The notes under the pieces are model-generated. The model searched no databases and had not been told where the DNA came from. It saw only the letters and a list, made by a program, of their open reading frames with translations. A program made the position numbers and the translations under genes. 64,000 nt of DNA from positions 930,001-994,000 of the forward strand of contig OX637805.1 in the NCBI GenBank assembly GCA_951802425.1, given 5' to 3'. This document shows, piece after piece, positions 1-64,000 of this stretch. Every line of letters starts with the position of its first letter. Within the stretch, counting starts at the first letter, position 1. Origin of the DNA: Clavaria fumosa (taxonomy: Eukaryota; Basidiomycota; Agaricomycetes; Agaricales; Clavariaceae).

Positions 1-168
1 CAATGAGAGTATTTAAGGGAATCGAGCTGAAATCTGGTATTTGTGTCTTTATGAGGAAGGATTGGGAAGACTGGGAAGCAATGGGAGTATTAGAAAGGTC
101 GCGAGGAAACTGAGGGGAAGAGAAACTAGTCGCGGCCCACGTGAGTATGGGGGTTGGATCATCGTGAC

Positions 169-1724
169 TCAGAGTTCCCCCGGAAGCTCCTGAGTCGCTT
201 CCTCGTTTAACTCTTCGTGCGGGTCATCCACATCTTCTTCCACTTCTTCCTCGACTTCGTATTCTTCCTGTAATTCTTCCTCTCCTTCCTCTAATGTGAA
301 GACGGCTCGTCTGGCTACTCGTCGATCGGGGCAAGCAGCGCTGTAGTGTCCGGGCTTTCCACATCTCATACAGAGATTTCCCTGATGACGACGTTCTCGT
401 TCCTCATCGCTAAGGGGGATGTAGGGCGAGTTCGGATTCGGCTGGCGAGGCAGATTGGCGGGTCGCGGTGAAGTCGCGGGGTTCCCTGCGGCTGGTTGGG
501 CGTTGTAGGATTATTTCCAGCGGCGGGGTAAGGTCGCAACGTCGCTTGGTAATTGTGATTTCCGCCTTGTTGAGCCAAAGGGCGATTTCCGCCTTGTTGA
601 ACAGGGGGACGAGGAGTAGGAGGGTTAGCGCGGAATTGAGTTCAGCAGGTCTCACTCTCATACTCCCAGTGCCTCTGGTCAATTTGCATTGCCAAATCAC
701 GAAGTTCTTGATACGTAGTGGGTTGTGGAATGACTTTCATGGCCTCTTTGATGCGTGTGGACATTGAGCGATAGAGTTTGGATTGTAAGGCGGCCAAGTT
801 CCAGTTGGATTCGAAAGCGAAGGACTCGAAACGGATGATGTGGTTCGAAAACCGTTCGTTTTCGCCCATCTGCAACAAGCGAAGGTTCTGGTCGGCTTCA
901 ATCTGCATGTTGACCACTCCAAACATCCCTCCAAACTCGCGGATGAATCCTTCCCAGGAATGTAGAGCCAGGTGTTCGGCATTGAATTGAAGGAGGGAGG
1001 TGTAGTGGCTCTGCGCGGTGTCCGTGAGGTAAGAGGCAGCGAAAGTAACCCTCTCGTGATCTCCTTGGAAGGTTACGGGCTTGGCGAAGAAAGTCATTAG
1101 GCATTCCGTGACGAAAGGTTTCCACTTGCGTCGGTCATGACCATTGAACAGTTCGGGACGCCTGGTGTCGAGCTTGGATTCTCGAGCGAAGGTGTCTCGG
1201 GCCGATGGTCCTTCGGAGGGAGGGGCCTGGTAATAGTAGTGGTGATGGTGGGTTCCAGGCACCTCATCTCGAAGCGCGGCGGCGGGGTGTGGGGGCATAG
1301 GGGGGACCGGAGGGACCTGCGGAGCTTCAGTCTGTGATGGAGGGCGAGATGCTGGTCGCGTCTCCATCTGGGGTACTGGTTGCGCTTCCGGTTGTGGAAT
1401 GCGGAAGGGCTCGACCGGAATCTCGAGGCGAGGGGCAGGTTGAAGCGTTGCTTCGGTCCCTATAGGGTCGCGAGGGAATGCCCTACTCGGAGTAGTGGCT
1501 GGCTGCATCCACGTAGGCCAGCTACTGCGAGGGGCGGTGTACCTTGGGATCCTGGAGACAATGGCTGGTCACTCATCGGGCATGGCAGGATTCGCGAAAT
1601 TCTGAAGAGATTGAGCCACGACCTGGAAAAGCGGGGCCATATCCTGGGGTCCTCTGGTGGGTTGAACCTGTCTTGGAGGTCGCGAGGGGGTATCCAGGTC
1701 GGGAGGAGTGTGACTGGAAGACAT
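169..1724 (-). pseudogene. Ty3/Gypsy gag polyprotein, decayed
   Basis: Gag capsid/nucleocapsid region of an LTR retrotransposon read right to left. The probable start is ATG at 1724-1722, 57 nt after the LTR at 1781. The frame meets TGA at 1569-1571 and at 642-644, and the nucleocapsid part is in another frame, so at least one indel lies around 440-580. The middle (about 700-1150) is a typical helical retrotransposon gag domain. Near 310-365 a CCHC zinc knuckle is visible (C-x2-C-x4-H-x4-C, CMRCGKPGHYSAAC), followed by a strongly acidic tail. The stop is at about 169, and pol would continue beyond the left edge of the window. Identification as Gypsy gag is solid; non-functional as it stands. 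Confidence 0.85.
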
Positions 1725-1780
1725 AATGGTTTGTGTTATCTGGGTGTTGAGTGGTGGGGTGAGGGGGAGACTTGATATTA

Positions 1781-2763
1781 TGTTAGGGCCTGTCCCGTCT
1801 CGATAGTAGTGCCGGAGATCGACTTGTTGGTGAGTTAGGACAGAGTAGAGTGTGTCTTGGCGATCTTGTGGTCACCAAGAGAGACAAGACCTATCAATCG
1901 CAATGGTTCCAAGCTCAAAGGGCGTACTAGCCTCAAGCTTAAACCAATGTGCGTCAATATCAAGTCTACAGTATGAGAAGTACATGCAAGACTTATATAC
2001 GTGCGTACAGAGAGTATAACGAAAAAGGGAAAGTACAGAGGTCACCAGGCGACAAGACTATGGTAGTACGGGGTATGTTTAGTCGTAAAGTGACTAGGCG
2101 CGTGTTCTACTAAGGTCGCGAGGGGTTAGGTATGCATAGGTAAGGTCGCGAAGATGACCTGTCACAGGTTGTGACCTAGTTAAATAAGTATATACGTTGC
2201 TATAACTACGGAGGGATTCTCGGATCATAAGTAATGTAATTATAGACGACTGAGGAGAAGAAGGGACGCATATTTGAAGTGTTCATACAGCTGACCGTTG
2301 GTGGCGCGTTTGAGTGTTAAGGTCGCGAGGTCATAAGAGCGATCACGTGGGTGATGCTAGTGACGCAGGTGACCTACAGGCGGGTAGTCACGTGGGTAAT
2401 GCTGGTAACGCAAGTAATGGTCATAACGCTGGTAACGTATTGGCGCTGGTAGTGGTAGCGCCGGGGGTGCCGCTCGGCAAGTCATGTGCTGGTGGAAGTA
2501 GACATGTATCAGTGTGTCACACGTAGGATTGGTGGATCCGGGCGGAGTATGCACATAGGGTGAAGTAGTAGGAAGTGTCGCGAGTACCGCATGGTGGTCG
2601 CGAGTGTCGTGTGAGCGTGGGGGAGGTTGGAGAGGTTTCCGGAAGGAGATAGCAGGTTTTGGAAGTGGGTAGAGGGGTACGCAAGGTGGTAGAGGGTCGT
2701 CGGGAGGACCCTAGATGTTGGTGGAGTTGGCTTGGGTAAAGGAAAAATGAATGGGTCCTGACA
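1781..2763 (-). repeat. 5' LTR of the left-edge Gypsy element
   Basis: Begins TGTTAGGGCCTGTCCC and ends GGGTCCTGACA on the plus strand, so it has TG...CA termini. Two related full LTRs occur in the window, 33289-34674 (opposite strand) and 45846-47305 (same strand), which fixes both ends. This copy is 983 bp, shorter than the others (1386 and 1460 bp). The missing part corresponds to a GA-rich internal block with short repeats. It sits immediately upstream of the gag at 1724, so it is the 5' LTR of that element. The motif GGTCGCGA(G) recurs many times in this LTR and in the adjoining gag region. Confidence 0.85.
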
Positions 2764-5700
2764 TACAGAGGAGCAGAAGTGGAGAGAGGAATCGGAGATG
2801 AGTGGAGGTGCAGAATTGAATTTTGGAGTTTTTTGGAGTGGAGTGCAGAGGTGTGGAATCGGAGTTGGAGCGGAGGTGTGGAGGTGCAGAATTGGAGTTG
2901 GAGCAGTGGTATGGAGGAGCAGAGGTAAGGGAATCGGAGTTTCGGAGCAGAGGTGCGGAGGTAGCAGATTCGGAGTCGGAGCAGCAGTGCAGAGGTATCA
3001 GAGTCGGAGTCAGCAGTGGAGCACAGGTGTGGAGGTAGTGGTGTGTGGAGGTGCAAAATTGGAGTAGGAGTGGAGGTAGCAGAGTCGGAGCAGCAGAGTG
3101 GAGGTGCAGAGGTATGGAGGTGTGGAGCGGAGGTGCAGAGGTGCAGAGCAGAGGTGCAGAGGTAGCAGAGTGTGGAGGGAGGGGCAGAAAAGGTCGGAGA
3201 TGCTGGGAGGCTGTGAGGACCTATTGTAAGTTCACTCACCCCCCCCTCCTACAAAAATTTTTTATCTTAAGAAAAAATTTCCAAGTTTTACTAAGGGATT
3301 GTGAAGAAGTGGGCTAGAGTAGACAGAAGAGTAGAACAAAAACAGGAAACAAGGAGTGTTGGAGTTGTACAAAAGGTAACATTGTATGGACAAGATTTCG
3401 GAGTTTTTGTAAAGTCAAGGGGAGTCAGAGTCAGAGTATTAAAGAATCAGAAAAAAGCAGAGTTTTGGAGTTTTGGGATTTGTGAGGATTGGAGTAACAG
3501 GAAACATAGGGACATAGGAAGCATAACAATGTAGCAAAGGAACATAATTTTGGAATTTCGGAGTTTTTGGAGCATCGGAGGAGGGCAGAATCTCGGAGTT
3601 TCGGAGATGCGGAGTCCGAGAATGTGAGTGCGGAGTGGTCTGGAGTTGTGCAGAGATGTGGCGTGGAGGTCCGAGACCATGTCAGAGGAGTTCAGAGTAG
3701 TTCGGAGTAGCAAGGATTGTGTGAGCAACCTCACTGGACAGATGTGTTCACAAGATAGCAATCCTGAGAACTGGTGATGCAACCACAGTGGGCAGCATCC
3801 AGAATCGGGTCCAGATTCGGACTCACTGCAGCAAGGATAGAATCGGAGTCCCGGAGTCGGAGTTCCAGAGTAGGTCCGGAGTATGCGCTGGCCAAGTGCC
3901 CATCGGAGTCCGTGCCTGGATCGGGCCGGAGTCGGATCAGAGTTTCGGAGTCAGATATCCGCAAGTGCGGGAGTCCTCGAATTGTTAGGCTTGTACACTG
4001 GACAATCAGCGGATTGTATATGGTACAGCCAGGTGTCCAAAGGACCAAGTCACACAAGGGGACAAGATCAGAGTTCAGAGGGCCATGTTGAGACAAGACA
4101 GTGGGCCACGAAGCAAGACAAAGTGTCTGGAGTTCAGAGTTCCGGATTTTGGAGGTCCGGAGTTTGACAGTCCGGAGTTCGGAGGTTCGGAGTTTTGGGG
4201 GTCTGGAGCTCGGAGTTCAGCATTTCCCATCTCGGAGTTTTGCAACATGGTAATCCATGAAGGAAACGAGCACAAGGAAAGCACAAACAAGAGCCAGAGA
4301 CTGGATATCCAACATTCCCCATCTCGGAGTGGCCAGAGATGGAGTCCGGATATCTGGAGTTCGGAGTTTCCCGTTTCAGAGCCTCGCAACATTGGATATG
4401 AAGGAGGCGAGCCAGGGAGAACCCAGGAACAGGGGACCAGAGTTCGGAAGTCCAGCATTCGGTGTTTTCCTGCCTCAATTCTCCCAACATGAAGGAGATG
4501 AGCTAAGGAGCACTGGGAATTGTTGGCTGGGCTTTGGAAAATGTCCTAGTTGTATTGCCGTGGACAGACGGCTTGTGGCAAATCCAGGTCTGGAGCAAAT
4601 GCACACAAAGTGTGCTTGAACGGACTGGAGTTTCGGAGCGGAGTTTCGGATTGGAGGTGCAGATTGGAGGTGTGGATCGGAGGTGCGGATCGGAGTTATG
4701 GATCAGAGGTTAGGAAAATGTCCTAGTTGTATCGCCGTGGACAGATGGCTTGTGGCAAATCCAGGTCTGGAGCAAATGCACACAAAGTGTGCTTGAACGG
4801 ACTGGAGTTTCGGAGCGGAGTTTCGGATTGGAGGTGCAGATTGGAGGTGTGGATCGGAGGTGCGGATCGGAGTTATGGATCAGAGGTTAGGAAAATGTCC
4901 TAGTTGTATCGCCGTGGACAGATGGCTTGTGGCAAATCCAGGTCCAGAGCAAATGCACACAAAGTGTGCTCGAACGGACCGGAGTTTCGGAGCGGAGTTT
5001 CGGATTGGAGGTGTGGATTGGAGGTGCAGATCGGAGTTATGGATCAGAGGTTAGGAAAATGTCCTAGTTGTATCGCCGTGGACAGACGGCTTGTGGCAAA
5101 TCCAGGTCCGGAGCAAATGCACACAAAGTGTGCTCGAACAGACCGGAGTTTCGGATCGGAGGTGTGGATCGGAGGTGCGGATCGGAGTTATGGATCAGAG
5201 GTTAGGAAAATGTCCTAGTTGTATCGCCGTGGACAGATGGCTTGTGGCAAATCCAGGTCCGGAGCAAATGCACACAAAGTGTGCTCGAACGGACCGGAGT
5301 TTCAGAGTGGAGTTTCGGATCAGAGGTGCAGATCAGAGGTGCGGATCAGAGTTATGGATCAGAGGTTAGGAAAATGTCCTAGTTGTATCGCCGTGGACAG
5401 ACGGCTTGTGGCAAATCCAGGTCCAGAGCAAATGCACACGAAGTGCGCTCGAACAGACCGGAGCTTCGGAGCGGAGTTTTGGATCAGAGGTTCAGATCAG
5501 ACCTTTGGCTTTTGCAGCAAGGAGCAAGGCAAGCAGCAGCACAAAGGGCAAGCAAAGGACCAGTTGTATACACGAGGTTGTTAGTTCGAATATACTGTTA
5601 AGATCTGATTCTTTGCTTCAAAGCAGGAGTAGGAGGGGTAGTGTAGAGGAGACCAAAAAGGAGGGTGGCAAAGGCGAAGCCGGTCGGAGTCCGGATCGGA

Positions 5701-6430
5701 GTTGCACAAGGACTTCTCCTCTTACACAAAAGGAGAAGGACTAGAAGGAGGTCAAAGGGTTGGGACTATGGCCTCAACTTATGGGTTGTGCCACTGCGTG
5801 TATACGTGTCCCAATTTAACCTTGCTGGTACTTTGCTTTCCAGGACAAGGAAGGATGAAGTCTGAAGGGAAATCGCCCGGAGTCCATCGGAGTCCGCCGG
5901 AGTTTTGCGGAACTCGTCGGGACTGTCGAGAACAGTGAGGACGAAGTCCCTTAACACACAGACCAAGTGACAAGGACCAGAAATAACATTAATATTCGAA
6001 CTGAGGATCATGGAGATACATGGGGGTTTATATGCTACTAGGGTAGGGCATAGGGCAGACTGTGAAACATGAATATATCAAATGTACATAGTAATTTCAC
6101 CTGAGGAGTGGGAAGGCATAGGTGATACATGTAAGACAAAGAATAAGTTCCCATGGGCAGTGGGCATCGTCCCAATGGTTGCTAACCATGGACTAGCACC
6201 AGGGAACATACTAGAAACAAAGTCCATATGGTCCGAAAGACCGATATCGAAGTCCGACAAAAGTCCGGACCGGAGTTTCGGACCCCGGAGCGGAGTCGGA
6301 GCGGAGGTGCCGGAGTTGGAGCGGAGATGCGTCGGAGATGCATCAGAGGTATTTCAGAGGCACTAGGAAGTGTATCGGAGGTATTTCAAAGTGATTAAGG
6401 GTGTTCTGGGTGACTGGATAGGACCGTGAC
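2764..6430. repeat. CGGAGT-rich non-coding repeat tract
   Basis: No supported gene in about 3.7 kb. The plus strand is purine rich and dominated by variants of GGAGTTCGGAG / GGAGGTGCGGA. 2780-3230 is almost entirely short imperfect repeats of GGAGGTGCAGAGG type. 3230-4530 and 5500-6430 contain scattered copies between more ordinary sequence. 4536-5500 is an ordered satellite annotated separately. The open frames here run through repeat units and look artefactual. It could be the body of a non-autonomous element, because a comparable CCG/CTCCG-rich non-coding body is seen on the other strand at 20113-23448. I could not find its ends. Confidence 0.6.
4536..5500. repeat. Six-copy satellite with a nested 13-bp minisatellite
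   Basis: The sequence GGAAAATGTCCTAGTTGTAT starts at 4536, 4713, 4890, 5054, 5205 and 5369, giving periods of 177, 177, 164, 151 and 164 bp. Each unit has a conserved part of about 100 bp (ending near AAGTGTGCT) and a variable part built from 13-bp steps such as GGAGTTTCGGAGC, GGAGGTGTGGATC and GGAGTTATGGATC. The period differences are exact multiples of 13, so length variation comes from gain or loss of the inner repeat. No coding function is apparent. Confidence 0.9.
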
Positions 6431-6659
6431 ACTACCGCTACTGACTTGACTTCGCTCATCATCACCATCGTCGTCCTTTGATAGGATCCTCACTGATCAG
6501 CACACCGACAACCAGATTCTTATAACATAAGTCCCCTCTTTCTCTATTTACTTCTCTGTTTCTCCAATGTCAGACTCTGATAAAACATCTTCACTAACTC
6601 CTACACTACTAACCTGATAGGACTGTGACAGGGACACAGGAGAGGAGATTGCACAGAGA

Positions 6660-8044
6660 AACAGAAGAGGAGTGCTTGAGCTGAAAGCTAAGCATCTGAG
6701 ATACTTGAGGGAGTTCCTATGGCATGATGACGACAAGATGGTGGGAGTCACAGTGAACTACTCACTCACTGCAGAACCAGTACTGAGGCCACCAGCTGCA
6801 GAGTTTGAGAATGGAGATGGGTGGAGAACAGTTAGGACATACCCAAATCTCTTCAAGGTTGTCACACCACTCAAGGCCGACACATTTGAGTGACTCCTCA
6901 TTGACCACCCAAATCAACCATATGTTCAGTTGGTCCTCTGGGCTCTCCGAAATGGGTTTTGGCCTTGGGCCAGAACAGAATTGAGCAAGTACCCAGAGTC
7001 ATGGGACAATTCAGAGCAACCACTGAAGACTGAAGCAGAGAGAAATTTTATAAGAGAGCAGTTCAAAATAGAGGAAGAGAAGGGATGTTTCTCACCAGCA
7101 TTTGGAACACAACTGTTACCTGGGATGTTCTCCATCCCTGTCTATGCAGTCCCCAAGCCGGAATCAGACAAGCTCTGATTAGTCATCAACCACTCAGATG
7201 GCGAGTTCTCACCAAACCCGAGGATCCTCAAAACAGAGATTGCTGGGGTGAAACTGGATGGGATCCGCTCGCTTGGGACGACAATTTGGGCACTCCACAA
7301 AAGCGACCCAACCTGCAAACTCATCATTTACAAAACAGATGTGGCTGAAGCTTACTGCCTGTGCCCGATGCATCTCCTCTGGCAACTGAAACAGATCGTC
7401 TCGGTGGATGGGGTCAAACATGTGGATCACTGCAATAATTTTGGTGGACAGGCATCACAGAAGGTTTACCATTCGGTTGCCTCACTCATCATCTGGATTG
7501 CGGTCTTACAACGTGGGATAGCGAACCTCAAATGCTACGTTGATGACCACTTCGGAGCCTCACCCAAAGGAGATGTCATGTGGTATGCTTGCTACGCGAA
7601 GGACATGCTGTCTGAGCAGGTGGCACTCCTGGAACTCTTCGATGAGCTCGGCATACCACATGCCAAGCACAAGCAGATCTCAGGGTCGCCACTGCATGTC
7701 ATCAGATTTGATGTGGACCCTAACAGCATGCGAGTGTTGATGGCCCTGGAAAAGCGTGCGAAACTCGTGGTGGCATGCCAAGTATCCCCCTACGCGACTT
7801 CTGGGCTCTCCAAGGCCATGTGAACTGGGCACTCAACGTCTACCCTTTGCTTCACTCGTCCCTCTCAGCATTGTATGCCAAAACTGTGGGAAAGAGCAAA
7901 CCATGCACCCTTCTCCGGGTCAACACAGACATTGTATGAGAAGTCTTGTGGCTTGTGGGGCACATTGAATGCTCAACTGGAGTCCACCTGATCGAGGCCT
8001 CAGAATGGATGGTGCATGATGGTGTGGATACCATTGAAGCATAC
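6660..8044 (+). pseudogene. Tyrosine-recombinase retroelement (Ngaro/DIRS-like), reverse transcriptase part
   Basis: First of three pieces of one decayed element. The frame shows a reverse transcriptase of the type found with tyrosine recombinases in basidiomycetes: a segment around 'LRNGFWPW' (6945), 'LPGMFSIPVYAVPKP' (7120), 'TDVAEAYCLCPMHLLWQLKQ' (7345) and the catalytic 'CYVDDHFG' near 7535. In-frame TGA at 6891-6893, 7176-7178 and 7937-7939 fall where Arg is expected. A frameshift lies between about 7740 and 7793. The piece stops exactly at the insertion of the LTR element at 8045. Reading resumes in the same frame at 31958 with RNase H. I saw no gag-like ORF upstream. Confidence 0.85.
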
Positions 8045-8378
8045 TGTCACGTCCGTGCTGCTCCCTTTGGGTCTGGACCAGAAACACCATCTCCAGTCCC
8101 GGACTTCCTATCTCCAGACCCCGACTTCCAATCTCTGGACCCCAACTTCCAATCTCTGGACCCCGACTTCCAATCTCTGGACCCTGACTTCCAATCTCTG
8201 GACCTGACCTCCGATCTCCGGACCCAGACCTCCGAACTCCTGCTCTGATGCCTCAGCATCTGAGGGTACCTGCCCCACACCCGGGGATAGTTCCCAAAGA
8301 GGCTGTCCCGATCCCGATCCCGATTCCCGATCCCGATCTCCGAATCCCAAACCCGACTTCCCGACTGTCATGAACCGA
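8045..8378 (+). repeat. 5' LTR of large element, segment 1 of 3
   Basis: Matches the start of the 3' LTR (30685 onward), beginning TGTCACGTCCGTGCTGC. It contains six to seven imperfect 21-bp repeats at 8090-8235 (TCTCTGGACCCCGACTTCCAA type) and a GATCCC microsatellite near 8310. It ends where Gypsy A is inserted; the four bases CCGA (8375-8378) are its TSD. Confidence 0.9.
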
Positions 8379-9296
8379 TGTAGTGGGTATTACGGTTCTT
8401 GCTGCAACTGCTTGATTACAGTCAAGTCCTTCAGGGGTTCCTGTAAGGCGTTAGAGATTCACCAAACACCCTTGAGGATGTGGAGTATGAATTCAAAATG
8501 TGTGAGAAATAGAAATATACGGTGTCCGGGATATTCTGCTATGTGTCCGATAAAATCCGATAAGGATGGTGCGATAAGACGAAGGGCCGGCAACGACGGA
8601 GGCCAGCGGATCGAAGGTTGCGACGACGGGTGAGCTTAGGTGAGGTTTCTAACAGAGAGAAGGGGTTCAGAAAGCTGTATTTCAGAGAGGTCCGGAGTGT
8701 ACTTAAGTACAGTTCTGTAAGTACAGCAAATTGGAATGTACGGAAATGTCCGGAAAACACATGGAACAGCGCCATGTCGCGTGAAGGGTTACATGAAGGA
8801 GTTATATCACAAGGGAAATGAGTAGCTCGGAGGAATGAAATGTCCGATAACTAGCAAATGTCCGGACCGCTCATAAACTGAAGGAAAGTGGGGCTGGTAC
8901 AGCAAAGGGGTACTAAGAACAATGGACAAGGTACTGCAAAGGGTTTGAAACGTTTAAACGATTGAATGGTTGAAAGGGATCATAATATGAAATTTACAGC
9001 ATGGTATATGAAATAAAGGAATGGGAATGGAATAGTGTGTATGTCGAGCGCTGACCGTGCTGGAGAGGTGAAATAGAGAGGCGTGGGCGGTGTGTGAGAG
9101 CGGTGGGCTGTGATCGTCACGGGGGATTGAAGACCGAAGTGTCCGACATCGGACATGTATCGGATACTATCGGTCGTTATCGGACGGTGTCGGATCGTTA
9201 TCGGTTCGTATCGCACGTAATTTCTTTGGATCGCAAAACATCCGGATAGTCAGTATCTGTCATGTTTCCGTGTTTAGATCGCATATGGTCCTTACA
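8379..9296 (-). repeat. Gypsy A 3' LTR
   Basis: 918 bp, termini TGTAGT...CTTACA on the plus strand. Same length and almost the same sequence as 17335-18252 and, inverted, 18483-19400. In element orientation U3 begins at 9296, so the CGG-triplet array (9129-9215) is in the first 80-170 nt of U3. The antisense gene starts 157 bp outside it. Confidence 0.93.
9129..9215. promoter_or_regulatory. Phased CGG-triplet array in the U3 of Gypsy A LTR
   Basis: CGG occurs at 9150, 9161, 9171, 9181, 9185, 9191 and 9202, mostly 10-11 bp apart and usually as TATCGG or ATCGGA. CCG occurs upstream at 9134 and 9143. The near-helical spacing puts most triplets on one face of the DNA. CGG/CCG is the half-site recognised by fungal Zn2Cys6 proteins, and this element carries such a gene starting at 9454. 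A function as enhancer or promoter for gag-pol (from the 5' LTR copy) and for the antisense gene is inferred. The same array is present in the other two LTR copies. Confidence 0.55.
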
Positions 9297-9453
9297 TTCT
9301 CCCGGGGGCTGAAAATGCAACCGCCCTCGGTTGCAACCAAACAAGGCCAAATAACGGTTTGTTGATCGTGAAGTACGCGTCGTGTGGGTGCACATAGGTC
9401 CAAACACACCCTTGTGTTTTCTCCAGCGACAGCAACACGTCAACTCTCCGACA

Positions 9454-10989
9454 ATGGAAAACTTCGATTCTTCAATCTTTCGAAACGCAGTCCAGGCGAT
9501 GACCGAGGCGCAGGCCATGGCGCCGGGCGAGGAGTTGCCGGATCGGGGGCAGGATGGAGAGTGCGCGGAGTGGGTGGGGACGTATGCGGGTGACGCGGTG
9601 CGTGAACGAGAATCTTTCGTACTTTTTTGTATCGCACTGACAACGTTTTTAGGACGATTTTCTTGCCGGATATGTGGCAGCGATCGACGACGACGTGGAG
9701 GTGGACGAGGGACTCGTCCGGGTCGCGCGAAGGCTCAAGAAGTGGCGGAAGCTCCGCGGGGACGAGTGGTCCGCTGAGCGGACGAGAAGGCGGGAGGAGG
9801 TCGAGGCCGAGAAACAGCGCACGAGCGAGGAGAGGGCGGCTACTGAGCGGGCCGCAGCAGAGGCGGAGGCGGAGGAGAGGCGGGCTGCCGAGAAGAGGGC
9901 GCGCCTTGCCCGGGCGCGCTTAATTGTCGTAAGTGACAGCGACGACGAGGGCGAGGCGGCGGCGGCGGCAACAACGACGACGACGGGAGCGGCGGAGTCC
10001 GGTGCAGCGGTGGTAACAACGACGACGATATCACCGGACGCCGGAGAGCTGCGTGTGGACGAGGTGGCGGCAGGGGAGGATCCGGACGGTCATCGGACCG
10101 TGTGGGGAACCGACGGGGTGACGCCCGTCGGTGTTATCGAGGCGGCGGCGGTGAGTGCGGTGGCCGGGGGAGGCGAGCAGTCGGTGGAGGAGCCGATGTT
10201 CGTGCACCGGGACGGTGCGCGGATGATGGCGACTCCGGTGTGGGTGGAGATCGCGAGGCGGAAGGCAGCGGAGCGAGGGCGAGGGAGGAGAGGCGGGGCG
10301 AAGAGCGACATAGAGTCCCGGGCTGCGCGGCAGCCTGGAGATAAGGTGAGTGGTTAATTAAGATATGTGAGGCTTTTTCGACGTCTGATATAATGATTAG
10401 GAGCACGTTCCGGGGTGCAAGGAGTGCACCCGGAAGTGGCGGGCGTGCTACGGAGTGGAGGGGATAGCGTGCCGGTGGTGCCGGACGTATAAGGTATCGT
10501 GCAGTCTGTCGGCTGTGCGAGGTAAGTGGTATTCTTTTTATTTTTCATGATGAGACAAATGATAGGTGTGTTTCAGGAGCGAAAACAGAGAGAGCGGCGG
10601 TATCCGGAACGGAAGGTATGTCGAGAAGGTATCGGGTCCGCATTTGCTAACGTATCGGAACAGGTCCGAAGGCGGCGGGAGCGAGCGGAAGTAAGAGGCC
10701 GAGGCGAGGTGCGACGCGGGTACCGGTTCGCGAGGAGACGACGCCGGAGGAGGAGGACGAGATTGAGGAGGATACCAGTGTGGAGCTGGTGGAGGAGCCG
10801 CCGGCAAAGAAGAAGAAGGCGGAGGCGGGACCAAGTCGGAAGGGTAAGGAGCGGGAGGTGGCGCGAGGGGTGTCCGGGAGGGAGGCGCTCGATAGGGCGC
10901 TGGAGATGATGGAGAGGGGGGCGGACCAGGTGAAGGCCGGAGCGGAGCTGCTCCGGATGCTCCTCCTTGGCGAGTCGTTCTCTAAGTAA
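9454..10989 (+). CDS. Antisense coiled-coil / Zn2Cys6-like protein carried by Gypsy A
   Basis: Spliced gene antisense to gag-pol, between pol and the 3' LTR. Exons inferred from open frame and splice signals: 9454-9597, 9653-10345, 10401-10521, 10577-10615, 10664-10989. The first three introns are 55 bp each and the fourth 48 bp, all GT...AG. Predicted protein about 440 aa. Residues about 60-135 form a highly charged Glu/Arg/Ala coiled coil, followed by an acidic Ser/Asp stretch and a Thr/Ala-rich region. Exon 3 encodes C-x2-C-x6-C-x7-C-x2-C-x6-C (from CKEC to KVSC), the spacing of GAL4-type binuclear zinc clusters. A basic KRPRR segment, a KKKK stretch and an amphipathic C-terminal helix follow. 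Nuclear DNA binding is plausible from the cluster but unproven. The uniform high GC and open frame suggest selection or recent origin. Confidence 0.72.
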
Positions 10990-11213
10990 ATATTTTGTTT
11001 TTGTTTTTATATATGTTTTTCTTTTTCTATTTGGTATGGTATGTCGTGTGGGATAAGTGAGGAATGTGAGAATGTGAGAAAATGGTTGAAAGAACGTCGG
11101 GTATAAAGTTTGGACTTGTCCGAAATTTCGATTTTTTTTTTTTTTTTTTTTTTTTGAAGGTGTGAATCAATGTGAAGTATAGAAAAATGAAGGATATGAT
11201 GGAGAAAAAATAC

Positions 11214-14200
11214 TTAATGGCGAGGCCGAAGGTTCCGGGTTGCTCCGGAGCGTTGCGGACGAGTTTCTGCAGTGTCGTCGTCGGTGGTTTCATTATCGGA
11301 TTCATCGGATAGGTCAGCCGCTTGGTTTTGCTCATCTTCTCTGTCGATAGAGTTGGGTGACGCCTCGTGTATTTGATAGGGAGAGATGTCCTCGTTTATC
11401 TCCGTCGTTTGGTCGATGATAGAAGTGACCGGAATCGATGTTTGCGACCTCGGATAGTAGGGAATGATGCGGAAAGCTGCGTAGTGGATTTTGGAAACGG
11501 CGCCGTCGAGTTCCGAGAGAATATAGGCGCCATATTGTGTTCGGCGAACGACGATCATCGGTCCGAAGAATCGCGGTTTTGTTTTTCGATTTAATTCCAT
11601 TTCAACGGCCGAATTGCGGATCAATACCAACGATCCGGGTTGGAAGTCGTAGTCGATAATAGACTTCCGGTGTGCGTCGATGAACTGCTTGACGGATTGT
11701 TTGCGGGCAGCGAGCACTTTATCGGCGATTGTTGCTAGATCTTCTTCTCGTTTTTGCAGTTGGCGGGCACGAAGGGCTATCAGTTCCGGAGTGGTCATCG
11801 GGGCGTCGGCGGTCGGAATTAAATATGTTGCTTCGGATATGTCGAAGGGGAAAAGCGGTTCGACGCCATGTGCGATGTAAAATGGGGAGTGGCCGGTGGA
11901 CCGTTGGATCGTGGTTCGTTCTGCCCAAATGACTGAGGGTAAAACGTCCGGCCATTTCGATTCGTCTCCATCTGCTGCTTTGATTAACGACTCACGGACC
12001 GATCGATGGGCACGTTCGATGACGCCGTTAGCGCGGGAGTTGTATCCGGATATACGGATGTGATGGATTCCGTACCGTTTCTTAAGGAAATCGAGGGCTT
12101 TGATAAATGGGGCTCCGTTATCCGTGATAATCTCTTCTACTGCTCCCCATCGGCATAGTATATCTTCGAATATGAAGGTTCCGAGAAGTCGGGCGGTCTC
12201 GTTTCGTAGCGGTCTTGCTTCCGGATATGCGGATAACGAGCATCGGGCGTGGACGAGAAGTCGGAAACCGCGGGCTCTTGGTAGGAACATAGTATCAATG
12301 TGCGCTCGACGGAAAAGACCGGCCGGTGTAGCGACCGTCGGTGGAATGAAGATCTTCCGGATTTGCCGAGTTTGGCATTGGTGACAAGTTTTGACAAACC
12401 ATTTTACGTCTTGATCCAGCACCGGCCACCAGAACCGATTTAGAATACGTGTCCGGATAACGTAAACGCCTTTGTGGCCGAGTGAATCGTGTGCCTCTGT
12501 GATAATTGCGAGACGTTTGTGGTCCGGAGGTACTACTTGGTGGTATCCGTTAGGTCGGCGACGCCATAATTTGTCATCTAGGATGAAGAACTCGGATGCG
12601 GAGCGGACCAGTCGTCGGAACTGGTTTGCGTCAATGCCGGAGGGACGGATCGGGTTTCGAAGGAAAGATTCAATTTTGCGAATCTGTTCTTCTCTTTTGT
12701 TTGCTGCATCGGATCGGGGTATAAGGACGGCGGAAGATTCGTTCGGGGTCGGTGATTCCTCGGGTGGTACCGTCGAATTGAGTAGCGTCGATCCTGTGTA
12801 AACTTTGAAGCGAGTATGGGTGATGCCGGCGAGTCGTGTCTCGGATGTGTAGGAAGCGTCCGGTGCTCGATTCATGTGTTCCATGGCGAATACGTAGCTC
12901 CGATCGATCCATTCTTCGTGATCTTCAGACTCGGTATCTTCTTCACCATCTGCGGCACGTCGGCGTGATAGTCCGTCGGCTCCGGTGTGCTTATCTGCGG
13001 GAATATGAACAAGATCGAAATCGAAGAGTAGTATACCGGCAATCCATCGATTCATGGCAGCGTTGGGTTGAATGTCCGGATTGTTTAGCATACCCTTAAT
13101 GAACTTCGCGTCCATTTCGACAGTAAATTTCGGAAGGCCTATAAGGTAAATCCGGTACGACCGAAGTGCGCGGAAGAGTCCGTATAATTCGATTTTTGCT
13201 TGTGAGTATCGGGCCTCGCGTTCGTTCCAGGTAATGGAGCCAAAGCGGGAGGGATATCGTATTCCATCTTCTCCAATTTGGAAGAGTGCGAAACCAACGG
13301 CGATATTTGATGAGTCGACGGCGAGGATTACGGGTTGTCCGGAGCGGTAGTCGATTGGTCGGATGGCGGATGAGTTCAGAATCGCGTGTTTGAGTCGGTC
13401 CATCGAGTTTTGTTCTTCTTTTTCGAATCTGAATGGCACGTCCTTGCGAGTTAGACTGACAAGAGGTCGGGCAAGTACGGCGTAGTTTTTAATGAATATC
13501 CGGAGTAGTCCGCAAACCCCTAAAAATGATCGGACATCGGTCAGGGTTTTGCAAGGAGGCCAGTCCCGGATACGCTGAACGTTGGAGGCATCCGGAACTC
13601 GTCCTTCGTATGTGCACGTATGTCCGGTAACGACTGCTTCGGGAACGCAAATTGTCGTTTTCTTGCCGTTAAAGGTTCCTCCGACTTTCTTGATTCGTTG
13701 GAGCACCCGGTTGACGTTATTTAAATGCTCCCAAACAAATCGTCGTATTTGCGGATTCTCAGGGATCGTCTCGTAGGTGCCGTCCGGAAGCTCGTATCGG
13801 GTTTCCGGGCCCTTGATCGCTACATCGTCTACGAATGGGATGGTTACGTGCGGAATTTCATCTTGTAGAACATGCGTGACGTCTCCATGCATAATCTGCG
13901 TCGCGTTGGTGTATCCCATGGGGACGCAGGTGAGCCGTTTTGCTCCGAGAGGGGTTTGAAACGTGGTGAGGTCTCGGCTTCGTTCGTCCAGGGACCGCTG
14001 ATCGAAGGAGACGAAAAGGTCGAGTGATCCGTAACATCCGCGTCCGGCGAATGATTCCGCAAAAACCTCCATTATCGGGGGGACCGCGGAATCGCCGATA
14101 GTGATTTTGTTAAGCGGCTGGAGGTTGTGCACGAGTCGGAGAGACTTTCCGTCTTTCTTTAACACGCAAAACCACTGGGACCGATAAGAAGAGTTGGATT

Positions 14201-14951
14201 CTTCATAAACGCCGGCTGCGATCTTTTCCCGGATTACTTTGAGAACTTCGTCGTAAATACCGGGGGGAATCGGTATATTTTTGAAGATCCAAGGGATATG
14301 TTCGACTGTCGGGATAATAATCGGATCGAAGTATTTTGCGTCGAATCGTCCTTTTTCGGTCTCTTTCCAAGCGAAGGCGTCTTCCTGGGCTTTAATAAGA
14401 TGGTGAACGAGTTTTTCTTCCTCCGGCCATAAGAATCCGGTGGGGTTGGCGTTGTGCGTGTCTTTCCGGTTTTGAGTGTATCGAAGACCGGGGGTGAAAT
14501 CGGGGGGATGGGTCGGAAGAGTTGGCATATCGGCTAGGGGGTCCGGGTGTCGGCGTCGGACAATCCGGAATTCTTTGGGTACTGTCGCTTTGATCGGATT
14601 GACGCGATTCGCGACTTTCTTATATTTCTTTCCCAAGTAAACTGGAAGAACGGCGTCCGTAGACAGGGAATTTATTTCGGGGGTTTTGTTGTACAAGGGG
14701 GTTGCAACATTTGGACGCGACGGTTCACTTCCGATAGCGACTGGGGAATCAGCGGAATCGAGAGAAACGTCCGAGATACTGATACAGGGGAAGGGGTCGA
14801 GAGAGACTGGGTTTATAAGGGAAAACGATAAGGGAACGTGAACGGAAGTAGGAAAAATGGCTGGAGTCTCGTATCTGGGTATAGCTTCCGTGTCCGCATT
14901 GATCGGAGGTAAGTCCGTTGGTTTGCGGACATTCGAGGCTCCAGCTCTCAA
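11214..14951 (-). CDS. pol: Gypsy A Pol: reverse transcriptase, RNase H, integrase
   Basis: Uninterrupted frame of 1245 codons in the -1 frame relative to the upstream gag-protease ORF; the frames overlap at the gag stop (14948-14950). Visible in order: RT with catalytic 'IPFVDDVAIKG' and palm/thumb region; RNase H with 'VILAVDSSNIAVGFALFQ' and 'FTVEMDAKFI'; an integrase HHCC zinc domain (H...GHKG...CHQC); integrase core residues in 'AHIDTMFLP', 'IITDNGAPF' and 'NGVIERAHRS' (DDE). The C-terminus is acidic, with no chromodomain recognised. All catalytic motifs are intact, so the protein could be active. How it is expressed (frameshift or re-initiation) is unknown; the in-frame start at 14951 is TTG, so a separate conventional start is unlikely. 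Confidence 0.93.
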   Translation of the reverse strand: MRAGASNVRKPTDLPPINADTEAIPRYETPAIFPTSVHVPLSFSLINPVSLDPFPCISISDVSLDSADSPVAIGSEPSRPNVATPLYNKTPEINSLSTDAVLPVYLGKKYKKVANRVNPIKATVPKEFRIVRRRHPDPLADMPTLPTHPPDFTPGLRYTQNRKDTHNANPTGFLWPEEEKLVHHLIKAQEDAFAWKETEKGRFDAKYFDPIIIPTVEHIPWIFKNIPIPPGIYDEVLKVIREKIAAGVYEESNSSYRSQWFCVLKKDGKSLRLVHNLQPLNKITIGDSAVPPIMEVFAESFAGRGCYGSLDLFVSFDQRSLDERSRDLTTFQTPLGAKRLTCVPMGYTNATQIMHGDVTHVLQDEIPHVTIPFVDDVAIKGPETRYELPDGTYETIPENPQIRRFVWEHLNNVNRVLQRIKKVGGTFNGKKTTICVPEAVVTGHTCTYEGRVPDASNVQRIRDWPPCKTLTDVRSFLGVCGLLRIFIKNYAVLARPLVSLTRKDVPFRFEKEEQNSMDRLKHAILNSSAIRPIDYRSGQPVILAVDSSNIAVGFALFQIGEDGIRYPSRFGSITWNEREARYSQAKIELYGLFRALRSYRIYLIGLPKFTVEMDAKFIKGMLNNPDIQPNAAMNRWIAGILLFDFDLVHIPADKHTGADGLSRRRAADGEEDTESEDHEEWIDRSYVFAMEHMNRAPDASYTSETRLAGITHTRFKVYTGSTLLNSTVPPEESPTPNESSAVLIPRSDAANKREEQIRKIESFLRNPIRPSGIDANQFRRLVRSASEFFILDDKLWRRRPNGYHQVVPPDHKRLAIITEAHDSLGHKGVYVIRTRILNRFWWPVLDQDVKWFVKTCHQCQTRQIRKIFIPPTVATPAGLFRRAHIDTMFLPRARGFRLLVHARCSLSAYPEARPLRNETARLLGTFIFEDILCRWGAVEEIITDNGAPFIKALDFLKKRYGIHHIRISGYNSRANGVIERAHRSVRESLIKAADGDESKWPDVLPSVIWAERTTIQRSTGHSPFYIAHGVEPLFPFDISEATYLIPTADAPMTTPELIALRARQLQKREEDLATIADKVLAARKQSVKQFIDAHRKSIIDYDFQPGSLVLIRNSAVEMELNRKTKPRFFGPMIVVRRTQYGAYILSELDGAVSKIHYAAFRIIPYYPRSQTSIPVTSIIDQTTEINEDISPYQIHEASPNSIDREDEQNQAADLSDESDNETTDDDTAETRPQRSGATRNLRPRH

Positions 14952-16945
14952 AAATCCGGATGCGGTTTCTTGTTCTTCAAGGATTTGCGGATCGGGATTC
15001 GCTCCTTCGTTGGCACTATGATTCTTTCTCCGGTGTTTGGATCGTTGAGAATAAGGTCCTGGGCCCCGTGGGGATGGTCAATCGTTTGGGAACCGGTTAA
15101 CATGAAAAACGGTCGTCCGACAAGAACCTCGCAGGGCAACGTGTCTGCTACTTGCATTTGAACATGGAATGTGCACGGACCGATCTGTAGGGGGAAATTC
15201 TTGATGAGTCCGAGGGTCGGAGCGATGGTGCCATGAGAGGATTCCATGTGAATAACGTTCTCGGAGTGTAGTGGGTTGCCGAGTTTCTCCCAAACGTCTC
15301 TTCGCATTGCCACGATTGAGCTGCCTTGGTCGAGCAGGCACTCCGCGGCGATCCGGTTGTCCAATATCCCTTCTACGATGCGGAGCGGAGCAGCGTCGAC
15401 GGCGACAACAAGATCGGAGGTGTCCGGGACCGTAATGTTTGTATAGAGCGTATCCTGTACGACGGACGCGGTGACCGGAACGCGACGAGCGGTAACCACA
15501 TCCTTCATCTTTTTGCGGATGTCTCCGGAAATGGCGAGTAGTTCGCGAGGTGTGACGCGGACTGGCATGTCGAGTGCGCGATCGAATACTTGTTGAACGG
15601 TTACCGGATTTTCGATCAGAGCTTGGTAATGGTACTGGACGTCGGGTCGTTCGATTTTCTCCGGCTTTGATGGACGAGTGACCTGAGGCGGCGTAATAAC
15701 AACGGCGGGTGGGGGCGGTAACCTAGATGGCTGAGGATCGGTATTCCTGGGTGTGGGTGCTTTCCTTTTGCCCTTGTCTACTTTCTTCGCGACATCGTTT
15801 GCAAAGGTGCGGACCATGTTTTCCAACACGGTATTCTCGTCATCTTCCTCGTCCGAATCGTCTTCCATGTCCGGGGGGTGAGCGGATTGTCCGATCGGCT
15901 GTGCTTCAAATACCGCGGTTGTCGCCGGTTGCGTGTTCTGGGATTGGTATGTAGCGTAGTACTTGTCGAAGCGCTCGGATAGGTTGTTCCCTGAGATAGT
16001 GCCTGGCAAATATCGTCCGGAGGGGAGACAAATCCTGCCTTCTGTGTTCCGTATACATTTGCCGGACTTAATGTATTCGAGGGCCTTCGGACAGGCACTA
16101 ACAAAATGACCTATTTCCGAACAGAAATTACACGTCCGGCCTGCGGGAGAGTTCGTTGTCCGGGGAGCGGAGTGTCTTGCCGGTTCGAGAGATTGGGCTG
16201 TCAAAATCGATTCCAGGCGAGCCATTGTGGAAGCGAATGTTGCCCAGGCTGCGGACATATCAAATTCTTCCTTCTTGACTACCGGTTTCGTTTCTCTCCC
16301 GGGGGCTGAAGATGCGAGACGGACGGGTCCGGAAAGTTGATCAGTTGTCGCAGAGTGGGGGGACGTCGAGGAGAGAAGAAATTCAGCTGCACCATGTACT
16401 TCATTCATGGGGTAAGGATCCTCCGGATGGTGGTTTGGTAGTATGATAGCGAGTCGGCTTTCGATCCGACGCCTTGTATGATCCCCAAATCCGAGGATGT
16501 AAAGTCGGTTCCTGTCATTTGTGGACATACGCTGTGATGTGATCAAGTGCGAGGTGATCCGGAGAAAGTCCCGATAGTATTCTCCGTGTTCTGCGCGCGT
16601 GTAAACTCCCTTTTGGGCCGAGTCCGATATGAAACGGTCCAGGTCGGCGACGGAAAATAAGCGACCTCCATCAGATCCTGGATAAAGTCGTCGGACGGCC
16701 GCTTTGAAGGTATCCCACGTCCATACCGGGTCCGGGTCAGGTGAAAGAGTCTCCCAGAGGAGACACGTATCGGTGTCGAGATAGTGCTTGGCGTACCGAA
16801 TTAAATCGGGTTCTGGAACGTCCGGGTTGACGCCGGTGAGCACGATGTCGATGTCCTCGAAGTACCGGTTGAGGTGTGTCGGTACTCCGTCAAAGGCAGG
16901 GGCCCCGTGGGCGCCACGGAGCGGATATCTCGGTTGGTTGGCCAT
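14948..16945 (-). CDS. gag: Gypsy A Gag-protease polyprotein
   Basis: 665 codons starting at ATG 16945 ('MANQPRYPLRG'). The N-terminal two thirds of the first half is a retrotransposon gag/capsid-like helical region. A CCHC knuckle (CNFCSEIGHFVSAC) lies near residues 270-285. The C-terminal part contains a retropepsin-like segment with 'CLLDQGSSIVAM' (Asp-Gln-Gly-Ser in place of the usual Asp-Ser/Thr-Gly) and 'CEVLVGRPFF', so gag and protease share one ORF. It ends Asp-Phe-stop in the context TTT TGA, overlapping pol in the -1 frame. It is preceded by a leader of about 390 nt from the 5' LTR. Intact. Confidence 0.9.
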   Translation of the reverse strand: MANQPRYPLRGAHGAPAFDGVPTHLNRYFEDIDIVLTGVNPDVPEPDLIRYAKHYLDTDTCLLWETLSPDPDPVWTWDTFKAAVRRLYPGSDGGRLFSVADLDRFISDSAQKGVYTRAEHGEYYRDFLRITSHLITSQRMSTNDRNRLYILGFGDHTRRRIESRLAIILPNHHPEDPYPMNEVHGAAEFLLSSTSPHSATTDQLSGPVRLASSAPGRETKPVVKKEEFDMSAAWATFASTMARLESILTAQSLEPARHSAPRTTNSPAGRTCNFCSEIGHFVSACPKALEYIKSGKCIRNTEGRICLPSGRYLPGTISGNNLSERFDKYYATYQSQNTQPATTAVFEAQPIGQSAHPPDMEDDSDEEDDENTVLENMVRTFANDVAKKVDKGKRKAPTPRNTDPQPSRLPPPPAVVITPPQVTRPSKPEKIERPDVQYHYQALIENPVTVQQVFDRALDMPVRVTPRELLAISGDIRKKMKDVVTARRVPVTASVVQDTLYTNITVPDTSDLVVAVDAAPLRIVEGILDNRIAAECLLDQGSSIVAMRRDVWEKLGNPLHSENVIHMESSHGTIAPTLGLIKNFPLQIGPCTFHVQMQVADTLPCEVLVGRPFFMLTGSQTIDHPHGAQDLILNDPNTGERIIVPTKERIPIRKSLKNKKPHPDF

Positions 16946-17312
16946 TTGTATTGGTGCGTGGGGCGGTGAGTGAACTTCGTCTGGTGAATTCTGAGGTGTT
17001 TCGGGCGGGAAATGAAGGATGTCTGGTTCAAGGGGAAGTGGTGTAAGCGGTGAGTGTGGTTGTTCGAAGGTCTGTGGTAGTGAGGGATCCGGAGTGGTGA
17101 AACTCGTGTGGGAGTAGACAATGGATGAGATACTGGGAATGTCCGATGGAAGAAGGTGGGAAGTTTCAATTACTTCTCCGGGGGGTTCGGAGGGCGGTGG
17201 TTCTGTGATCGGATTCGGGTTTCGACTTCTCAGGCGTTCGGAGCGTCGAGGCTGAGGAGCGGATGAGCCTCTGGGAATCCTTGAGGGTGGTAGTGAAGAC
17301 GTCTTGTTGAAC

Positions 17313-17330
17313 CCCTCGCGGTGGGCTCCA
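17313..17330 (-). other. Probable primer-binding site of Gypsy A
   Basis: Four bases inside the 5' LTR (17335), the minus strand reads TGGAGCCCACCGCGAGGG, beginning with the TGG expected opposite a tRNA CCA end. The distance and sequence fit a PBS. I could not assign the tRNA with confidence. Confidence 0.5.
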
Positions 17331-17334
17331 GAAT

Positions 17335-18252
17335 TGTAGTGGGTATTACGGTTCTTGCTGCAACTGCTTGATTACAGTCAAGTCCTTCAGGGGTTCCTGT
17401 AAGGCGTTAGAGATTCACCAAACACCCTTGAGGATGTGGAGTATGAATTCAAAATGTGTGAGAAATAGAAATATACGGTGTCCGGGATATTCTGCTATGT
17501 GTCCGATAAAATCCGATAAGGATGGTGCGATAAGACGAAGGGCCGGCAACGACGGAGGCCAGCGGATCGAAGGTTGCGACGACGGGTGAGCTTAGGTGAG
17601 GTTTCTAACAGAGAGAAGGGGTTCAGAAAGCTGTATTTCAGAGAGGTCCGGAGTGTACTTAAGTACAGTTCTGTAAGTACAGCAAATTGGAATGTACGGA
17701 AATGTCCGGAAAACACATGGAACAGCGCCATGTCGCGTGAAGGGTTACATGAAGGAGTTATATCACAAGGGAAATGAGTAGCTCGGAGGAATGAAATGTC
17801 CGATAACTAGCAAATGTCCGGACCGCTCATAAACTGAAGGAAAGTGGGGCTGGTACAGCAAAGGGGTACTAAGAACAATGGACAAGGTACTGCAAAGGGT
17901 TTGAAACGTTTAAACGATTGAATGGTTGAAAGGGATCATAATATGAAATTTACAGCATGGTATATGAAATAAAGGAATGGGAATGGAATAGTGTGTATGT
18001 CGAGCGCTGACCGTGCTGGAGAGGTGAAATAGAGAGGCGTGGGCGGTGTGTGAGAGCGGTGGGCTGTGATCGTCACGGGGGATTGAAGACCGAAGTGTCC
18101 GACATCGGACATGTATCGGATACTATCGGTCGTTATCGGACGGTGTCGGATCGTTATCGGTTCGTATCGCACGTAATTTCTTTGGATCGCAAAACATCCG
18201 GATAGTCGGTATCTGTCATGTTTCCGTGTTTAGATCGCATATGGTCCTTACA
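17335..18252 (-). repeat. Gypsy A 5' LTR
   Basis: 918 bp, near-identical to 8379-9296. Followed on the right by the TSD copy CCGA (18253-18256). In element orientation it reads TGTAAGGACC...ACCCACTACA and drives gag-pol leftward. Confidence 0.93.
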
Positions 18253-18256
18253 CCGA

Positions 18257-18482
18257 TGTCCATGGTTACTCCACCAGCAACGAACTCCGAGCATGGAAAC
18301 CGGACAATCCACGCAGTTGCTTGGCAGCGTAGTTACCAACCTGATGGTAGTAGCATCTGACTCTGGGATCAGGAAACTGATCCCTGTTGTTATTCCATTG
18401 TTCCGTAATAAGTCCTGCAACATATCTCCAGGACATTCTCCATAGCTACCGTCAATACTCCGGGTTGCTGGAAATGCCCCGG
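18257..18482 (+). repeat. 5' LTR of large element, segment 2 of 3
   Basis: 226 bp matching the 3' LTR around 31029-31255 (TCCATGGTTACTCCACCAGC...). It is bounded by Gypsy A on the left and by the solo LTR on the right, whose TSD CCGG occupies 18479-18482. Confidence 0.9.
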
Positions 18483-19400
18483 TGTAAGGACCATATGCGA
18501 TCTAAACACGGAAACATGACAGATACCGACTATCCGGATGTTTTGCGATCCAAAGAAATTACGTGCGATACGAACCGATAACGATCCGACACCGTCCGAT
18601 AACGACCGATAGTATCCGATACATGTCCGATGTCGGACACTTCGGTCTTCAATCCCCCGTGACGATCACAGCCCACCGCTCTCACACACCGCCCACGCCT
18701 CTCTATTTCACCTCTCCAGCACGGTCAGCGCTCGACATACACACTATTCCATTCCCATTCCTTTATTTCATATACCATGCTGTAAATTTCATATTATGAT
18801 CCCTTTCAACCATTCAATCGTTTAAACGTTTCAAACCCTTTGCAGTACCTTGTCCATTGTTCTTAGTACCCCTTTGCTGTACCAGCCCCACTTTCCTTCA
18901 GTTTATGAGCGGTCCGGACATTTGCTAGTTATCGGACATTTCATTCCTCCGAGCTACTCATTTCCCTTGTGATATAACTCCTTCATGTAACCCTTCACGC
19001 GACATGGCGCTGTTCCATGTGTTTTCCGGACATTTCCGTACATTCCAATTTGCTGTACTTACAGAACTGTACTTAAGTACACTCCGGACCTCTCTGAAAT
19101 ACAGCTTTCTGAACCCCTTCTCTCTGTTAGAAACCTCACCTAAGCTCACCCGTCGTCGCAACCTTCGATCCGCTGGCCTCCGTCGTTGCCAGCCCTTCGT
19201 CTTATCGCACCATCCTTATCGGATTTTATCGGACACATAGCAGAATATCCCGGACACCGTATATTTCTATTTCTCACATATTTTGAATTCATACTCCACA
19301 TCCTCAAGGGTGTTTGGTGAATCTCTAACGCCTTACAGGAACCCCTGAAGGACTTGACTGTAATCAAGCAGTTGCAGCAAGAACCGTAATACCCACTACA
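18483..19400 (+). repeat. Solo LTR of the Gypsy A family, TSD CCGG
   Basis: 918 bp, TGTAAGG...CACTACA on the plus strand, i.e. opposite to Gypsy A. Flanked by CCGG at 18479-18482 and 19401-19404. Only small differences from the Gypsy A LTRs are visible. It is probably left by LTR-LTR recombination of a second insertion in the same host LTR. Confidence 0.92.
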
Positions 19401-19404
19401 CCGG

Positions 19405-20112
19405 ACTCGTAGTATATATACCTACCTACTTCATAGAGTATTCTGTAGTCCGGATACCGCCCTTGTATACCCATGTACACCCTTCCCGTATACCCCTGAA
19501 CTCCCCCGCACTTCTGTCCCTCCATCCCTCCATACTTCTGCACCTCTGTACCTGGAATCCCATCCCCCCATCTATTCCTGCACTTCCGTCCTTTCCACCC
19601 GCCACCTTGTAAGATGTATAATGTCTAATCCAACCCTCGCCCCCCGTCTCCTATGCCAGTAGAGCTAAGTCCTGACTGACTCCTGAACAACTCCCAACCA
19701 ACTCCTGGCTGAGTTCCATCCAACACCCAGAATCTGTCCCGACCTCCGGAAACCATCTCCGAACTCCGGAACTCTGTCCTCCGACCCAACCCCTGTCCCT
19801 GCTCCTAGTCACTTGTTAACCCTGAACTCCGTCCAAATTCCGTCTCCGCCCTCTTGTCTGTTCCTTGCCTATAATATGGTGAAGTCCAATCTGGACATCT
19901 TGCCTGAGCACCGGACCCAAGATCCCGAATCCCGCAACCTCAAAATATGGGACACCCAGGACTCAGTAAGGGCGTCGTTTCAATACGTTCACCAAAGTCC
20001 CACCCAAACCCCGAAGTCCTATTCCGGACATCCCGGACATCCCGGACATCCCAGACCTGAACTCCGAACTCTGACCGGACTTCACCCCAACCCTCCGAGC
20101 ATGCATGTAACA
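19405..20112 (+). repeat. 5' LTR of large element, segment 3 of 3
   Basis: 708 bp matching the last part of the 3' LTR, from GGACTCGTAGTATATATACC to the end (GCATGTAACA). The three segments sum to 1268 bp, the same length as the 3' LTR. Dense in CTCCG/CCGGA motifs. Confidence 0.9.
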
Positions 20113-23100
20113 GTGTATCCGGACTCCCGCTTTCTAGTCCTGAAATATTCTTTCACCTGACACAGTTGACCTCCAACCCCTTAGTGGACAAGAGGCTGAC
20201 ACCCCCATCCCACAACTCCAAGTGAATTGTCAATTCCTGACATCACTATCCTGACCAGCCGAGAATACTCTGCTGTCCCGCTAAACCTCGCTGATGCAAC
20301 CCATGCCACTACGAAGTCCAGACCAAGTTCCGGCATGATTGCGAGTTAGGGAACCCAAACACCTTCAACAGATCCGACCTCTGAGAAACTCCGAAAATCC
20401 AACAAAATTCTCAAGTCAATATTTTTTGACTTATGAGCTCTGTTTTGATGCATTCGTCGTTTCCGCCCTGTCCAATCTTTTGTAAATAACTTCTGCCCAC
20501 CTCTGTGTACTTCAGTCCCCGTATTTCCAAAACTCCGACTGACCCCGGACATCGCACTTGCGCATCTGGAAAACACAAATCCAACCTCTCCGGTTCCGAC
20601 CTGTCACCCCCAACAATCTCCGATGGATTGTTCTACATCTGTCAAAATCTGATCCCATCTCTGACCCATTTCCCGACCTCAGGAATCTTAACAGAGACCT
20701 CCTTGTCACTCTGATCGACCTCCTCCACAGTCCCAGGATATTACTGACTCACCCACCAGAACCCGTTGGTTCATTGGGTCAGAGACAGTGCCAATTTCCG
20801 GACTACCGGACACAAAGGAAAGTCACATTATCTGAACCCAGGAATTCAAACTCCCAACCCGAACTCCAGACCGCTGCACCGGACATTTACTCCTCAAAAA
20901 TGCAGTAACCTACTCCATGATCACCGAACTTTGGAGATCAAAACCCTTTGTTCCGGACTTAGCCCTGGGACGAAACTTCCATCCGGTTCCATCCCCCGAA
21001 ACCCATGGACCTCTCCGACATAATACCAGAAGTCCGCAACTCTGCCGACGTGTTCACCAAGTCAAGTGTTGACTGACACATTGGCTCCGTCCGACCACAA
21101 GGTCAATACTGGAAGCAGGAAAAGAGACTGCAATATGGCACGATCAATTCCCGCTCCTGCCCGGAACTCCGAGTTTTCTGAGACTTAATTACCTCCGAAT
21201 CCGGTTTATCCACCATCTGTCCGCCCAGCTCCGTGTATGGAGTATCCCTCTCCCACACCAAGATGGTTGTCTCCACCTCGGCAAAGACTTCCGGGTCGTT
21301 AATCCGAACCACCCGGAAAACCGCAACCCAACTCCGCCTCACACGGAAACTCTTAGGCATCCCCGGAAGCGTGAAGATCCTTTATGGAAAATCTGCGCCT
21401 GGACCCGCTCACAGTCCTTGGATTGGCTTATTTTGCCTTTCCATCTGACAAGTGCCACTTCGGCATTTCAACACTTTACTGTGTTCACGACCCCTCGGCC
21501 TGCCAAATCCGAACATATTCCCGACACCTCCGAATATCTTCCGACACCTCCGAAAATATTCTGACTGCTCTCCGACACCTCCAATCCCATGCTCTAACAT
21601 GCACTCCAGGAAATACCCCGGACTCCTGATCCCACCCGGAAGGCCACTACAGTCCCAGGAAACGAAGGACTGGCCTGAAACCCCGCAAGGCTAAGGAAAG
21701 TGCCTACTCCGACACTTCGCAAACTCCGTCCGGAGAAGTATTCTCCATGATTCCGATTCTCTGACACCGTGGTACAGCTAATCCGAACTAGGCGATATCC
21801 CTCACCCGGAAACTCTCTGCAAAACATCTCATTTCAAGATGTTCAACGTTCAATGCTTACTCCACTTTCCATCCGGGCAACCATCATCTCCAATGGTCAC
21901 CACGATTTTCCGCGATCTCCATATCCGGAAAATCGTTTTTATGTCATACTCGTGCTCCCAGACTTCATACCCTGGCATAGTCAAAATACGGCACACCTAC
22001 AAGGAACTCCCCGGCAATCGTTTGAAACTCTTGGTCTTTCATGCCTCAAAGGATCTGGTATCCTGATGTAGGTTTTCACTGACTACAAGAAGCCCGGACG
22101 TGCAGGAATCACTCAGTCTCTGACTTGTGTCGAGTCCGGTGACCGGAGTTCCTTTTCCAACCCTTCCCCACCCCCAACCTGGTACTCCAATCCCACTCTG
22201 GATTCCGACACCAAAATCTGAAACTCCGATTCGATGGGACGTCTGCCCTAAGAGGGGGAGAGTGGCTATGCCATTCTAGGCTTTGAAGCAATTTCCGACC
22301 TACACCTTTGGCAAAAACACTCAAACACCCCCTCCAGACATCATCCCTCAGCAACTCCGTGCTCCAACCCATCCCCTTAGGGACATTGAGAAACCCGATC
22401 CGACACCTGGAACTCTCGTAAGAGCATAACCCGACCGCTCCAAGCGAAATCCGACCGTCCGCGTGTTACACCGAACCCCTCCGACTGGACACCGGGACTT
22501 ATTTTCCAAATGTCCTACCCTCTGACCAAGTCCTACAGTCTCAACACGACCGCCCGAAAGCCGGTCAACTCGGACTTACCCGGAAATCCGACCCACTGGG
22601 ATTATGCGTGGCCCGGTCATCTGCAAAGTTCCACAATTCCTGCGTGGACTGCTGAGATCAAGTCCTCCAGCTTAAGCCTACAGACTCCTCCGCAACGTCC
22701 AACCCTGGAGAAATCACGGAAATCAATCTCCTTACATATTTCACCGAACCATCCGAACCCAGTTGCAAGCCAGGGATCGTTATCCCAAGGCATGACACAG
22801 CCACCTGAGGAGTTGACTAAATTTTTGTCACTCAAGTCATTACAGACACGGGATTCTGACACATGTAATATCCGACCCAAATCTGAAATCCGTCCTGCCA
22901 CTGGAATTTGCAAATTAGCAATTCCCCAAGCCCCGGAATTTCCCCAATTTTAGGGAACAAGAAATTCCACCTGAACCCATCTGAACCTGTTTCCAGCACT
23001 GCTTCCCGTCCAATTGTCAAGCTGCCAAAACACATATCTGACCCCCAAAATCCAAACCCGGACATTTGTCCATCTGTGCAAAATTTCTGTGCAATCTGAC

Positions 23101-23448
23101 ATCCGACCCTTGGAGCAACTTAGCGAAGCAATGCTATGACCTCCGAAGTGCTGTCGCAAGTAACAAGTTTCACTTGTATTCCGACTTCCGGCACAAACTC
23201 CAACACGAAATCCAGTACTCCTAAGCTGAACCTTTCCCTGAAACCCGAACTCCAAATCCTGGAATCTGACTCACTGAAATTGTTCGACTCGCAGGTTTCT
23301 AAGTCCAACTCCTGCATAGGAACTGGTCGCAGATGTCTACTCTGCGTATCCGACACCACCCAGAATTTACTCCGAACCAGTCTCCGATCTCTGGCTTTTC
23401 TGCACATGACTTAATTCACACAAGTCCGAACAAGAGAGCAAAGTACAT
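20113..23448. other. Interior of the large LTR element, no recognisable gene
   Basis: About 3.3 kb of C-rich sequence with very frequent ACTCCG, TCCGGAC and TCCGACC motifs. All frames are short and I recognise no gag, protease, RT, RNase H or integrase on either strand. It may be the non-coding body of a non-autonomous element or a heavily mutated coding region. A minus-strand frame at 23120-23407 could be a downstream exon of the antisense gene at 29220-30474, split by the Tc1 insertion, but this is weak. Confidence 0.5.
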
Positions 23449-23450
23449 TA

Positions 23451-23662
23451 CTGTCTTTTTCAGGTAAGTTGGCGGAGTTCAAAATTTTGACTAAAAAGGT
23501 AATCCCACCAAAAAAATTGCATAGCTCGCTGAATACTGAACAGAATGCCTTTGGTGGTACACCGTAGTGATCCTATGAATTAGTAGTATATACCTATCAT
23601 AGACCGAGAGTAAAAAGATGTAAAAAGAAATTTCCAATTTTTGACTTGTGAGTGCATGAGCA
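23451..23662. repeat. Left terminal inverted repeat of the Tc1-type element
   Basis: 212 bp, an inverted match to 28977-29188 with about eight substitutions seen by eye and no length change. Confidence 0.92.
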
Positions 23663-23722
23663 AGACAAATGACACTGATCACATAACTCAAGCAATGACA
23701 GGAGTGAGGACACAAAAGTAAA

Positions 23723-25640
23723 CTACTGAATGGCTAGGCGAGGAACAATCAGCCTCCCAGCCTTGATATCTGCCATATCTTCTTCGGCATACTGAAGAAT
23801 AAGCACGACTGTGCCAACCGGCACACCCAACCATTGGTGCATGTCTGTCAATGAAAAGAACTGTAAGGTGAGCTGTGAAATGCGGATAAAACCCTTCTCC
23901 TTCAGTACCAGACCATACGGTGCAAATTTAATCCCATCCTTGTTCCGGCCGGCATGTGCGTCAAGGTATCGGCACCAGGTAATAATGTCGGGTATTTCGA
24001 TTGGATGCGAGCTTCGATCAGCATGCGGTGGACCAGATGGCACAGGAGGCTGATGTGCGAGGTGGTGGCAGGGAGCCGGAGGTTGTGGAACGTAATGGCA
24101 GCTGTGACCGCAGCATCCATGTTGACTGCTACGCCCAAAATCAGGTGCTGCCGCAGAGACTGGCGCTCGTGCATGTGGGCGAGCATCATGTAGATAGAGG
24201 TTGGCAGGCTTCGTATCCACAGTAGTGCGCTTCTCAAGCTAGATGGCATGTGAGAAGACATTCAAGACTCAGCAAATAAATGGACATACAATTTCAATGG
24301 CCCAAAAGCGAATCTGACTATGAGTAAGCGTGTAACAGACACCTTGTGATTGCCAGCAGTATGCGTCTTGCCCTTTTGAATGATTCTCGCACCTCCAGTG
24401 TTGCTGTAGTTTGGCAATAACTCTGAGCCGCTCATCACGCTGAGAATCTTGCAGGTTCTGTGAGTCATCTGTGACTGCAGTAGAGCGAGCAGTCGAGGAT
24501 TTGCTCTGTCAAAATTATTGTCAGTCGAAAAGGTATAAGGGGAATAGAAACATACCTTCTTACTAGTAGTCTTGCTCAAATCTATCGGTTCACGAGTCAC
24601 AGTATCAGGAGAACTGTCTTCAAAATATACAGTTACGGGTCTGAGTGCACGAGTCGAAATTTTTCCATTGGTGAGCTTCTGAGGCACAATCAGCAGCCTC
24701 ATCCGGTCTTTGAAGATCTTGAGTTCGTCATTGGTTTGAATTGATGTCGCATTCGCCTTCGGCTTGTCAGTATCAAGACAATATCGCAACTGGAGAAGCC
24801 CAGGGAAGCATCGAAGCTTCTCAGCAACAAGGATTAAGAGACTGTCCAACAGGACCAAAGACGAGATCGAGAATGGGAGATTGCTCCCGTCACGGCCTTT
24901 CACAGCAGTGGCAATAGTGAAATCTGAAAGAGATCATGGGCATTTGTCTTCAGAAACAAGACGGGAGACTCACCGCATGTTGTGGGGTCAGGATGGTCAA
25001 CTTCGACACTCTGGGCTCTTGAGGGCTTGGGGCCAGGCTTCCTCCTTGCCGGCTGTACTACTTCCTGCATGCGGAGGGTCTTTGCACGGTGTTGGAGGAC
25101 TTCATCATCGAAATCTGATTCATCTTCATCAATACTATCATTGCTGGACTGATGTGAGTCTTCTTCTTCATCTATAGACAGGAAACGAGTGAACGATTGC
25201 ACAGTTTCTTCAGGCAAATCCTCCTCAGTAGCCTCCGAGGCATTCTCGTCCTCATCTTCGATAATAACCGGTAGGTGAGCCACTCTTCTGTCAGATGCCA
25301 TGTCTCTAGCGTCCCGAATGCTGCCTTGGTGATGTTGGGGCTTCAAGCGATCAGAGTTGGGAGCAGTACTCTGAGATCGACCGCGTTTCTGTGGGATTGC
25401 CGCAAGGGGCTGACTTGGAGGATGGCTGGGAAGATCGCAGCCTAGTTGTGGTTCTGAGTGTGCCGCAGGGGCAGAACTGGCTCGGGAAGGCGTTCGTTGC
25501 TTCTTGCTGGGTTCTCGACTCGTATTCCTCACTCGCGATCGGGTTGAGACTTGAGCCCCAGTGAAGAGTGCGTTGACACCCCGTGACTTTGGCTGACTTG
25601 GGTCGATGCTGGTGATCAAATCTGACATCGACTGGCACAT
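23723..25640 (-). CDS. Multi-exon cargo gene of unknown function, probably frameshifted
   Basis: Start taken at ATG near 25625-25640. The first exon encodes a Ser/Pro/Arg-rich low-complexity region, then an acidic Glu/Asp stretch and 'RRKPGPKPSRAQS', resembling an AT-hook-like basic segment. Splice signals follow near 24975/24919 and 24555/24507, and after about 24343. Exon 2 holds a globular domain: 'FTIATAVKGRDG..LPFSISS', then 'EKLRCFPGLLQLRYCLDTDK' and 'TSIQTNDELKIFKDRMRLLI', with a beta-grasp (ubiquitin/PB1-like) look that I cannot confirm. The last part is helical and ends 'GRLIVPRLAIQ'. Its two halves lie in different frames around 23990-24010, so an indel or missed intron is likely. 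I do not recognise the family. Confidence 0.5.
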
Positions 25641-25704
25641 TCAGACTCGTGTCGTACTTAGAACCTGAATAGAACTCATTTTCCCCCATCTCTGCTTCCA
25701 TTTC

Positions 25705-26048
25705 ATGGCCATGGGGTCTGGAACGAGAATTTGCACATGTCAGAAGTACTGTCAGGCCCCTCCCGAAGGCCGGGCAATTCCAACACGAACCTGGTATGAT
25801 CATGCAGCACAGCGTGAGTTGGAGGCAGGAATGGGCTTAGAGGAGCGTGCAACCCAACAATCCTGGGTTAGAAAGAGACAACGTGGTTTCAATGAGGTGA
25901 GTAATATTATATATGCCTCTGAGCCAAGTCAAACTCATCTCTAGATAACCTTCAGAGCAAATTTTACAATCAACATCGACTCTCTCAGTGGCCCGCTGAC
26001 TGTACAAGGTTCGAATCGTGCTGCTTCTACAATGGCAAATAAATTCTA
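25705..26048 (+). CDS. Small cargo protein with Cys-rich N-terminus
   Basis: ATG 25705; first exon to about 25896, then a short GT-AG intron (acceptor near 25944) and a second exon to TAA near 26046, giving roughly 100 aa. The N-terminus contains C-x-C-x3-C followed by a Trp-Tyr-x2-His segment (residues about 10-32), reminiscent of a short zinc-binding element at the start of many basidiomycete transposon proteins. Function unknown. It is divergent from the minus-strand gene whose start lies about 65 bp to the left, so the two may share a promoter. Confidence 0.4.
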
Positions 26049-26099
26049 ACCTCGACTGAAAATCATCCTCTATCCCAACCTGTCTCGCTCAATCTTGCC

Positions 26100-27044
26100 A
26101 TGCAAGGATCTCAGCAACCCCGCCCTTCTTCGCTTGACATGCTCAATCCTGTGTCCCAACCTATGCTGCTGCCTGCCCGCCCTATATTCTCCACAGCAAA
26201 CCTTAACCCTGTCCTTCAAACGCTTCGCGAGAAGGTCAAGAAACTTCCAAAACACGTCCCTCTGGCAAATAAAACACATCCGCTCGCCTCCTACAGCTTG
26301 CCACCCAAAGACTTGACGAAGGACATTGCAAACGATGCAGACATTTGGGAGGTATGGGATCAGAAGCTCAATGTGCTTCTCCCGCACAAAATCGACAATA
26401 TCAAGCCCCTTGTCATACGTGGAAAGTTTGGACTGGTTGGGCTGGTTGCCCTTCTCGAGCACCTTGTTCAAGATCGCGGGGTTGATGCGGGACTTTTGGA
26501 GGAAAGGTCAAACGTTTAGTCGAGGCTATTGACAGGTAACTCCATTACTCTATTATTCAATCTACTGACATTTGTTTTCATTAGCTTTGTCAATTCAAAA
26601 GCAAGTCCGTCAACGTCGACTAGTACCCAGCAGGCCCAGCAGCCAGTTCATGTGTCCGAAATAGCAGTCACCACAGCGCCGCAAACACAGAAGAAGGCTG
26701 GAAAAGGTGGCCGAGGCTCGTGGCAGCCGCCACAGACTGTGTCACCAAAGTAAGTGGTCCGAATTCTTGTCCATTCTCTTGTGTTGTGATGGCTTTATAG
26801 ATGGGAATGTGCTCGCGAATGGAAGGCCGCAAATCTAACTGGAACTCTGGGCCAATTTGAAGAGTTCTGGAGTGACGTTCAACAGGACAAAGAAAAGCTT
26901 CAGGTATTTTACTTTCTTTGCCGTAGCTCAGCCACTTATCCAGCTTGTTTTAGACTTACAATGATCGTGTCAAGGTATGCTAACGCTTTCTTTCATCTGT
27001 ATCATTCTTACGAGCATTTTCAGACTGCAAGATCACGAAATTAA
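26100..27044 (+). CDS. Cargo gene of unknown function
   Basis: ATG 26100. The first exon encodes a Pro/Leu-rich start and a helical region ('DADIWEVWDQKLNVLLPH', 'FGLVGLVALLEHLVQ'). The frame as written stops at 26517-26519, but one extra base would continue as 'VKRLVEAID' into a splice donor at about 26535, so a one-base deletion is likely. Following exons (Ser/Thr/Gln-rich linker with KKAGKGGRG; 'WECAREWKAANLTGTLGQFEEFW'; a 21-nt micro-exon) have good GT-AG borders and end at TAA 27042-27044. No known domain recognised. Confidence 0.5.
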
Positions 27045-27311
27045 TGGCCACTACATGCTCAGGGAAAGGAGGACGAGCAAGGAAGCGAAGGAGAAGGCTG
27101 GAGAACGGGCGAGCGATGGAGGAGGCCAGGGAATGGGTGAAGCAATTGACAATTGTACAAGTTTTCTGATAATATCAGAAATGCTGGCTACAATCGACTG
27201 ATCAGGCAGGGACGGATTGAGCCAGGAGTTGTGCGAACTAATGGTTTGGGGTGATGTTATCCGACTCAGTCAGTTTCTGTCACATAGTGTCAGCTAGTGT
27301 CAAAGGACTTC

Positions 27312-27610
27312 TCACTGGGCTTGAGCAGGCACACAGGATTTCTCGAGTCCGGCGATAACACATTTCTGGCATTTTTCAGACCCATCTACGTATTCGCATT
27401 TGACTTTTCGACCTTTGCAACGTGCACAGGTAGCCCTAGTGGGCAATTGCACAGGCAATGCTGGCTGGAGAGTGCCAGGTGCATCTGAGAAACAAGAAAA
27501 AAGTATTATTTTATCATTGAAATGTGTGGAAATAAACACTAGAGCTGACCGGTTTGCTGCTGGGGTACCTTGGCTGCAGCTTTCTTGCGTTTTCTTCCTT
27601 GGTTGGGCAT
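27312..27610 (-). CDS. 77-residue Zn2Cys6-like protein
   Basis: Two exons (27610-27550 and 27484-27312) joined across a 65-bp GT-AG intron give a 77-residue protein starting 'MPNQGRKRKKAAAK'. Residues about 40-71 read CARCKGRKVKC ... CQKC ... C with spacing C-x2-C-x6-C-x8-C-x2-C-x8-C, including the basic C-x-x-C-K-x-R-K-x-K-C signature typical of fungal Zn(II)2Cys6 DNA-binding domains. There is no activation or dimerisation region, so it is essentially a bare DNA-binding domain with a basic N-terminus. It lies downstream of the transposase on the same strand, within the terminal repeats. It could bind the element's ends or act as a competitor regulator; both are inference. Confidence 0.7.
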
Positions 27611-27759
27611 TTGTTGAGTGTTGTGGGGGGACGCAATTGCAAAAAGCACGAGCCGCGTGACAAGTCCATCCCGTGCGCAAAACATCTTCAATTCACATTT
27701 GAATTCGACACAACTACAGTACCTTACAAACAGATATCAAGTACATGGACATTCAAGTA

Positions 27760-28931
27760 TTAGACATAGCCGCAGTGGTGATACCAACCATAAATGTCCA
27801 GAGCTGAGGTTGAATAGACGGCTTTGAAAAGACACTGATAAATCTCCTCGTCGGGCATCTGAGTCATTGCCATTCGGGTGTAGTCTCCTTCTCGGCGGAG
27901 ATGGTACTTCATGCGGGAGAAGGCGAGTTCGATGGGATTGTAGTCAGGGGAGTATGGGGGAAGGAACTCGCAGCGTATGCCTCTGGAATGTCCATAAGTA
28001 CATGAAGCGAGTGCAACACCATCCACACACCTTGCCTTGATCAGCTGCTGGATGTTGGGGTGTTTATGGATGCAGCAGTTGTCCAAGACAATCACAGAAT
28101 TTGGCGCAGGGTAGGGTTGCATGACATCGAGGAGATTTTCGATAAATCTTGAGAATGTAGCTGTGCAGAATGACCCTTCCACGATCTCGCAGTGCAGGAT
28201 GCCATTATCCAAGGAAATAGCAGGGAGCACAGAAAAACTGGAAAGATATTAGCAGTAGTATAACGAATCATTACCAGGCTTACCGCCGGCCACGGATAAA
28301 AAATGCTTTGCGTTGTGCTTGAGTTCCTCGAATCGACCAAGCACATCCACGATATGTTGTCCTGCGATCGACCGAGCTCTCGTCCACAAAAACTAGCTGA
28401 TTAGCATCATACTTGCTGATTCTATCAAGGTATTCGAGCCGTTTCTCAGCTGAACGTTCTGCTGCTGTCCGGGTCACCTGCAAGAACCAGCATCAATGAT
28501 TTAGATCAGTTTCAATTTGTTAACTGACTTTCTTGAGTGTAAAGCCTCCCCTACGAAGCATCCGCCACACTGTTGAACGTGAGACCGTCTGACCGCAGGA
28601 GGCTGCAAGCATCTCTTGAAGCTCGTCTAAGTACAAATCCGGGGTCTGCTTGACTGCTCCTAACAGAAACTGGGCAAAGAAGGGTGAGAGAATTGATCAG
28701 AAGCTGCCATTCACATACCTCAACATCCAGATCACGTAGGTATCTGCGCCTCCTCTTACGCTCTTCCTCCTTATGATCGATGGTTCCATGCACATTGAAG
28801 AAGGAGAGTACTCGTTCGACAGTGCGTTGTGAGGTGCCTGTATACATGGCAATGTCTACAGGTTTGAGCAAGGAGGAGAGCCGGATGATGGTCCAATGCA
28901 CAGCGGCAGGGATCTTGCCCCCTCGCGCCAT
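27760..28931 (-). CDS. Tc1/mariner-superfamily transposase (DD34E)
   Basis: ATG 28931 ('MARGGKIPAA'); about five exons with short introns (around 28723-28675, 28527-28480, 28287-28240 and 28030-27983). The N-terminus is a helix-turn-helix domain ('VDIAMYTGTSQRTVERVLSF', then a second HTH 'TVSRSTVWRMLRRGGF'). Catalytic residues are in 'VFVDESS', 'VIVLDNCCIH' and 'SPDYNPIE', with 34 residues between the second Asp and the Glu after joining the last exons. No disabling change seen, so the gene may be functional. The strand is the same as the Zn2Cys6-like mini gene. Confidence 0.88.
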
Positions 28932-28976
28932 GAGAGGCGATGTTGAACAGCAAGTTCAACTCCGATACACACCGAC

Positions 28977-29188
28977 TGCTCATGCGCTCACAAGTCAAAA
29001 ATTGGAAATTTCTTTTTACATCTTTTTACTCTCGGTCTATGATAGGCATATACTACTAATTCATAGGATCACTATGGTGTACCACCGAAGGCATTCTGTT
29101 CAGTATTCAGCGAGCTACGCAATTTTTTTGGTGGGATTACCTTTTTAGTCAAAATTTTGAACTCCGCCAACTTACCTGAAAAAGACAG
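28977..29188. repeat. Right terminal inverted repeat of the Tc1-type element
   Basis: Inverted partner of 23451-23662; ends ...GAAAAAGACAG next to TA at 29189-29190. Confidence 0.92.
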
Positions 29189-29219
29189 TAAGTCAAAGAA
29201 AACAAAGGAAACTATGTAC

Positions 29220-30474
29220 TTACGCAGGAAACTTGTCGTTGCCCGCAGTTGCTTTGTCTGCCGGAGCCAGCCCCGGCTCCGCTCCTTTCTCTGCATCCGC
29301 TGCCTTTGCGGGTCCCGGACCCACGCCTGCCTTCTTTTCCGCCCCCGGACCCGAACCCGCATCCGTCTTCCTCCCGACCCCCGGACCCGCTTTCCCCTCC
29401 GCTCCCGTCTCTGGCTCCGCATCCGGCATCTCCGTGTCTTCCTCCAACTCCGGGACTTCGAACCCGGACTTCGCGAGACTCTCACAGATGTTCTCCTCAA
29501 CACTGAGCAAGACTTGCCTGATAATGTGGGACCACCTCTTTGTCATCACCTCCCGGTTTAGGGCCTGTTGCAGGGCCCGGCCATCGGCTGCCACCAATTC
29601 CCTCACGAAAATTTCCCCCGTCTCCTTGACAGTGGCTCGGAGAGCCCGCAACTCCCACACGAGCCACTGCACCGCCTGCAGGACTGTAGTACCCGCAGCA
29701 ATTTCCCCCGGCATCGGCCCCGGCTCCGACCCCACCGCCTGTTGTTTTTTCCGCACCGGCGCCTCCGCCTCCGTCTCCATCGCCTCGTCCGATTCCGGAC
29801 TTGCGGCTCGCTTTACTGCCCGCTTCCCCGCTTTCTTCCCCTGTTCTGGCTCCCCCGGCCAGTTGCACACTATGTGCTTTTCGCAACATTCGTCGCAGCT
29901 CTTGACCTGACCGGGTCCAGTACGCTCGCAAAGCTGCCGGAAATTTGTTAACCCAGTCCCCGAAATCCCGTGCCCCGAATTCCCGAAACACGGAAATCCG
30001 ACTCACCAAGCCCTTTTTAGCGCACCGCAGACACGCCTCGTTTGTGGCCCGCTGGGCCGCCTCGACCTTTTCTGCCCATTTCCGGGCCTCCCGCTCCGCC
30101 TGCTCTGTTGCTGCCTGCGACGACTCCGCCTCCTGCTGCAAAGCCACCACCTCCGCAGCAGTCCCTCCGACCCTCTTGACTGTTGGCCTTGCCACCACGA
30201 TCTCCGCCCGTCGGGCCCGAGCCCGCTCCCCCGATCCCGCCTCCTCCCGCTCCCGCTCCTCCGCTTTCTGTCTTATCCGTTCCACCTCCTCCGCCTCCCT
30301 CCGCACTCGCTCTTCTGCCTCTCTCCGAATCCGCTCCACTTCCTCCGCCTCTCCCCGAATCCGCTCCGCTTCCTCCGTCTCCCGCTTTTTTCGCATCCGC
30401 TCCGCCTCCAATGCTGCCATCTCTGCCCGCAACTTTTCAATTTTTATTTCAATGTCGTCTCCGTCGTCTGCCAT
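29220..30474 (-). CDS. Antisense coiled-coil / Zn2Cys6-like protein carried by the large LTR element
   Basis: Exons 30474-30007 and 29933-29220 with a 73-bp GT-AG intron, about 393 aa. Residues about 10-145 are a long Glu/Arg/Ala coiled coil with repeats of the AEEVERIRREAEER type. The intron falls inside a cluster C-x2-C-x6-C-x10-C-x2-C-x6-C (CLRC ... CERTG ... CDECCEKHIVC), again GAL4-like spacing. A basic stretch (KKAGKRAVKRA), a helical segment around 'WLVWELRALRATVKE' and a Gly/Ala/Pro-rich tail follow. The terminal TAA overlaps a possible splice donor (GCGTAAGT), so the gene may have continued left before the Tc1 insertion at 29188. Its ATG is 211 bp from the 3' LTR and it is transcribed away from it, the same arrangement as in Gypsy A. 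Confidence 0.7.
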
Positions 30475-30670
30475 GCCTGATGGTGGTGGTTCAGGTCTAA
30501 GGAGAAAAACCGGACTTAGGGCATGAGCTCGGACTTATATATCCAGGCTCGGAAATTCAAACTCCGCCCGAAATTCCCGATCTGATACTCCGTGGAATAC
30601 TCTGATCCCATCACAACCTGATCTTCTCCAACCTCCTGGCTCCGATCTAAAGGTCTCAAAGGTTTGACCT

Positions 30671-30682
30671 TAAAGGGGAGGC
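30671..30682 (+). other. Polypurine tract of the large LTR element
   Basis: TAAAGGGGAGG directly before the 3' LTR (TGTCAC at 30685), as expected for a plus-strand primer. It sets element orientation. Confidence 0.6.
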
Positions 30683-30684
30683 AC

Positions 30685-31952
30685 TGTCACATCCGTGCTG
30701 CTCCCTTCGGGTCCGGACCAGAAACACCATCTCCGGTCCTGGACTTCCTATCTCCGGACCCCGACTTCCAATCTCCAGACCCTGACTTCCAATCTCCAGA
30801 CCCCGACTTCCAATCTCCGCACCCGACCTCCAATCTCCGCACCCAGACCTCCGAACTCCTGCTCTGATGCCTCAGCATCTGAGGGTACCTGCCCCACATG
30901 TGGGGCAGGCACCAAACCCACACCCGGGGATAGTTCCCCAAGAGGCTGTCCCGATCCCGATCCCGATCCCGATCCCGATTCCCGATCTCCAAATCCTGAA
31001 CCCGACTTCCCGACTGTCATGAACCGACGTCCGTGGTTACTCCACCAGCAACAAACTCTGAGCATGGAAACCGGACAATCCACGCAGTTGCTTGGCAGCA
31101 TAGTTACCAACCTGATGGTAGTAGCATCTGACTCCGGGATCAGGAAACTGATCCCTGTTGTTATTCCATTGTTCCGTAGTAAGTCCTGCAACATATCTCC
31201 GGGACATTCTCCGTAGCTACCGTCAATACTCCAGGTTGCTGGAAACGCCCTGGACTCGTAGTATATATACCTACCTACTTCGTAGAGTATTCTGTAGTCC
31301 GGATACCGCCCTCATATACCCATGTACACCCTTCCCGTATACCCCCGAACTCCCCCGCACTTCTGTCCCTCCGTCCCTCCGTACTTCCGCACCTCCGTAC
31401 CCGGAATCCCATCCCCCTGTCTATTCCTGCACTTCTGTCCTTTCCACCCACCACCTTGTAAGATGTATAATGTCTAATCCGACCCTCGCCCCCCGTCTCC
31501 TATGCCAGTAGAGCTAAGTCCTGACTGACTCCTGACCAACTCCTGACCGACTCCTGGCTGAGTTCCATCCAACACCCGGAATCTGTCCCGACCTCCGGAA
31601 ACCATCTCCGAACTCCGGAACTCCATCCTCCGACCCAACCCCTGTCCCTGCTCCTAGTCACTTGTTAACCCCAAACTCCGTCCAAACTCCGTCTCTGCCC
31701 TCTTGTCCATTCCTTGCCTATAATATGGTGAAGTCCAATCCAGACATCTCACCTGAGCACCGGACCCAAGATCCCGAATCCTGCAACCTCGAAATATGGG
31801 ACACCCAGGACTCAGTAAGGGCGTTGTTTCAATATGTTCGCCAAAGTCCCACCCGAACCCCGAAGTCCTATTCCGGATGTCCCGGACATCCCGGACCCGA
31901 ACTCCGAACTCCGACCGGACTTCACCCCAACCCTCCGAGTACGCACATAACA
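30685..31952 (+). repeat. 3' LTR of the large element
   Basis: 1268 bp, TGTCACATCC...ACATAACA, followed by TSD CATAC (31953-31957). Matches the three 5' LTR segments. Contains the CCG-bearing 21-bp repeats at 30730-30860 (U3), a GATCCC microsatellite near 30955, a TATATATA stretch near 31263, and many CTCCG motifs downstream. Confidence 0.92.
30730..30860. promoter_or_regulatory. CCG-bearing 20-21-bp tandem repeats in the U3 of the large element
   Basis: Five to six copies of (A)TCTCCGGACCCCGACTTCCA with period 20-21 bp; the 5' LTR carries a slightly longer, more mutated version at 8090-8235. The least mutated copy carries two CCG triplets. Two DNA turns per repeat would keep the triplets in register. 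The array lies 50-175 bp inside the LTR, between the LTR edge and U3 promoter sequence, and 255-385 bp from the start of the divergent Zn2Cys6-like gene. The regulatory role is inferred. Confidence 0.5.
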
Positions 31953-31957
31953 CATAC

Positions 31958-33147
31958 ACTGACGTGTCTAGTCTTGGTATAGGAGTCTGGTTCCCTGGTG
32001 AGCACACAGGGTACCAATGGGCCATCCCAGCTGACCTCGCACCAAGTGGGATCTTCTTTTTCAAGGCATTAGCCCTATGCTGCGCAGCACACCTCTCTCG
32101 CAACCACAGTCGCCCTCGCTGCCTCCTCTGCCACACTGATAACTCGAACTCCTTTGACATCTTCCACTCGCTCCATGCCAGACCTGGCCACAATGCAATC
32201 CTTGTGTCAACTGTCAATGTCCGCATTACCAATGGCCTTGACATGCAAGTCCTATGGATACCTGGTTCTGAGAATGTCGTAGCAGATGCACTCTCAACAT
32301 GCGAGTCCTATGGATACCCAGTTCTGAGAATGTTGTAGCAGATGCACTCTCTCGGCTCGACAATGAGAGAGCCCTCACCCTCGCCCCTGCACTGTCAATC
32401 ATCAGTTTTCAACCCCCTTGAGATGCACTGGGGGCAAATAAAAAATGAACAGATCCCCCCCCCCAGTCCCGCCAGCTGATGCGCCCGCTGTGGACCCTGG
32501 AGCACGTACAACAAGAGCGCTCCACCCTCATGGGACTTGCTCTCAACCCCTCCACCACACTTTCTTACACAAGCGCCCTCAACTCGTACCTCACCTTCTG
32601 CAGGACACTGTCACTGTCTCCAGACCCCACCCCAAACACCCTCAGCCTCTACATTGCCTACAAATCCTCTTTTATCTCCCCCGCCTCTGTCAAATCGTAC
32701 CTCTCTGGCATCTGCAGCCTGCTAGAACCCTACCACCCACACATCCATGCCAGCCATGCATCCCCACTTGTCGTCAAAATGTTGAAGGGTGCACACCAAT
32801 GACACAGGGGCATCACCACTCGAAAGAGTGCCCTGTCCTGGAATGATGTAACTCTTGTATCATTGACCTATGCAGAAACCACACACCATGATGACCAGCT
32901 CTTCGTTGCAATCTTCTTCACTGCCTTCTTCGCACTGCTACGGCTTGGCAAGGCCACCATGCCAGACAACCCATGACCCTGCGACCCTGCGAAGTACACA
33001 TTGCAATCCTTGGTGTCCCTGACTGCAGATGGGTACAGCCTGTGGCTGCCGCAGTTCAAGGGCGACAGCTTCTTTGAAGGCAACAAAGTGGCCATCTTGA
33101 AATGTGCAGGACGACTGGACCCATCACTCAGTCAATGACATGAATTC
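31958..33147 (+). pseudogene. Tyrosine-recombinase retroelement, RNase H and recombinase N-terminal part
   Basis: Continues the frame of 8044 exactly. RNase H begins 'YTDVSSLGIGVWFP' and later shows 'CHTDNSNSFDIF' and 'WIPGSENVVADALS'. A 56-bp tandem duplication (from 32243 and 32299) shifts the frame inside this region. The recombinase follows with the N-terminal core-binding fold ('LNPSTTLSYTSALNSYLTFC', 32545-32605) and catalytic box A Arg in 'FFALLRLGKAT' (32930). In-frame TGA at several Arg positions, e.g. near 32420, 32800 and 32976. Interrupted at 33148 by a non-coding TIR element; the recombinase C-terminus resumes at 36437. Confidence 0.83.
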
Positions 33148-33288
33148 CTTGCAATAGAGTATTGTAATTACAATAAATAGCTATTGCAAGACATGACAAT
33201 ACAGCCTCTGTGACAACTGTGATGCACTTGTCCCAAAGTGGACAATAGCCATGCAATATATTACAATACATGTCCCATTCAGGCCTGC

Positions 33289-34674
33289 TGTCAGGACCCA
33301 TCCATTTTTGCCTTGCCCAAACCGACTTTACCAGCACCTACGAACCTCCCAACATCCCTCTACAACCTCGCAAACTCCTCTACACACTTCCGAAACCTGC
33401 CATCCCCTTCTGAAAGCCTCCCCGACCTCTACCACATTCACACAACACTTGCGTCACCTCCTGACACCTTACCCTATGTGTGTCTACCACCTGAACCTGC
33501 CAAATCGAGACACAACACACAGTTATGCAATCTTTCTCAGCCGGCACGTGACTTGCTGCATGGCACCACCGACATCACTAGCATTACCCATGTTATCAGT
33601 GTTATCCATGTGACTTCCTGCCCAAGCATCACCTGTGTCACTAGCATCACCTGCGTCACTACCACCATCCACGTGACTGCACGCATGGACCTCGCGACCT
33701 TAATGATGAAACACACCGCCGATGGCCAGTTGAGCACTACTTCGAATTATGCTTCCTTTCTTCTCCCCAGTCATCTATAATTATGATAAATATGACCAAA
33801 GCATCTCTTCGTAACTATAGTTACCCATATGATTATTTAACTAAGTTGTGGCCCATGACCAGTCAGGTTCGCGACCCTACTTATGTTTCCCTTACCCCTT
33901 GCGACCTTAGTAGAACATGTCCATAGTCACTTTATGACTGACCATACCCTGTACTACTATAGTTCTGTCACTTGGCGACCTCTGTACTTTTCCATTTCCA
34001 TTATACTCTCTGTACGTATGTATATAAAGTCTCGCATGTACTTACGGTACTCCAGACTTGATATTGACACACTTTGGTTTAAGCTTGAGGCCACGATGCC
34101 CTTTGAGCTTGGAACCATCATGATTGATAGGTCTTGTCTCTCTTGGTGACCTCAAGATTGTCAAGACACTTCTACTCTATTCTAACTCGTCCTCTGCGCT
34201 CGTATAAACTCGCGCACTTAAGTATTCTCTCTTATTCATCTTGATACTGATTCCTTCGAACCCCATAGGTTCTCTCATCAGTTGACAAAGTCATTGCATT
34301 CACTGATACACTTTTCGACATCGTCGCAACCATCCGCGACTCTCTCAACATCGTCTATTTCTCTCTCCTCATCTATTTCTTCCTTTACGTTTCGTCGGTC
34401 GACTTCACAACCCTCTCAACATTATTTATTTCTCTCAACTTGTCCTTTTCCCTCTTTATACTTCATCTACCGGCTTCGCGACCTTCTCAATGACGTCTCC
34501 CTCCTCTTTACTTGTTTCTCTTCATTCTCACATTCTCTTAGATGTCCTCGCAACCTTCCGGGACCAAGCATTATCAACTGTGCTCAACAGTTGATTGGTC
34601 TTAGTGAGTTTCTAGAACTGGTCACCAACAAGTCAACCTTCAGTATTACTTACAAGATGGGACAGGTCCTAACA
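33289..34674 (+). repeat. Solo LTR, same family as the left-edge Gypsy element, TSD CCTGC
   Basis: 1386 bp, TGTCAGGACCC...GGTCCTAACA, flanked by CCTGC at 33284-33288 and 34675-34679. Opposite orientation to 1781-2763 and 45846-47305. Contains repeated CGCGACC / CGCAACC motifs and CT-rich internal repeats around 34290-34560. No internal genes. Confidence 0.92.
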
Positions 34675-34719
34675 CCTGCCCTGCACACTCAGCCAGTAAT
34701 CCAGAATAGGAATGCTGGT

Positions 34720-36219
34720 CAAACAATGGCAAACAAAATATGCTAAAAATAAAAACAAAAACTCGAAATTGAGCAGCCCTGTGCCTGGTCCCTCAGGTAC
34801 ATGTTGCCAATCAGGCATAGCAGCTTTTGGTAAGCTGCTATGACTGTGGGAAAAAATTTGCACAGCTTGCAAAATATGACTTTTTATACACCAAAAAATT
34901 GGCAAAAATCAGGAGATTCCGAATCTGGACACCCCACATTTGTATCTGCCTTTGTTCAGCATCAATTTGCAAAACACACAGAAAATATTCATTTTCCACA
35001 ATTCTGCAGTACTCTGCAGTACTCTGGCTTGAAAATGGTTAGTGGAGGATACACACACTACCTGTGGACATATGGGGAGGGTGTAGATTAGTTTAACAAC
35101 CTACCCACCATCTCTGCCACCTCCCTGGAATCCATTACTAGAAATTAGGGTTATTGGCCTGGGAGCATGGCTATTTGTTATATTGCAAATTCCAGCCATC
35201 AGACTACACCTTATGATATCTAATACAATCATACAAAAGCCCATAATATTTGGTGCAGAACTACAGATTCCCCATGTCTATTTTCCCAAAAATCTCAAAA
35301 TCTCTCCCCAGACAGTCCCCTTTGTCAAATCACATATTCCTGTAGTCTGATAGCTGACAAGGCATGCATGAATACATGTTCAAGGTTTGGTGAAGTTAGG
35401 CCAAGTTCTCAGGAAGATAGCCCAGAATGTGTGTTTTGGAGGACAGTCAAGGTGTTGCTTATCCTTGCCTGTGTTGTTACCTTCACTTTAGACTGTCCTC
35501 CAAAACACACATTCTGGGCTATCTTCCTGAGAACTTGGCCTAACTTCACCAAACCTTGAACATGTATTCATGCATGCCTTGTCAGCTATCAGACTACAGG
35601 AATATGTGATTTGACAAAGGGGACTGTCTGGGGAGAGATTTTGAGATTTTTGGGAAAATAGACATGGGGAATCTGTAGTTCTGCACCAAATATTATGGGC
35701 TTTTGTATGATTGTATTAGATATCATAAGGTGTAGTCTGATGGCTGGAATTTGCAATATAACAAATAGCCATGCTCCCAGGCCAATAACCCTAATTTCTA
35801 GTAATGGATTCCAGGGAGGTGGCAGAGATGGTGGGTAGGTTGTTAAACTAATCTACACCCTCCCCATATGTCCACAGGTAGTGTGTGTATCCTCCACTAA
35901 CCATTTTCAAGCCAGAGTACTGCAGAGTACTGCAGAATTGTGGAAAATGAATATTTTCTGTGTGTTTTGCAAATTGATGCTGAACAAAGGCAGATACAAA
36001 TGTGGGGTGTCCAGATTCGGAATCTCCTGATTTTTGCCAATTTTTTGGTGTATAAAAAGTCATATTTTGCAAGCTGTGCAAATTTTTTCCCACAGTCATA
36101 GCAGCTTACCAAAAGCTGCTATGCCTGATTGGCAACGTGTACCTGAGGGACCAGGCACAGGGCTGCTCAATTTCGAGTTTTTGTTTTTATTTTTAGCATA
36201 TTTTGTTTGCCATTGTTTG
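34720..36219. repeat. 1.5-kb near-perfect palindrome (foldback element)
   Basis: Two inverted arms of 729 nt (34720-35448 and 35491-36219) around a 42-nt loop. Arms align without net indels, and open frames are mirrored exactly between them. One difference was seen (ACATGTTGCC against the complement of GGCAACGTGT). Termini CAAACAATGGCAAAC. No coding function recognised and no TSD resolved. Likely a foldback or MITE-type element. Confidence 0.88.
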
Positions 36220-36436
36220 CCATTGTTTGCCTGAGAAGTGATTTACTGTGTTGGTATGGACAGGGACCCTGCAACAGAATCACTGTCACAGTCTTGCATT
36301 GTATTGTAGTCTGTATTGTAATCTGCATTGTAATGACAATATAATCTTGCAAGAAAAATGTATTGTAACTACACCCAATCTTGCAATAGCATTATATTGT
36401 AATTAGAAGATACTCTTGCAAGAATCTGGCAGCATC

Positions 36437-36717
36437 AGGTGCACGATGCCCACTTGTTTGTGGTTCATTGCACATCTGCAGTGCCTATTCCTGCCTGACA
36501 TCGCAGGGCACTCCCTGCGTGCTGGTGGTGCGACTGCCCTGGCAGAGGAAGGCATGGCACCCGAGCTCATCCGAGCAGCTGGATGATGGTCCTCGAATGC
36601 TTTTGAGTGATACATAAGGAAGAACCCATTCCTGCTCCACACCCTGATCATAGGCAACAGAACAGACAGCCAGGTCACACCGGCTACATCGCCTGCATCT
36701 CTATCTCTTGTATAAAT
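36437..36717 (+). pseudogene. Tyrosine-recombinase retroelement, recombinase C-terminus
   Basis: Third piece. Shows the catalytic His-x-x-Arg box in 'GHSLRAGGATALAEEG' (36507-36555) and the nucleophile Tyr in 'YIRKNPFLL' (36609). Two in-frame TGA codons (after 'IRAAG' and before 'YIRKN') stand where Arg is expected. Together with 31958-33147 this supplies Arg, His-x-x-Arg and Tyr, so the element belonged to the RT-RNaseH-tyrosine recombinase class. Confidence 0.83.
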
Positions 36718-36742
36718 AAATAAATGCTTGACAGATGATTAC

Positions 36743-37705
36743 TTTCAGCAGCACAGCTCTGGAGTTCATGCAGGAGAACGAGAATGTGTGTATTCATAAG
36801 TTCACTGTGTGGTCATAACAAGATAGGTATACAGACCTGGAGTTCACGAGAACACATGAACTCCAAATGGTCATGGCTTGTGAGTATAAGAGTCCATAAG
36901 AACCCACAAAGCATGAGCTAGAAATGAAAGAAAGTTAAACTACAAGGTAACAATGTCGTGGGAGGATAAACAGCACATGGCATGAGGCGTGGATCCGTCA
37001 TGGATCCATCGTGGTAGACATGGCACTACCCTGCGGGATATGCATGTTGTCACTCCCACTTGCCAAGTCGTCATGATGCAGAAACACCAATCATGCTCCA
37101 GAATTTCTTGAACAAGTCGTGGGGCAAGGCCTTCGTCAAGATGTTGGCAACCATCTGGGTTGTCGAACAGTACCAGAATGACACCTCACCACTAGAAACC
37201 CACTCGCGAACGAAATGATGGCGTATATCAATGTGCTTCATGTGCGAGTGCACAACAGGGTTCTTCGCGAGTGCAATACATCCTTGGTTGTCGGCATGGA
37301 TGATGGTAGTGGCAGACAGGGCAAAGCTGAGGTTGGCGAGAAGTGTGCGCAGCCAAATGGCCTCTTTGGTGGCATTCGCCAAAGCCATGTACTCAGCCTT
37401 GACTGTGGACAAAGCGACAGTTGGTTGTTTCTTTGACAACCACAAAACCGTGCCACCAGCAATGTCGAAACAGAAGCCGGCGATTGAGCGTTGGTCGTCG
37501 GGGTCCTGCGCCCAGTCCGAGTCCGTCCATCCAATGAGATCGACTCCATCGTCTTTGCTGCCTAATGTCAGTCCATAATTTACTGTACCATTGAGATAAC
37601 GAAGGATCCTTTTCAAGGTGACAAGATGTGTTTTTCCAGGGTTGGCTCCAAACTGCACACAGATGTTAGTTGCATATTCACCAGATGCTGGCATATCCAT
37701 GCATG
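36743..37705 (-). mobile_element. Truncated Copia retrotransposon: 3' end and LTR
   Basis: Minus strand. 37700-37071 encodes the Copia RNase H domain, open ('GWTDSDWAQDPDDQRSIAGF', 'KKQPTVALSTVKAEYMALA', 'IIHADNQGCIALAKNPVVHS'). An LTR of about 310 bp follows (37052-36743; starts TGACAACATG after a GTGGGAG purine tract, ends CTGAAA). Related to, but distinct from, the Copia element at 51599-62400. RT and everything upstream are missing; the break at about 37706 meets AT-rich repeats. The right TSD copy is therefore lost. Confidence 0.82.
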
Positions 37706-38095
37706 GAGATATTCTAATTAGAACAATATGACTAGTGCATTTGTATTGTAATTTACCATTTGCAAATATATTCTAATTAGAATTGCTTGAGGCTGTGCTC
37801 TGGGCTAAGGTGGTAATGCATCAGATACTGTAATTACCAATCAATTGTATGATGCATTGGCTTATAAACTCAATATGGAGCAGTGTATCAATGAAATCAT
37901 GCATTATGAATTGTAATTACAAATCACTTTGGTGCATCAGCAAATGTAATTACAAATCAGATTGGTGCATCAGCAATTCTAATTACAAATCAGATTGGTG
38001 AATCAGCAAATGTAATTACAAATCAGATTGTTACATCAGCAATCGTAATTACAAATCAGATTGGTGCATCAGCAATTCTAATTTATCCAAACCAT
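37706..38095. repeat. AT-rich 33-bp repeat array, left arm
   Basis: Units of GTAATTACAAATCAGATTGG / TGCATCAGCAATT type with 33-bp period, most regular at 37917-38090. It is an inverted match to the array at 44270-44768. Probably subterminal repeats of the KDZ transposon or of a related non-autonomous element. Confidence 0.7.
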
Positions 38096-39073
38096 CACAC
38101 AGTCCAGCCAATTGTCATTGAGTGAAACCTCCTGGAGGTGAGCTGTAGCCTGCAATATCCAAGAAGGTGCACTCAATGTGATAGAGTCCAGCATTGCATC
38201 AGTGCTAAAAGCTTCGGACTGCACAGGCAGAACAACAGGGTCAGGGGGCAGAGCACCCCCAGTGAATGAAGGGGCAATATCTGGTGCACCAGTACTGAAA
38301 GCTTCAGACTGTCGAGGCAGAATGACAGGGTCAGGGGGCAGAGTACCCTCAACTAACGGAGGAGCAATATCCTGTGTACCAGCACCGGAAGCCTCGGACT
38401 GCTGGGGCAGAACAACAGAGTCAGGAGGCAGAGTACCTCCCGGTGACAGAGGGGCAGCAGTGTTACCAGAAGCTTCGGAATGCTGTGATGGAATGGCCGA
38501 GTTGTGGGGTGCAGGCATCACTGAGCTGCTCTGAATTTGTAGGGCATGGTTTGCACAGACAGGAGCAGCTGTTAATAGAATAAGACTTGGATATGGAAGA
38601 CATGATTGCAGACTTACAGAAGACTTCACAGGCAAAAGCCGCAAATGGGTGAAGATAAGCATTCTTGAAGTTAGGTTGACTTTGCGCAAAGTTGGAACCT
38701 GCCGCAATTATTCTGACATGCATGCTAGTGCAGTTTAGGAAGACTAGCTCTGGGATTGACATTGAGTCCACTCACCTGTTTACTTGAACTCTGCCTCCAG
38801 AAATGAGCTCAGGACCAGCCCAGAAAAGAGACATCACCTGCCCAGTCTGCTGAAAGGCAGCACCAAGGATTGGGGCCATCATTGGGATAAAATCATCGAT
38901 TGCACTAGGGAGTCATATGGAATCAGATCTAGAACAAATAAATGCAGATCACATACCTTTGGAACTCAGCAGGTGTTCTCTCCAGTGCAGGATGTGCAAC
39001 AACTGGATGCACCCTTTCTGCATCCTGCTGTGCCTTGATCTCCTTCACTTTCACCATGACCTCCACAAAAACC

Positions 39074-41273
39074 TGTTAGGAATGGGAGTAATCCCACAGT
39101 TGGAGTACAGAGTATGTAGTAATGCATAGCCTACAATCATTCATCATTGTGGCTAGTAGTCATGAAGACCTCTAGGAGCACAGTTCTATTAGTACTCTAA
39201 GAGGAGCACTAGCAATAGTGTCTCAGTGGCAAAGCATATCACCTACCACACTCCTTTGTATTGCCTATAGGATCACTCTTATGTCACCAGAGTGATTCTG
39301 TGGTTCTAGGCAATCTCTGACAAGTCCCATTGACAGGATAATTCCTTACTCTTATTGTGAATAAGAGTAAATATGCAAACATTACACAAAGCTATGCAAA
39401 TCTCATTGCATAATTGCATAGGCATATGAAGGATATATTGATGTCATGTTAATACTTTCAGGGTTTCAGTATGTATGCCCCTCAAAGTGGAGACATTGCA
39501 TGTAGCATCCTTATAGTCAAATCATTATATCCACCTATGAGACAGTTCTATTGTACCATGTAGCATATAGGTGTATGCCTACATTTATTGTCTATATGTC
39601 TACAAAGTTTCATGGGAAAGCAATAGGAACTGGCTGAGATATTTACAAGAGGAATTATTGTAAATATTGCACCAAAAATGCGAACTGTTATAGCATGCCA
39701 AGTTCCTATTCAACTATTCTGCATATAGTATTAAACTATGGCTATATTTTATCTCTACCTATGTGCAAAGTTTCATGAGGATTGGTTGAGAACTCATGGA
39801 GTTATTCACAGTTTGGTAAAACTTGTTGACAGTCAAAGTGCTGTACCTGCCCAGTTGGGACAGTCATCCAAAGTCTTGGTCAGCCATCCATCCTAAAGGG
39901 GGATGAGTTTCACAGGGAACCATATCTAGAAATTATTACTTAAGCAGGAGTGCTTAGATAATTGTTTATCCCTGTTAAATCCCAAGGGCAAAGCCCTCCA
40001 GAGCCAAAACACCTTTTAGGTGGCCAGAGAGCAAGCCAGAGCGACAAAATTGCCTAATTAGGAAGGTTAGAGCGGAGTTTGAACTTTAAAATCAAACCTT
40101 CGGTTTTGAACTGTCTTTCAAAACTGACTCAGAGGCCCACACACTCATTGGGAGTACCTATTAATAAATTTACTGTATCAGGCCAATGCACAGCCTCCTC
40201 TGAGTCACTTCAAAACAGCCTTAACTAATTTAGGGAAGTCCAAATAGGGGAAATGACTCTGTCTGACTCATTCAGGCACATTCCAGCATATTCTCTCCAA
40301 AACTCAAACTGGGGAGGAGATAAAAATAGTAAATACATATATGGCAAGAATACATGCCTTATGCAATTATTTGAGTATTTTAATATGATTTTATATGCAT
40401 TATTTGTCCATGTGTCTTGAAATTACTGTATGTAGTAGATAGCTTGAAAACAATATAAATAGGGCACTGAAAGACATGTTCAGCAGCACCTACTTGACCC
40501 CAGAAACTGCCTGATCACCTTAGTCAGCTGAAGCTAAGAGCCAGCACCACTCCTAAAGGAGTTATTAATATATTTGTCCCACTGATGTCTAAATACCAGT
40601 GTGGACAAATAGTTGATTATCTCATCAATGCCTTGGGCTGGTGCGATGATTTTATTATGTAAGCATAGCCAGGCTATAGGGCTAGTGACTGAGTGTCTAG
40701 TCACGCCAAAAGCTTATGTAATACATGTGTTGTAACTGATGTCTTGCTTTGTATTATAGGGATTAGATATAAACAATTTATATCTAAAGAAGGAATAGGA
40801 ATTTGGTCAAGGTATAAGGGAGTGAAAGGGAGATAGGATAGAGAGGGTATCATAGATTTAATGTTGGAAGGATCTCCTATCCCATTGGAGAGATATAAAT
40901 ATTGTCATAGTACAGTATTCATATGAATAGACTTAAGTATTTAATATCTCATTATTGGTTGGATATTAAAGCAAGGTGTAAGAGGATGAAATAGTCGAGA
41001 TGACTATGGGGATCCTTTGGTCAATTACCCTTGTTTGAGATATTGATGCTTGAGTCACTATAGAATATTTCTATTTGCTGCTCACATTAGCAATGCCTTG
41101 TAGACAATATTAAGGTTATCTTAGTATCTGTTTACAGGAAGGTGTGCAACCAGAAGCTCAATTGGGACATTGAGCTTGCCTAGTAATAATATTTGAGGTT
41201 CCTATTAGGGTTAACTTCAGTTTCCCTTACTTAAATATTATTATTCACAGGTAGCAAACCTGGTTCCATAACA
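39074..41273 (+). repeat. Very long (2.2 kb) solo LTR, TSD AAACC
   Basis: Begins TGTTAGGAATGGGAG, ends CTGGTTCCATAACA, flanked by AAACC at 39069-39073 and 41274-41278. 2200 bp with no gene. A TATAAATA at 40454 followed by CAGCAGCACC suggests a plus-strand promoter. I see no internal direct repeat that would make it a full element. It could be a Copia-type solo LTR given the termini; family unassigned. Inserted in an exon of the minus-strand gene. Confidence 0.8.
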
Positions 41274-41906
41274 AAACCTCATCTGTCTCTGCATTCCACA
41301 TCTGGTCAGTAACTTCCCAGATGAGGGCAAGACTTTCGCTGTGAGTCAAGGTGCAGCTTTCCCTCCATTTTTCAACTTCTGGTCAGATTTTCTTGGCATA
41401 GTAAAGTGATGAATAGACTTCAGTTACATGCATCATGCAAGTTCTTGGGGCATTGGCAGGAGCAGTAAATGGGTTGAACCCAAGAAGGTGCAATTTTTTT
41501 CGGATCCTCTTTTTGCAGTGCCAAGAGAACCAGGATTGGATTTGCTGGATCAGGCGCTGTTAGAAAAGACAAATTGAATTATGAATGGGTCTTACACACA
41601 CTTTTACAAGTAGTGATAGACTTGGTAAGCTCAAGCTCCTGAGATGTGCTCAATCCTTGAGCTACTCCATCCTTTTCGAGAGGAAATAGTGCATCATGTT
41701 CAGGCCACTTGACAAAAAAATCATGGCAAACAGATGGGAGGAAGGAAGGAAGGCGACCATTTGCTTGTGCGGTCAAGAAATCTTCCTGCCGACTTGACAA
41801 GAAATTGCACTGAGCAGTCAAAGTCCACAATTTTGCTGGCATTCCAAATCTGGCTAGGAATTTGAGGCATGACTTGTGTCCACCTTATAGGCTGCACAGT
41901 GGGCAC

Positions 41907-42199
41907 TAGTGATGGAAAAGTCCAGTTCAGTCCAGTTCTTGACCAAAATTTTCAAACTCCAAACTGGACTTAAGGTCTGGTTTGGGCAAATTTTCGAACC
42001 TTGAACCTGGTTCTGGTCCAGTTCAAGGTTCAGGAACCGGACTTTTACCTAATTTGGTAATGGTTCGACCAATTTTGGTCCTCTCGAACCTGAAAAAAGG
42101 TTCAGTTTGACCATTGACTGAACTTTGAACTGGACTTTGGTCCGGTTCTCAAAAGTTCAGGTTCGAACCATGGTTCAGAACCAAACCATCCCATCACTA
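41907..42199. mobile_element. hAT-type MITE, 8-bp TSD
   Basis: 293 bp with inverted ends TAGTGATGG...CCATCACTA, flanked by GTGGGCAC (41899-41906) and GTGGGTAC (42200-42207), an 8-bp duplication with one transition. The interior is made of GGTTCxGGTTC/GAACC repeats. Ends and TSD length fit hAT. Confidence 0.85.
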
Positions 42200-42569
42200 G
42201 TGGGTACTACAACCACAATAAGAAAAATAATTTGCTCCACTACATGTAATAATGTCCAGGAACTTTGGATCCAAACCACTTCTGGAACAATGCATTTTGT
42301 ACATTGTCCTGTTCTCCACGAGGCATGAAACTTAATTCTGTCTGAATCTTCACCCAATTGCACATGTCAGGTTCTGTGCTAGTCTTCTTTCTCTTCCACT
42401 TCCTCACACGACATAGCCATCATGTCATCTCATGTCTTGCCTGAACCTACCTGCCTGCAAGGTCACTTGTGATGAATATAATCTTGGTCCGTGCATTGAG
42501 AGGTGCTTGCTGGGTTGTTCCATATTTTCATTTAAGGCCGAATTATTGCAGTGAGCTCTTTCTTTCCCC

Positions 42570-43265
42570 ATGACTCAAGGCTCTGCAATGAAGCAGGACA
42601 TGGCTCTACCTTTGTCCCAGTCCATCACGGCGGTGGCCTCATCTCTGGCTACTGTCCTCAAAGGTAAGAACCATTGAGATGTTGTTGGCAATGCTGACAT
42701 CAACATTACAGCATTAGAAGAGTTTCAGCTACAGAATGGCGATGAACATTTGTATCTCATTGCTAACTGTTGACCATGGCTTACCTGTTCCATCACAGTT
42801 GGTTTGAGCACAGGATCTTGTACTGAGGGCACTGCTGTCAGCAGCGATAGCGATGGCAATGGTAAAGATAGTGAAGGTATGCATTTGAACAAAGTTTACC
42901 CTCTGTTTTCCTTCTGAACCCGTTTCTAGTGGCTGCTGCTCCGAGTATTGTCGCAGTCCCAGCTGCTGTGATTGCCACTCCGGCTCCAGCTCATCCCAAT
43001 ATGGCCATGGCTCCTGCCCGTTTCCCAGTACAGCCAGGTGCACGATGGTATGCCATCACTCGGGGGTGGCAGTTGGAGTATTTGAGGGATGGTCAGTGAT
43101 TTCTTTCTGCCACCTTGTCTCCGTTTCTAATGTACACCTAGGGTGAATGTTGCGCCTCTTGTCAGTGGCCATTCAGGTGCCTGTTATGCATGGCATCCTA
43201 CCAGAGCAGCTGCAGAGGCAGCATATCAAGAGGCAGTGGAGGCAGAGACTGTTTTGCTAGTCTAG
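42570..43265 (+). pseudogene. KDZ-linked gene with RNase H1 N-terminal (viroplasmin-like) domain
   Basis: ATG 42570; short exons with introns near 42664-42712, 42879-42931 and 43094-43142. The middle is Ala/Pro-rich low complexity. The C-terminus shows 'WYAITRG' then 'WVNVAPLVSGHSGACYAWHP', 'RAAAEAAYQEAVEAETVLLV' and stop (43263-43265), matching the small RNase H1 N-terminal / caulimovirus-type hybrid-binding domain common in basidiomycete proteins. One TGA (near 42770) and a one-base shift just before 'GVFEG' suggest decay. Function in the element unknown. Confidence 0.5.
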
Positions 43266-43666
43266 TAGTTCTACTGCATGATTGCCTATGCACTCAAACA
43301 TCATGATACTGGATGCATGTCTGATTCCCAATTGTGAATGCTTATTAATAATTGTAGCAAGAGTTATCTGGGTCAGTGCAGCTCAGCCAAAGTTCAAGAA
43401 GCCTATAACTCATGTCAACCACATGGTATGTATGAAATGAGGCTGCCCAAGAAAAAACTGGGATGCAGTGAGGAGGGTTGCTTGAAAGTAGGGATGCCGA
43501 AGTTTGGTTCAGTTCAGTTCTCTGAGACATTTGCCTGAACTGCAAACCAGAACCAAGTGTTGAGGGCAGGATAGATAGAACCAAGAACCAGAACTGACAG
43601 AACCAACAGAACTGGGTTTGGCAGGTTCAGTTCTGGTTCAGACTGGGTTCCAACCATAGAACCAAG

Positions 43667-44071
43667 AGAATGCTAGAATAAGGTTAGGGTTAATTTATTC
43701 ATGCTTTTCCAAGTTAATGGTAGTACATAAAACTTATCAAAAATATGCTGGTGGTGGGACAAGCAGTGTATGACAATTTGCAAAAGAAAGTGAAGTGAGA
43801 TACTTAATAGTTGTCTAGGAAAAAAATTAAAAGCCATGATTTTGGGCTGTGGGAAGATTTTAGTCCCCTGGGGAACAAAATCTTCCCACAGCCCAAAATC
43901 ATGGCTTTTAATTTTTTTCCTAGACAACTATTAAGTATCTCACTTCACTTTCTTTTGCAAATTGTCATACACTGCTTGTCCCACCACCAGCATATTTTTG
44001 ATAAGTTTTATGTACTACCATTAACTTGGAAAAGCATGAATAAATTAACCCTAACCCTATTCTAGCATTCT
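43667..44071. repeat. 405-bp palindrome with telomere-like motif at its ends
   Basis: Near-perfect inverted arms centred at 43869. The outer end of each arm reads AGAATGCTAGAATA followed by GGTTAGGGTTA, i.e. about two TTAGGG units. The open frames of the two arms are mirror images. A foldback/MITE-type insertion; no TSD resolved. Immediately left (43490-43660) is a GAACC/GGTTC-rich stretch resembling a damaged hAT MITE. Confidence 0.85.
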
Positions 44072-44269
44072 GTTGGTGCCATTGCCAGTCATCATGGTGC
44101 ACTAGATGAAGAATCCAGAGCACATAAAGCCAATAAGGAGGCTTACAGTTTGGTGGATTCCTGCCTTTGTTCCTCTTCTTCTCTTGATACCCATGATGTG
44201 GATCTTGTTTGGGGATTCTGCAACACATTATAGTTTACTGTTCCACCCTCATTGCTGATGCATCAGTCT

Positions 44270-44768
44270 GATTTATAATTACAACTCATAAGGCATGACA
44301 CAATTGATTAACAACTACAATTACTCAAGCACCAATCTGATTTGTAATTACAATTCATAATGCATGATAGCCTGGATGCATTGCTCCATATAAGCTGATT
44401 CATGACACAATTGATTAATAATTACAATTGTTGATGCACTAATCTGATTTGTAATTACAATTCATAATGCATGATAGTCTGCATGCACTACTCCATATGA
44501 GCTGATGCATGACACAATTGATTAACAATTACAATTGCTCATGCATGAGTCTGAATTGTAATTAGAATTGTTAATGCATGATAGCCTGCATGCAATGCTC
44601 CATATAAGCTGATGCATGACACAATTGGTTGATAACTACAATTACTGATGCATGAGTCTGATTTGTAATTAGAATTGCTGATGCACCAATCTGATTTGTA
44701 ATTACAATTGCTGATGTAACAATCTGATTTGTAATTACATTTGCTGATTCACCAATCTGATTTGTAGG
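44270..44768. repeat. 107-bp and 33-bp repeat array, right arm
   Basis: GATTTGTAATTACAATTC-type units start at 44339, 44446, 44553 and 44660, an exact 107-bp period, with a shortened first unit at 44270. From 44660 the array switches to 33-bp units (44660, 44693, 44726, 44759). The 33-bp part is an inverted match to 37917-38090. A truncated copy also lies at 51518-51593. Confidence 0.85.
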
Positions 44769-44769
44769 T

Positions 44770-45540
44770 TTGAGGCCTATGTTGGATATGGTGAGAGATG
44801 TATGTTACCTGGAAGATAAACTCTTTACTTGCTGATGTCATTTTGCTAGCATCTCCCAGCCGAAGGACATCCAAGAGAGTTTTCAGAGTGGATCAAGCGT
44901 GCATGCAAATATGCAATGCCTCCATCAATCAATGACCTTCCAAAATTTACCATAAGCTTCAAGAAATGGTGGGAATGGATGGTTGCAGAAGGAGGTGCAG
45001 AGGGGGTTTTGCGGACCAGTGGTTTGAATGGTTTCCTCATGGTTATGCTACTACTGTGCTGGTGGGGCTGAGCAGAGATCACGGCAGAATGGAAGGCTAT
45101 GGTTGAAGAGGTTTCAGCTTGTCTCAAATGTATGACAGGGAATAAGCAGCCAACAGATGCTGATAACCATGATCCTTCCCAGTATAAAAGGTGTGTATTC
45201 TGCTCTTCGACCTCCTCAACAAAACCTGTCCAATCGCACCCTGAATGTCACATTTCAATGATGCCTTGAACACGCTCTCTGAAACCCACCAATTTTCAAT
45301 GTCGTGTTATCCTTTTTGACTACCGATACAGACCAACTGCGGGGACATGGGCCATTGAGTGGGTGCAACAGGGGCAAGGGGAGTCATGACAACAGCGACA
45401 ATGGTAACAGGACAGGGACGAGGACAGCGGTGAGGATGGTCACGAGAATGGCGATGAGGATGGTCATGAGAACGGCAATAAGGAAAAAGTCAGAGACACT
45501 CCCACTCACTTTCAATCCCTGAAACTTACATGACACATGA
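44770..45540 (+). pseudogene. KDZ-linked gene of unknown function (Trp-rich), decayed
   Basis: After an acceptor TAG near 44850 the frame reads 'HPREFSEWIKRACKYAMPPS', 'FKKWWEWMVAEGG' and 'SGLNGFLMVMLLLCWWG', then a TGA near 45070 and 'AEITAEWKAMVEEVSACLKC'. Downstream the plus strand encodes an acidic Asp-Glu-Asp-Gly-His repeat (45410-45480). The Trp-rich helical pattern resembles a recurrent basidiomycete protein near KDZ transposases, from memory only. 45540-45845 holds no supported gene, only short GGTGCCAAG repeats. Confidence 0.4.
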
Positions 45541-45845
45541 CATCGACTGAGTAATGTACCAGAAGAGTAAGTCAATCCACTGAACAGTAGCAGAAGCAGT
45601 CCTATTGCCTTCAAAAGTTGTGTAGGACACAGTGGCACCGTCTGTCGAACCGCATGATGGTACTGGCCAGGGTAACGGTGAACGAAAGCAGGGGGTGCCA
45701 ATTAGTGAGCAGGATTGGCTGTGAGCAGGGGTGGCAAGCAAAGGGTTCCAAGCGGCATTGGTTGCGAGCAGGGGGTGCCAAGTGAATTTTGGGAAGTGCG
45801 CAGATGGAGCCCGGTGGTATTGCATGATGACAAGGCCTACACATC

Positions 45846-47305
45846 TGTTAGGGCTTGTCCCGTCTTGAAAGTGATACCGGAGGTCGACTTGTTGGTGACC
45901 AGTCCTGGAAACTCACTAATACCAATCAACTGTTGAGCACAGTCGAAATGCTCAGTCCCGGAAGATTGCAGAGACATCTGGGAAGATGTAAGAATGGAAA
46001 CGGAAAAGTAGCAAGATGGGAGACGTCACTAGGAAGGTTGCGAAGTTGGTAGACAAGGTGTAGGATGAAAAGGGACAAGTGAGGAGACAAGAGATATTGC
46101 TGAGAAGGCCGCGAGGTCGACCGATGAAGCATGAAGAAAGGAATAGACGAGGTGGGAGAAACAGGTGACGCTGAGAAGGTTGTGAAGTTGACCGATGAAG
46201 CATGAGAGAGAAAAAGATGAGGTGAAGGAAAGAGACGTTGTTGGAAGAGTTGCGGGTAGTCGTGATGGTGTTTAAGAGTGTGTTGGTGAAGGTGATGACT
46301 TTGCCAACCGACGGGAGAACCTGTAGGGTTCGAAGAAGTCAGTACCAAGACAAAGTAAGGGAAATACTTAGGCGCATGAGTTGTACAAGTGCGGAGGATG
46401 AAAGTAAAGAGAAGCAGAGTGGTCTTGGTGTTGTCGAGGTCACCAAGTGAGACAAGACCTATCAATTGCAATGGTTCCAAGCTCAAAGGGCGTCAAGGCC
46501 TCAAGCTTAAACCAATGTGCGTTAATATCAAGTCTAGCATATGAGAAGTACATGCGAGACTTATATACATGTGTACAGTAGAGTATAATGAAAGAGGAAA
46601 AGTACAGAACGGGGTATGTTTAGTCGTAAAGTAACTAGGCATGTATTCTACTAAGGTCGCGAGGGGTTAAGAACGCATAAGTAAGGTCGCGAAGATGACT
46701 GGTCATGGGTCACGACCTAGTTAAATAAATATATATGTATCTATAACTACTGGGGGATTCTCGGATCATAAGTGAAGTAGTTATAGACGATTGGGGAGAA
46801 GAAGGGAAACATAATTTGAAGTATACATACAGCTGACCATTGGTGGTGTGTTTGAGCATTAAGGTCACAAGGTCATAAGAGTGATCACGTGGGTGATGCT
46901 AGTGACGCAGGTGACCTATGGGCGGGAAGTCACGTGGGTAATGCTGGTAATGCGAGTAATGGCTGTAACACTGGTAATGTATTGGCGCTGGTAGTGGTAG
47001 CACCAGGGGTGCCGTGTGGCAAGTCACGTGCTGGCGGAGGAAGATGTGCAACGATGTGTCGCGCGTAAGATTGGTGGGTCCAGGTGAGGTATGCGTGTGG
47101 AATGAGATAGTGGGAGGCGTCGCAAGTATGGCATGGTAGTCGTGAGTGTCGTGTGAGTGCAGGAAAGGTTGGAGAGGCTTCCGGAAGAGGATGGCAGGTT
47201 CTGGAAGTATGTAGAAGGGCTCGCGAGGTTGTAGAGGGTCGTTGGGAGGCTCGTAGATGCTGGTAGAGTCGGCTTGGGTAAAGGAAAAATGAATGGGTCC
47301 TGACA
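45846..47305 (-). repeat. Solo LTR, left-edge Gypsy family, TSD ACATC
   Basis: 1460 bp, TGTTAGGGC...GGTCCTGACA, flanked by ACATC at 45841-45845 and 47306-47310. Same orientation as 1781-2763. Includes the GA-rich block missing there, with two copies of GACCGATGAAGCATGA about 70 bp apart. No internal genes. Confidence 0.92.
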
Positions 47306-47662
47306 ACATCCCCATGACCTGCATTCCTGGGCTTGAGCACAGCAGACATGTTGGAGAGTGGTGTGGGGAGTTGGAGTAAAGCCAACAAAAAAGAGTTGTT
47401 CAGATTATATAATCTGTACAAAATATAATCACTAATGTTGAGCCACTCACAGAGCTTGCCGGAGAAACAAAGGATGTATTCTAATTCTTGCCCCATCTCA
47501 TCCCAGCATCATCCTACACAGTCGCCCTTGAAATCCTGGTTTATTTGCAGAATAATGTTACTATGGATTGCATGGTAGAATGTGTGGCACCACCACACCT
47601 GACTTATACTTCATTCTGTATGTGCTTGCCCTTGGTTCAAACGACAACACATTGCATTTGCT

Positions 47663-50600
47663 ATGTCCTATCATCCGAGAAAGCAACCCCGCATCCACAG
47701 GACTGTATGGACTTCCATGCCAACTATATTCTCTGACAACAAGGGTGAAACTTCCATGCCAGCAGCCCAAACAGTCAACTTTTGCCACTGCTCATATAAC
47801 ATCAATGCTTCGGGTTCAGTTGACTCTCAGGTTTCCTACATTTCCACTCCCACCTCACCAGGCTGTTTATCTGCATTGCATGCTCCTGAAGAATTTCTGG
47901 CAGACAGCTATGCCTGGATAGATCCAGGACATCTGTCTCACACCGAAGAAATGACAGGACCAAAGCCAGATTGTAAGAGAGATGACACAGTAAGTGTATC
48001 TGCTCTTTTCTCCAATATTGACATCATTAAATAGCATTTAAGTATAACCCCCTGCACATGTTCATTGCTGAAGTAGATGTTTTCTTGTGCGAGCTCCTTC
48101 AGCTGGAAGGTAGAGGCGAATATCTTGATACTTTGTGCCCTTCTTGCACTGCTCAAGTGCCTGCAATTCATTGTATAGATTGCTTTGGGGGTAGACTGTT
48201 GTGTAGGGAGTGTTCAGTTGAATTGCATCATGCAAACCCACTCCATCGTATCCAGGCATGTTCCAGTCCTGCAATATTCAATATCACAAACCTCTGACTT
48301 GGATTTTGCACAGGAGTGGATAGGTGACCACTTTCAAAAAACAACTTCATCAGCAAAACAGATTGGACAGGGGCTAGGTATGTACTGGTTTTAAGTGGTT
48401 TATAACACCTATAGGTAGTATAGAGAAGTATATACCAGTACATATCTAGCCCCTGTCCAATCTGTTTTGCTGATGTTTGAAGACACTCAGATTGTGTATC
48501 CAGCTTGGCCATCCTGTTGGGCAGCACTGCCCTTGTCCAAAAGCTGCGTTCAATGACGATTTTATTGTCATTTGCCATTCTGGTATTCATTCGGTATCCC
48601 TTGACTTCTGTAACTGCGACCTGGCTCTTCCACATACCACACAACTGCTTCGGCGGTGCTGGTATCCATCAACAGTCCAGAATCCGAAGACTGCCGCAAC
48701 ATTTGCTTGTCTTGAACAGTTCCACATCTTTTCATTTGAGTCAAAGGCATCTGTCTTTGAGGTCTACAATAGCCTTTCACGCCAAACTGATAACACAGGC
48801 ATTAATCCCCCAAAGGTAAGTCTTGGCATGCGTCTAATCTGTAGCATAGCTTGATTTCATTCATCTAGAGCCGATATAAGGCATTCCTTCGAATGGTTCG
48901 AGAATGGTGGCACCTCAAGATGTTGAAGCGAAGCGGTTGTGGTCATGACCCTGCCGGAGTCGCAGTGACTCAGCCTGGGCAATGTGCAGTTGTATGTCCT
49001 GCATGCCCTCAACCAGGGAGAAATCTGCCCCCAGATTGGGCTTCTGCACCTGAGAGCCAGCAGTAAGCCTTGGAACATTTTGACCGGTTAATTTTGGTTG
49101 ATTTTCAATGTTGCAGATGGCTCTATAGCCTCTTTCTTGGCATCAATGTCAACTTTCATCTCAAATGTAAAGATGTATCCAGCAATGAGAAAGACCCAGG
49201 ATTGAGTAATGGTTGGTCATACTTCGTAGATGACACGGCATATATGGCACATGTGCAAGAGTTTGGAAATCTTAGACAGGAAGTATGTGGCTCATTGCTT
49301 TGTCACATACAATCTGCTAATGTCATGGTAGCCAAGTAACTGTGCATCACACATGGCTATCAATAATGCAAATGTTGCCTCAACCCGTGGACTCGCAGCT
49401 ACTGGTCTGGGCGCAGTAGATTGTGCATGGCACGACATCAAACACCTCTTGTCAGTTGGAGACTTGCAAAAAGGCGAGCGGTGAGTTCTGGGCACTTCCA
49501 TGTGTGGGATCCCCCATTAAACATACTCCCCAGTTATACCAACATGGACTTCCTCTTCTTCTCGAGTCTCAGTGCAACTTCGCTCTGCCACCTCACCATT
49601 TCCTATGACATTGCTTGCCAATGGTCAAAGAATGTTTGGTCAAGGATGAATACCTACAATCAAGCTTTGCAGCTACCAAGCATGGCCCAAAGAGGCACTG
49701 TCTTTCTCATCCCTAAGTTCCACCTCCCAGCCCATGTAGAGGCATGTCGGACAAGACACTCATTCAACCTTACTCGGTGTGTTGGTCATACAGATGGTGA
49801 AGCACCTGAGCGAGGATGGGCTCATGCCAACTCCCTTGCCACTAGCACATGTGAAATGGGGCCCGGATCACATCGTGATACATTAGATGATCACTTCTCA
49901 GATTGGAACTGGAAGAAATACACTGGCTTAGGTGAACTTAGCCAGCTCCCTGCAATTGCGTGGAATTGACATCCTCTACTTCAGGCACTCTCCTCCTTCG
50001 ATGCTTTGAGACTGCTGTTGCAGAATATGCAGAGCAATCATCTGCTTTCGAGCGATTCACATCATCTTTGGAGGCGGCTGAGGTTGAGGCTTGGAGGAAA
50101 AGTGTTGAGCTGTGGGAATTGGATTCATCAAATACAAATCCCTTTGTTGCGACTGTCAGAAGTGAGATGGGCTTTGTTGCTTTCCATAAACAAGATTTTG
50201 ACATAGCTTCCAAATCAGTTGTCACCCAGGCCACAGCTAGCTGATGAAGAGGCTCTTGATTTTCAAGGACAAGATGTGCCAATTATACATGAAGATATCT
50301 CTCCAAGTATGCTCATTAATGCTGGCATAGACTTGGAAGACTGACAGTAAGTAAAATTAAAATATTTGCACTGCTAACTTTGCTATAACAATTTATCGCA
50401 GGCATAGATTGTCTATTGAAACAGCATCATTAGGATTTCATCCTACAAATCTGCAACTGGCAAAGCTTAAGGAGCAGTCATACATGCTCCGGTGCTGCAT
50501 TCATGCTTGGCAACTAGTTCAGCAGATATACATGCCCTTTACTGCTATACTTCGAGGCAGGGATGAGAAAAATGCCGCTGCTGGCTCGCCTGAGGTCAAA

Positions 50601-51504
50601 ACAGAAGATGTCCCACTATATTTGCCATCAGCATTGCCCCGTAATGCTCATTGTGAATGCCAGCTGTCTAGATATGAATGGCAGTTGCGAGAGGCACAGG
50701 CCAGTGATGCACTGAATGAACTCCGGTCTCATCTACAGTTGCGATCTCATCTCTGGAAGTACAAGACACAATTTGAATGGGGCCAAGGAGCAAACACTTG
50801 CGCACGTGGATTCATCAACTGCTGTGATGTGAAAGTCAAACTTGCAGTCAAAAAATATCGGGTTGCCTGCATTGCTCTCTCTTCATTGTCACATGTGCTG
50901 ACAAAGAGAAATTGGGAGTCCAAATTCCAAGTTCTTGAGCCTGGGGATGTCTGTGAGTTACATGAAGATGATGGTGAAAGGACCATTCGGTTGGGAAAAA
51001 GGATGCTCAATGAGGGTTGCCAGACAAGATCATGGATTTGGCATGCCCAAGGCATGTCTGTAAATGAGGGTGCAAGTGACCTACATGAAGGTGAGTGATG
51101 CTTAGGCTTCAAAAATGGGGTTTACTGAAAGCCATTGCTCAGGCGATTCACATTGAATGGTGCAAAGCCAGGGTGTGTGCCGGCGTCGGGGTGAGGAAAT
51201 AGAGCTTTTGCGTGAGGAGATGTGGCGAGTACTTGCATATCTGGAATGGCATGAAGGATGGTGGAAAGCACAAGCCCAGCAACAGCAAGATCTACCACCA
51301 GATTGTGCAGAAGGAACTGCATCCTATGCATTTCAACAGGCTCTCATTCGATGCTCCATTCATAAGCACTTTAGTCATCTCTGGCAGTTTGTTGATGGTG
51401 ATGTGAAATCAGGTGGAGTAGCAAGTAGCACTGACTTGTTGGAACTTGTTGATGAGAGTGAGAGTGATGAGGATGAAGGACACCAGGTACCTAGTACACC
51501 ATAG
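47663..51504 (+). pseudogene. KDZ-family transposase (CxC2-like cysteine cluster), decayed
   Basis: Multi-exon gene. The start is not certain; 47311-47660 has no other supported gene. N-terminal cysteine cluster C-x2-C...C-x2-C...C-x2-C ('LCPSCTA', 'CIDCFGGRLLCREC', 'PLHRIQ', 48130-48255). Then 'LCIQLGHPVG...CPCPKAAF' (48490), 'YKAFLRMVREWWHLKMLKR' (48880), 'WLYSLFLGINVNFHLKCKD' (49116), 'GDLQKGERYVNMDF' area (49460-49550), 'TISYDIACQW' (49598), 'GHTDGEAPERGWAHANSL' and 'MGPGSHRDTLDDHF' (49790-49900). It continues as a coiled-coil C-terminus to TAG 51502-51504. The usual Asp-Ala-Asn-Phe-Arg-Leu catalytic segment reads Asn-Val-Asn-Phe-His-Leu, so the first catalytic Asp is probably lost. A MITE (48348-48475) splits an exon, and stops/shifts lie near 50240-50345. 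Confidence 0.85.
48348..48475. mobile_element. 128-bp palindromic MITE in the KDZ transposase
   Basis: Inverted ends CATCAGCAAAACAGATTGGA... of about 40 bp enclose a short AT-rich middle. Its removal with one TT restores the frame from 'FQKTT' to 'LKTLRLCIQLGH'. A two-base duplication (TT) is implied. Confidence 0.75.
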
Positions 51505-51517
51505 CTGGGGCATAGTT

Positions 51518-51593
51518 GTGTAATTACAATTCAAAATGCATGGTTACCTGGATCAGTGATGTGGTATGATATATTGTACTGTAGTATAGATCA
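51518..51593. repeat. Truncated copy of the AT-rich array, right end of the KDZ region
   Basis: TGTAATTACAATTCAAAATGCATGGTTACCTGG matches a 107-bp unit of 44270-44768 in the same orientation. It lies 14 bp after the transposase stop and is cut off by the Copia insertion at 51599. It supports the idea that these arrays are (sub)terminal sequences of the KDZ transposon. Confidence 0.55.
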
Positions 51594-51598
51594 CTCAC

Positions 51599-51849
51599 TG
51601 ATGAAGTGAGTACGCTTCGCTGTCGCACTGCTACCCATTTGTCTCGGCTCGGCTCGCTACAGAGAACGGCGGCACACGATGCGCCGCATCCTTGTGCCAC
51701 CCTTCCTCCTTTGTTTCTTGTGAACACTGTGCCATAGTTTACCTGTAGTTAGTACTTATACAGTTGCTTCGCACTTGTAGGAGTTCACATGTTCTCTTTC
51801 TTACTGCGTGAACTCCAGCTTCATTACTGGTGTGCCTGCACTGTTGAAA
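51599..51849 (+). repeat. Copia 5' LTR
   Basis: 251 bp, TGATGAAGTGAG...GCACTGTTGAAA. gag begins with the ATG at 51854, four bases downstream; the leader is therefore almost absent and the primer-binding site must overlap the start of gag. Confidence 0.88.
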
Positions 51850-51853
51850 GATT

Positions 51854-53851
51854 ATGAGACCCGGCAACAGACAGCTGGACTCGGCTACAATGGACGCATT
51901 CAGATTTCCTAAACTGAATGGGCAAAACTACGCAAATTGGTCTGTACATATGCAGTCTGTGCTGCAGGCCAAGTACCTATGGTTAGTCGTAACCGGCGTC
52001 GAGATTTGCCCTGCCAAACCAGCCGACCCGTCACCAGAATCCGCACCAACCGAGGACTATCGGATGAAGCTGCGTGAGTACCTCGACTGGGTAACTCACA
52101 ATGGCGCTGCGCAAGGCCTGATGCGCAGTGTGACCGATGAATTGCAGTGGCCGCATGTTACAAGCTGTGAAACATCAAAAGAAATGTGGGATACATGGAA
52201 ACAGGTGCACCAGACGAATCAGCAACTAATCAATGTGCATTATTTCTTTGAGGAGTTGTACACATGGAAATACGTTGATGGCACACCGATGGCCAATCAC
52301 ATAGCCGCTATTCTTGACATCCGACATCAGATTGTTCAGGCTGGTGAAGCGGTTGACAACCTCCACATAGCCTGCGCAATGATCTTGTCATTGCCGAAGA
52401 CTCCATCCTGGGAAATGATCAAAATACAGCTATTTGACACTAAGGTGCTTACCTCTGACATAGTAAGCACAAAACTTCAGACAGAGGCGAACCGATGCGC
52501 TCGAGAGAAACCTGGCGGGAGCCATGCTTGAAGAGCGGTCTGGCAGACCGCTCTTCAGGCATCAGGAAAAGCCAGGAGGGGCAATGGACCGAAAGAAAAG
52601 CAAAACCGAGCGAAGGCCAAGCGTGGCTGCGGTCCGCAACCCGACGACATATGCTGGAAGTGCAAAGAGACTGGTCATTGGGGGAATCAGTGTCCAAATG
52701 CTGAACAGGACGAGAACAAGAAAGGACACTCACATGGGAGAGTATCCGTGCACGCAGCAACATGCGACCATCCGGACGGCGTCATGCGAGAAGCTGGCTC
52801 CGTGTACATGACCACGAAGCCCCGCCTCGACGCCGGCATGATTCTCGATTGTGGGGCGATGGCCCACATGTTCTGCGACAGATCATTGTTCGCATCCTAC
52901 AAGTGCATAACTGGTCATACAGTATCAGTAGGAGATGCTTGCGACATACCTGTTGCAGGATATGGATGTGTTCGCTTGAGGGTTAGAGCCCTAGCAGACA
53001 CCAGACAACAATGTTACATGGTGTCATGCATGTTCCAAAACTTGCTATGAACCTAATCAGTCTTGGTGCGCTCCAAGACGACAGAGCGTCTTACCGAAGC
53101 ATGATGGGAGGGTTAGTAGTAACGAAAGGAGAGAATGAGATCCTACATGGCGACCTGGTGAGGGGACTTTACTGCGTCGACTGCACTCGTGCCGAGGTCC
53201 CAGCTGCCTATGAAGTATCCTCCAGTGCCAGTATGCGGACCTGGCACCAATGCATGGGACACCTACACCTTGAAGCAATCTGTGAACTCATTCGAAAGAA
53301 AATGGTAAAGGGACTCACCATTTCATCTAGCAATCATGACCACATATGCGAGGGGTGCGTGCTTGGAAAATCGCACTGCTTGCCATTCCCGAAACGGAGC
53401 GAAATGTGATACAAGCTGATGGAGCTTGTGGTTGCTGACTTGACTGGACCCATGGCCATCGAATCCTGGACTGGGATGCATTACGCCCTTGTCACTGTCG
53501 AAGTTAGTATGAGATTCGGTGTCACCTGCCTTTTGAAGAACAAAGATGAGGTGCCCGGAGAGCTACGGGATGTAATCGCAATGTTAGAGAGGCAATCTGG
53601 ACAGAAGTTGAAATGACTACACACTGACAATGGTACGGAACTTGTCAACAACAAGGTTGATGACCTCTGCTGCTGCAATGGCATCCATCATGAAATGACT
53701 GTCCCATACAGCCCAGAACAGAATGGTATCATTGAAAGGTTTATTGCTATGTGCTTTGAAATGGTCAGGTGTATGCTACATTCAAGTGGTATGGACTCAC
53801 AATACTGGGGGGAAGTGCTGATGTACGCAGTACACATTAGAAACCTCTCCC
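51854..53851 (+). pseudogene. Copia gag-pol, part 1: gag, protease, integrase core
   Basis: Gag from 51854 ('MRPGNRQLD', UBN2-like helical region 'YANWSVHMQSVLQAKYLWL', 'EMWDTWKQVHQT') to TGA 52529-52531. The same frame continues with the CCHC knuckle C-W-K-C-K-E-T-G-H-W-G-N-Q-C (52652) and protease 'MILDCGAMAHMF' (52840). After a shift near 53000 come the integrase zinc domain ('TWHQCMGHLHLEA...CEGCVLGKSH', 53240-53385) and core residues in 'VVADLTGP' (53430), 'LHTDNGTELVN' (53617) and 'YSPEQNGIIER' (53700). TGA at 53407-53409 and near 53614. Cut at 53852 by Gypsy B; continues at 59733. Confidence 0.88.
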
Positions 53852-54156
53852 TGTCAGACTTAGTCTCATGCTCACATGACTTAACATAAGGTCAATGATG
53901 ACAATACTAACATAAGGGGAAAAGGGCACACAAGTAAGAAAAGGATGCAGTATACATAGCGAGTGCTTCAGGAGTTGCCAGCATTCCCACGCTCGGACCC
54001 ATGCGTCACGTGATGCGCTCAGGCCCGGGTCACGTGATTTTCCCATTACATAATCCGCCACCTGTTCGGGTCATGTGACTCGTCTGCAATCTTCCTGCGA
54101 CTCTTTTGCAATCCTTTCTTGGCCTTTCCAGCCTGCTTATGTAAGCAATCCTGACA
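53852..54156 (-). repeat. Gypsy B 3' LTR
   Basis: 305 bp, matches 59425-59727 with several C/T and A/G differences and a 2-bp length change. Rich in TCACGTGA-like sites. Confidence 0.9.
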
Positions 54157-54167
54157 TCACCCCCCTC

Positions 54168-57100
54168 TTAAGGCTGGGCATCTTGACCTGCCAACTTCGC
54201 CTTGTCAGGGTATTGCTGGAAGAAGTCCTGGAGCAACAGTGCAATGTTAGTGAGGTTGTGACAAGGTTCCCAGGTGTTCTCCTCTGCAGGGTATCCCAAC
54301 CACTTCACCAAATACTTCACTCCCCATCCAACCTTCTTGACATCAAGAATTGCCTCCACGTCATACTCCAAGTGGTCATCGTCAATCATGGGGGGTGGGG
54401 GTGGAGGCAAGTTCTGGGAAGGAAAAGAGGGGGCAAAATATGGGGTGAGTAGCAACTCATTGAAAACCCAGTGAATGCGCCATGCTCGGGGGAGCTTGAG
54501 TCGGTGCACTGCTGGTCCAACCTTCTCTTCAATAGTGAAGGGTCCAGCCTGCTTGTTGTCAAGCTTCTTGGATGGTCAATCCATTTTCAGGTTCCGAGTA
54601 TCCAGCCAGACTAAGTCCCCCTTTGAGTATTCATGACTTGGGCACTTTCCCTTATCATAGCTGGCCTTCATCGCATCTGCCACCTTCCCCATTGCTTCCC
54701 TGGCTGCTCTTCAGGATTCCGTGAGCTTGGCCATCCACTCGTCTGCTGCAGGGTTCACCTCAGAAGGTGGCCGGATACTGCCATTCCAAGGGTGCTGGCC
54801 ATACTCCAGATAGAAAGGTGTGAATCTGGTGGCCGAGTGCTCACGGTTATTGAGTGCGAACTTGGCTGTGGATAGCCACTCTGCCCAATCATCCTGCAGA
54901 TGGTCAACATAGGCCTGGAGATACACTTCAACCTCCTGATTGACCCACTCTGTCTGTCCATCTGTTTGTGGGTGGAAGGCAGTGCTCGGGTTTGCCTTAA
55001 CTCCAATCATCCCATAGAACTCCCTCATGAATCTGGACATGAATTGGGTTCCCCGGTCACTCGCAACTTTCTGCGGGACTCCATGGTCGCAGAAGACCTG
55101 GTCTCGAAGGATCCGAGCAGCACCAAGTCCTGTGAGGTCAAGGCCAATAGCTCCAATGAGAGTTTGTTTTTTGTAAACTTGTCGACAATGACAAGGATCA
55201 CATTGTGACCATGTGAGAGGGGAAAAGGCCCAACAATGTCCCAAGAGATGACTGCCCAGGGGCTCTCAGGGACAAGGAGCAGATGGAGCAGAGCAGCATG
55301 CCTGGTACAATCAGGCTTGATTTGTTGGCATGTCTCGCATCCACCTGCATACTGATTGGAATCCTTCACCATGCCCACCCACCAGTAGGACCTCAACAGA
55401 GCCACCCTCAGCTTCTGTGGACCAGGGTGCCCTGCGATGGGGAGGTCATGCTCAAAGGTGAGCACTGCCTCACATGCTTCTGGGGGCACTCATGTGATTT
55501 CTGCCTTCCACCAGAGTCCCATCCGATCTCTCATCCACTCATCATCAAGCTCCTCTGGCTTCTGCACATGTACCGCACTGTTTTTCTGGAGTAGCATCTC
55601 CATCTCCGATGTGAACAATGTCCGGGTCTCAGCCTCTGGGAAGACCTGTACTGGTGCATCCTCATCCACCATCTCTCCATAATCTGGCCTCTGTGAGAGT
55701 GCATCAGCTTTCATGTTTGACTTCCCAGTACAGTACTTGATCTCAAAGTCAAAGCACTGGAGCTCTCCAACCCAATGGACCTGCCTTGGTTTCAACTTCT
55801 GGGGCTTCCGGAAGTACTGGAGGTTAGCATGGTCTGTCCAGATTTCAATAGTCTCTTCCACCCCAATCAGGTAAGCCCACCACTCGAATAGTGCCTGGAT
55901 TACAGCCAGGAACTCCTTGTCATACACATCATAATTCTTCTCAGCTGCGGTGAGGGCTTTGGAGATATAGTCTACAACTCTCCAAGTCCCATCCACCTGC
56001 TGCTGCGAGAGAACTCCTCCAGTCGCCAAGTTGCTCGCATCTGTTTCTACCTTCCATCTCCCTTTGTCTTGTGGTAGAGCCAAGACCAGGGCTGATACTA
56101 GTGCCAGGTGGAGATCTTGGAAGGCTGCTTCCTCCTCCTCCTCCTCCCATCTCCACAGGACCTTCCCTGTCAGCTGGAAGAGTGGCTTTGCCCAGGCAGA
56201 GAGGTTTGGGATGTGCTGGCAGAGGTAGTTCAGCATCCCATTGAATCTTTGTACCTCTTTCACATTCTTCAGTCTGGGCCAGTTACAGATTGCTGTGCCT
56301 TTAGCTGGGTCATGCTCCAGATGGTTGTGGGAGATCTTCATCCCCAGGAAGAAGACCTCACTCTTCTCGAACTTGCACTTGCTGAGTCTGAGACACAGCC
56401 CATTCTCCCCAAACTTCCTCAAGACCCGATCCATCCAATACTGGTGTGTGGCCAAATCCTCTGCAAACACTATAACATTGTTGACATAGGCTCAGACATG
56501 CCCCCCTGCAATCTCTTCCCTCAACACATGGTTCATGAAGCGCTGGAAGGTTGCAGGCACATTCTGCAGCCCAAACCACATAACTGCCGGTTTGAAGAGT
56601 CCACAAGGCGTTAGGAAAGCGCAGTGGTGCTGATGTTCTGGCCAGACCTGCATCAATCTTGGAATAGATGGTTGCCCCCTTTAACACATCCATGGTGTCT
56701 CGGATGAGGGGGAGGGGGTACTTGTCTTTGATTAGATGCGAGTTCAGCCTAGAGTAATTGATAATTGGCTGCAGCTTGTCCTTCTTGCATTTGAAGAAGA
56801 AGGGGCTTGCATACAGGGACTTTGAAGGTCAGATTCATCCAGAAGCTAGCTGCTCATCCACCCAGCGATTCATCTCCACCATCTCTTCTTGCATTAGAGA
56901 GTATAGCTTAGAGGAGAGGTGTCCAGGGTCTGTTTTAAACTCGATTTTGATATCAAAGTCAGGGTGGGAGTGGGGAAGCTCATCCCACTTTGCTTCTCTA
57001 AAAACCAAAGGGTAGCGGCTGGGCCAATCAGGGGTAGGGCCAGTGTTGGGAAAATGGGTGTCTGGGATACTGGCCGAGGCCAGGGTACTCACTTTCGGTG

Positions 57101-57774
57101 GAACCGAGGGTCAGGCAGGGGGCTGGTGGCTGTGTGGGGAGGAGGCACAGGTGTTGGGGCAGCGGGTGAGCCTTACTTCAGCTTTCACCCAGTCAATCTC
57201 TGGGTTATGATGCTTTAGCCAATCATGCCCAAGGATTGCCATGTGGGACTGGGTCTTCCCTAGCAGGAAGTGGATCCGCTCCTGGTGGTCACCAACTGTC
57301 ACAAGCAGCTCCATCCCATACCGGATCTTACCATCCCTGTTCTGTGTTCCATCCACATTATACATGGTGATTGGATTCAGCAAGGGAGATGGTTCCAGTC
57401 CCACTTTTTTTCACCCACTCCAAGTCCATAAAGCAGTTGGTGCAGCCTGAGTCGACAAGGGCTTTCGTAGTTGCCCCTTTGCCAGTGCTGAGAGCCTCCA
57501 GGTGCACCTGGATGGAGAGCTCTTGGGGCATACGCAATAGGGTGTCCTTCAGCACCTCTGCAAGGCACTTCGTCGGCTCCACTTTGCTGCTAGTCCCCTT
57601 TTCTCTTTTCAGTATTTCACTCTTAGCGGTTTCCATTTCCACTTTGTCCTTCACCTCAGCCCCAATCTGGGTGTGTCTCCGCTGCAAGATAGTGTATTTC
57701 GGGATACTAGCTGCAGGTACAGGGATGGGAGGGGGGCTGGGATATCTACTCCTGAGACTCCAGTTCAGACTCAC
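54168..57774 (-). pseudogene. Gypsy B Pol: protease, RT, RNase H, integrase, chromodomain
   Basis: Overlaps the gag stop in the -1 frame (first codon at 57774). Protease 'ALVDSGCTNCFMDLEW' (57470); a frame change occurs at a run of seven A (minus strand) near 57405. RT at 57000-56400, where the YxDD motif reads 'AYVNNVIVFAED' (56490), i.e. both catalytic Asp became Asn. RNase H at 56060-55700 ('VETDASNLATGGVLSQ', 'TDHANLQYF'). Integrase zinc domain and core at 55440-54900 ('ISWDIVGPF', 'VASDRGTQFMS', 'HPQTDGQTEWVN'). Chromodomain at 54360-54200 ('YDVEAILDVKKVGWGVKYLVKWLGYPAEENTWEP', quoted here in part only as Y-D-V-E-A-I to N-T-W-E-P). Several stops, including TGA just before the YVNN motif. 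Confidence 0.88.
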
Positions 57775-58772
57775 TGGGCCTCATCTCCAAAATCTGGCTC
57801 CTCAACAGGAGCCCTCTTCTCTCTCTCTTGCAACTCCAGGTGGTCTCGGAGCAGTGTGATCTCGTTCTCATAGTCCTCTGCACTACGTACCTGGCTTTCC
57901 ATGGCATGGACCTGTGGCCTCAGGATCTGTGGGTGCGTGTCCTGGAGCAGGCAATCTCTCACCATGTGACCAGCTTGGCCACATCGGAAGCAGGTGCGCA
58001 ACAACCCAGGGGCACAGGCACAATCCACCACCATGGCATCACCAGCATTGGTGGGACGTGGCATGGTGGGAGGGGCAGGGGTGCAGGCCAGTGGCTCAGC
58101 CAGGAAGGAGCGGGGGGCTGGGGCAAAGCGGGTTTGTTGAGGGAGGGGGCAGCTGGTTGTAGGCGGAGCAGGATGCACAGAGTTCTGCTGTGCGATGACT
58201 CCATTGAGGTGACGCTGCTGAGCATCTAGCCTTTCTGCGAGTGCCTTCCACTGCACGTAGGTCTCTGGCATTGGTGAAACACCATAGACCTTTCCCACTA
58301 GCCTCCTGCTCAGGTTCGACTCCAGCCAATGGACCAGGATGTCTGAATCAGCCACTTCTGTCATCCCTGCTCTTTGGAACATTGTTTCGAACTTTGTGAA
58401 GAACTCAGGTGCCATCATAACACCCTGTTTCAACCTCGCAATGTCTGCAAGGGCAGTTGCACAGTCGTTCGGGTCATCGAATGCTCACTTCATCTCCTCC
58501 ACAAATTCTGCCCAGGTTCCAACCTCATTGTTACCCAGGATTTCCTCTCCCTTCATATTTGCCCATTCTGCAGCAAACCCATCTCCAGCAATTTTGCTGA
58601 GGGTGTAGAGGACCTTTGCCAGGTCCATGGCATAGATTATTGGATTCGCCATAAACAGGAGGTGGAGCGACTGGAGGAATGTACAGAAATTTCTTTTTTG
58701 CCCATCGAATGAGGCAACAACTAAATCCAGCCTCATGGCATGGACTTCAGGCAGGGCAATGTGGTCAGCCAT
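57771..58772 (-). pseudogene. Gypsy B Gag
   Basis: ATG 58772 ('MADHIALPEVHAM'); one in-frame TGA at 58485-58487 in the context Lys-stop-Ala-Phe where Arg is expected. Retrotransposon gag capsid region at 58700-58270, Pro/Ala-rich linker at 58190-58030, CCHC knuckle C-F-R-C-G-Q-A-G-H-M-V-R-D-C near 57990, acidic end. Stop at 57771-57773, overlapping pol. Confidence 0.88.
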
Positions 58773-59424
58773 CACAGACCCTGGTGGTGGTGATGGGGTT
58801 TCAGGGATGTTGGTAACGGGGGAATCAGGGGGGAGCTGGGCTTGACCCGGTCTCAGTCGTAGACACTGTAAATAAAATTCCGGGCCTTGGGCACTCAGGA
58901 TTTCTTTGATCTCTTAGCAGTCCTGTCCTCTCAGGCTGCTCTCTAGGCACTTAGGTACTTATCAAACTCTTATTCTATAAAGCTGTTGCTAGCATGGGGC
59001 CCAAATGGTGTCCCAGGTGGTCACTCCACAACTCCTAATGAGTTGCCTGTGCGCCCTTCTGACAATGGTCACAGAGCAAGGGCCCTGTCCACTGGACCAG
59101 GAAACTACAGAAAGACTATGTAGAGGGCCTTTCCTTGCCCTGTACACTACACGATTCACTGGTATGTAGCTGTAAAACAAAGATCCGGGCCTTGGGCACT
59201 CAGTATCACTTGGGGAGGGTCACAGTAGACTTCCTCTGGGTCTGGTCACATGTATCTACACACAGTAAAAATTTCGTGCAGTTCTGTTACACACTGCAGG
59301 CAGGGTAAAGAAGAAGAGGATGAGGGGGATAAGCTGTGACAGAGTGTGACAGTTTGAGATAGGGGTCCAGGCTAGCTGGGTTAGGACATGGGGCTAGGGT
59401 GGATTGGGTGGGATGTTAGTATTG

Positions 59425-59727
59425 TGTCAGACTTAGTCTCACGCTCACATGACTTAATGTAAGGTCAATGATGATGATACTAACATAAGGGGAAAAGGGC
59501 ACAAGTAAGAAAAGGATGCAGTATATATAGCGAGTGCTTCAGGAGTTGCCAGCATTCCCATGCTCGGACCCCTGCATCACATGATGCACTCAGGCCCGGG
59601 TCATGTGATTTTTCCATTACATAATCTGCCACCCATTCGGGTCACGTGACTCATCTGCAATCTTCCCACAACTCTTTTGCAATCCTTTCTTGGCCTTTCC
59701 AGCCTGCTTATGTAAGCAATCCTGACA
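59425..59727 (-). repeat. Gypsy B 5' LTR
   Basis: 303 bp, partner of 53852-54156. The 500 bp to its left (58900-59424) is leader sequence without a gene, apart from a repeated 'CCGGGCCTTGGGCACTCAG' at about 58880 and 59187. Confidence 0.9.
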
Positions 59728-59732
59728 CTCCC

Positions 59733-61880
59733 TGACAGCTGCTATCACCAACAGAGTTCCCTACAAGGCATGGACTGGGTGAAAACCAGATGTCTTGCAC
59801 CTACAGATCTTCAGATCAATCACATATGTGAATATCCCAAAGAAGGTGCGAGGAGGGAAACTTGAAGCAACAGCGGTGAAATGCCACCTACTGGGGTGGT
59901 GGGCTGACGAGACTAAAGGATATCATCTTGAGGACCTAGAAACAAAGAAACTGATAACTGCTAGGGACATACGTGTTATTGAAGATGACAGGCCATTGGA
60001 TGTCACTGTTATCAAGGATGAAGCAGAGCACCCAACATTGCGGACAATGACAGGGGCCCCAGATCTGCTGGGGGTTCGCAGAGATGATGATGGTGCTATA
60101 GAAAATGGGGAGGGATCAGAGATGCCTGAACCAGTGGGAGATAACTCACCTGCAATACTGTGCACTGATCCCCCACCCCTCTGCAAGCGCTCTACTCGAG
60201 CACGACGACTGCCTGCACGATTTGGAGAAGAAGCTATGACTGAAGAAGTTGAAGAAGCTGTCAGGGGAGGGCATCAGCACGTTTTCGTCGCAAGAGATGG
60301 GGACCTGCGAACATACCGAGAAGCGATGCGCTCAGCACATGCAAAGGAGTGGGAGAAAGCCATAACTGCAGAACTTGAGCAGCTATGCACTTCCGGGACG
60401 TTCGAGTGGGTACCGAAGATCCCCGTGGGACGAAAGACGATAGGGAGTCGCATCATCTTCCAGACCAAACGTGACAGCGACGGAAAGATAGTCAGATACA
60501 AGGCAAGGGTAGTAGCTAAAGGTTACTCACAGATACCAGGCCAAGATTTCACCATGACCTTCGCATCCATCGCACGTCTGACTACCCTACGAGCCCTCCT
60601 ATTGATGGCTGCATGCGAAGACTGGTTCCTCCATCAAGTTGATGTCATGGGGGCATATCTAAGGGGAGACTTAGAAGAAGAGATATATTTGGAGCCACTG
60701 GATGGAGCACGTACCGACGACAATGATAAGTGAGTTTGGAGACTCAAGAGACTGCTCTACGGTCTCAAGCAAGCCAGCAGGCAATGGAAGGTGAAGTTGG
60801 GGGAGGTCATGGGATGACTGGGCTTCTCCAGCAGCCCTGCTGATGACTGCCTTTATGTGCGACGAAAGGAAAAGAGCGTAGAGGTGCTGGTGCTGGTGTA
60901 CATGGACAACATGGCTGTCGCTGCAGCGGAGATGAGGAGTGTGAGATGGTTTAAGGAGGAGCTTGGGAAAGCGTTTCAGATTACCGATTTGGGCGAACTG
61001 AAACACATCTTGGGAATCAGGGTCCAGCACAATCGTGCAAGCCGGACAATCCAATTGGACCAATCCGCTTATATCCAAGTTCTGCTCACATGCTACCACA
61101 TGGATGGTGCCACACCTGTTGCTATGCCAGCAGCCATCAAGGAACGAATATCCGCCATCGATTGCCCTGCCTCTGACGTTGACCGTGCATCATACAATGA
61201 GTTCACTGCAGGCCTCAACTACCTAGAGTGTCTCAGAGGTATCCTCTACTACACAAACCCACCCAGATATTCAGTATGTGACGAATACTTGTGCACAGTT
61301 CGGGATGAATCCCAGGAAGCTGCATCTTGTCACCCTGAAACACATCCTGCATTACCTCAAAGGTATGGTCAACTTTGGCCTTGTCTTGGGTGGCAAAAAC
61401 AATGGCATCGACCTTGTCAGCTGGACGGATTCTGACTGGGCCCAAGACCTTGCTGACTGACAGTCCATCACGGGGTTTGTCTTTGATGTTGCCGGTGGAA
61501 TGGTTTCATGGTCCTCGAAGAAGCAGCCTACCATTGCGTTGTCCACCGTGGAAGCTGAGTACATGGCATTGGCAAATGCGACTAAAGAGGCCATCTGGCT
61601 GCACTCTTTACTTTCTGATTTAGGATTCCCCCAGCCTACCGCTACCATCATCCACACTGACAACCAGGGCTGTATCGCACTCGTGAAGAACCCTGTGGCC
61701 CATTTGCAAGTGAAACACATTGATATTTGTCACCATTTCCTTTGCGAATGAATTGCCAACAACGAGATTTCATTCAAGTATTGTCCAATGACGAGAATGA
61801 TCGTGGACATCCTTACAAAACTGCTCCCCTGAGATCTGTTCAAGTGGTTTTGTACTGCAGTTGGAGTCATTGAAGGGTGA
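59733..61880 (+). pseudogene. Copia gag-pol, part 2: integrase end, reverse transcriptase, RNase H
   Basis: Integrase tail 'AITNRVPYKAWTG' (59740) joins the frame broken at 53851. RT: 'WEKAITAELEQL' (60350), 'RYKARVVAKGYSQIPGQDF' (60495), 'VDVMGAYLRGDL' (60640); the YxDD motif reads 'VYMDNMAVAA' (60895), second Asp to Asn. RNase H: 'SWTDSDWAQDLAD' (61420), 'KKQPTIALSTVEAEYMAL' (61515), 'IIHTDNQGCIAL' (61650). TGA at Arg positions, e.g. near 59782, 60733, 60817, 61458, 61749 and 61831; one frame change near 61270. Stop TGA at 61878-61880, 18 bp before the 3' LTR. Confidence 0.88.
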
Positions 61881-61898
61881 CGGCTCAATGAGTGGGAG

Positions 61899-62400
61899 TG
61901 ACGAAGTGAGTACACTTTGCCATCGCACCACTACCCATTTGTCTCGGCTCGGCTTGCTACAGAGAACGGTGGCACACGATGTGCCGCATCCTTGTGCCAC
62001 CCTTCCTCCTTTGTTTCTTGTGAACACTGTGCCATAGTTTACCCGTACATCAGGAAACCTCAAGTTTTCTTGACAATTTGGACCTTCTTACATGTCTTGA
62101 TTGCACTTAATTGGTCTTGATTTGTTTCTTGACTGTCTTGAATCCTCAAATCAAGACAGATCAAGACAAAAAGTTCTTAATCAAGTAGGTCCATCTTCTC
62201 GATTTGTCTTGACTAACTTGATTTTTCTGTCAAGACTATCAAGACAGAGTCAAGACAAAACAAGACAGCATCAAGAAAATTTGATGTTTCCTGATGTAGT
62301 TAGTACTTATACAGTCGCTTCGCACTTGTAGGAGTTCACACGTTCTCTTTCTTACTGCGTGAACTCCAGCTTCGTTACTGGTGCGCCTGCGCTGTTGAAA
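61899..62400 (+). repeat. Copia 3' LTR containing a MITE
   Basis: 251 bp of LTR matching 51599-51849 with transitions, interrupted at 62046 by the MITE at 62048-62296. A purine tract (GAGTGGGAG) precedes it. Followed by TSD CTCAC. Confidence 0.9.
62048..62296. mobile_element. Tc1/mariner-type MITE, TSD TA
   Basis: 249 bp with ends CATCAGGAAACCTCAA... and ...TGATGTTTCCTGATG, flanked by TA at 62046-62047 and 62297-62298. The interior is built of CTTGA / TCAAG motifs, giving internal near-palindromes. Non-coding. Confidence 0.88.
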
Positions 62401-62647
62401 CTCACTTACTCAATGACCATCAAGGAGAGCAATGATATACCCTCATCAATCAGTATAAAAAGACAAAGGAGGGTTCAGGATGGCCTGCCCACAGCTACAT
62501 TTATACCTATACTCCTGTCACCTAATGTTGGTCCATCAAGCAATTAGTCAGTCTTTATGACATAGGGCAGGTAGCAAATTGTAAACAAAAGTAAACATTA
62601 ACACTGACAACCACAACTGTACTGTGCGGCACAGTAACAGCGGGGCG

Positions 62648-63802
62648 ATGGAAGGCATCGTCGCCTACGATGTCGACTCCCAAAGCGATTCGGAAGAACT
62701 CGCCGCAGCCCGCCTAGTCCACAACGGCGACGACGACGACCGGCCACCGCCGGTGAAGAGCGCTGCGAGGCACACCGCAAACGTGAGCGTCTTCGTCTCC
62801 CTCCGTCGTCGCCGTTCGCACAGGTCATCCGATCAGCAGATAATCGTGCGTCGGACTGCGCCGTCGCAGAGTCGGCCCCGCGCGCACGTGTCCGACTACT
62901 TCACCGACGACGAACCGCGTGAGACCCCGTCGTCCTTGTCATCAGCCCCCGCTGCTCCCACTGCTCCCACTTCTCCCGATCCGTCCTCCTCCTCTACCCG
63001 CCCAGACGCCGCAGGTCTCGACGAACTAGCGCGGACGCGCGAGCTGCTGCGTCCACCATCCACGCCGGGTGTCGACGACTGGGGCATCCCACCAGAGACC
63101 TCGGAGCCGTGTGACCCCGCTATCAAGGTCAGAATAATTTATCCCCTCTAAAATTTTACTCATGGTGGTGCCAAAGACGAAACTGGCTCACTTCCGTGCG
63201 CTCAAGCGAGACCCTGTCCACCCGATGCATTTCAATGACTCGCTCATGTCAAACCGATCGTTCCGCAATCCGCACCTCTACGCGAAGCTCGTCGAGTTCG
63301 TGGACGTGGACGAGCGCACAACTAACTTCCCGAAGGAGCTATGGGATCCGCACGACGTCAAGGAAGAGTGGTTTGCGGACAAAATCGGTACGTTTTTACT
63401 GTGGCCGCGAGCGCCACCGCTGCTGCGTGCAAGGACGCTTGTTCATTCCGTGTTCGCATCGCATCTGCAAATTCACGGGCGTGTTGCCACTTTGCGTTCG
63501 GCGCTACAAATCCCCGCCGGCTGGTCATTCCTTCTCGTCCTCTGCTTCTCTTCTGCGTTTGAACCGTAATGGATGCTTTTCCGGTTTGTACAATGCAAGC
63601 CGAGGTCCAGAAAATGCGGTCGGAGCAGCAAGCAGCCGTCAAGGCACAAACCCCACGAACACACGTTGAATTCACATTACCGAAACACTCATCGTCCCGT
63701 CGATTGTCCGAGAGAGAAAGAGAAAGCGGGAAGAAGAAAGACAAACGCTTCCAGCCGTATGGACACGCCGAACATCAGCAAAAAAAGGATATACTACATT
63801 AG
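62648..63802 (+). CDS. HCNGP / SAP30-binding-protein homologue (host gene)
   Basis: Four exons: 62648-62782, 62837-63127, 63177-63388, 63601-63802 with introns of 54, 49 and 212 bp. The product is about 279 aa. It starts '[14 protein letters not shown]' (the usual 'Y-D-S-D/E' start of this family), then a basic 'QIIVRRTAP', a Ser/Pro-rich linker, '[11 protein letters not shown]', and the conserved HCNGP core in exon 3 ('[20 protein letters not shown]', '[18 protein letters not shown]'). The C-terminus is charged and helical ('[13 protein letters not shown]'). In animals the family binds the SAP30 corepressor component and has been linked to splicing and transcription; the fungal role is not well defined. 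Intact and not hit by CGA-to-TGA changes. 62406-62647 upstream is an ordinary AT-rich spacer, presumably the promoter. Confidence 0.85.
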
Positions 63803-64000
63803 ACAACATAGTTGTGGTAGGGCTGTAGCTAGCTCCAATATATATAGACTCCATAGATCATGATGCCAGATCCATAGGATGTCACAGTACATGGTAGTTA
63901 CAGCCAATCTACTGTGTGTGGTGGTTGTTCCAACTTTGGGAGACAGGAGACATGAGGGAAGCAGTCTCAGGTCAGACTCAGAGTAGAAGGACACAAACTA
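63803..64000. other. 3' flank of the HCNGP gene
   Basis: No gene seen; AT-rich with TATATATAGA near 63839. Runs to the window edge. Confidence 0.5.

Follow-up and report, generated by a model that had tools for sequence, protein, structure and literature searches.

Two families of LTR elements in the Clavaria fumosa genome, A and B, and a third one, C, carry in most copies an additional gene between pol and the 3' LTR on the opposite strand (for C as judged by coordinates), and in A, in B and in some of the C copies CGG sites at helical spacing lie about 220-310 bp upstream of its ATG. This layout is real, and it is wider than the sequence-only reading had described, as it is also found in family C. 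Coding constraint on the antisense gene was seen in A and B. The genes are zinc-cluster-like, and their occurrence near CGG copies suggests that the elements each encode a switch of their own. Judged from sequence, each family may carry a private DNA-binding regulator of its own LTR, a reading to which we give a probability slightly below one half (about 0.48).

Nested elements and their antisense genes

The features of the analysed stretch of 64,000 nucleotides (the window) are collected in Table 1. The interval 8045-31952, singled out by the sequence-only reading, coincides exactly with element B including both LTRs and, as read from the sequence, is flanked by the target site duplication (TSD) CATAC. 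The left LTR of B is the insertion site of element A, which is of Ty3/gypsy type with a single pol ORF ordered RT, RNase H, integrase (RVT_1 at 265-445, 28.0 bits with a cut-off of 29.6; RNase H at 510-638; integrase H2C2 at 808-864). The DNA transposon inserted in B stands outside the proposed regulator system.

Table 1. Positions of the elements, genes and CGG sites within the window.
Feature	Position	Strand	Remarks
Element B, large LTR element	8045..31952	+	TSD CATAC 8040-8044 and 31953-31957
Left LTR of element B	8045 to 20112	+	split by element A and solo LTR A
3' LTR of element B	30685..31952	+	
Broken pol remnant of element B	21073..21561	+	
Antisense gene B	29220..30474	-	exon 1 30474-30007, intron 30006-29934, exon 2 29933-29220; 393 aa
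TATATAA, candidate core promoter of gene B	30535..30541	-	between LTR and ATG; kept in 3/3 copies
CGGs at 20-21 bp spacing, U3 of LTR B	30693..30756	-	219-282 bp upstream of antisense ATG
Element A, Ty3/gypsy LTR retrotransposon	8379..18252	-	identical LTRs; TSD CCGA both sides; pol and gag matches
3' LTR of element A	8379..9296	-	
5' LTR of element A	17335..18252	-	
pol ORF of element A	11214..14951	-	RT, RNase H, integrase zinc-binding domain
gag-type ORF of element A	14948..16945	-	zinc-knuckle and protease matches below cut-off
Antisense gene A	exons 9454-9597, 9653-10345, 10401-10521, 10577-10615, 10664-10989	+	gene model, 5 exons, 440 aa
Phased CGG array, U3 of LTR A	9150..9204	+	CGG at 9150, 9161, 9171, 9181, 9191, 9202
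Inverted solo LTR A	18483..19400	+	TSD CCGG both sides; inside left LTR of element B
TIR-bearing DNA transposon, DDE_3 ORF	23448..29191	-	5.7 kb, inserted in element B

Measured from the inner end of its 3' LTR, antisense gene A starts at 157 bp and antisense gene B at 210 bp, within the 150-220 bp first proposed, and both are oriented away from the LTR. Both proteins have a charged helical region followed by six cysteines, C-x2-C-x6-C-x7-C-x2-C-x6-C in A and C-x2-C-x6-C-x10-C-x2-C-x6-C in B, and by basic stretches, in line with the cysteine spacing originally described. Common descent of the two proteins was rejected, as BLASTP gave no match between them (best E 1.5). In a large protein collection, where scoring covered roughly the 8000 best word-sharing candidates, four homologues of the A protein were found, all to the exon-2 part only and stopping at or shortly after the exon-2 boundary, and B had no homologue at E <= 0.001. 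The viral contigs gave no match to P0004 or to A pol.

Gene A is under purifying selection. All four GT-AG introns are conserved in 38/38 lifted copies, and the six-cysteine motif, which lies entirely within exon 3, is present in 34 of these. The dN/dS was below 1 in all 28 pairs of 8 clean A sequences, with a median of 0.27 (0.19 for the cysteine region, range 0.08-1.48). Compared with the window copy, the values were 0.25 for the antisense ORF (19 copies), 0.17 for pol (19) and 0.10 for gag (18), where five gag rows with dN near 1 (L001, L004, L007, L017, L020) were apparently misaligned and the gag median alone was used. In gene B the intron splits the cysteine motif, which is present in 3/3 copies, and the pairwise dN/dS values were 0.30, 0.36 and 0.50.

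Element B is non-autonomous, having LTRs and TSD, a broken gag-pol and a retained antisense gene. This was read from the internal sequence of the window copy; other B copies were judged by reported stops, which occur in 13/13 paired pol remnants (the window's own remnant, being the query ORF, was left out). Exon 2 of gene B is free of stops in 12/19 rows. The best-scoring intact relatives of the pol remnant are, by a small margin, the reverse transcriptases of family C, whose antisense genes are B-like and run opposite to the reverse transcriptase in 18/18 paired loci, of 26. The layout is present in other family members, namely in 20/20 divergent A copies read and, by coordinates, in B and C.

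CGG sites upstream of the antisense genes

The array of LTR A, situated 250-304 bp upstream from the start codon of the antisense gene, is beyond chance, as its chain of six CGGs spaced 10-11 bp was reached in 0/500 dinucleotide shuffles (a plain count of triplets in the 90-bp cluster gave p 0.012). The only further 10-11 bp chains within the window are those of the other two A LTRs and one at 5878 (5878-5920). Over 21 A copies the chains sum to 88, compared with a shuffled mean of 25.6 and maximum of 32, and array lengths among divergent copies form a ladder of 61/71/80-82/91 bp. In-register CGGs kept their CpG in 88/105 cells vs 43/79 for other array CpGs (61/100 with the array-edge site -310 included), that is, a decay of 16% vs 46% (Fisher p 1.7e-5, on cells that are non-independent; site-level p 0.012), or vs 39% with site -310 (p 2.9e-4). 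CGGs have decayed in many divergent A copies, and the relaxed chain gave no excess over chance in L014 and L020. Spacings other than 10-11 bp also exist in A, since chains of four CGGs at 15-16 bp were found in six divergent copies (L009, L013, L014, L015, L017, L018).

The array of B is less distinctive than that of A because element B is CCG-rich throughout, with 62/kb in the LTR and 84/kb in gene B vs 10.7/kb at window positions 32000-64000. Simple triplet density was rejected as evidence for B for the same reason; counted over its first 320 bp, LTR B has no unusual number of triplets (p 0.157), and its densest 90 bp (p 0.001) lie in its far portion. Of the CGG/CCG arrays proposed for both LTRs, that of A is confirmed, and that of B is corrected as regards density. 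The window copy of B did not pass the 10-11 bp chain test. CGGs at -282, -261, -241 and -221 are conserved in 3/3 B copies, and chains at 20-21 bp spacing have lengths of 4, 7 and 4 in these copies, reached in 0, 0 and 2 of 500 shuffles; the window copy has a chain of four, and two more 20-21 bp chains occur elsewhere in the window (13298, 22431).

A strict four-CGG array, for which chance expectation is about 0.003 per gene, is present in 10/10 recent A genes, at 261-293 bp upstream. Of the 9 family C genes included for contigs C1-C3, 4 have it, at 239-275 bp upstream, and 5 lack it; it was found in 0/15 divergent A genes and 0/9 B genes. As a general marker this pattern was given up, since it does not hold for divergent A copies or for B, and the chain test was used instead. 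On contigs C1-C3, 41/72 strict arrays were not linked by the distance rule to any element known to carry an antisense gene; a few of these 41 are misassigned A LTRs. Over the whole genome, a backward control pattern outnumbers the CGG pattern (507 vs 277).

Possible zinc-cluster identity of the proteins

Fungal Zn2Cys6 transcription factors are characterised by six-cysteine spacing, basic residues and CGG as the usual recognition triplet. The spacing of the Zn_clus family (PF00172), C-x2-C-x6-C-x(5-12)-C-x2-C-x(6-8)-C, accommodates both A (x7) and B (x10), and the stricter PROSITE pattern matches 5/8 A sequences but neither window A nor window B. Full-length A and B gave no Zn_clus match at E <= 1, and genes A and B were not among the matches of a PF00172 scan of the genome. 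With the region alone, and a Pfam cut-off of 21 bits, Zn_clus scores were 11.7 (window), 16.6 (L001), 10.0 (L015) and 9.1 (L016) for A, and 15.9 (window), 12.4 (L042) and 21.7 (L041) for B. For window A, zinc_ribbon_6 scored slightly higher (13.9 bits). Window A and L001 are colinear with the profile (5-37 to 2-33); L015 and L016 match through the second half-motif alone, to the profile start. In three B copies two stretches each match Zn_clus with the half-motifs in swapped order; the best stretch is the first half in the window copy and L042 (to 16-31 or 18-31) and the second half in L041 (to 2-15). Taken alone, the second half of B matches 2-15 with 16.3 bits and the first half is without match. 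AlphaFold gave a poor model of the 40-aa A domain (pLDDT 50.6), and a PDB sequence search gave no zinc-cluster match. The assignment of A and B as zinc clusters is accordingly borderline at the sequence level. They resemble fungal Zn2Cys6 factors in cysteine spacing and basic residues, and differ from these in that the charged helical region precedes the cluster instead of following it, in Pfam scores mostly below cut-off, and in the swapped halves of B.

A possible regulator of the own LTR

The antisense gene would be transcribed from a promoter in or adjoining the 3' LTR, and its zinc-cluster-like product may dimerise via the charged helical region and bind zinc and the phased CGG sites in U3. 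The bound protein would then regulate the promoter of its own gene and, by way of the 5' LTR, which is identical, the sense transcription of the element, presumably with specificity for its own element. Activation appears slightly likelier than repression, because family B lost gag-pol yet kept the antisense gene, a pattern expected if relatives supply gag-pol but not the matching regulator. The idea of an element-encoded regulator with its target in its own LTR is partly favoured by the selected antisense genes and the helical CGG spacing, and weakened by the borderline Zn2Cys6 assignment and a triplet density that is ordinary within B. A more far-reaching version is tentative and rather unlikely in all its parts: phage-like private regulator-operator circuits, in which the antisense protein reads the phased CGGs of its own LTR and elements without gag-pol must keep it, with half-motifs swapped in the B/C lineage (as seen in B), and which, within a single genome, arose or persisted in two or more lineages with dissimilar proteins.

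That LTR retrotransposons carry antisense genes is long known, with no function established (PMC7264820), and elements with such aORFs, including Grande and Retand, are alike in antisense position, orientation and presence in most copies, with suggested DNA binding (TRP28) and, for Grande, nuclear localisation; in Retand there are, in addition, tandem repeats close to the gene as well as non-autonomous members, as here (PMC7264820; PMC11963269). Unlike these, the present genes are fungal, spliced and zinc-cluster-like, with CGG sites in the LTR and not in internal-region repeats. No TRP28 match was found. The brtn gene of Boty-like elements in Botrytis cinerea, compared by description only, is an antisense extra gene in a fungal LTR element, for which the text available mentions no array (PMC7264820; PMC8365987). 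Among the matches listed from open-licence PMC literature, seen as titles and abstract starts, none that deals with antisense zinc-cluster genes of retroelements in basidiomycetes was recognised. HBZ of HTLV-1 is a bZIP and not a zinc-cluster protein, belongs to a retrovirus, and homology is not claimed. It is alike in being an antisense gene driven from the 3' LTR and a nuclear regulator (PMC7264820; PMC11963269). Self-regulation, if true, would mean HBZ-like or phage-like self-control in fungal retroelements and a joint change of LTR arrays and regulators. With a candidate binding motif, a candidate target in the same element, three families, and family B as a natural control that dropped gag-pol and retained the antisense gene, the function of these genes becomes a question of binding and reporter assays.

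That antisense RNA matters rather than protein, for instance as double-stranded RNA dampening the element, is very improbable: regulation by antisense transcription has been proposed in plant elements (PMC7264820), but protein-level selection is shown by the introns, by the frame and by the dN/dS values of 19 A copies (0.23-0.27). An origin of the arrays as neutral minisatellites of CpG-rich LTRs, or their use by host zinc-cluster factors, with the antisense gene serving some unrelated function, is unlikely. Slippage would fit the 10-bp length ladder, and the CCG-richness of B, the decayed CGGs of divergent A copies and arrays lying apart from all the A, B and C genes found (e.g. that at 5878-5920) agree with this reading; the lower decay of in-register CpGs and the comparable ATG distance in lineages with dissimilar proteins argue against it.

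We regard it as quite unlikely that the protein is a nuclear accessory factor of integration (chromatin tethering, nuclear import or target choice), the CGG arrays being incidental or marking the element's own cDNA. Such accessory roles have been proposed for antisense aORFs (PMC7264820), and B retains the gene without a gag-pol of its own; helical phasing at promoter distance is left unexplained, and the TSD of B is CATAC. The remaining point concerns family A insertions, where NCGN occupies the four positions to the left of the LTR in 20/20 recent copies. Together with the 4-bp TSDs CCGA and CCGG this places CG in the target choice of family A, although so strict a CG target is more simply a property of the integrase.

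Arrangement of the elements

The host genome comprises 48.8 Mb in 17 contigs, and the window corresponds to C12:930001-994000. Its size, short introns and types of element suggest a basidiomycete. Element A is nested within the left LTR of the large element B, where it adjoins an inverted solo LTR of its own family, and the range in which the sequence-only reading placed both elements coincides exactly with element B. A profile search matched the pol ORF of element A to RT, RNase H and integrase, and its gag-type ORF gave weak zinc-knuckle and protease matches. The antisense gene A overlaps neither gag nor pol.

Coordinates of the main features in the window
Feature	Position	Strand	Remarks
Element B	8045-31952		TSD CATAC at both ends
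Element A, Ty3/gypsy LTR element	8379-18252	minus	LTRs 918 bp, identical; TSD CCGA
CGG chain, LTR A	CGGs at 9150, 9161, 9171, 9181, 9191, 9202		10-11 bp spacing, about one helical turn
Antisense gene A	9454-10989	plus	four canonical introns, 440 aa
Inverted solo LTR A	18483-19400		TSD CCGG; in left LTR of element B
DNA transposon inside element B	23448-29191		215-bp inverted repeats
Antisense gene B	30474-29220	minus	one intron, 393 aa

The two family A insertions in the window have 4-bp TSDs (8375-8378 and 18253-18256; 18479-18482 and 19401-19404). Family A inserts at CpG, the four bases left of the LTR being NCGN in 20/20 recent copies (two of which share one flank); of 11 divergent copies (out of 20) with a readable boundary, five have NCGN and six the decay forms NTGN/NCAN. 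The DNA transposon contains a DDE_3 ORF (27763-28248, minus) and a Zn_clus match (27330-27428, minus) scoring 23.3 bits in one scan and 20.8 in another (cut-off 21). Elsewhere in the window, a gypsy-type RNase H piece (55493-56470) lies between copia-type gag_2 (51854-52528) and RVT_2 (59795-60730) pieces within 51599-62400, and tandem arrays of GGAG-containing units with periods of 13, 33 and 151-177 bp occur at 4476-5608 and 2833-3188, outside elements A and B.

The antisense genes and their proteins

The region of gene A is present elsewhere in the genome in at least 36 full-length copies of 96-100% identity (40 of 159 candidates scored), and a protein search gave at least about 46 additional divergent loci, at roughly 63-80%, among the matches listed; since only the best candidates were scored, genome copy counts are lower bounds. 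Comparison of 20 divergent and 20 recent copies extended the proposed layout to other family members, the distance between gene start and LTR end being about 150-170 bp in all 20 divergent copies. Exons could be lifted over to 38/40 copies (L013, with an insertion, was omitted, and in L003 one exon edge was unmapped). All four introns are GT-AG in each of these 38, the six-cysteine motif is present in 34 (missing in L018, L036, L038 and L039), and the frame is intact in 18/20 recent copies.

The codon alignment comprised the window copy and seven of 18 lifted divergent copies, 11 having been excluded because of stops or frame problems. The mean dS was 0.429, mean dN 0.112 and median dN/dS 0.27, with all 28 pairs below 1; regional medians ranged from 0.12 to 0.39 (0.19 in the cysteine region), and in two short regions, the N-terminal and the cysteine region, some pairs exceeded 1. 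Against the window copy, with stops skipped, dN/dS was 0.25 (0.23-0.27) for the antisense gene and 0.17 for pol in 19 divergent copies, and 0.10 for gag in 18; copies without an in-frame stop numbered 7/19, 0/19 and 3/18, respectively. Gene A is thus under constraint, somewhat weaker than that on gag-pol. Two further copies of gene B keep intron, motif and reading frame, and dN/dS for the three pairs of copies was 0.36, 0.30 and 0.50. The gene A family seems to be present in other organisms, because four public proteins (P0001-P0004) match it at 54-67% identity over 12-51% of the query; all four matches stop at or soon past the same exon-2 boundary.

No sequence similarity was detected between proteins A and B. 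In each, a charged helical region is accompanied by basic stretches and by six cysteines spaced as in a zinc cluster. The profile comparisons leave a Zn2Cys6 identity borderline: neither full-length protein matched PF00172 at E <= 1, and among isolated B regions only that of L041, a genomic copy, passed the cut-off of 21 (21.7 bits, in two stretches), the other two remaining below it. By best-stretch coordinates, the halves of B align in swapped order in three copies, the second with the profile start and the first with its end. The A regions of four copies scored 9.1-16.6 bits against Zn_clus, zinc_ribbon_6 scoring slightly above Zn_clus for the window copy, and an AlphaFold model of the 40-aa A domain was poor (pLDDT 50.6). 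We call both proteins zinc-cluster-like and do not file them as family members.

CGG arrays upstream of the antisense genes

CGG/CCG density is 76/kb in gene A, 60/kb in A pol/gag, 41/kb in LTR A and 62/kb in LTR B vs 10.7/kb in 32000-64000, a several-fold enrichment in both elements. Within the window, chains of at least four CGGs spaced 10-11 bp are confined to the three A LTRs and to 5878-5920, the latter motif having similar occurrences elsewhere in the genome. Over the stretch from 200 to 350 bp upstream of the ATG, chain lengths in 21 A copies sum to 88, compared with a shuffled mean of 25.6 and maximum of 32 (500 shuffles); as the copies share ancestry, this is one signal and not 21, and in L014 and L020 the chain does not exceed what shuffling of the same copy gives. 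Arrays of different copies vary in length by increments of about 10 bp (61, 71, 80-82, 91). CpG decay is seen throughout the A copies. CpG is kept in 88/105 cells at the five in-register CGGs vs 43/79 at four other array CpGs (Fisher p 1.7e-5), or 61/100 with the edge site -310 included (p 2.9e-4), and in 558/816 elsewhere in LTR A (site-level test p 0.012); this contrast is supporting evidence only, since the grouping was chosen after the alignment was seen.

For LTR B the proposed array is seen more weakly, as a phased chain and not as a local enrichment: by plain count this LTR is CCG-rich like the rest of the element. Relative to the ATG, 3/3 copies retain CGGs at -221, -241, -261 and -282, as well as TATATAA 67 to 61 bp before it. 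Chains at 20-21 bp comprise 4, 7 and 4 members, lengths that 0, 0 and 2 of 500 shuffles reach. At 10-11 bp the window copy does not pass the test (p 0.998), and the result is marginal in the other two (p 0.028, 0.026). A 6-bp repeat farther upstream is absent from the copy L042.

Loss of gag-pol and possible function

Weaker matches to protein B (about 40-50%) define a third family, C. Of the 26 gene loci considered, 18 have an RT domain as partner, 3.25-3.75 kb downstream from where the gene starts; gene and RT are on opposite strands in 18/18, and seven of the domains lie in open frames of 1241 aa. For this pairing 21 RT matches were chosen by position from 150 listed, out of 1667 candidates. 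The pol of element B is broken, and RTs of family C are its best-scoring intact relatives; the margin over other gypsy RTs is small and the stretch short, so the antisense gene ties B to C more firmly. A pol remnant accompanies 14 of the 19 gene B matches considered, on the opposite strand in every case. At least one stop is found in 13/13 paired remnants besides the window's own query ORF, and nine B matches have the same 117-aa frame interrupted by TAA; exon 2 of gene B is free of stops in 12/19. The most economical interpretation is that B multiplied with a dead gag-pol yet kept its antisense gene. Among our arguments, this retention speaks most strongly for a gene that works for its own element and for which the version of a relative cannot substitute.

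From the established genes, their selection, position and phasing, and the broken gag-pol of B, we infer that the antisense protein would bind the array in its own U3 and thereby regulate the antisense promoter and, via the 5' LTR, the sense transcript, activation being slightly favoured over repression. We give this regulator of its own LTR, our main reading, a probability of about 0.48. A less likely alternative is that the protein is an accessory factor in integration. The arrays could also be incidental minisatellites, which we consider rather unlikely; outside LTR B the window contains two more four-member chains at 20-21 bp, and six A copies have four-member chains at 15-16 bp spacing, which weakens the case for B, lowering the main reading and raising the minisatellite explanation. 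Also against the main reading, the strict four-CGG pattern is found in 0/15 divergent A genes, 0/9 B genes and only 4/9 family C genes on contigs C1-C3, there 239-275 bp upstream of the ATG, and across the genome the backward control of this pattern occurs more often than the pattern itself (507 vs 277). A fifth family C array (C1:4396157) was found by a CCGG pattern present at 27 places vs 16 for its control, and second copies of the family C arrays are found at a distance of about 7 kb, which fits a pair of LTRs.

Antisense genes in LTR elements are of a known kind. PMC11963269 describes Retand elements, which include non-autonomous members, with tandem repeats and with antisense TRP28 ORFs for which DNA binding is predicted, and PMC8365987 and PMC5987419 mention the Botrytis gene brtn; the kind itself is therefore not new. 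As far as the literature was searched, the new parts are the combination of a zinc-cluster-like protein and CGG sites at helical spacing within its own LTR, and the persistence of the gene in a family whose gag-pol is broken. A further point against the main reading is that, by a distance rule, 41/72 strict arrays on C1-C3 were unassigned to gene-bearing elements, a few being misassigned A LTRs. Some unassigned arrays sit a few kb from RT hits where no A, B or C gene was found, and elements with such arrays may carry a different antisense gene.
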